Shown here: positions 1 to 28,345 of the stretch, piece after piece
Position numbering within the stretch: position 1 is the first letter of the stretch
How the letters are laid out: every line of letters starts with the position of its first letter
Notes under the pieces: model-generated
Databases searched by the model: none
Told to the model about the DNA's origin: nothing
What the model saw: only the letters and a program-made list of their open reading frames with translations
Program-made: the position numbers and the translations under genes
Virus record (IMG/VR): IMGVR_UViG_3300044846_002496
Coordinates: 1-28,345 of that record
DNA length: 28,345 bases
Direction: 5' to 3' (one strand)
From: a virus

Positions 1-103
1 TTCTAACTCCTACGATGTTTACATCATAATTCTTTGCACCTTCAAACCAAGCATAGCTTTTAGCTTTTACGGTAGCTTCAATTTGTTCTCTTGTATAAGA
101 CAT
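1..103 (-). CDS. N-terminus of an unidentified phage protein, possibly lysis-related (partial)
   Basis: Only the first 34 codons lie in the window; the gene runs off the left edge. The ATG at 101-103 follows the stop of the holin-like gene by 9 nt, and AAAGG sits about six bases upstream, a fair Shine-Dalgarno. The visible protein begins MSYTREQIEATVKAK and continues YAWFEG...YDVNIVGVRN. A start of the type 'WF..G.YD.NI.GIRN' is familiar to me from phage proteins annotated around lysis modules, and the gene next door looks like a holin, so a peptidoglycan-active enzyme is possible. No catalytic residue is visible in the part present, so the function stays open. Confidence 0.55.
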   Translation of the reverse strand, partial: MSYTREQIEATVKAKSYAWFEGAKNYDVNIVGVR

Positions 104-112
104 TGTTAACCT

Positions 113-367
113 TTATATTTCTTCGTTATTTTCAGTATGTGATTTTTTTCCTGCAAATTTTTCTAAACCTGCAATTCCTAAACTTCCTAATGTTACGATA
201 ACAAATGAATTGTAAATGTATTCATTTAATTTTAATTCGTTACCAAAATACCCTGTTATTAAATCTACAACCATTGCAAGTGTCATAACTGCAAATGACA
301 TAAATCCAATAATAGTTTTTTCATTGTAATCATTCGAATCTTTAAAGATTTGTTTAAATCCTCCCAT
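113..367 (-). CDS. Small membrane protein with two transmembrane segments, holin-like
   Basis: This 84-residue protein has two hydrophobic stretches, about residues 18-41 (TIIGFMSFAVMTLAMVVDLI...) and 49-69 (...YNSFVIVTLGSLGIAGL). They are joined by a short charged loop (NELKLNE). The N-terminus is charged and the C-terminal tail is polar and acidic (KKSHTENNEEI). Size, two hairpin-like membrane segments and charged tail are typical of class II phage holins. The neighbouring downstream gene may be a lysis enzyme. The start is well supported: GGGAG at 373-377 lies five bases before the ATG at 365-367. It follows the sugar island after a 62-nt gap and may have its own promoter. Holin is inferred from shape and context only; a structural or anchor membrane protein is the alternative. 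Confidence 0.6.
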   Translation of the reverse strand: MGGFKQIFKDSNDYNEKTIIGFMSFAVMTLAMVVDLITGYFGNELKLNEYIYNSFVIVTLGSLGIAGLEKFAGKKSHTENNEEI

Positions 368-372
368 TATAT

Positions 373-377
373 CTCCC
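373..377 (-). promoter_or_regulatory. Shine-Dalgarno of the holin-like gene
   Basis: On the minus strand GGGAG is followed by ATATA and then the ATG at 365-367. This is one of the clearest ribosome binding sites in the window. It sits in the only sizeable intergenic gap (368-429), which also holds an AT-rich box (ATATTTATAT) at about 395-404 that could be part of a promoter. I see no hairpin terminator in the gap. Confidence 0.6.
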
Positions 378-429
378 GTTTAATTGTTACTTTCATATAA
401 ATATAACAAATCAAACAAACCAATGAGAA

Positions 430-1623
430 TTATTTTTTACAAACAATTAAATCTTTTTCATACGTTTCCATAGAAATAATTGTAATTTTTAAGTTACCCA
501 ATGTAAAGGTACCAATATCGCCAGAATCTTGTATAATTGCTGATAAATTTTGTATGATATCAAAATCTTGATTCGTAATACGATTTCCGTTTATTTCTAT
601 AATAATATCATCATAATCATATCGATCCGTATCAGTTAATGAATGGCAACGATTTCGCAAATCAAATTTGGTATTGGGTTGTTCCAACGTTATATATTTC
701 ATCCAATCTGCATCCGAATATATTCTATCACACCATGGTTCTAATGTACGTAATAATTCATACGAACAATTTTCTACGCGAAATGCAATTCCATATTTAC
801 TAGGAATGATTGGTTTTAGTAATGCATCATGTTTGCAAAAATGTCCCCATTTACGAATAAAATTTCTAGTAGATTTTAAATTTTGCATTTCCCACTCTGT
901 ACTATTTTTACCAGGTGTAGTTAATTCTGGATTAAATCTACTACCTCTGCAGGTCATATGATATACGCAACCTTCCCATGTTTGAATAAACTCAACACCA
1001 TTTAATTGGAATCGATTAAAAATATCCGAATCTTCTTTTGATTGAGGAGCATATAAAGGATCGTGGCCGCCTATCTCTTGAAAATCTGATTTCATAAAAG
1101 CCCATGGTGCAAATACGCCAATGGTATATTTTTTATTATGCTGTTTTGGAACTTCTCTATAAAACCATTCTAAAAAATCATTTTCATTAAACTGTTCTGG
1201 TTCTATACCAAAGTCCATTAACACCTTTTCGGGCCCCGGTGGATGTAACGGTGGTTCTATTCTTGTAAGTGACACGATTTTTTTAGGACCTATATTACGT
1301 TCAATTTCATCTAACGCAATAGGACATAAATACATATCAGCATGATATATCATACAAACATCATGGGATGCTACTTCATTAACTAATCGATCATATAATA
1401 TTGTATGTCCTAACCGAGTAGGACCCTCATTTCGAATTGCTTTGAAATGTGGATCCTTTGCCATCATTTCAACGCACCATTCCCATGTGCCGTCTTTATC
1501 ACTAAAATCATCTGCAACACAAATTTCTACTTCGTGCTCTCCCTGATTTTTACGAATAGCATCATATGACCATTTAAGATACTTTAAATTGTTTCTACTT
1601 GGTTGAATTATCGAAATCTTCAT
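430..1623 (-). CDS. GT2-family glycosyltransferase with a C-terminal extension
   Basis: Of 397 residues, about 1-270 form a GT-A type glycosyltransferase. The start MKISIIQPSRNN resembles the GT2 nucleotide-sugar binding strand and is followed by CVADDFSDKDG at about 35-45. A YHADMYL stretch at 93-99 sits where the metal-binding DxD normally lies, although only one Asp is left. KEDSD at 196-200 resembles the acidic 'ED' catalytic-base region, followed by a WEGCVYH segment. Residues about 280-397 are a beta-rich extension that I do not recognise. The enzyme should transfer a sugar from a nucleotide donor in the cytoplasm; no membrane segment is visible. It is the last gene of the sugar island. 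Its ATG overlaps the epimerase stop (TAATG). Donor and acceptor are unknown. Confidence 0.8.
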   Translation of the reverse strand: MKISIIQPSRNNLKYLKWSYDAIRKNQGEHEVEICVADDFSDKDGTWEWCVEMMAKDPHFKAIRNEGPTRLGHTILYDRLVNEVASHDVCMIYHADMYLCPIALDEIERNIGPKKIVSLTRIEPPLHPPGPEKVLMDFGIEPEQFNENDFLEWFYREVPKQHNKKYTIGVFAPWAFMKSDFQEIGGHDPLYAPQSKEDSDIFNRFQLNGVEFIQTWEGCVYHMTCRGSRFNPELTTPGKNSTEWEMQNLKSTRNFIRKWGHFCKHDALLKPIIPSKYGIAFRVENCSYELLRTLEPWCDRIYSDADWMKYITLEQPNTKFDLRNRCHSLTDTDRYDYDDIIIEINGNRITNQDFDIIQNLSAIIQDSGDIGTFTLGNLKITIISMETYEKDLIVCKK

Positions 1624-2531
1624 TATTGTAAACCTTTAATATAATTTGTCAACCATGCAGTTAAATTTCCCGTCGGTTCCCAACTTAATAATTTTTTTGC
1701 TTTACTATTATCAGCTAATGTTACTGTAGGTTCATATCTAGATTCATTATAAACTTTTTCTCCACCGAACATATCAGCAACCTCATTAACTGAATAATTA
1801 CTACCATTGCCAATATTGATGACTTCACCTTTTCCAACATTATTTGATTTCATAGCTAATATATTAGCATTTACAACATCGTCTACATATGTAAAATCTC
1901 TTCGCTGTTCGCCATCATTAGTTATAGTTAACGGTTTATTTTGTACATGTTGATTGCTAAATATTCCAATAACCGTACAATAAGCTCCTTCGGTTGCCAT
2001 ACGATCTCCGTATACATTAAAGTATCTTAAAGATACAGTTTCTAATCCATATAATGCATGAAACATTGTACAATATTGTTCGCCAATTAATTTTTGCAAT
2101 CCATATGGACTCATTGGACTAGTAGGTACCATTTCATTAGTAGGAATAATATCCGTATCGCCATATGCTGAACTAGATGCACTATATACAAATCTTCGTA
2201 TTTTAGCATCTCGTGCTGCCATCAAAACTTTTAATGTTACATCTACATTTGCTTTATTCGATGTTAATGGATCTTGAATAGATGGTTGAACTCTAGGAAA
2301 TGCTGCACAATGAAAAACTGTATCTACCCCGGTTAATAAATTAATTAATATGGTTTGGTCGATGCTACTTAAATCTGCAAACATGAATGTTGCCTTAGGA
2401 TTCAAATTTTCTAATTTTCCGGTAGATAAATTATCTATGATTGTAACATTATATCCTTGTTCAATTAATTTATCAACTAAATTACTCCCTACAAATCCAG
2501 CACCACCTGTAACTACTACTTTTGTTTTCAT
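1623..2531 (-). CDS. NAD-dependent sugar epimerase/dehydratase (extended SDR, GalE-like)
   Basis: A complete 302-residue extended short-chain dehydrogenase. The NAD-binding glycine motif is GGAGFVG at 9-15 (GxxGxxG). The NAD adenine-ribose contact is IIDNLSTG at 31-38. The catalytic serine lies in YSASSSAYG (116-124) and the YxxxK pair is Y143/K147. RYFNVYG at 169-175 is typical of UDP-hexose 4-epimerases and related nucleotide-sugar dehydratases. It probably converts a nucleotide sugar used by the surrounding transferases, for example UDP-glucose or UDP-GlcNAc to the galacto form or, with the UDP-sugar dehydrogenase at 13.2-14.1 kb, a UDP-uronic acid. It starts through an ATGA overlap with the upstream gene. 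Substrate cannot be read from sequence; 4-epimerase is the likeliest reaction. Confidence 0.85.
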   Translation of the reverse strand: MKTKVVVTGGAGFVGSNLVDKLIEQGYNVTIIDNLSTGKLENLNPKATFMFADLSSIDQTILINLLTGVDTVFHCAAFPRVQPSIQDPLTSNKANVDVTLKVLMAARDAKIRRFVYSASSSAYGDTDIIPTNEMVPTSPMSPYGLQKLIGEQYCTMFHALYGLETVSLRYFNVYGDRMATEGAYCTVIGIFSNQHVQNKPLTITNDGEQRRDFTYVDDVVNANILAMKSNNVGKGEVINIGNGSNYSVNEVADMFGGEKVYNESRYEPTVTLADNSKAKKLLSWEPTGNLTAWLTNYIKGLQ

Positions 2532-3478
2532 ATAAATACTTTTTTCATGTGTTCTATAAATTTATTTTCTGAATGATGTTCCGCATACAATTGTTTAGTT
2601 TGATTAGAACATTCATTATAGAAATCTTTATCATCTTTTAATAATTTAGCTAATTTTCTTGCTAATTCCAAATTTCCTGATTCAATTGATAACGACGGAT
2701 GCAAACTTCTTTGAGTATCTACCTCATCATAGCCAATACAAGGAATTCCTAGATATGAACAATTCATTGCAAATGTTCCAGCTGCAAACGTTGGCATTAA
2801 ATGTATTGCGTATTTAAATTCATTTAATTTGTAAATCCATTGCACCCAATTCATGTAAGGTAAGAATGATAAGTTTTCAATTAAATCTTCTTCTGGTTTT
2901 TTCCTACCCATACTAGGTGCATATATTGGTTGTTCAAAATCCATTGCTGCAATATAACTATCAAAGCCACCATACCATCGACAAAATGTTCCTCCAATCA
3001 CTACACCATTACGTTCAACGGTTGGCAAAGATTGAACTGAATCTTCTATCATTAATGATGGGATATCCGTAATAGGTATCGTTGGATTAAGTCCTTTAAA
3101 ATATGAAATATCTGTTTTGTTTTCAGTTAATATTCCATCAACAGATGCTAAAATATTAAAATGATAAAACTGATGTTGCAATGGCATATCTTGAAAAATC
3201 CAACTTGGACCTTCTTGCATAAAATATACTTTATCTGCAAAGCGCCTTGCTTTTGATACTACATCGATATTGAATATTTGATCTCGAAATGAATTAGTTT
3301 TTCCAATTAATAGAATTGCATAATCATAATGATCGGTTACAGTATCCATTGACAACATTGGCCAATGCATAGCACCTAACGCACACATTTGCGCAAATTC
3401 TACTCGCATATTATCGTGAGTTCTGGGTATTGGTCCAGAAAATCCCATTTCCGTTAAAAATATAATTTTTTTATTCAT
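2528..3478 (-). CDS. GT-B-like glycosyltransferase (divergent)
   Basis: A 316-residue protein counted from MNKKIIFLTEMGFSG; an in-frame GTG further upstream is possible but would increase overlap with the preceding gene. The ATG at 3476-3478 overlaps the previous stop by 8 nt with GGTGGGG just before it. The N-terminal strand-turn 'FLTEMGFSG', a central switch near 'VVIGGTFCRWYGG' and the C-terminal 'YLGIPCIGYDEVDTQRSLHP' fit two Rossmann-like domains of a GT-B enzyme. The last third, with a small-residue rich stretch (MPTFAAGTFAMNCSYLGIPCIG), resembles the donor-binding region of GT-B enzymes. No canonical EX7E motif is evident. Glycosyltransferase is the best guess from fold pattern and context. 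Confidence 0.6.
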   Translation of the reverse strand: MNKKIIFLTEMGFSGPIPRTHDNMRVEFAQMCALGAMHWPMLSMDTVTDHYDYAILLIGKTNSFRDQIFNIDVVSKARRFADKVYFMQEGPSWIFQDMPLQHQFYHFNILASVDGILTENKTDISYFKGLNPTIPITDIPSLMIEDSVQSLPTVERNGVVIGGTFCRWYGGFDSYIAAMDFEQPIYAPSMGRKKPEEDLIENLSFLPYMNWVQWIYKLNEFKYAIHLMPTFAAGTFAMNCSYLGIPCIGYDEVDTQRSLHPSLSIESGNLELARKLAKLLKDDKDFYNECSNQTKQLYAEHHSENKFIEHMKKVFI

Positions 3479-4283
3479 TACCCCACCATTCTTTATATGC
3501 ACGTTCTAACCAATATTCTCTGTATCGTTGCATTGGGTTTTCTGGTATAGCATTCCATTGTACTACGTATGCTGCGTGTGCTAAATTATCTAAAGTATCT
3601 TGCCACCAATGATGTGGATGAAAGTAAATTAAATTCTTTCTAGAAACATCCATCATACTATACTGTCTAGGCAATATCTTTGTAGGCACATTCCATTCCG
3701 TACGCAATAAATTGAATAAGCCCTGATCTGTTCCTACTCTAAATTGAGAATATGATTCTATTATTGCATCTTTATTATCCCAATAAAATTTTGTTAATTT
3801 AGATAAAAATTCTTTGTGCGTTTCATTTAAAATAACATAACCACATTGATGATAATCATGCAATTCCATTCCCCATTGTTTACCTAAAAATTTCTGAGAA
3901 TATGATGTTACATTTCTAGATACCCATTCATAGTCACCCTCGATGGCTACAGATGTTAATTTTCTGTCAGTTAATTCAAAAATATTAGGACAAGAAGGAT
4001 GAACTGTTGAATCGGCATCAACGATTAATACTTGATCGTATTCAATTCCGTTATGTTCTAATATATCTAAAACATACCAACGTTGCCAACTAATTAACAT
4101 TTCAGATTCAGGACATATTAAATCTTTAAGTATGAATACCTCGGCATTGTTTTGTGCTGCCCATCGTTCCCATGATTTAACACCCCATTCATATCCTGCA
4201 CTTCTAGGTGCAGTTACAGATTGACCTTTTACGATTGTTTCGTCTCGATCAATCCACGGAATTACAATTATATTTTTTTTCAT
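3471..4283 (-). CDS. GT-A glycosyltransferase, GT8-like
   Basis: Starting at the ATG of 4281-4283 (ATGA overlap with the upstream stop) the protein has 270 residues; a start four codons earlier is also open. The core motif is VLIVDADSTV with the DxD metal site D89-A-D91, preceded by ISWQRWYVLDIL, a helix typical of GT8 and related enzymes. GYVILNETHKEF and GTDQGLFNLL further on match the 'N.G.....' and 'DQ..lN' blocks used by GT8-like enzymes for acceptor and donor binding. A FHPHHWWQD segment near the C-terminus supplies the His often used as last metal ligand. It should be a soluble Mn-dependent transferase of the sugar island; sugar and acceptor are unknown. Confidence 0.7.
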   Translation of the reverse strand: MKKNIIVIPWIDRDETIVKGQSVTAPRSAGYEWGVKSWERWAAQNNAEVFILKDLICPESEMLISWQRWYVLDILEHNGIEYDQVLIVDADSTVHPSCPNIFELTDRKLTSVAIEGDYEWVSRNVTSYSQKFLGKQWGMELHDYHQCGYVILNETHKEFLSKLTKFYWDNKDAIIESYSQFRVGTDQGLFNLLRTEWNVPTKILPRQYSMMDVSRKNLIYFHPHHWWQDTLDNLAHAAYVVQWNAIPENPMQRYREYWLERAYKEWWGNE

Positions 4284-4906
4284 ATTATTTTCCATGTTGC
4301 CCCATTGTTAGTATAAAAATGATTTACTTCCAATTGTGGCGTATACATATATTGTTGTTGTTTACCTAAAATATCAAATGCCCAATATCTATCTTCTTTA
4401 CCTGGTAATGTTTCATCAATTGGCGTATTCAATAAATCTTGTTTGTTATAAAAACAAAATGCATTATGTAAAAATGGTCTGTCTTCTATTTTAGAAAACA
4501 TATTGACACATTCCGTATCAATAAAATGAGTCCATATATCAGTACGTGTAATCTTTTTGCCTTTGTATATTGGTGTTTGTTTTCCAAATACTGCAGCATT
4601 GTTTTGTAATAATGTTTTAACTAACGTTGAATCATATTTAACGAGTTGAGCATGTGCAGATAGAATTAATATAGTATCATATTTGCACAATTCAATTGCA
4701 GAATTAATTGCAATGCCTGGAGTATAATTGTCAATATTGATAATTGATATATCAGCATCGAACAATTTAACGATATCAATTGATGCATCATTGGATGCGT
4801 TATCTGCAATAATAATTTGCGAGTTAGGTATATGATCTAAAACAGATTGAATAGCAAATCCAATATATTCTTGTTCATTTCGATTTCGTATAATAACACT
4901 AACCAT
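4280..4906 (-). CDS. GT2-family glycosyltransferase
   Basis: I place the start at 4904-4906 (MVSVIIRNRNEQEYIG, 208 residues) because the GT2 fold begins with this strand and it leaves only an 8-nt overlap with the NeuB-like gene. Earlier in-frame ATGs would add 15-20 residues without family resemblance and overlap NeuB by up to 68 nt. The first domain is typical GT2: VSVIIRNRNE, then SVLDHIPNSQIIIADNASND, which binds the nucleotide. INSAIELCKYDTILILSAHAQL corresponds to the region leading to the DxD, here altered to SAHAQ. GKEDRYWAFDIL holds the acidic ED pair and EVNHFYT the late His. The loss of a clear DxD is unusual, but several GT2 branches vary here. Confidence 0.7.
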   Translation of the reverse strand: MVSVIIRNRNEQEYIGFAIQSVLDHIPNSQIIIADNASNDASIDIVKLFDADISIINIDNYTPGIAINSAIELCKYDTILILSAHAQLVKYDSTLVKTLLQNNAAVFGKQTPIYKGKKITRTDIWTHFIDTECVNMFSKIEDRPFLHNAFCFYNKQDLLNTPIDETLPGKEDRYWAFDILGKQQQYMYTPQLEVNHFYTNNGATWKII

Positions 4907-5699
4907 TGAATCTACCAGCATATTCGTTTCTCGATGTTGTTTCCAATGCATTGTAACCTGTACCATGATCGATCATCATACTATTAATATAATTAATATA
5001 TGTACGTAATCCAAGCAATTCTGCAGGTAAGATTGCAAATTTATTATCTCTACCTGGTAAGTCATTGTTTATCGTGAAATGTTTTTCTATTACAATTGCA
5101 CCACATCCAATTGCAATTTTAGCAGATTCAATACCTTGAATGTGATCGCTGTATCCAATTAGGTTGTGTATTTTTTGCAATTCAATCATTTTTGGTAAAT
5201 TGGCAATTTCATATGAACCAGGATATACCGAAACGCAATGCATTAAATACAACGTAGCAGAATTGAAAAAACTTATACTATGTTTAATTTCATCTAACGT
5301 AGATGTGCCTGTAGACATAAATACGGTTTGAAAATTCTCATTACAAAATTTTATCAATTCTATATTTCTAGATTCAAAACTAGGTATTTTAACTGAATTA
5401 CAACCTAACTGTACTAATAACTCGGCATCTTGTATACTAAAGACTGATGATAAAAATTCAATTCCAATTTTATTACAATATGAAATTAATTCTTGATGCC
5501 GTTCATATGTTAATTCTGCTTGTTCATAAATTTGTCTGCGACCATCTGAATCCCATTCTCCGGACTTTAATCTAGAAACAGACCAAGTTTGAAATTTTGC
5601 ATAATCAGCTCCGTTATCTGCAGCTGCTTGTATCATTTCTTTTGCCAATGTCATATCACCGCAGTGATTCCATCCAATTTCTGCTATTATTTTAATCAT
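4899..5699 (-). CDS. neuB: N-acetylneuraminate synthase-like (NeuB) without the SAF domain
   Basis: The 266 residues form the TIM-barrel synthase domain of the NeuB/SpsE family, which condenses phosphoenolpyruvate with an N-acetylated hexose to make a nonulosonic acid. Visible motifs are AEIGWNHCGD (6-15), KFQTW (35-39), KIPSFE (104-109), STGTST (129-134), the Mn-ligand segments YSDH (H186) and EKHFT (H207), and PGRDNKFA (215-222). Usual NeuB proteins are about 340-350 residues and end with an antifreeze-like SAF domain that closes over the neighbouring active site. Here the protein stops just after the barrel. The histidine after GxD is also Asn. It is followed one gene downstream in coordinates by NeuA, giving a synthase/activator pair. 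The exact sugar (sialic, legionaminic, pseudaminic or other) cannot be told. Confidence 0.85.
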   Translation of the reverse strand: MIKIIAEIGWNHCGDMTLAKEMIQAAADNGADYAKFQTWSVSRLKSGEWDSDGRRQIYEQAELTYERHQELISYCNKIGIEFLSSVFSIQDAELLVQLGCNSVKIPSFESRNIELIKFCNENFQTVFMSTGTSTLDEIKHSISFFNSATLYLMHCVSVYPGSYEIANLPKMIELQKIHNLIGYSDHIQGIESAKIAIGCGAIVIEKHFTINNDLPGRDNKFAILPAELLGLRTYINYINSMMIDHGTGYNALETTSRNEYAGRFNG

Positions 5700-5700
5700 G

Positions 5701-6261
5701 TTATAATTTTTGTTTAACGATTTCTAAATCTTCGGTGTAATGAATATCTGTTGCCGAATCTCGCATTGCACCGATTCGTTTACTAACTAAACCATTTTTT
5801 ATGTATGAAAATTTAAAAATACGCACAGACCCACTACGTTTATATGATGGATTAACTGTAATCAAATCATCGTAGTTATTACTAATCATATAATCAATAC
5901 ATGTATCTAAATCATGTTCTCTATCTGGATTATCTGGTTGCAATGCTACAACTAAATCATATTTGCCATCTTCAATTTTACTACAAAAATCAATGTATAC
6001 ATCTGTAACTTCAGCATCGCCTAATAAATGATTGGGGCGAGCTGTCCATAATACATCATTTCGTAATGCAATATCCCATACTTCAGGACTTTCTGACGAT
6101 ATTACAATTGTAGGATCGTGCTTACTGTGTTTAGCATATTCGATAGAATGTTCTACTAATGTTTTACCATTAATGGTTTGAATATTTTTTTGTTCTAATC
6201 TTGTAGAATCTAATTTTGCTGGTATTATAACCAATATTTTTATTTTTTCTTTAGTAGCCAT
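5701..6261 (-). CDS. neuA: CMP-nonulosonic acid cytidylyltransferase (NeuA-like)
   Basis: This 186-residue protein carries the CTP-binding signature of acylneuraminate cytidylyltransferases, IPAKLDSTRLEQKN at 13-26, where the family has IPARxxSxRLxxKN. It is followed by GKTLVEHSIEYA and VALQPDNPDRE (105-115), the equivalent of LQPTSPxR. It should transfer CMP from CTP to the acid made by the NeuB-like enzyme next to it, giving the donor for a transferase of the island. It is shorter than usual (about 220-230 residues) but ends normally with a TEDLEIVKQKL helix. The ATG lies 22 nt inside the end of the upstream methyltransferase gene in another frame, and NeuB starts 1 nt after its stop. Confidence 0.85.
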   Translation of the reverse strand: MATKEKIKILVIIPAKLDSTRLEQKNIQTINGKTLVEHSIEYAKHSKHDPTIVISSESPEVWDIALRNDVLWTARPNHLLGDAEVTDVYIDFCSKIEDGKYDLVVALQPDNPDREHDLDTCIDYMISNNYDDLITVNPSYKRSGSVRIFKFSYIKNGLVSKRIGAMRDSATDIHYTEDLEIVKQKL

Positions 6262-6827
6262 ATAAAATATAAATTATCTTGTGTACTGGATGTATCTTCT
6301 ATTATAAAATATTTTTCTAAAAATCTATCATATCTATGATATAATTTCGGATGAGTTACAGCTTCACCCTCTTTTTTGATTTCGCGCAACAGTATATATT
6401 TAGGATTCCATAATTCTAATATATTAGTAATTATATTCTCAGCTTTTTCATACTGTAAATGCATCATATGATCTGATATTAAAAGTAAATCAATATTTTT
6501 TACTTTACATGTAGAAAATATTTCTTCGGAGTCACCTTCATGAAAAATAACTTTATTTTTAATATCATTATGCATATCACTAAAAGACGCGTCATAGAAT
6601 AAATCATTACAGTATAAATTTACACTATTATTTGATTTATGTATATAATATAAATTTCTACATGGACCAGCGCCCATTTCAAAGATATTAATATTGTCTT
6701 TTAATATTAAATGTTTATTTAAAATGTCTACCAATTCTATCGAATTTTTGTGTAATTTTTTGCCTGCTGACATTCCAACATGCGTTTGATATTTTTTTGG
6801 AAATCTATCTTTGCCAAAACTTGTCAT
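6240..6827 (-). CDS. SAM-dependent methyltransferase (class I)
   Basis: A 195-residue protein with the SAM-binding motif I FEMGAGPCRNL at 49-59. YCNDLF gives the acidic residue for the ribose hydroxyls, HEGDSEEIF is a motif-II-like segment and LLLISDHMMHL a strand-4 region. The N-terminal SAGKKLHKNSIELVDIL helix precedes the Rossmann fold as in small-molecule methyltransferases. Lying between the NeuA-like gene and a hydroxyacid dehydrogenase, it could methylate the nonulosonic acid or a sugar of the glycan. The start is fixed by an ATGA overlap with the upstream gene, with AAAGGA upstream. Acceptor not readable. Confidence 0.7.
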   Translation of the reverse strand: MTSFGKDRFPKKYQTHVGMSAGKKLHKNSIELVDILNKHLILKDNINIFEMGAGPCRNLYYIHKSNNSVNLYCNDLFYDASFSDMHNDIKNKVIFHEGDSEEIFSTCKVKNIDLLLISDHMMHLQYEKAENIITNILELWNPKYILLREIKKEGEAVTHPKLYHRYDRFLEKYFIIEDTSSTQDNLYFIWLLKKK

Positions 6828-7780
6828 ATTATTCCTTTTAGTTTATTTATTGCCCACTCATATGCCTGTTGTTGTCCTTCTAAAGTCATTCCTCCAGTAT
6901 GTGGTGTTATTATAATATTTTTTCCATTATTCATTGCATTAATGATAATTGAATTTTTTAAATCATCAAATTCATCTTCTATAACATCAGTGCCATAACC
7001 AGTTATTAAATTTTGTTCCAATGCTAATATGATATCTAATTCATTAACAATTTCGCCGCGCGATGTATTAATAATATAAGGTTTCTTTTTACATTTTCCA
7101 AGAAAGTCAAAATCAATCATATATTTAGTTTCTGGAGTAACATGTACGTGTAATGATATTACATCACATTGTTTGGCAAGTTTATCCATCGATGCATTAT
7201 GATTTAATAAAAATGCATCATCCATATTTGCTTTTTCATATGGATCATATACTAATACGTTAGCTCCAAATGCTTCGCAAAAATTAAACATCATCTTACC
7301 TAATCGACCATATCCAATAATTCCAATTGTTAAATCTTTTATTTGCCTACCAACAAATTTAGTATAGTCCCAATTGTATTGTTTAACATGATTGATACTA
7401 TTTGGAATATTTCGCAACAATGAAATCATTAATCCAAATGCTAATTCTGCAGTAGATGGTAACTGATTAATTAAATCATAATCATTAGTTAATGAATAAA
7501 TGGCAATGTTATTTATTTTACAATATTCGATGTCAATATGATTTAATCCCGTTGAACAGGTATTAATTAATTTAACTGCAGTTGAATCTAATAGTTCTGA
7601 ATCAATTTTATACGTTTGTTGGTTTGGATTACATAAAATAACATCAACATTATTTTGTAATAAAAACTGCCGTGTTTCTTGTTTATCGGCTAATTCTAAA
7701 TAAAATACATCTCCTTTAGTTGATAATAATTCAGTAATTCCAACTAAATGCCGTACTGGAGTAATTACGCCTATTCTCAT
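6824..7780 (-). CDS. NAD-dependent D-2-hydroxyacid dehydrogenase
   Basis: A full-length 318-residue member of the D-3-phosphoglycerate dehydrogenase/lactate dehydrogenase family. The nucleotide-binding motif is GIIGYGRLGK (153-162) followed by VYDPY, with D179 for NAD preference. The catalytic set is R241 in NTSRGE, the Glu in TDVIEDE (268 or 270) and H294 in TPHTGG. The substrate-binding N-terminal half includes CSTGLNHID, the usual 'G.G.d.iD' block. It interconverts a 2-keto acid and a 2-hydroxy acid. Its place beside NeuB and NeuA suggests that it acts on the nonulosonic or another keto acid, or supplies a sugar-acid precursor; a lactyl-type substituent is another option. ATGA overlap with the upstream gene. 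Confidence 0.85.
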   Translation of the reverse strand: MRIGVITPVRHLVGITELLSTKGDVFYLELADKQETRQFLLQNNVDVILCNPNQQTYKIDSELLDSTAVKLINTCSTGLNHIDIEYCKINNIAIYSLTNDYDLINQLPSTAELAFGLMISLLRNIPNSINHVKQYNWDYTKFVGRQIKDLTIGIIGYGRLGKMMFNFCEAFGANVLVYDPYEKANMDDAFLLNHNASMDKLAKQCDVISLHVHVTPETKYMIDFDFLGKCKKKPYIINTSRGEIVNELDIILALEQNLITGYGTDVIEDEFDDLKNSIIINAMNNGKNIIITPHTGGMTLEGQQQAYEWAINKLKGII

Positions 7781-8718
7781 AGTTCAAATACCTTTAACGG
7801 ACCATGTTCGTAATTATGCATATAGAAATTTTCAAACAATGTATTTTTATATTGATCTATTGGAAATGTTTTTCTAAAATTATCTCGTTCCCAGCCCCAT
7901 CGTCTTTTCCAATATTCAAAATGCGGACCATAATCTCCAAAATGTTTTGAATCTCCTTGTTGTGCAGCCCGGGCTGATTTAACTGGAACTTTACCTTCTT
8001 TTATATGTTGATCGTGCCAAATTTGTAAAAATGGCAATGTAACATTATAAATTCCGTTTTCCATAAATTGCATACATATATCATCAAATGCACAAAACAA
8101 ATGATAGTTATCCGAAACTTTAATATAACGTTCAAATAAATCTACGTTGATAGCTAACCCCATATCTACTGGAGATTCTACGGCTATCGCGTTATTTCCG
8201 CCCCATACGCCCCATTGTAATTGCATATCGGGGGTGCGATACCATCCACCTCTGCCTGGCAAATCCATTAATGTAGCACGACCTATCATACCGCATCGAT
8301 CTGCCCGTATGCGTTGTTCGTTATTAACGCTACATTGCGGTCCTAAAATATTAAACCCAACTATGCCAAATTGATCTAATTTATTTGTTGAAACCAAATG
8401 TTCCAGCTGTTCAAAAAAGTCTGGAGTTATGATATTAGAATCGTGAGTCATCCATATAATAAACTTAGATTGATTATTTGTTTCTCGCAAATGATCTATC
8501 ATGGTTTGTGCTGCGTTTTGCAATCCGCGGGCTTTATTGGTAATAAATGGAATTCCATGTTTTTCGCATATATGCTTACCCAATGTTATTTGTTCTGTTT
8601 CAGAATGATCATCTACATTGACAAAATAATATTTAGATAATTTTGGATTTCTTTGAATAAATTCTTCTAACAATGTATAATTGTTTCTAGAAGAAAGATA
8701 TATTGATATGTTATGCAT
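7777..8718 (-). CDS. GT2-like glycosyltransferase
   Basis: A 313-residue GT-A type protein. It begins MHNISIYLSSRNN, followed by YFVNVDDHSETEQ (31-43) as the nucleotide-binding turn. IIWMTHDSNII at 87-97 replaces the canonical DxD by HDSN. FDDICMQFMENG at 211-222 matches the acidic catalytic block of GT2 enzymes, and FLQIWHDQH at 230-238 supplies the late His. A tryptophan-rich acceptor loop lies at about 155-175. The start is certain: a complete AAGGAGGT ribosome binding site ends five bases before the ATG. The gene overlaps its upstream neighbour by 8 nt. Donor and acceptor are unknown. Confidence 0.7.
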   Translation of the reverse strand: MHNISIYLSSRNNYTLLEEFIQRNPKLSKYYFVNVDDHSETEQITLGKHICEKHGIPFITNKARGLQNAAQTMIDHLRETNNQSKFIIWMTHDSNIITPDFFEQLEHLVSTNKLDQFGIVGFNILGPQCSVNNEQRIRADRCGMIGRATLMDLPGRGGWYRTPDMQLQWGVWGGNNAIAVESPVDMGLAINVDLFERYIKVSDNYHLFCAFDDICMQFMENGIYNVTLPFLQIWHDQHIKEGKVPVKSARAAQQGDSKHFGDYGPHFEYWKRRWGWERDNFRKTFPIDQYKNTLFENFYMHNYEHGPLKVFEL

Positions 8719-9481
8719 AAGTTACCTCCTTATCAGTTACGCCCCAACAACAGACAAATAATTCACATAATCTATCAACAATTGTAGTATCTCGCATTTC
8801 ATGTTGCGCAATACGCATCAATGCTTGATCAGTTAATCTAGATGTTCCCATTAATGAAATTGCAATTTCCAATTGTTGTTTTAAACTAGATGTTTTTCCA
8901 AAACCTGCACCCGAATTCATATATTTCCAATTTGAATTAAATGTTTCATCATACTGTATAACTTGATTAAGTTTATCATCGATATTAGCAGGAGCACCTT
9001 TTTTACTATTTAACCATTTGCCGTGACTAGTAGTTGGAAAATTATTTTTTTCTGCATTCCATACAAAATCATATTTCCCATATACATGTTTATATTTTTC
9101 AAAAAACGCATCTGGGCTATCAATAAAAAATACATCAGTGTTGTCTAACCAAAAAACATATTCGGTAGTTATTTGACCAGAATTGATTGCATTCAATGTA
9201 GTTGTCATTTTTTGTTGCGTACCTTTCCAAAAACCATCAGTTGGTTTCCATTCTAAATTTAATACTTTGAATCCATATTGATTAGCCGATTGTTCTAATA
9301 TAGTTGTTCGCCCTGCAATGTTTCCGCCTTTCCAACTTATAAAGGTAAAGTTATTTTTTATAGAATCAACACTTCTATCAAATTGTCGTTGTTTCAATGT
9401 ATTATATACGCTTTCATTTTTACTATTACCATTGCCGTGAATTGCAATTGGTTTAGTTCCTAATTCTTTTATTGTTATCAT
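8711..9481 (-). CDS. PLOD/GT25-like glycosyltransferase domain protein
   Basis: This 256-residue protein resembles the glycosyltransferase domain of procollagen-lysine hydroxylases and related phage and viral enzymes. EYVFWLDNTDVFFI holds the acidic metal site D113-N-T-D116. Next come YDFVWNAEKNNFP (the 'aE..cwP' block), YMNSGAGFGKTSSL at 187-200 (the 'lNSGgfiG' block) and LTDQALMR at 216-223 (the 'DDQ' block). Enzymes with this fold usually move glucose or galactose from a UDP donor. It starts 1 nt after the stop of the methyltransferase upstream. The distant homology to collagen-type enzymes says nothing certain about the acceptor. Confidence 0.65.
   Translation of the reverse strand: MITIKELGTKPIAIHGNGNSKNESVYNTLKQRQFDRSVDSIKNNFTFISWKGGNIAGRTTILEQSANQYGFKVLNLEWKPTDGFWKGTQQKMTTTLNAINSGQITTEYVFWLDNTDVFFIDSPDAFFEKYKHVYGKYDFVWNAEKNNFPTTSHGKWLNSKKGAPANIDDKLNQVIQYDETFNSNWKYMNSGAGFGKTSSLKQQLEIAISLMGTSRLTDQALMRIAQHEMRDTTIVDRLCELFVCCWGVTDKEVTYA
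8724..8731 (-). promoter_or_regulatory. Full-length Shine-Dalgarno AAGGAGGT
   Basis: On the minus strand AAGGAGGT is followed by AACTT and the ATG at 8716-8718. It matches the anti-SD end of 16S rRNA over eight bases, stronger than at any other start in the window. The site lies inside the last codons of the upstream PLOD-like gene (the ...DKEVTYA end), so the codons there are partly dictated by it. It may make this transferase the most strongly translated member of the island. Confidence 0.75.
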
Positions 9482-9482
9482 A

Positions 9483-10085
9483 TTAATGCCAAATTACTTT
9501 TGTTATCACTCCTTCTTTATCTAATAAAATTCTATCCGGACCGCCTTTAATTGCATTTCCAAAATTATATCCCGTATCATGTCCAATGAATTGTATAATT
9601 TCTAAAGCTCCTATGGCAACGGCTTCGTCTACTGCTTGTTTAATACCTAAATTAATCATAGATCCATAATCATCGAATAACAAATAACAATCAGTATCAC
9701 AATTCATTGATGTAACGCGATTTATATCTTGTATTAATTCTTCATATCGATGACCTGCATCTAAAAAGAACATGCTAACCGGTTCAGATATGGGTAATTG
9801 TCTGCTAGAATATAAATCAAAATAACATATGTATTCAATGTTATCTATTCCAGAATTTAATTGTATTGCATCTTGGTTATCATTAATATTAACTGTATAT
9901 ACTTTGTTAAATAAATGTGATAATAATTTAGTAGTCTGTCCTTTGTTTGTTCCAAATTCGACAGCCGTTTTATCTTTAAAACCTTGAAAGAAATTCCAAA
10001 CGTCTTGTTTAAATTTAAATGATGTAGTACTTAAGTTTTGATTCTTATCTTCACCGATATCTTGTAATATTTCTTCTATTGTCAT
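9483..10085 (-). CDS. SAM-dependent methyltransferase (Methyltransf_24/CmcI type)
   Basis: A 200-residue class I methyltransferase. Motif I is AVEFGTNKGQTT (41-52). FFLDAGHRYEELIQDI at 106-121 matches the 'iDg.H.ye....D' block of the Methyltransf_24 family, and LLFDDYG (135-141) follows as the next conserved strand. This family methylates hydroxyl groups of sugars and small metabolites in glycan and antibiotic pathways. Its position among glycosyltransferases fits O-methylation of a sugar, possibly capping the glycan. Start is 2 nt after the upstream stop; no SD is evident. Confidence 0.7.
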   Translation of the reverse strand: MTIEEILQDIGEDKNQNLSTTSFKFKQDVWNFFQGFKDKTAVEFGTNKGQTTKLLSHLFNKVYTVNINDNQDAIQLNSGIDNIEYICYFDLYSSRQLPISEPVSMFFLDAGHRYEELIQDINRVTSMNCDTDCYLLFDDYGSMINLGIKQAVDEAVAIGALEIIQFIGHDTGYNFGNAIKGGPDRILLDKEGVITKVIWH

Positions 10086-10087
10086 AA

Positions 10088-11077
10088 CTAGTTTAATATT
10101 TGTTGTATTTGCGTAACCATAGTTTGCGTACTAGTATAATCAACGCCGCCAGCAATGGTTTGTTCTATAAATTTTGTTTTTCGCTGATAATTTTCTATGT
10201 ATGGTAAAAAATCATCATTTAAATCAAACATTCCATCATAGTCATAAAATACTCCTGTTTGCCCGCTATTCTTTATTAGAATTGTTGGCACTCCCATTTG
10301 TATTGGTTTCAATGCAAAGGTTGATGGAGCAGAAATAACACAAACGCTTTCGGCTATTAGTTGATTATCATCTTCTACATCTATAAATATTTTATAATTT
10401 AAATCTTTGATGATTTTTATTAAGTATTGAATGTTGTTTGCATATTGTTCATCAGCTCGACTCTTTAATTTAATTGCAACAGGCAACTTGTATTTTTCTT
10501 GTAATTTTTTTAAAGATTCATGATTGAATATATGACCGTCAAATTTGACATCAAATGGTGCACTTCGATTTCCTAAAAAATTAACAATTACTAGAATGTG
10601 TTTTTTATCAACATGTTGATATTGTTTTAACATATCATTAGATGGAATCCCGGCGCCTATACACCAATCTTCATGATGTTCTTTTGAACCAAAAACAAAA
10701 CAATAATCATATGCTTTTTTATATGCATTAACTGTAAATTTTTTTTCTTCATTGCCATGCGAACATGCAATCAATGGACAACGTTTATTTTTATAAATAC
10801 TGTCTAATGATGTTTTAGGGGTAGCTCGATTATCATCGGATATAATTAAATCATATTTTGATGAATCGCAAAATCCAGAATATGTTTCTGTAAAATATTT
10901 TGAATATTGAGTATCAAATACTTTTCGCAAATCATTATCGCCCGTCCATTTAAATGAATCTTGCATTTGATATGTTTTTAACAAATGCAATTCATATTGT
11001 TTTGCAAGTTCAGGAATTATAGGATATATACGTTCTCCTACACGATATTGCGATGTTATAAATAATATTTTTTTCAT
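10088..11077 (-). CDS. GT-B-fold protein, glycosyltransferase or epimerase-like
   Basis: A 329-residue protein with two apparent Rossmann-like halves. It starts MKKILFITSQYRVGERIYPIIPEL, similar in layout to UDP-GlcNAc 2-epimerases and GT-B enzymes. A CSHGNEEKKF stretch at 105-114 and, near the end, ISAPSTFALKPIQMGVPTIL (248-267) recall the donor-binding half of CDP-glycerol transferases and 2-epimerases. With NeuB and NeuA in the same island, a NeuC-like 2-epimerase supplying the hexosamine would be a natural missing step, but I see no diagnostic epimerase residues. A glycosyltransferase is equally possible. It starts in a TAATG overlap with the deacetylase gene. Confidence 0.55.
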   Translation of the reverse strand: MKKILFITSQYRVGERIYPIIPELAKQYELHLLKTYQMQDSFKWTGDNDLRKVFDTQYSKYFTETYSGFCDSSKYDLIISDDNRATPKTSLDSIYKNKRCPLIACSHGNEEKKFTVNAYKKAYDYCFVFGSKEHHEDWCIGAGIPSNDMLKQYQHVDKKHILVIVNFLGNRSAPFDVKFDGHIFNHESLKKLQEKYKLPVAIKLKSRADEQYANNIQYLIKIIKDLNYKIFIDVEDDNQLIAESVCVISAPSTFALKPIQMGVPTILIKNSGQTGVFYDYDGMFDLNDDFLPYIENYQRKTKFIEQTIAGGVDYTSTQTMVTQIQQILN

Positions 11078-11703
11078 TAACTATAAATCCTATGTATTTT
11101 AAAAGTTTCTACATACCCGAAACCTCTTCTAGCACTTTGATAATTTGTATGAAATGCTTTGATTACTTCCGGAGTAAAATATAAATGTTTTGACTGAGTT
11201 TTAAATTTATGCAATTGAATAATTTTCTCATCCATATAACTTGTTATATCTACAAAATAATTAGGTACCCATGTTTCTAACGTACTTGGAGTTTTATAAT
11301 CAATGATACCGCATTTTTCTTTTCGCGTTAACGCCATTCCGACAACATTAATTTTTTTGTGGTCATGGTGCGTATCTTCATCGGGTGGTAACATTATCAA
11401 ATCATATTGTGACATATCATGATTTGTTTCAATCATATGTACCAATTGGTCATATCCAAAATTTATAGTATGATCTTCTAATAAAAAAGATCCGCGGACA
11501 TTAGATAATTGTCCCCAAATTGAATTACATTCTGCAAATCTATTTTGTCCCGATGATGAATCAAATTTTCCACCTATCGATATAGTAATTATATCAAATT
11601 GCGTATCTTGAAATTTATACATGATGCCTAATGCACCATATTCAATATCATCTGGATGTGGTGATAAACAAAGAACTTTATTTGCATTTAAAAATTTTGC
11701 CAT
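11077..11703 (-). CDS. PIG-L/LmbE-family N-acetylsugar deacetylase
   Basis: A complete 208-residue member of the PIG-L (LmbE) family of zinc hydrolases that remove the acetyl group from N-acetylglucosamine-type sugars. The first metal motif is SPHPDDIEYGALG: H16, D18 and D19 correspond to the HPDD signature. The second is PDEDTHHDHKK at 107-117, with H112 and H115 completing the zinc site. The C-terminal TQSKHLYFTPEVIKAF segment is also typical. It probably creates a free amino sugar in the glycan or its precursor, which another enzyme could then acylate or methylate. It begins right after the stop of the DUF616 gene, with AAAGGA upstream. Confidence 0.85.
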   Translation of the reverse strand: MAKFLNANKVLCLSPHPDDIEYGALGIMYKFQDTQFDIITISIGGKFDSSSGQNRFAECNSIWGQLSNVRGSFLLEDHTINFGYDQLVHMIETNHDMSQYDLIMLPPDEDTHHDHKKINVVGMALTRKEKCGIIDYKTPSTLETWVPNYFVDITSYMDEKIIQLHKFKTQSKHLYFTPEVIKAFHTNYQSARRGFGYVETFKIHRIYS

Positions 11704-12408
11704 TTATTTTTTTCCTTTATGTCCGCTAACCATTACAAAATGACGATTATTTCTAACGTCTCCTGGAATATAATCTATTATAATATTATTTTTCCAAGAA
11801 ACAAAATTTAAGCTCAATTGATCTCGCCTAGAACCATATTTCATTTCAGTCCACCAATCTTCATCCAATTGTATGCAGTTTGGATCATTATGTTTTCTAA
11901 TTACCACACTAGTTTCAGCTAATCCGAAGTTTGCAGGAAATCCTTGGTCTTGATATCGTTTGATTTGTTCTTGTATTAGATATGGGTTATCTTTCCAATT
12001 ACGAATTCCTCGTTCGGGACTACGTTGCATATTTTGTTGGCCTAACTGCAATATTACATTTGCTTCTTCGTATATGCAATTTCTTTTATCAAAACATTGC
12101 ATATGATCGTATGTGCGAAATATATTATCATCTAATAATTCTCGAAAGTCACCAACCATTTGCATATTGCCATCTACCCATATAGAGTACTCATATTCTT
12201 GCAAATATCTATGCGGTACTGCTTTATACTTTCTAGAATTTCTAGTAGTATCTTCATATATTGTATCTACCAATCGAACGTCCCAAAGATCTGATTTAAT
12301 TTCGCGATCTGTAAAACAAATATAATCAACATCATCTGCTATAAATGGATTCTTTGGCAACTCATCATATTGACCAAAAATTGCCGTATATACTACTGCT
12401 TTTTTCAT
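11704..12408 (-). CDS. DUF616 (TOD1/MUCI70-type) glycosyltransferase
   Basis: A 234-residue protein with the hallmark beginning KAVVYTAIFGQYDELPKN. This is followed by VDYICFTDRE, RNSRKYKAVPHRYLQEYEYSIWVDGNMQM and, towards the end, WWTEMKYGSRRDQLSLNFVSWK. These are the conserved blocks of the DUF616 family, now regarded as a GT-A type glycosyltransferase domain. The WVDGN segment (about 77-81) is the DxD equivalent, and the RDQLS block binds the acceptor side. Such proteins occur in bacterial capsule and O-antigen clusters and in phages. ATGA overlap with the GT9-like gene upstream. Donor and acceptor unknown. Confidence 0.8.
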   Translation of the reverse strand: MKKAVVYTAIFGQYDELPKNPFIADDVDYICFTDREIKSDLWDVRLVDTIYEDTTRNSRKYKAVPHRYLQEYEYSIWVDGNMQMVGDFRELLDDNIFRTYDHMQCFDKRNCIYEEANVILQLGQQNMQRSPERGIRNWKDNPYLIQEQIKRYQDQGFPANFGLAETSVVIRKHNDPNCIQLDEDWWTEMKYGSRRDQLSLNFVSWKNNIIIDYIPGDVRNNRHFVMVSGHKGKK

Positions 12409-13247
12409 ATGTAAATTTCACTTTTAATGATATTGGAACCCAATGTCCCTCTAGGGACTGTATATGTTGGTGCATACTTTGCAATAGTATCATTCATACC
12501 CGTTTGATTGCCAACATTAAATTTAGCTTGAGTCTTTATGTATAATTGTATTCTAGTATTGATATATCTCATATCCAATGCCGGAATAAATTTAAAATTT
12601 GTATCAGGAATATTTGTCCAATAAAACATTGGTAAATTGTATTCATCTAATTTTTTTTGTATACTATCTCGACCTTCGCCGTTGTATCGATTAGATATAA
12701 GTAACGTGCCAAATGCCCCATCGCAATGATTTTTAATTATCTTGTCACCAAATTGTTTTTCATCTTCTGAAAAATATAATTCTGGTTCGATATCATCATA
12801 TGAATCAAATTGCCAAAATCTTAACATTTGTTGCAACAATGGTTCATCAATGTCTGAATATATTCGATAATGGTCGTTAAAAACATCTTCATCAAATGAA
12901 TCAATAAATCCGTCAACATATGGATTATTATCAAATATTGTATGAACAACTTGAAATGGATCATCCCATGATGACCAATTTTGTCCTAAATGTCCAAACA
13001 TAGATCGTAACAATGTAACAGATGGTATCCAAACCTTACAATCTGGATACCGTTCTTTTAATTTTCTAGGCATTGCTGATATAATTCCCCAATCGCCTAC
13101 TCCAAAACATGTACGAAGAATAACAAAATTTTGTGCATTTAAATATTCATCAGGAATATATGATGCATCAGAAATATGAAATCCTAATTGATCAACTTCG
13201 CCAACATCAAAAAGTTGATTGTTATATGTTCTCCAAAATGTTGCCAT
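12405..13247 (-). CDS. GT9/heptosyltransferase-like GT-B glycosyltransferase
   Basis: A 280-residue protein. ILRTCFGVGDWGIISAMPRK at 43-62 matches the N-terminal GT9 signature (...GLGDxLLxxPxxxALKxxYP), and KLKERYPDCKVWIPS continues it. The C-terminal KFNVGNQTGMNDTIAKYAP resembles the 'iGndtG..HlAaa.g.P' block that binds the ADP-sugar donor in heptosyltransferases, although the His is missing. The middle of the protein is divergent and acidic. By family it would add a heptose or similar sugar, but the divergence means the sugar should not be assumed. It starts 1 nt after the stop of the UDP-sugar dehydrogenase without a visible SD. Confidence 0.6.
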   Translation of the reverse strand: MATFWRTYNNQLFDVGEVDQLGFHISDASYIPDEYLNAQNFVILRTCFGVGDWGIISAMPRKLKERYPDCKVWIPSVTLLRSMFGHLGQNWSSWDDPFQVVHTIFDNNPYVDGFIDSFDEDVFNDHYRIYSDIDEPLLQQMLRFWQFDSYDDIEPELYFSEDEKQFGDKIIKNHCDGAFGTLLISNRYNGEGRDSIQKKLDEYNLPMFYWTNIPDTNFKFIPALDMRYINTRIQLYIKTQAKFNVGNQTGMNDTIAKYAPTYTVPRGTLGSNIIKSEIYI

Positions 13248-13248
13248 A

Positions 13249-14082
13249 TTATTCGCTTACTGCTCGTCCTTTTGATTCATTCCAATCTTGTTCTGGACGT
13301 ACTTCTAAATTTGTTTTCCAACCTGCTTCTATCGTATTCATTGGAGTTCCTAATTGTTTACCTAATGTAACTAATGCATTAACATCCTTAGGGAAACAAG
13401 TTCCACCATATCCCATTCGGCCATCTGGACCAGGAACGTGTAAATGACTATCTCCGATTCTGCCATCTGCTGCAAATCCGTATAATGCATCATTCCAATT
13501 TGCATCTAATGCAGTTGCTAATCGTTTAAATTCATTCATAATGGATACTTTAGTTGCAAAAAACGTATTGTTCATGTATTTGATAAGTTCCGCAGTTGTA
13601 GAATCGGTATGAATAAAATGTCGATTCATAAATCGTTGTGCAAACAAATCTTCTACCCGTTTTGTCAATTTTACATCGCCGCCTAAAATAATACGAGACT
13701 GTGTCATCATATCTAATTTTGCAGTACGTTCTGTTAAAAATTCAGGACTAAATATAATATCTAAATTGGAATATGTATCTGATAATTTTTTTGTTGTTCC
13801 AGGTAATATTGTAGATTTTATAATATAAATTGGCCCACGTTTTACATTGTTAAATACATTTTCAATATACGATATATCTTGAGACCCATCTCGGCGCATC
13901 GGCGTTGGTACGCACACAAAAACAAAGTCACATTCAAATATATCTTCAATTGTATGTGTCGATCGCAATGGATTAATATCATGCACGCGTACTTCCGCTA
14001 CTGGTGAAAATGCAAATGCTTGGCTTTCTCCAACAAAGCCATTACCTATAATTCCTACTTTATAATGTTTCATAATATTCAT
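13249..14082 (-). CDS. UDP-glucose/GDP-mannose 6-dehydrogenase family, two-domain short form
   Basis: The 277 residues cover the NAD-binding and central domains of the nucleotide-sugar dehydrogenase family, which oxidises the C6 alcohol of a UDP- or GDP-hexose to the uronic acid. Seen are GIIGNGFVGES (10-20), VCVPTP (56-61), STILPGTT (90-97), SPEFLTE (112-118), the catalytic lysine block AELIKYMNN (K168) and the nucleophile loop GYGGTCFPKD with C229. Family members normally have 390-430 residues with a third, C-terminal UDP-binding domain (PF03720); it is absent here and the ORF ends cleanly before the next gene. Two starts, 14082 or 14073, are possible. The reduced form may bind its substrate differently. 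Confidence 0.85.
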   Translation of the reverse strand: MNIMKHYKVGIIGNGFVGESQAFAFSPVAEVRVHDINPLRSTHTIEDIFECDFVFVCVPTPMRRDGSQDISYIENVFNNVKRGPIYIIKSTILPGTTKKLSDTYSNLDIIFSPEFLTERTAKLDMMTQSRIILGGDVKLTKRVEDLFAQRFMNRHFIHTDSTTAELIKYMNNTFFATKVSIMNEFKRLATALDANWNDALYGFAADGRIGDSHLHVPGPDGRMGYGGTCFPKDVNALVTLGKQLGTPMNTIEAGWKTNLEVRPEQDWNESKGRAVSE

Positions 14083-14686
14083 TTTGTTTTATTTGTCGTT
14101 CAATCGTTTTTGGGTGATATAAGCAAAAAGCTTGTGTATCTGCTGGGAGCATTGAATATGTCTTAAAGCCATCCAATCTCTCGTGCACCTTATTGATCCA
14201 TTTGATCTCTGGTTTGTTTTTCCAAATCCTCCATTGATAATCTGGCCAATTGATATGCCCGTTAGTCATTACATGCCAACCCCATTTCTGAACATACTCC
14301 TCGGTCAGCCCTTCTACCGTATTAGCACGAGGCACTAAATATACATCATTATCTGGATTAAGTTCTAATAAATCAGGAAGATGATCAATTAAAAGTTTAT
14401 TAGGTATTTCGTCTGCATCAATTTGAAAAACGTAATCGCCTGTGCATAAACTGGTTAATTTATTTTTCCAATTGGCAAAATGATGATCAAATTCTGATTC
14501 ATGCCATTTATACCAATTTAATTTAGAATAATGTTTTAATATTTCGCGAACTTCATGAGTACCATTTTTTGAATCAAACAAAACAACAATTTCATCTTGT
14601 TCTCGTTTATGTTCTAATAAAATTCCTAACAGTCGTTGAATTTCTAAAAATTCATTACAAACCGTAATAGCATAACTTATTTTCAT
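14060..14686 (-). CDS. GT2-family glycosyltransferase
   Basis: A compact 208-residue GT2 enzyme. It begins MKISYAITVCNEFLEIQRLL, the standard first strand and helix. EIVVLFDSKNG binds the nucleotide, and TGDYVFQIDADEIPNKLL contains the DxD site D90-A-D92. The C-terminal half is tryptophan-rich (WGWHVM, PDYQWRIWKN, IKWINKVHERLDG), a block common in LPS core beta-glucosyl and related transferases. No membrane segment is visible. The start is set by an ATGA overlap with the GT4 gene upstream. The 3' half (about 14100-14340) is distinctly less AT-rich than the 5' half. Confidence 0.8.
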   Translation of the reverse strand: MKISYAITVCNEFLEIQRLLGILLEHKREQDEIVVLFDSKNGTHEVREILKHYSKLNWYKWHESEFDHHFANWKNKLTSLCTGDYVFQIDADEIPNKLLIDHLPDLLELNPDNDVYLVPRANTVEGLTEEYVQKWGWHVMTNGHINWPDYQWRIWKNKPEIKWINKVHERLDGFKTYSMLPADTQAFCLYHPKTIERQIKQNEYYETL

Positions 14687-15966
14687 GCATCAACTTTTTT
14701 CAACGTTGGTAATGTAATTTTAGTTGGCTGATTATCTACCTTTTTCATTTTAGGTAAATTCAATTGTACCATCGATGGAACTGATTGTAAATTTCCATCT
14801 ATGATTTTCAACACCTTTTTATATACTTCAGCTACTGCAGTTTTAGTAAATGTTGAATTTACAAAATAACGTTGGCGTTTAGCTAATTCTTGCCACTTTT
14901 TATAATTCTTTTGAACTTCTTTCATCATTTTACTGGCATATCCATAATCTGGAGTAAACCATTTAGCACCTTCAATTAAAAATTCATTTCTAGTTGATGC
15001 ATGAATGTCTGTTAATCCACCTGGTAATGCACAAATAAAATCTTTCTTAAGAAAATCTGCAGGACCTGAATAGTGTGGAGCAATGATTGGTTTACTTGTA
15101 GTAGAAAACTCTAATAATGGTCTTCCAAATCCCTCTGCCTTCGTAAATGATATCATTGCTTTTACTTTGGGATGATTATATAAAAGATTCATTTCTTCAT
15201 CAGCCAAATCTCCGTGCAACAAATACACGTTAGGTAATTTTGCATCACCAAACATATCTCGTATTTGTTCAATTTTATTTTCAATCTCCATTCTATCCAT
15301 TACTGAATATGTAGCACCACTTGATTTTAATATAAGAGCAGGAGCATCTTTTTGATTTTTATATGTATTGAAGAAACAATGAATTAATCCACTAATATTT
15401 TTACGATCTTCCCCAACTTGACCTTGTAACCAATGTCCAACCGATAAAAATGCAAATGATTCTGGAATTTGATCTAAAATTTCTAATTGCGTTTGTACAT
15501 TGTTTGTATACACAGATTCATCAAAATATTCTGGAATTACTTCGATTTGCGTTGTTATAGGTTTATTATGTTTTTGCGATGTATTAATAAATACTTGTTT
15601 GGTAAATTCACTCGGAACAATAACCATTTGCATTGCATTTAAGTTGTCTATCCATTTCTCCGGACAAATATCGCCTTCAGTTCCTGCAGTTACGCCAATA
15701 TTGTATTTTCCAACTGCTTGAAATTCATTAGGTACTGTAATTTGTACCCAAATGTCTGGTTGCGATGTTAATGGCAATGGAATAATTCTTTGATTCCATT
15801 CTTGTGGAATTGGATAAGTAAATGGTGTATGACCCCATGGCAATGAAAGCAATTTAATGTTCCATTCTTTACCTCGTTGTTCAATAAAATTAGCAATTAC
15901 TTCTCGGGCATGATGACCATATCCAGATTGTGTTGCTACTGGTGATGCTATAACTACTGTGCGCAT
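14683..15966 (-). CDS. GT4-like GT-B glycosyltransferase with repeated LPxLKKVD tail
   Basis: A 427-residue GT-B enzyme. The N-terminal domain opens MRTVVIASPVATQSGYGHHAREV, with the small-residue loop that binds acceptor or donor in GT4 enzymes. The C-terminal donor-binding domain includes FLSVGHWLQGQVGEDRKN and KAEGFGRPLLEFSTTSKPII, whose E-G-F-G-R-P-L-L-E is the EX7E catalytic/donor motif of the clan. The last 26 residues are outside the fold and contain the motif twice (LNLPKMKKVD and ITLPTLKKVD), a sequence that recurs at the N-terminus of the next GT. The gene overlaps that neighbour by 13 nt; AGGAA precedes the ATG. Soluble; sugar unknown. Confidence 0.85.
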   Translation of the reverse strand: MRTVVIASPVATQSGYGHHAREVIANFIEQRGKEWNIKLLSLPWGHTPFTYPIPQEWNQRIIPLPLTSQPDIWVQITVPNEFQAVGKYNIGVTAGTEGDICPEKWIDNLNAMQMVIVPSEFTKQVFINTSQKHNKPITTQIEVIPEYFDESVYTNNVQTQLEILDQIPESFAFLSVGHWLQGQVGEDRKNISGLIHCFFNTYKNQKDAPALILKSSGATYSVMDRMEIENKIEQIRDMFGDAKLPNVYLLHGDLADEEMNLLYNHPKVKAMISFTKAEGFGRPLLEFSTTSKPIIAPHYSGPADFLKKDFICALPGGLTDIHASTRNEFLIEGAKWFTPDYGYASKMMKEVQKNYKKWQELAKRQRYFVNSTFTKTAVAEVYKKVLKIIDGNLQSVPSMVQLNLPKMKKVDNQPTKITLPTLKKVDA

Positions 15967-17450
15967 ACTATTCCTGTTTTTTCGTATTTTTTAGTTGTAA
16001 CTTTATGTAATGTATATCTTGCTCGCGTTTGTAATTTGGATTTGAATAAATAATCAATCATTGAAATCATTTTTTGACCCATTTGTTCTGCCGTAAGTCC
16101 ATTTTTCAAACACCATTCTCGTCCTGCATGTCCCATTGACTCGCGAAGTGTCTCCGGCGTGTCATACCAATAACGAATTGCATCAGCAATATCTTCAAAA
16201 CGAGCTCGGTCATCAAAGATATAAGGAGTTTGCGGAGAGCCTTGAAGGCTTCTATTACTTGGAAATATTGGTTTCGCCCATATGCCGTGATTTTTGAATT
16301 TACCCATATGATTTGTTGCAAATTCACCATCAAAACGAATCCATTCATCATTTTCATCCGTAAACCCACATTGATCTTGTAATCCGCCAGTAACATTATT
16401 AATAATAGGCGTTCCTGATAACATTGCCTCAGTTGAACTAAGTCCCCAACCTTCGTTGCTACCAATATTGACTACTACATCTGCAACATTATACATTGCA
16501 TTTAAATCTTGCGGAGATAATTTTTGTTCCGAAAATAGTATTTTACAATCTGGTGCTAATGCTTTGTGAATTGCACGCAAATCCGTACCATTCTCATCAA
16601 CAATCTGCGTATGCATTAAAAGTGCAACTTTACTTCTTTTATCTTCTGGCAATCCATCTACAAACGTTTTGAATGCTAATATTAAATCGCCTGGCTGTTT
16701 TCTTCGTATATTTCGGTTATTCCAAAACACTACAAAATCAACATCATTTTTAGTTTTAATACGCGCATACATTTCTTTATATGTTGCATCATCTTGTGAT
16801 ACCGGACTAAATGTATTGTGATTCAATCCGTGTGGAACAAATCCTGTAATAATTTGATTCCATTTTACATCTTGCGGTACGGAATCATTTGAATCATAAT
16901 CTACAACATCAAATCCATTTTGAGTAAGTACTTCTCGATGAATGTTATCTGATTGTTTGCTAATACCCATAATTAAATCGCAACTTGCGTAATATGGTGC
17001 ATTCCACATCGGATAAGGTAAATCATCCCAAATTGAATAATATACAATAGGAATATTATACGTTGTTTTAATTTCATGTTCAATAGCATACAACCATGTC
17101 CAATATCTTGGATCGGTAAAATGAAATATTGCATCAGGCTGTTCTTGATTAATAATTGACATTACGATGTTTCTATCACCATATCCATTCCATGGAATAA
17201 TTTTAACAGATGCATCTGCTATGCCTGTTTCTTTTGCAACTTGTGCTGATAAATCAAAAGCCTGGCCAGCTTCTGGATGTTTTAATGCTCCGCCTAACTG
17301 TACCCAATCATAATGATGTACTGTATTGAAAATAATTTCTCGACTAATTGTGCCAATGCCAGATGGCAAACGGAAATCGTCAGCTAACAATAAAATTTTC
17401 TTTTTCTTGGGCTTGTTCGGGTCGAACTTTTGTAACTTTGGTAACTCCAT
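15954..17450 (-). CDS. GT4-family glycosyltransferase, first gene of the sugar island
   Basis: A 498-residue GT-B enzyme. After a basic N-terminal tail (MELPKLQKFDPNKPKKKK) the first Rossmann domain starts ILLLADDFRLPSGIGTISRE, where GIGT is the typical glycine loop. The donor domain has VVFWNNRNIRRKQPGDLILAF and NIGSNEGWGLSSTEAMLSGTP with the EX7E pair E333/E341. The 'GLNHNTFSP' segment is the GT4 linker. It is longer than usual because of a C-terminal helical region (to about 498) ending YEKTGIVCAQ. It follows a 32-nt gap with an AT-rich box and has AAAGGA four to five bases before the ATG, so translation probably starts here independently. Confidence 0.85.
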   Translation of the reverse strand: MELPKLQKFDPNKPKKKKILLLADDFRLPSGIGTISREIIFNTVHHYDWVQLGGALKHPEAGQAFDLSAQVAKETGIADASVKIIPWNGYGDRNIVMSIINQEQPDAIFHFTDPRYWTWLYAIEHEIKTTYNIPIVYYSIWDDLPYPMWNAPYYASCDLIMGISKQSDNIHREVLTQNGFDVVDYDSNDSVPQDVKWNQIITGFVPHGLNHNTFSPVSQDDATYKEMYARIKTKNDVDFVVFWNNRNIRRKQPGDLILAFKTFVDGLPEDKRSKVALLMHTQIVDENGTDLRAIHKALAPDCKILFSEQKLSPQDLNAMYNVADVVVNIGSNEGWGLSSTEAMLSGTPIINNVTGGLQDQCGFTDENDEWIRFDGEFATNHMGKFKNHGIWAKPIFPSNRSLQGSPQTPYIFDDRARFEDIADAIRYWYDTPETLRESMGHAGREWCLKNGLTAEQMGQKMISMIDYLFKSKLQTRARYTLHKVTTKKYEKTGIVCAQ

Positions 17451-17470
17451 TTAATCCTTTGTAACTTTAT

Positions 17471-17478
17471 TATAAATA
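17471..17478 (-). promoter_or_regulatory. AT-rich box TATTTATA in the gap before the sugar island
   Basis: In the 17451-17482 gap the minus strand reads ATATTTATAATAAAGTTAC, then AAAGGATTAAATG. A similar string (ATATTTATATGAAAGTAAC) stands in the 368-429 gap before the holin-like gene. Each gap also holds an SD between box and start. A phage promoter element driving the sugar island and the lysis genes is possible, but AT-rich background makes chance likeness easy. Confidence 0.3.
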
Positions 17479-17482
17479 TGGT

Positions 17483-17887
17483 TTAACCTAATATAACCAC
17501 CGGTTTATTTAATTTTTTAGTGCGAGTCCATGCAGTTTGTAATACCGGATCCAATTGCGTTTGATTACTCATAATCATCATGTAATCACATCGTTCTGCA
17601 ATAAGTTGCATGCGATGATGTAATTGCGAAAAATGATATGGTTTGCCATAATATGACTCTGGCATTGCTGAATACATGTTATGTCCTGAAAATGAAGGAT
17701 TATATTCTTCATATTGTACGCCAAACTCTAATGCATACTTTCTAACCATATTGTTTGCACCTTCATTGCCACCAGCACCGACTACTATCAAATCATCTCC
17801 AAACTTTCGTTTTAACATTTGAAGAGTTTCTTGAATCTTTCTTTTGTTTTGCCAATCTGTATTTCCAATGACTGCAACTCGTTTCAT
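17483..17887 (-). CDS. DUF2493/YspA-like protein of the SLOG superfamily
   Basis: A 134-residue protein. It starts KRVAVIGNTDWQNKRKIQETL and continues LIVVGAGGNEGANNMVRKYALEFGVQYEEYNP. This matches the DUF2493 pattern: a Rossmann strand with a G.R/T-type turn, a central VVGGGxxGaD-like loop, then a helix ending in 'A.e.gi'. SLOG proteins bind nucleotides or nucleotide-derived ligands, and DUF2493 members are frequent in phages; no precise role is known. The C-terminal SNQTQLDPVLQTAWTRTKKLNKPVVIL looks like the last strand and helix of the fold. It overlaps the upstream 72-aa gene by 4 nt (ATGA). Confidence 0.6.
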   Translation of the reverse strand: MKRVAVIGNTDWQNKRKIQETLQMLKRKFGDDLIVVGAGGNEGANNMVRKYALEFGVQYEEYNPSFSGHNMYSAMPESYYGKPYHFSQLHHRMQLIAERCDYMMIMSNQTQLDPVLQTAWTRTKKLNKPVVILG

Positions 17888-18102
17888 TTTCTATCTCGTA
17901 CAAATTTAACACCTTTTGGATAATGTCCGTATACTAAACGAAGCATTTGTTCCAATGTTTTTCTATTTTCTTTATGATCGGGCCCATCTACATTTGTGCA
18001 TAATGCATATTCCATTGCGCACGTACGTTTACCACCCCAAGATGCATGATTTTGCATTTCAAATTCGTAAACGTATACATGTTTATGTGTCCATTTAATC
18101 AT
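17884..18102 (-). CDS. Unknown 72-residue phage protein
   Basis: Not recognised. The protein is basic and aromatic, beginning MIKWTHKHVYVYEFEMQNHASWGGKRTC and ending VYGHYPKGVKFVRDRK. It has two cysteines (CAMEYALC) that do not make a zinc motif, no membrane segment and no signal peptide. Reality of the gene is supported by its ATGA overlap with the SLOG gene and by the upstream AT-rich element shared with the polymerase-downstream gene, with equal spacing to the start. It follows the nuclease gene after an 18-nt gap and may be the first gene of a transcription unit. Confidence 0.65.
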   Translation of the reverse strand: MIKWTHKHVYVYEFEMQNHASWGGKRTCAMEYALCTNVDGPDHKENRKTLEQMLRLVYGHYPKGVKFVRDRK

Positions 18103-18106
18103 ATCT

Positions 18107-18120
18107 TATTATAATGAATT
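18107..18120 (-). promoter_or_regulatory. Element AATTCATTATAATA upstream of the 72-aa gene
   Basis: The minus strand reads AATTCATTATAATA, then AGAT and the ATG at 18100-18102. The identical 14-mer with identical spacing precedes the gene starting at 25711. It contains TATAAT, whose last base is five bases from the ATG. As a -10 box it would give a nearly leaderless message. It could instead be an AT-rich translation enhancer. Confidence 0.4.
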
Positions 18121-19077
18121 TTATTCACGAATCCTATTTTCTTTAGGACAACGTTCATAATCAGTTTTAAAAGGACAATACTTGCAATTTGTAGAACCTT
18201 TACCAGCAATTGCCATATATGGTCTATCAGCATTCTTATTGCCTTCGGCATCAAAACAAGATTCAACAAATGCTTCAATCTGCCGCTGCACCTTCTTTTG
18301 TGTTACCGAACCTGCAGATGGTTTGAAGTTTTGTATGCGTTTTTGTGGAAACATTGATTCTTCAACAATCTTGCGCTTAACAATAAAAAATTCAACATCA
18401 ATGTTTTCTTTAGGAACACCAAATTGCTCTGAAAAGTAATTCTTGTATGCAACTAACTGTGCAGCTTTCATTGAATCCGATTTAGCATTCTTATTCCAAC
18501 CATTGCGCGATGTCTTGATGTCAAGAATTACAATCTTATTGGTTGGAGCATGACGAAGCACAACATCGATAAATCCATACCAATATACTGACGTATTCTT
18601 GGCCGATGCTTGTTGACATAACTCAATTTCAATTCCAACAAGCTCCCAATCTTTGCTTGAAAAATATTGTGAACGTCGTTTCAAAAACCATTGTAAAATA
18701 GCAGCACCATCTTCTAAATATTCTGCTAATTGCAACGGATTAGAAAAATGCTGTCCTCCCATTTCTTGCACACATCGAGCATATTCATCTCGAAGCTTAC
18801 TTTGCAATATCGATCGAAGATTTAATTCTTCTGCCTTCTTAACAGACTCAGTATACATTACAGTTAAGAAATGTTGAAATGTTTCGTGAAATGCCGTACC
18901 GAATACAGTATCAATTGATGCTTGAAATGGAGCTAAACCATCAATGTATGCTAACTTCCAAGAAAGTGGACAACGTTCATACATTGACCATTGTGAATAA
19001 GATATCTTTCTAGGAACAGTTTGTGCATCTCGTATTGCTAGTTTATATACTGGATTGATATAATTTCCTTGTTTCAT
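18121..19077 (-). CDS. Cas4/RecB-like PD-(D/E)XK nuclease with probable Fe-S cluster
   Basis: A 318-residue single-domain nuclease of the PD-(D/E)XK family. ISYSQWSMYERCPLSW gives C36. GTAFHE at 60-65 holds the conserved His. YGFIDVV (D171) and VILDIKTS (D186, K188) form the metal-binding D...DxK core, and QLVAYKNYF (Q207, Y211) is the family's QxxxY motif. The end NCKYCPFKTDYERC supplies C298, C301 and C310, which with C36 make the one-plus-three cysteine pattern of a 4Fe-4S cluster seen in Cas4 and AddB. It probably acts on DNA ends in recombination or processing of replicating phage DNA, or in breakdown of host DNA. It lies downstream of the clamp-loader genes. Confidence 0.85.
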   Translation of the reverse strand: MKQGNYINPVYKLAIRDAQTVPRKISYSQWSMYERCPLSWKLAYIDGLAPFQASIDTVFGTAFHETFQHFLTVMYTESVKKAEELNLRSILQSKLRDEYARCVQEMGGQHFSNPLQLAEYLEDGAAILQWFLKRRSQYFSSKDWELVGIEIELCQQASAKNTSVYWYGFIDVVLRHAPTNKIVILDIKTSRNGWNKNAKSDSMKAAQLVAYKNYFSEQFGVPKENIDVEFFIVKRKIVEESMFPQKRIQNFKPSAGSVTQKKVQRQIEAFVESCFDAEGNKNADRPYMAIAGKGSTNCKYCPFKTDYERCPKENRIRE

Positions 19078-19093
19078 ATTATAAAATAAGAAA

Positions 19094-19297
19094 TTATTTG
19101 TTAGAATCCAATTGTTCTTTTAAATAAATGTCAATTAAATCTTTTGTTTTTTGTAGATCTTGTTGAAAAGAACCTTTGTGACGGCATCTTACAATGCGTT
19201 TAATGATATCGAACTCGTAGGTATTCAATCCCCACTCTTCTGCAAATTTATAAAGGCTATCCTTACCTTTGTAATGTGATTGTGTATTTATACTCAT
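19094..19297 (-). CDS. DUF3310-like small phage protein
   Basis: The 67 residues read like the phage DUF3310 domain: SHYKGKDSLYKFAEEWGL, then YEFDIIKRIVRCRHKG...DLQKTKDLIDIYLKEQL. This is the usual 'HY....ieviD....gl....gn.iKYi.R...K....DL.Ka..yl' arrangement of two or three helices. Some members are annotated as nucleotide kinase-related, but an enzymatic role is not established. The start is set by a 4-nt ATGA overlap with the gp62-like gene and AAAGGAAT just upstream. Translation is thus probably coupled to the clamp loader. Confidence 0.6.
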   Translation of the reverse strand: MSINTQSHYKGKDSLYKFAEEWGLNTYEFDIIKRIVRCRHKGSFQQDLQKTKDLIDIYLKEQLDSNK

Positions 19298-19743
19298 TTG
19301 ATTCCTTTCAACATTCGCTTTTTATCGCCATCACTATATCCGTACATTGAAATAATGCGGTCAATTGATATTTTATCCATTAATTCTAAATAATCTGCAG
19401 CTTCTAATTTGCTAACTTGATAATGCTCTGCAAATTGTGCAATCAATTCCTTATCATACTTATCTTCTGATTTGCCTTTGATATATTTTGCAAAGCTTTT
19501 ATTGGTAGGCAGAAGATCGTGATATAATTTATAAGTTTCTTGTGGTCGTAATTGTCCAATTGTATATGTTTGGAATTCATTGATTAATTCCGTTAATTCC
19601 ATACGCATCGATAACCATCGATTTACGATGAATGGAGAAAATTTCTTTTGATCCGTTTCAGACCATTTTGACCATTCTCGTTTTTTATCAGTCAATCCAC
19701 TTATTAAATCAAAAATTGTTGCACCTTTCTTTTCTTCTGCCAT
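19294..19743 (-). CDS. Clamp loader small subunit, gp62-like (probable)
   Basis: A 149-residue, mostly helical, charged protein. The stretch KKFSPFIVNRWLSMRMEL at about 33-50 resembles the 'KDYxPFIVNRALSxxxD' core of T4-like and cyanophage gp62, and a later LLPTNKSFAKYIKGK segment corresponds to its 'R..kR..KW.K' block. The C-terminal half (KELIAQFAEHYQVSKLEAADYLELM) matches the region of gp62 where a short helix-rich domain discusses order with 'Y.vs...A..Y..ll'. In T4, gp62 joins four gp44 subunits to load the gp45 clamp. Its place after the gp44 gene, with gp45 further upstream, keeps the T4 45-44-62 order. It is shorter than T4 gp62 (187). Start: ATG two bases after the upstream stop. Confidence 0.65.
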   Translation of the reverse strand: MAEEKKGATIFDLISGLTDKKREWSKWSETDQKKFSPFIVNRWLSMRMELTELINEFQTYTIGQLRPQETYKLYHDLLPTNKSFAKYIKGKSEDKYDKELIAQFAEHYQVSKLEAADYLELMDKISIDRIISMYGYSDGDKKRMLKGIK

Positions 19744-19746
19744 TTA

Positions 19747-19962
19747 TTATAATTTATATTTTTTACGATATTGTTCTTCTAACTGTTTGCCTATGCCTAA
19801 TTCTAAAATTACAGCCGTATCTGGTACTCCAATAATACGCTTTGCATCTAAAATATCATCTATAGATTTATTGCGAAACGTTTTCATTTTTGTTTTTGCA
19901 TTGCTTCGATTGGATGATTTAAACACAACTGTTACTGTGCTTTTGTGATATGATATAGACAT
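19747..19962 (-). CDS. Unknown 71-residue protein
   Basis: Not recognised. It is a lysine-rich protein starting MSISYHKSTVTVVFKSSNRSNAK, with two probable beta strands, then IDDILDAKRIIGVPDTAVILELGIGK, and a basic helical end EEQYRKKYKL. There are no cysteines, membrane segments or signal peptide. It overlaps the zinc-ribbon gene by one base (TAATG) and lies between the gp44-like and gp62-like genes, a place where T4 has no extra gene. A small regulator or replisome accessory protein would fit, but nothing in the sequence proves it. Confidence 0.65.
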   Translation of the reverse strand: MSISYHKSTVTVVFKSSNRSNAKTKMKTFRNKSIDDILDAKRIIGVPDTAVILELGIGKQLEEQYRKKYKL

Positions 19963-20180
19963 TACTTTTTAACTTTAATTGGTTGAAACTCTTCCGGAAT
20001 GCAACCACAATCATCACACCGAAATACTGGAATAGGAACCATTGTGTCTTTATCTGCACCAGTTAAAAATTTAGATACTTTATTGATTGCCATTACTTGA
20101 CGAAAATACATTCCGTCGCATTCTTTGCAACTAATTGGTTGCATATCATTTGGACCAATATTAACATTTAATTTACTCAT
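19962..20180 (-). CDS. Small zinc-ribbon protein
   Basis: From the ATG at 20178-20180 the protein has 72 residues with two CxxC pairs: C18-K-E-C21 and C55-D-D-C58, plus C60. Between them is a stretch of about 33 residues (FRQVMAINKVSKFLTGADKDTM...), as in single zinc ribbons of nucleic-acid binding proteins. The later start is preferred over one 33 codons upstream because AGGAG lies four bases before it and the ATG overlaps the clamp-loader stop (ATGA); the longer form would also lie inside gp44 coding sequence in a poor reading frame. It may bind DNA, RNA or the replisome; the specific role is unknown. Confidence 0.7.
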   Translation of the reverse strand: MSKLNVNIGPNDMQPISCKECDGMYFRQVMAINKVSKFLTGADKDTMVPIPVFRCDDCGCIPEEFQPIKVKK

Positions 20181-21103
20181 AATTCTCCTAATAAATTTAC
20201 AAACATTGCCATTATATTGATTTCTTTGTCTACTACATTTGCATCTTTGAATTGTGCTTCTGCAATAATCAAAATGCAAGGTGCAATATGACCATGTGCA
20301 AAATCATCTAAATTGTCATATAAAAAAGTATACATTGGAGTAAAGTCTCGTACTTTGCTATCTGCAATTACTTGCCGTATTTTATTGAACGATGCCTTTT
20401 TATCTTTTGAATTTTTAAGAATCTCCAATATTTCTGTCATGTAATTTGCTTGTATTGCACTTGCTTTGTCTAATTGCAACGTGTTATTAACAACTGATGC
20501 TTGTGCTGCATTGATTGCACGACGAATATCTGGATATGATGCATTGATAATTGCCGCAATATCCTTGATATCATAAGTAACACCTTTTTCATCTAATACT
20601 GCAACCAATCGCTTTGCAACATCTGATTTATTTGGCGGCGTAATAGCAAATGTTTGACAACGTGATTGAATTGGATCAATAATCTTTTCAACATAATTAC
20701 ATGTTAAGATAAATCTAGTTGTTTTGCTATATGTTTCCATTAAATTGCGAAGAGCAGCTTGTGCATTTGGTGTCAAATAATCTGCCTCATCTAAAATAAT
20801 AATTTTCCAACGTCTAAATCCAACAGTAGATGCATATCGCTTGATCTTATCTCGTACAGCATCTACTGAGTTTTCATCAGATGCATTAATATACATTAAA
20901 TCTGCATCAACGCTGTTTGCTATTATTTTCGCCAACGTCGTTTTGCCTGTTCCAGCTGATCCATAAAATAAAAGATGCGGAACATCGCCATTGGAAATAA
21001 AGATTTTAACTTTTTCAATAATATGTTCATTTCCTATATACCCGTCTAAGGTGTCTGGGCGAAATGATTCTACCCAGAGTGTATTTTCTTGTTGTCCTAT
21101 CAT
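20177..21103 (-). CDS. 44: Clamp loader ATPase subunit, gp44-like
   Basis: An AAA+ clamp loader subunit of RFC-small/T4 gp44 type. Counted from the ATG at 21101-21103 it has 308 residues (gp44 is 319). Seen are the Walker A GSAGTGKT (48-55), the Walker B DEAD box IILDEADYL (DEAD 105-108), sensor 1 TCNY (N136) and the arginine-finger SRC box (147-149). An in-frame TTG seven codons upstream is possible, but the ATG sits one base after the dUTPase stop with AGGT upstream, so I use it. It should hydrolyse ATP to open and load the gp45-type clamp encoded two genes upstream, together with the gp62-like subunit. The C-terminal collar domain (VNNTLQLDKA...FVNLLGEL) is complete. Confidence 0.92.
   Translation of the reverse strand: MIGQQENTLWVESFRPDTLDGYIGNEHIIEKVKIFISNGDVPHLLFYGSAGTGKTTLAKIIANSVDADLMYINASDENSVDAVRDKIKRYASTVGFRRWKIIILDEADYLTPNAQAALRNLMETYSKTTRFILTCNYVEKIIDPIQSRCQTFAITPPNKSDVAKRLVAVLDEKGVTYDIKDIAAIINASYPDIRRAINAAQASVVNNTLQLDKASAIQANYMTEILEILKNSKDKKASFNKIRQVIADSKVRDFTPMYTFLYDNLDDFAHGHIAPCILIIAEAQFKDANVVDKEINIMAMFVNLLGEL
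20185..20189 (-). promoter_or_regulatory. Shine-Dalgarno AGGAG deciding the zinc-ribbon start
   Basis: On the minus strand AGGAG is followed by AATT and the ATG at 20178-20180. The motif is encoded in the last codons of the clamp-loader gene (Leu-Gly-Glu-Leu-stop). It marks the true start of the zinc-ribbon gene and suggests translational coupling through the ATGA overlap. Confidence 0.65.
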
Positions 21104-21104
21104 G

Positions 21105-21533
21105 TTATTTACCTGTTGAGCCAAATCCGTGCTGACCTCGTTTTGTTCCTGATAATGAATCAGTTAATTCCCATTGAATTCGTTCTACTCGAGACAATAC
21201 CAATTGTGCTATTCGTTCTCCTTTAGCAAATTCTACAACCGTGCTGCTATGGTTAATTAAAATAACACCAATTTCGCCTCGATAATCAGAATCAATAGTT
21301 CCTGGAGTATTCAATACAGTTACTCCTTGTTTCAATGCCAATCCGCTACGAGGACGAACTTGAATCTCAAATCCTGCAGGTATTTGTACAAACAAACCTG
21401 TTTTTGCTAATACTCTTTCGCCCGGATTCATTACGATGTATTCTGTACATCTTACGTCCATGCCGGCACTTTGAGGTGTTTCATATGCTGGCAACATATT
21501 CAATGATTCATTTATTACTTGTACTATCATCAT
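21105..21533 (-). CDS. dut: dUTP diphosphatase (trimeric dUTPase)
   Basis: A complete 142-residue homotrimeric dUTPase, which hydrolyses dUTP to dUMP and diphosphate and keeps uracil out of DNA. All five motifs are visible: I SAGMDVR (22-28), II PRSGLALK (61-68), III GTIDSDYRGEIGV (78-90) with the catalytic Asp (D81 or D83 by alignment), IV GERIAQLVL (105-113) and V RGQHGFGSTG (132-141) for the uracil-phosphate cover. It is inserted between the clamp and the clamp-loader genes and would share their early expression. The protein may start at either of two adjacent ATGs (21533 or 21530). dUTPase control of dNTP pools supports replication. Confidence 0.95.
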   Translation of the reverse strand: MMIVQVINESLNMLPAYETPQSAGMDVRCTEYIVMNPGERVLAKTGLFVQIPAGFEIQVRPRSGLALKQGVTVLNTPGTIDSDYRGEIGVILINHSSTVVEFAKGERIAQLVLSRVERIQWELTDSLSGTKRGQHGFGSTGK

Positions 21534-21534
21534 A

Positions 21535-22245
21535 TTAATTTTGTAACATTACTAACCAATAGGTTGATTCAAAATCTGAGCCCTTGAATTCAATTCTAGA
21601 TAATCCATCTGGAGATACTTTTAATTCTCCCGAATCACCACGATTAGCTACAAGTACTTCTTTTAATTTGTCTGCTGAAAAACAAACTGGATCCATATTG
21701 TTTATATTAGTGGGGCCAACTTCAAAAGAAATATTATCTGCATTTACCGTTGTGTAATTGATAATGAATTTTACTTGTCCATTAATTACTTGCACTGCAA
21801 AATTCTTTGCATCAGGTAATGCATTTTTTGCTTTGATGAATTTGCTAACAAATTCTTCATTAACCGGAATGGTTACTTGATAATCAGGTTCTGCATTGAT
21901 TGATGGTACCGCAGGAATAACTGTCGTGTCAGCTAACATAAAAGTTGCTTGTGTGCTACCTTCTGAAATTTTCATAGCATAATTCTTACCTGCTGCATCT
22001 TTTACATCGATTGCAATATTTTCACCTAATGCTCCTAGCATCTTAATCAATGCTCCGGTGTGGTTAATACCCAACATACCTTTCATAAAAGGAGTCGTAT
22101 TCCATTTAATTTTACCTACTACGGTTTGATCCATATCAATCAATTCACAATTAATTGAATTTTCTTGTTCCTTTAAGATAACCGCTTCGCAGTTTCCTGC
22201 TAAATAATAACGATTAATGAACGATTGTAACTTGCTTTTTTCCAT
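21535..22245 (-). CDS. 45: DNA sliding clamp, gp45-like
   Basis: A 236-residue protein close in length to T4 gp45 (228). It begins MEKSKLQSFINRYYLAGNCEAVILKEQ and ends FSADKLKEVLVANRGDSGELKVSPDGLSRIEFKGSDFESTYWLVML, the pattern of the two PCNA-like domains of phage clamps. The C-terminal aromatic strand (YWLVMLQ) corresponds to the 'YWIALE' end of gp45. As a trimer it encircles DNA and tethers the polymerase and, in T4, late transcription. Its start has GGAATAAATA before the ATG. It lies directly downstream of dpdA, whose protein ends in a polymerase-like tail. The clamp surface should therefore be the docking partner for both. Confidence 0.85.
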   Translation of the reverse strand: MEKSKLQSFINRYYLAGNCEAVILKEQENSINCELIDMDQTVVGKIKWNTTPFMKGMLGINHTGALIKMLGALGENIAIDVKDAAGKNYAMKISEGSTQATFMLADTTVIPAVPSINAEPDYQVTIPVNEEFVSKFIKAKNALPDAKNFAVQVINGQVKFIINYTTVNADNISFEVGPTNINNMDPVCFSADKLKEVLVANRGDSGELKVSPDGLSRIEFKGSDFESTYWLVMLQN

Positions 22246-22258
22246 TATTTATTCCAAT

Positions 22259-23518
22259 TTAAAATGTAAAGAATTTATTAAAATTTTCTGCATCGGTAGT
22301 TGATATACTGCTACCACCGAATTTTTTATATGTTTTGATGTATTTTTCATATACTTGCGGAGCCGAATCCGGATCTGCAAACATTTCATGTAATGACAAA
22401 ATTACATCGTATAAGTCTCTTGGTATTACTGTTTCTAACAATTCTACGTGACTATCAACCATTTGATTGATTTCATTTGCAGCTTGTACATACAAATGCG
22501 TATTATGAACAACCATTCTAGGCATAGCTTCCTGCGAATAACGGTCTAAACCTGCATCTGTCTTTCCACCTAATAAATCATAAGTAAAATCCGTACAAGC
22601 TGGACAACCTAATGCACAAGGTACATGTTGTGTTAAGTCAATTGCAACTCCACCCGTTTTACCTTGACGAATATGTGCTTGTCTGCGATATTCGGCATTC
22701 TTTGGAAAATACAATTCTGAGAATGTTTGTGACTTGTAATTTGTTGAATGGAGATAAGTTCCAAATACTGGATATTGTCCTGGCGAACTAGAATCCGTTG
22801 TTATATAGATTCGGTTTCCGGTGTGCGCATTCATCAATTTTTGCAATGTAGCCAAAATAAAGAAATCTGATATTTTGCTAATGCCTAACAAGTGAACATA
22901 TTCTAATCGTTTATTTTCAAATTCTCTTTCTTTGAGCATTAAAGAAATTGCAAACATGAAATCAACTAATTTCTGCGGACCTCCAATTGCCCATCCTTGA
23001 AAATCAAAATGCTTAAATTTATGATACCACCAAGTATATTCATCAGTATTTGAACCTTGCAACATGTTTAAGAATTTTGTCTTGCCGCTTTGATGTTTTT
23101 CAAACCAAGCAAAATTATCAAAACTAATATCTGCACATTCTGCAAATTTATTTCGATACTTTGTCTTAGGCGGAATATCCAAGTTAGCCGCTACATCGCT
23201 GTTTGCTTCTAACCAATGAAAAATCTTTTCTCGTAATTCATTGCTATATGGTAATGCGCCCGTTGCAATCTGATAACCTCCTGAGTCACCAAATACTAGC
23301 ACATCTTTTTCTAATCCCAATTGATCGCGAAAATCCATTTTCTTGTAATGATGTCCTGCTGTAACCAGAAAGTATGGATGTCTCCATTCTGCAGGATATC
23401 TAGAATCAAAGAATTTTACTGGATCGCCGCTTTCAAACTTCATATCTTTCTTAAATGCAGATACCATAGATCCTGCAGATAAAGATGGAAAGTATATGAA
23501 TCTTTTATTTTCTGCCAT
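22259..23518 (-). CDS. dpdA: DpdA-type DNA 7-deazaguanine transglycosylase
   Basis: A 419-residue relative of tRNA-guanine transglycosylase. Seen are DSGGYQ (D78-Q83), equivalent to the DSGGFQ base-pocket loop, LDIPP (113-117), LNMLQG (150-155), the GWAIGG loop (175-180) and a TTDSSSPG segment with D242 where the catalytic nucleophile is expected. The zinc site is C301-x3-C305-x2-C308 with H338 in VVHNTHLY. Phage DpdA proteins exchange guanine in DNA for a preQ0-type 7-deazaguanine, protecting it from restriction. Assignment to DNA rather than tRNA rests on phage context and divergence from TGT (for example the CxxxC spacing instead of CxC). The end, ENFNKFFTF, matches the polymerase tail. 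AAAGGAAT precedes the ATG. Confidence 0.85.
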   Translation of the reverse strand: MAENKRFIYFPSLSAGSMVSAFKKDMKFESGDPVKFFDSRYPAEWRHPYFLVTAGHHYKKMDFRDQLGLEKDVLVFGDSGGYQIATGALPYSNELREKIFHWLEANSDVAANLDIPPKTKYRNKFAECADISFDNFAWFEKHQSGKTKFLNMLQGSNTDEYTWWYHKFKHFDFQGWAIGGPQKLVDFMFAISLMLKEREFENKRLEYVHLLGISKISDFFILATLQKLMNAHTGNRIYITTDSSSPGQYPVFGTYLHSTNYKSQTFSELYFPKNAEYRRQAHIRQGKTGGVAIDLTQHVPCALGCPACTDFTYDLLGGKTDAGLDRYSQEAMPRMVVHNTHLYVQAANEINQMVDSHVELLETVIPRDLYDVILSLHEMFADPDSAPQVYEKYIKTYKKFGGSSISTTDAENFNKFFTF

Positions 23519-24533
23519 CGTATTCCTTTAGTTTATTAATTAATTTAGTTGCTGAAAAAAAGTTATTATGTAATTTGTCTACCAATTGTGTAATTTGTCC
23601 AGCTATATTGTGTTGTTCATATCGCAATATTGCTGCTACCGCTTCATCTACACTGTCTGCTTGTTTAAACATTGGGTCATACATTTCTGTATATGATAAT
23701 CGATTTGGAACAATTGGACATGCTCCTGCGCACGCTGATTCATACATTGAAATGCCCAATGTTTCTTGATCTGCAAATGACACTGCAAATTTAGCTCGAC
23801 GAAGCAATTCGTGATATTCTGTTTTTGTCAAATTCATTTCCATTGCTACACAAAATTGATAATGTGCCAATTCTGGTCGAGCAGCTAATTCTTGAAATAA
23901 ATCTAAACGTTTCTCTGGTGCAATGCGATGCGGAAACACAATGATATCTTCTTTCAATACCCAAAGCTTTGGTTCAATCATATTGCGTGTATATTCCATG
24001 GGCCAACCTGTCTTATTGAAAGTTGGATCGTGATATATATCATATGTTTTATTCATCAAATCAAAATGTGCCTTAGTTGCTAACCAATTATGATTGTATG
24101 ATGCAATCATTGCTTGTTCGGCGTGTCGTATCCATGGTTTATCTCCTACGAGACGACCTAAAAAGTCATTTGGGTCATATGAACCCGCGTGCCAAAGTCC
24201 GTGCGTTACAACAGGAATATTTAAAAGTTCACTCATGTATTTTACATTGACGATACCCGGATGCCAAGCATCTGTAAAAATGATATGGTCACCTGCTTGT
24301 ATTTTTCCTTGAGTAAACCACGATGCCAATTTATGTACTTGCGTTGACTTATACATATTGGTACCACCGAAATTCAAAAAGGCACCTGGTGTTGCAGCTT
24401 CTGGTATTGTGATGTCACCCTCAACTACCTCAACATCAAATCCATTATCTCGAAGCAATTGCGGTACATGATTTTTCCATTCGCAAGTATAACGAGTTGG
24501 AACTGATTCTATGTCTACTAAATATATTTTCAT
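23505..24533 (-). CDS. GT4-like glycosyltransferase between dpdA and the QueD-like gene
   Basis: A 342-residue GT-B protein. Its C-terminal domain has VFPHRIAPEKRLDLFQELA (199-217), the GT4 strand that positions the donor phosphate, and QETLGISMYESACAGACPIVPN with an EX7E pair E257/E265. The N-terminal half (MKIYLVDIESVPTRY...HIIFTDAWHPGI...VVTHGLWHAGSYDP) is a divergent Rossmann domain with a HGLWHAG loop I do not recognise in standard GT4 enzymes. It overlaps both neighbours (14 nt with dpdA, ATGA with the QueD-like gene), so it belongs to the modification genes rather than to the distant sugar island. Its acceptor could be the modified base or another DNA position; a protein or lipid target cannot be excluded. 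Confidence 0.75.
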   Translation of the reverse strand: MKIYLVDIESVPTRYTCEWKNHVPQLLRDNGFDVEVVEGDITIPEAATPGAFLNFGGTNMYKSTQVHKLASWFTQGKIQAGDHIIFTDAWHPGIVNVKYMSELLNIPVVTHGLWHAGSYDPNDFLGRLVGDKPWIRHAEQAMIASYNHNWLATKAHFDLMNKTYDIYHDPTFNKTGWPMEYTRNMIEPKLWVLKEDIIVFPHRIAPEKRLDLFQELAARPELAHYQFCVAMEMNLTKTEYHELLRRAKFAVSFADQETLGISMYESACAGACPIVPNRLSYTEMYDPMFKQADSVDEAVAAILRYEQHNIAGQITQLVDKLHNNFFSATKLINKLKEYDGRK

Positions 24534-24889
24534 GCTTTAGATCGTTTTATGATTGCACCATTTTCCCAATCTTCCCACACTTCTACTTTATAAAGAGATG
24601 GAAACTGTTCTAATAACCATTCTCCAATTGCCTCACAACTCATTGAGCCAAATTCTAATACGTTAGTCGTATCCTCAGTAAAGCCAATTCGAAGTTCTTT
24701 TTGTATCTTGCGATTCAATAAAATAAATTCTTCATCTCGATCTGTATGTGTTACTCGTGCATAACAACGGAATCCAAACATATGACGATGGCGTTCTGAT
24801 AAAAATGCTACTTCCGGAAAAACGTCTTTTGCGTCGGGCCAACAATGGAACCCTTCAATACTAAATGTTACTACTACGCTGTACTTCAT
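24530..24889 (-). CDS. QueD-like (6-carboxytetrahydropterin synthase fold) protein with altered active site
   Basis: A 119-residue T-fold protein related to QueD/PTPS. Three zinc histidines fit: H15 in FSIEGFHCW, and H34 and H36 in SERHRHMFGF. The substrate glutamate fits E106 in VEVWED, and SMSCEAIGEWL replaces the usual 'PTSENLA' helix. Missing are the catalytic cysteine four residues before the HxH (here L30) and the Asp-His dyad near residue 70. So normal QueD chemistry (making 6-carboxytetrahydropterin for preQ0) is doubtful. A QueD-related enzyme called DpdL has been proposed (from memory) to decarboxylate 7-carboxy-7-deazaguanine in phages; this could be similar. The start lies 29 nt inside the upstream gene. 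Confidence 0.7.
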   Translation of the reverse strand: MKYSVVVTFSIEGFHCWPDAKDVFPEVAFLSERHRHMFGFRCYARVTHTDRDEEFILLNRKIQKELRIGFTEDTTNVLEFGSMSCEAIGEWLLEQFPSLYKVEVWEDWENGAIIKRSKA

Positions 24890-25292
24890 CTGCTATTAAT
24901 TTTTTATATTTAGTTGTTGACCAACCGTGGTCTCTGCTTAAGTATTGAATTGGAAGATCTAAATCATCGCCCGTAAATTTCTTTCCGATGTAATCATCAC
25001 CTAAATAACGAACATATTCGGCGGATTTGTTTTCAGCAAACCGCTTTAATTTATAATGCAATTCCGATTCCAATGTATATGGAATAACATGATTAACGTG
25101 TCGCAATGCAATCAACATCAATGTTCGATCTTTAACTGAAAGAACTGGTTTCATTTTTTCGGGACGTTCAATCGTTGGATCGGTTTGGAGCAATACCCAT
25201 ACCTGATCACATTCATCTTCCATTTGTTCAAACATTTCAATGTAGCCTGGATGTAATACATCGAAGCTACCGGCAATAAGTCCTATCTTCAT
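24861..25292 (-). CDS. Cytidylyltransferase-fold nucleotidyltransferase (TagD-like), atypical HxGH
   Basis: A 143-residue single-domain nucleotidyltransferase of the class that includes glycerol-3-phosphate cytidylyltransferase, HldE C-domain and NadD. GSFDVLHPGYIEMF (8-21) is the nucleotide-binding loop, RYLGDDYIG (95-103) the central block, and YLSRDHGWSTTKYKKLI (117-133) contains the STTK motif that binds the triphosphate. The second histidine of HxGH is a tyrosine here (H14-P-G-Y17), which in known members stabilises the transition state, so activity may differ. It would couple CTP or ATP to a phosphate substrate, perhaps giving an activated sugar or polyol for a modification. ATGA overlap with the upstream gene; first of the group leading to dpdA. 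Confidence 0.8.
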   Translation of the reverse strand: MKIGLIAGSFDVLHPGYIEMFEQMEDECDQVWVLLQTDPTIERPEKMKPVLSVKDRTLMLIALRHVNHVIPYTLESELHYKLKRFAENKSAEYVRYLGDDYIGKKFTGDDLDLPIQYLSRDHGWSTTKYKKLIADEVQRSSNI

Positions 25293-25711
25293 TGTCTGTC
25301 AAATTTATAGTCATCTGGAGTAACATGTTGCATATTGTGAACCGTTGTGCAATATAAAGAATAATCTGCATACACAACTTTAATGCTATCTGTTTGTTTT
25401 AACAATGCAGCATCTTCACAATCTAACATCAATAAAATATGTGCTCTAATTCTAATCATAGGTGGTACATGTTTTAACATACCAGGAGTAACTTCAATTG
25501 TAACAAATGTAGTATCTGTTATCATTGCAAATACCGAATCCCATGATTGATTTTTAATTAATTGTTCTGTTGCTGGAGAACAAAAATAAATGTGTGCACA
25601 AGGTGTTAATTTTTTATACATTGCCTTGACATCTGCAATAAACAATGTTTCGATATCCGTAAAGCGTCCTTCAACTTCTTTACCATACCAATGCGTTCTA
25701 TAACCAATCAT
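25289..25711 (-). CDS. Unknown 140-residue protein downstream of DNA polymerase
   Basis: Not recognised. The protein begins MIGYRTHWYGKEVEGRFTDIETLF and contains alternating hydrophobic strands (HIYFCSP, VFAMITDTTFVTIEV, RAHILLMLDCEDAALL, IKVVYADYSLYC) that suggest a small alpha/beta domain. There are scattered cysteines but no CxxC motif, membrane segment or signal peptide. It starts after a 23-nt gap with the AATTCATTATAATA element at a fixed distance and ends in an ATGA overlap with the nucleotidyltransferase. It is therefore likely to be the first gene of the transcription unit that holds the DpdA group. Confidence 0.7.
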   Translation of the reverse strand: MIGYRTHWYGKEVEGRFTDIETLFIADVKAMYKKLTPCAHIYFCSPATEQLIKNQSWDSVFAMITDTTFVTIEVTPGMLKHVPPMIRIRAHILLMLDCEDAALLKQTDSIKVVYADYSLYCTTVHNMQHVTPDDYKFDRQ

Positions 25712-25715
25712 ACTA

Positions 25716-25729
25716 TATTATAATGAATT
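25716..25729 (-). promoter_or_regulatory. Element AATTCATTATAATA upstream of the 140-aa gene
   Basis: The minus strand reads AATTCATTATAATA, TAGT, then the ATG at 25709-25711. The 14-mer is identical to that before the gene starting at 18102, with the same four-base gap to the ATG. It lies in the 23-nt gap after the polymerase stop. No SD is present, so this element may act as a promoter -10 region for a short-leader message or directly in translation. Confidence 0.4.
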
Positions 25730-25734
25730 TATTC

Positions 25735-28251
25735 TTATTTTCCAAATGAAAAGAATTTTGCTACCGAATTATTTTCTGGAAATGCGCCCCAATTCATTGC
25801 AGCATAAAAATCATCAAGTTTATTTTTCAATTCCTTTTCAAAGATTTTATTGCGGTCAATATATTGTGCAACAAAATCCATGGTTTGTTGTGGATCTTCA
25901 TATCCTCGTAATGCAATGGTATCAAAGCCAAATGGATTATCTGACAAATATGCCCATTTTACCTTTTCGCCGTTTTGAATAGGTTGAATATCTCGAATTT
26001 TATACATTGACAATAAATCATTGAAATTGATTGCGGCTTTAACGTGTGCCGGAGTACCTTTTTCATATCCTGTAAATGGTTTACGGCCTTTTGTGAATTT
26101 TGATATTTCTTTGACTCCGGAGTTCTTCATTACATTTAATACTGGAGATGATTTCAATCCAGATTTAAATTTGTGAATCATATCCGTAGTTTCGGTTTTA
26201 TCTTTTTCCTTTAACACGTGCCACAATGTTTCTTTCATGATTTTTTTGAAATCTTCTGGAAATGATGACCTTACGACATCTAATCCTTTGATATCAAGTT
26301 TATCCGTAGGTTTACCTTCTTTAAAAATAACCCATTGTGCATATCTCTTTTTAGCAATCCATAAACCAGACTTTGCAACATATTCTTGTTTGATTTGCCA
26401 ACGATGTGATTCGGTATTGTGAAATACAACAGCATATCGGTCATACATCGTGTTTACTAACTTTTGTACTTCCGATGCAATTGCATTGGTTTGGTCAATC
26501 ATAAATTGTTCATCTGATTCATCAAATCCAGGAAAACGCTTTTCAATAAGTGGTAAGCTAGATACGAATGTTGAATCTGTATCTGTGTAAAAAGCAAATT
26601 CTGCTTTACCATTGGTTGCATTAATAAAATGATCTTGTCCCGTTTCTTTTGCATAATGATTGTTAATTACCTTTGCTGAAAATTTAATTACACTTTGACC
26701 TGTAGCGGTAATTGCACCTGCATTATCCAAATCGTGAAAGCGAAATGTTTTAAGTCCTAATACTCCGTAAAATGAATTAAGCAATACTTTTTGTGTTAAT
26801 TGCAATGCATCGTAGAATTTATATTCTTCTGTTCCAACTGCATATTCATCTCGTTTGTCTTTATATGTAACACGTTCGTCAAACCATTTTTCTAGAATCG
26901 TCGGTAAGAAGCCTTTGATGTCTGTACGATATACCGCACCATTACTTGCAACGGTATGCCGTTTGTCTTGCAACCATTGCTTAACATTCTGTACATATGT
27001 GCCATCAACAAATTTAGCTTGTTGTGCTTCATCTTTCAATAAGCATTCTTGATTCCAATTTGAAATAACACCTATTTTAGTTTCTGGAGAAATATTCAAA
27101 CTCATGATGATGCTTGGATACAGTGACGTTAAATCTAAGTCATAGATCCATTTATACAATCCTGGTATTGGATCTTTTACATATGCTCCTGCAAGTGCAT
27201 CAGCTTCTGATTCTTCTTCAACAAATCTAAATTGTTTGTTAGGAGCAACTAATCCATTGCGTTTCAAATCCACAATCGCTGCACCATCTAAGTATTTAGA
27301 TGCATAATATACATCTTCATAAGGAACATGTCCTTTATGACATATGGTTCGTGCAAGTGCAATTAGTTGCAGCTTTTCATCCATTTCATAAATAAGGTCA
27401 ACGTCTGTTACGTTATATTCAACAAACTTGTGAATGTCTGTTGCAAACAATTGATCTAAATCGCCATCATATTCAACTTTACCTCTGCCCAATTCTTTTT
27501 TTGCAACAGTATCCAAACGATAATTTGGTAACTCGGTATATGTAAACTTTTTGTATAATGTTAAGTAATCTAAACTAGATACACCGAATATTTTGTACCT
27601 TTCGCGATTCTTGTTCCATTCAACAATACCTGCAGGAGATAATTTTTTAACTGCTTGTGCACCTAATACTTTTTTGATGCGATTAACAAGATACGGAATA
27701 TCGAAATTATCTGTATTCCAACCTGTAATTACCGTGGGTTGTATTTCTGCAAATGCATTAATGAACCGCATAAGCATTGTTGCTTCAGAATCAAATATTT
27801 CCACATCATATTTATTAGTAGAAAATGAATCGTGTTTTACTCTTCTTGCTTCATCTAACAACAAAACTTTCATGGTACGCCCAGCTTTATCATAATATGC
27901 AATGGACGTTATTCGTGAACGAGCTTCATCGGGAGTCGAATACCCATCTTCGTCCCGTTCTACTTCGATATCAAAGAAAAAGTCTCTATGTCCTTTTGAA
28001 ACTAAATCGCTTTCGTAATAAAGGTCAATAAGCGTACGCATTTCTTCATTTAAATCTGATTCATATGCGGATGAATTATCTCTCCAATTGCCATCTACCT
28101 TCGATAATCTAACTCCATCCAAAGATTGATGTTGTCCTGAATCATCTGGCAAATATGCATACGGTTTGAATGGAAACTTTTGATGTCCCAATTCATCATC
28201 CCATATGTGCATAATGCTATTCTTTTTGTCGTAACCTATTGCTTGATACAT
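25735..28251 (-). CDS. 43: Family B replicative DNA polymerase, gp43-like
   Basis: A complete 838-residue family B polymerase (T4 gp43 is 898) with proofreading exonuclease. Exo I is FFFDIEVE with D94/E96, Exo II GWNTDNFDIPY (N179, D184) and Exo III EYNVTDVDL (Y279, D283). Polymerase motif A is DLDLTSLYPS (371-380), motif B KVLLNSFYG (488-496), motif C YTDTDS (555-560), and KKRY is at 634-637. All catalytic residues are present, so it should be the active replicase of the phage. The extreme C-terminus NSVAKFFSFGK resembles the clamp-binding tails of T4/RB69 polymerase (aromatic/hydrophobic, C-terminal). Its ATG overlaps the upstream HPRT-like stop by one base (TAATG). Confidence 0.97.
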   Translation of the reverse strand: MYQAIGYDKKNSIMHIWDDELGHQKFPFKPYAYLPDDSGQHQSLDGVRLSKVDGNWRDNSSAYESDLNEEMRTLIDLYYESDLVSKGHRDFFFDIEVERDEDGYSTPDEARSRITSIAYYDKAGRTMKVLLLDEARRVKHDSFSTNKYDVEIFDSEATMLMRFINAFAEIQPTVITGWNTDNFDIPYLVNRIKKVLGAQAVKKLSPAGIVEWNKNRERYKIFGVSSLDYLTLYKKFTYTELPNYRLDTVAKKELGRGKVEYDGDLDQLFATDIHKFVEYNVTDVDLIYEMDEKLQLIALARTICHKGHVPYEDVYYASKYLDGAAIVDLKRNGLVAPNKQFRFVEEESEADALAGAYVKDPIPGLYKWIYDLDLTSLYPSIIMSLNISPETKIGVISNWNQECLLKDEAQQAKFVDGTYVQNVKQWLQDKRHTVASNGAVYRTDIKGFLPTILEKWFDERVTYKDKRDEYAVGTEEYKFYDALQLTQKVLLNSFYGVLGLKTFRFHDLDNAGAITATGQSVIKFSAKVINNHYAKETGQDHFINATNGKAEFAFYTDTDSTFVSSLPLIEKRFPGFDESDEQFMIDQTNAIASEVQKLVNTMYDRYAVVFHNTESHRWQIKQEYVAKSGLWIAKKRYAQWVIFKEGKPTDKLDIKGLDVVRSSFPEDFKKIMKETLWHVLKEKDKTETTDMIHKFKSGLKSSPVLNVMKNSGVKEISKFTKGRKPFTGYEKGTPAHVKAAINFNDLLSMYKIRDIQPIQNGEKVKWAYLSDNPFGFDTIALRGYEDPQQTMDFVAQYIDRNKIFEKELKNKLDDFYAAMNWGAFPENNSVAKFFSFGK

Positions 28252-28345
28252 TAATTAACCTTGTATATGTCTTGTAATTCTCGTTTTAATCCGTTGTCAT
28301 CTAATCCGTAACCAACTACCCATTCATCATCAATTTCAAATCCAT
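28251..28345 (-). CDS. C-terminus of a hypoxanthine phosphoribosyltransferase-like protein (partial)
   Basis: Only the last 30 residues plus stop are in the window; the gene continues to the right. They read GFEIDDEWVVGYGLDDNG followed by LKRELQDIYKVN. The segment 'vP.efVVGYGlDy...yRnLpyIy.v' closes hypoxanthine-guanine phosphoribosyltransferases, where the VGYGLD aspartate and neighbours bind the purine. The enzyme would salvage purine bases to nucleotides from PRPP. Next to a DpdA system it might act on a 7-deazapurine or simply on hypoxanthine/guanine. The TAA shares its last base with the ATG of the polymerase gene. PRPP-binding motifs are outside the window, so the identity rests on this tail. 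Confidence 0.7.
   Translation of the reverse strand, partial: GFEIDDEWVVGYGLDDNGLKRELQDIYKVN

Follow-up and report, generated by a model that had tools for sequence, protein, structure and literature searches.

To what does a phage attach sugars when it spends 17 kb on genes for making and attaching them? This question is raised by the window analyzed here, an entire IMG/VR fragment of 28,345 bp; because the window is the complete fragment, wider claims are based on relatives. The phage from which it derives is lake-type and T4-like. Between positions 430 and 17450 there are 20 successive ORFs, all on the minus strand, with neighbours that overlap or lie no more than 2 nt apart, so that the consecutive, overlapping, same-strand arrangement described in an earlier, sequence-only reading was confirmed. 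Added together, the coding sequences amount to 101% of the span. The placement of this island between replication and lysis genes was also borne out. On one side is a T4-type replication block (18121..28251, minus strand) with genes for a PD-(D/E)XK nuclease, clamp loader, dUTPase, clamp and PolB, and on the other is the gene for an 84-aa, holin-like membrane protein of the lysis region (113..367, minus strand; hydropathy 2.27), whose homologue in the phage immuto adjoins the endolysin and holin.

The head of the island (14060-17450) consists of three glycosyltransferase (GT) genes. GT498, the first island gene (15954..17450; all island features are on the minus strand), encodes a GT4-type (GT-B) enzyme (PF00534, 33 bits). 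Its predicted fold (AlphaFold2, pLDDT 72.7) matched GT4 enzymes in the PDB, including 3oy2 of chlorella virus NY2A, which ranks second among these matches and is a parallel at fold level only. The second gene, GT427 (14683..15966), is GT4-like (PHROG glycosyltransferase E 5e-17; PF00534 below cut-off), and the third, GT2-208 (14060..14686), specifies a 208-aa GT2 enzyme (PF00535 E 1e-8) and is the last conserved gene ahead of a hypervariable sugar cassette.

This cassette comprises 17 genes in the window (430..14082). The gene next to the trio encodes a UDP-sugar dehydrogenase with only the N-terminal and central domains (13249..14082; PF00984, PF03721; TIGR03026 E 1e-51 over 64-295/413). It is followed by an ORF without family assignment (12405..13247; no Pfam or PHROG match and no credible PDB profile match), a TOD1/MUCI70-type GT (11704..12408; PF04765 E 1e-17), a PIG-L/BshB-type N-deacetylase (11077..11703; PF02585 E 8e-8, TIGR04001 E 6e-9), a second ORF unassigned in Pfam and PDB profile searches (10088..11077), and a methyltransferase-like protein of the Methyltransf_24 type (9483..10085; PF13578 E 1e-4, below cut-off), which is the single match behind the methylation step proposed earlier. 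Next are a weak match to a procollagen-type (PLOD) GT domain (8711..9481; PF25342 E 4e-5, below cut-off), a weak GT2-like GT (7777..8718; PF13641 E 0.006), a D-2-hydroxyacid dehydrogenase family member (6824..7780; PF02826 E 3e-45) and an ORF without family match (6240..6827) that in relatives accompanies NeuB and CMP-sugar synthetase genes. In the window it precedes a short CMP-sugar cytidylyltransferase of nonulosonate or KDO type (5701..6261; PF02348 E 6e-16; KdsB/PseF models) and a 266-aa NeuB-type nonulosonic acid synthase that stops near model position 261/329 (4899..5699; PF03102 E 7e-58; TIGR03569). The remaining genes encode a GT2 GT (4280..4966; PF00535 E 2e-14), a protein whose DxD-type motif (VDAD) suggests GT-A, an assignment that the PDB profile search did not confirm (3471..4295), a possible, weakly matched GT4-like protein (2528..3502; BshA-type 5d00, E 0.034) with a weak immuto homologue annotated as a mannosyltransferase, a nucleotide-sugar epimerase/dehydratase (1623..2531; PF01370 E 9e-63) and a GT2 GT (430..1623; PF00535 E 7e-8), which in relatives is usually the last locus gene and whose homologue ends most complete islands.

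The sequence-only reading had counted about 11 to 12 GTs. Eight have family support, five above the Pfam cut-off (ORFs at 430, 4280, 11704, 14060 and 15954) and three below it with E<0.01 (7777, 8711 and 14683); twelve are reached only if the ORFs at 2528, 3471, 10088 and 12405 are counted. These four and the ORF at 6240 had no significant Pfam or PHROG match, and PDB profile searches gave no assignment for the four (best E 0.034, for 2528). The predicted enzymes of sugar-nucleotide synthesis and deacetylation were recovered as epimerase, NeuB, CMP-sugar synthetase-type, dehydrogenase and PIG-L matches (sugar-nucleotide or decorating enzymes at 1623, 4899, 5701, 6824, 11077 and 13249).

The closest isolated comparison is Flavobacterium phage vB_FspM_immuto_2-6A (NC_055915), a T4-like phage in which the same order is found: PD-(D/E)XK nuclease, the motif ATATTTATA, GT498, GT427 (45% identity), GT2-208 (61%), variable sugar genes, epimerase and terminal GT2 (46%). 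It differs in the other cassette genes, in having DNA polymerase A rather than PolB, and in the placement of DpdA and the lysis genes. Its island is annotated; we found no paper in the literature describing this island or its function. Major capsid protein (MCP) and TerL of three large relatives (G001-G003) are 55-58% and 53-54% identical to those of immuto, and the MCPs of immuto and RM378 are 37% identical. By its relatives, the lineage fits the Far-T4 or RM378-immuto-type T4-like phages; of the T4-type genes the window carries those for replication only, and no capsid, portal or terminase gene. The queuosine genes of the relatives are as reported for Far-T4 clade 1 (PMC4360716).

The trio is the constant part of the locus. 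In 38/38 related contigs the locus opens with the same three GTs, retained at 51-92% identity, and then continues into a hypervariable cassette; GT427 invariably comes after GT498. GT498 is 67-92% identical across 80 contigs, about 47-48% identical in immuto and 28% in RM378, and GT2-208 homologues are found in Mel-JY01 (39%) and RM378 (24%) as well as in immuto. Homologues of the trio thus occur in phages of Flavobacterium, of Rhodothermus and of a reported Microcystis host. A search for GT498 in 84,980 bacterial and archaeal genomes found none and indicated no host, with low sensitivity as it used two short patterns only.

Behind the trio almost everything changes. When the 239 proteins of 21 cassettes were grouped at 30% identity, 146 families resulted, of which 94 had a single member. 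From about position 799 to 14046 the window cannot be aligned to G009, a relative 91% identical to it (13.2 kb in the window, 5.2 kb in G009). Between G001 and both G010 and G007, the two flanks are 96.5% identical in DNA, and the 9.55 kb and 11.8 kb between them are unalignable. Assembly chimerism was considered as the source of these differences and rejected, because three separately named contigs (L010, L011 and L013) carry the alternative cassette on the same backbone. In L032 and L058 the cassette genes are mostly 89-95% identical and the trio 72-73%; therefore cassettes cross backbones. The proposal that the whole island is an insertion into a T4-like core did not hold when relatives were compared for its presence or absence as a block: throughout the lineage the trio stays in place, and exchange is confined to the cassette that follows it. 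Recombination between the trio and the lysis genes probably exchanges whole cassettes at a time, a proposal that belongs to the overall reading given below.

Is the acceptor at the host surface? No island protein (0/20) has a 19-residue window with a mean Kyte-Doolittle hydropathy of at least 1.6, the membrane criterion used, while E. coli Wzx (rfbX) and Wzy (wbbH) gave 9 and 6 segments. The flippase family Wzx (PF01943) and the initiating transferase family (PF02397) were absent from near-complete relatives and three complete isolates, in searches with E. coli proteins and 14 control genomes as positive controls, and one tape measure was the only multi-TM protein in these genomes. The absence of membrane steps noted from the sequence thus extends to same-pathway genes elsewhere in related phages. 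The island lacks the flippase, polymerase and initiating phosphosugar transferase of Wzx/Wzy O-antigen or capsule clusters, and in place of the GtrA flippase, membrane GtrB and serotype-specific Gtr of Gtr-type conversion it has soluble GT2 domains only; matches to phrog_841 were weak (E 0.001-0.01). Nevertheless, many O-antigen GTs are soluble, and the E. coli O-antigen GTs used as control showed no TM segment in the identical scan, so the lack of TM segments alone cannot exclude a host surface acceptor. Phage GTs might modify host undecaprenyl-linked or lipid-A-core intermediates at the inner membrane, with host WecA-type initiation, flippase and polymerase finishing the product, which would block superinfection or the binding of progeny to debris. 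We consider this main rival doubtful but worth keeping in view. Variable cassettes fit variable host surfaces, and the available accounts propose such a role for GT clusters of pelagimyophages (PMC7029224) and cyanophages (PMC7824862). Against it, an initiating transferase or flippase was found in 0/11 records, and the head trio is common to phages of the three host groups named above, which suggests that the acceptor is phage-borne rather than host-specific.

The timing of expression also bears on the acceptor. A single copy of the late-type promoter motif ATATTTATA (17471..17479) heads the island, 20-29 nt upstream of GT498, and the next copy (396..404), upstream of the holin-like gene, starts the lysis genes and closes the island. 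Among the genes of four large relatives, ATATTTATA precedes 37/89 of the structural ones, 0/101 of those for replication and base modification, and GT498 in 4/4. It precedes GT498 in 67/69 distinct relative sequences and is close to zero for adjacent genes. In immuto it heads the homologous operon (48954) and is also present before the portal, sheath, tube, hub and terminase genes. A sigma-70 and terminator scan gave fewer matches than in shuffled sequence and is not counted as evidence. The motif suggests that the island is expressed late, together with structural genes, which would leave little time for conversion of the host surface.

The same comparison bears on whether the island instead puts sugars on a modified base in phage DNA (7-deazaguanine or hydroxymethyl pyrimidine). 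This was an initial idea taken from nearby DpdA/QueD genes: FolE-QueD-QueE genes lie beside PolB in relatives, and in the window a TGT-like protein, a QueD-like protein and a GT are encoded between PolB and the clamp gene (22259-25292), forming a candidate DpdA-type 7-deazaguanine module, with DNA or tRNA as its possible target, apart from the island. The TGT-like protein has conserved DSGG(Y/F)Q, C301/C305/C308 and HN motifs (TIGR00449 E 4e-7 for the G002 homologue; PF01702 E 4e-5, below cut-off). These genes are outside the island and lack its head motif, however, and Mel-JY01 and RM378 carry trio homologues without detectable deazaguanine genes; after these two comparisons the idea was rejected for the island. 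No DNA-GT family match was found within the island, the ThyA-like gene of G001 best matches thymidylate synthases, and a dozen sugar-chemistry genes far exceeds any DNA glycosylation known to us. We regard DNA glycosylation by the island as improbable; judged by sequence, the non-late module beside the DNA polymerase appears the better candidate for DNA modification. The sequence-only reading had named a virion protein or DNA as a soluble acceptor and had omitted host lipid-linked glycans. Of its two candidates the evidence leans to the virion, because the island has the structural-gene motif that base-modification genes lack and because of the two phages with the trio and no detectable deazaguanine genes.

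Large T4-like sugar islands have long been listed as 'LPS genes' of unknown function, and available parts of that literature suggest, for cyanophage LPS clusters, possible stuffer DNA for headful packaging (PMC3037559). The wide variation of cassette content and length would suit such accidental or non-functional cargo. We think this very improbable here, as all 20 ORFs are intact and packed, the trio persists in every related contig, and the promoter motif is kept in all but two of the 69 sequences.

We therefore favor, as rather probable, the reading that the locus is expressed late and glycosylates virion proteins in the cytoplasm, through a conserved trio for the core and an exchangeable cassette for the outer sugars. 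There the trio would assemble an invariant core on a phage-made protein that is itself invariant (capsid, tail or fibre). Variable outer sugars would be synthesized and attached by the cassette enzymes; in the window they would probably include an acidic sugar of nonulosonate/KDO type as well as uronic acid, some de-N-acetylated. An acceptor with O-glycosylation-like repeats was sought in the relatives, and no mucin-like or collagen-like protein stood out.

Elements of this arrangement are known elsewhere. Chlorovirus PBCV-1 glycosylates its capsid with virus-encoded, mostly soluble GTs that produce a constant core and variable outer sugars (PMC5408694, PMC7826918); the likeness of the island is at gene level only (soluble GTs, a constant and a variable gene set), with the fold match of GT498 to the NY2A enzyme. 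Chloroviruses differ in being eukaryotic viruses with scattered genes and early GT expression, and their glycan is proven, whereas that of the island is predicted. To our knowledge, mycobacteriophage capsid and tail glycosylation involves few GTs and no large swappable cassette. Phage-encoded GTs are thought to add sugars to capsid or tail proteins there, according to the account available (PMC11256854). Among T4-like phages, the cyanophage P-SSM2/S-SSM7 'LPS' clusters and the pelagimyophage host recognition cluster resemble the island in their large GT and sugar-nucleotide sets, and are described in the available accounts as hypervariable and of unproven function (PMC3037559, PMC7029224, PMC7824862). 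According to these accounts they sit near hli03/phoH or among tail-fibre genes between VrlC and gp14, unlike the island, which lies between replication and lysis genes rather than in a tail-fibre or structural region, and no conserved head trio or structural-type promoter is reported in them. Large T4-like 'LPS clusters' are thus known, but we found no description in the literature of an architecture with conserved core, swappable cassette and late motif.

With a constant segment, an exchangeable one and a promoter motif of the structural-gene type, and with an isolated representative in the pair immuto/Flavobacterium sp. LMO8, the locus opens the target of phage sugar islands to direct testing. 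Whole-cassette exchange would leave near-identical phages with different glycans, a change comparable to the switching of O-antigen or capsule type in bacteria. We hold it an evenly balanced proposition that this is a phage 'glycotype' locus of a widespread T4-like lineage, specifying a protein-linked virion glycan with a constant core and an outer part switched by whole-cassette replacement, and by analogy a viral counterpart of bacterial serotype switching. If virions are glycotyped in this manner, cassette exchange would let phage surfaces vary uncoupled from the core genome, which would affect adsorption and the way phage diversity is read from core genes.

The window comprises a complete IMG/VR fragment of 28,345 bp, and positions 430-17450 are filled by 20 minus-strand ORFs that overlap or lie at most 2 nt apart. 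Genes for a PD-(D/E)XK nuclease, clamp loader, dUTPase, clamp and PolB lie upstream of this island. On the downstream side, in the direction of transcription, positions 113-367 encode an 84-aa membrane protein; its homologue in the isolated Flavobacterium phage vB_FspM_immuto_2-6A (NC_055915; immuto) adjoins endolysin and holin. The sequence-only reading had described 20 consecutive same-strand genes between replication and lysis genes, and both points are borne out by the ORF map and by the T4-type replication genes and lysis-type protein on either side. Five of the 20 genes matched glycosyltransferases (GTs) above Pfam cut-offs and three more had weaker GT support; six encode sugar-nucleotide or decorating enzymes, one is methyltransferase-like and five had no significant family match. 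The eleven to twelve GTs counted earlier are an upper bound, since profile searches did not support GT assignment for four of the candidates. Only the N-terminal/central parts of the family models are matched by NeuB (266 aa, 4899-5699) and the UDP-sugar dehydrogenase (277 aa, 13249-14082), both of which are shorter than the models. A YspA/SLOG-family protein (PF10686, 17483-17887) just upstream of the island is kept in relatives.

GT498, the first island gene (15954-17450, minus strand), is encoded in 93 candidate IMG/VR stretches, the best 80 of 93 at 67-92% identity. Capsid, portal and terminase of near-complete relatives are T4-like, with ~47-58% identity to those of immuto, which are related to their counterparts in Rhodothermus phage RM378. 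The relatives belong to the Far-T4 sphere (PMC4360716, PMC7198788), and this structural kinship makes Bacteroidota the likely hosts. The recorded host of phage Mel-JY01 (PP395634.1) is Microcystis.

GT498, GT427 (14683-15966) and a 208-aa GT2 (14060-14686), all on the minus strand, head the locus in this order in 38/38 contigs examined, and everything behind them varies. Immuto and Mel-JY01 likewise have the whole trio, and RM378 has recognisable counterparts of GT498 and GT2. Proteins of 21 cassettes behind the trio (n = 239) fell into 146 families, 94 of them singletons; epimerases/dehydratases, GT2, GT10/GT11, FkbM and other methyltransferases, DegT aminotransferases, NeuB and cytidylyltransferases dominated the Pfam census. 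Related contigs G001 and G010/G007 are ~96.5% identical in DNA on both flanks, but their cassettes (9.55 kb versus 11.8 kb) do not align at all, with breakpoints directly after the GT2 gene and directly before the lysis genes. The window and contig G009 share 91% identity across trio and replication genes and 87% at the lysis end, around unrelated cassettes of 13.2 and 5.2 kb. Contigs L032 and L058 show the reverse, with cassette genes mostly 89-95% identical and trios just 72-73%. Together these comparisons indicate that the cassette is replaced as a block between phage backbones and that the locus is old, with an exchangeable body. An insertion into a T4-like core, present or absent as a unit, does not describe it: the trio is kept in all contigs examined and only the cassette is swapped.

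The Mel-JY01 GT498 homologue (83442-84932) is two adjacent ORFs, reflecting a frameshift, a real split or a sequencing error. A 1227-aa Mel-JY01 protein annotated as FkbM methyltransferase (4750-8430) also matches GT427 and adjoins a structural gene. The same phage has genes for a prolyl 4-hydroxylase and an 805-aa ORF containing Gly-X-Y repeats. An uncultured 484-kb phage (LR756508.1, 305474-323530) carries relatives of GT498 and the window NeuB ~16 kb apart.

The motif ATATTTATA was enriched on the coding strand in upstream 60-mers of large relatives, mostly 20-35 nt ahead of start codons. It contains the reverse complement of the T4 late TATAAATA. In four relatives (G001, G002, G003 and G024) it precedes 37/89 structural genes (portal, neck, sheath, tube, hub and others) versus 0/101 replication and deazaguanine genes (p 4e-15, the four genomes not being independent), and GT498 in 4/4; in G001 alone the counts are 10/23 versus 0/25. 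Among distinct relative sequences, 67/69 carry it upstream of GT498, and genes near GT498 carry it in 0/94, 0/92, 0/81 and 1/80 cases. The window copies, at 17471 before GT498 and at 396 before the holin-like gene, thus bracket the island. In immuto the motif is found ahead of the portal, sheath, tube, hub and terminase genes and, at 48954, heads the homologous sugar operon. RM378 has TTATTTAA instead. Sharing this motif with structural genes, the island would be a late-type unit.

The invariance of the trio points to an equally constant acceptor-proximal core. The late-type motif in turn suggests that the acceptor is available late in infection, which would make it a virion protein. The predicted GT498 model has a GT4 fold, with PDB matches that include a chlorella-virus GT; this does no more than illustrate a parallel with chlorovirus capsid glycosylation (PMC5408694), in which the GT genes are expressed early. 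No obvious mucin-like or collagen-like protein, the kind of repeat-bearing acceptor previously envisaged, was found in relatives of the window.

The main rival to a virion acceptor is that the island acts on host surface glycans, the current explanation for similar clusters (PMC7029224, PMC7824862). The absence of a membrane step was confirmed: a 19-residue hydropathy scan found no segments in island proteins and nine and six in the E. coli controls Wzx and Wzy. No ORF with at least five segments occurred in relatives of 160, 160 and 131 kb or in immuto, except the immuto tape measure protein. Initiating sugar transferases (PF02397), which can have a single transmembrane segment, and Wzx (PF01943) were absent from 11 records, among them the complete genomes of immuto, Mel-JY01 and RM378, and control genomes scored positive. 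No flippase or initiating transferase thus came to light elsewhere in these phages. Lack of transmembrane segments alone does not exclude a host lipid-linked acceptor, however, because the scan gives zero for the cytoplasmic O16-locus GTs of E. coli as well.

DNA, the other soluble acceptor proposed from the sequence, is disfavoured for the island because the base-modification genes lack ATATTTATA, and because trio homologues also occur in Mel-JY01 and RM378, in which no relatives of FolE, QueD, QueE or TGT were detected. For DNA glycosylation in this phage, the stronger candidate is a module apart from the island (22259-25292), flanked by the PolB and clamp genes. It comprises a nucleotidyltransferase (24861), a QueD-like protein (24530), a GT4 (23505) and a TGT-superfamily (TGT/DpdA-like) protein (22259). 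FolE, QueD and QueE adjoin PolB in relatives. The TGT-like protein occurs in two types ~73% identical to each other and the neighbouring GT in two types 22% identical, each TGT-like type always paired with its own GT type (67/67 and 70/70 loci). This pairing may simply track two lineages; the GT is nonetheless always present. We regard this as a putative base-modification module, whose product is possibly a glycosylated 7-deazaguanine.

The original observation is confirmed, and its interpretation is supported in part. T4-like phages were already known to carry large sugar clusters; the combination of a constant trio, a block-exchanged cassette and a structural-gene promoter motif sets this one apart. 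The locus has a counterpart in an isolated phage, immuto, and is hence open to test there.
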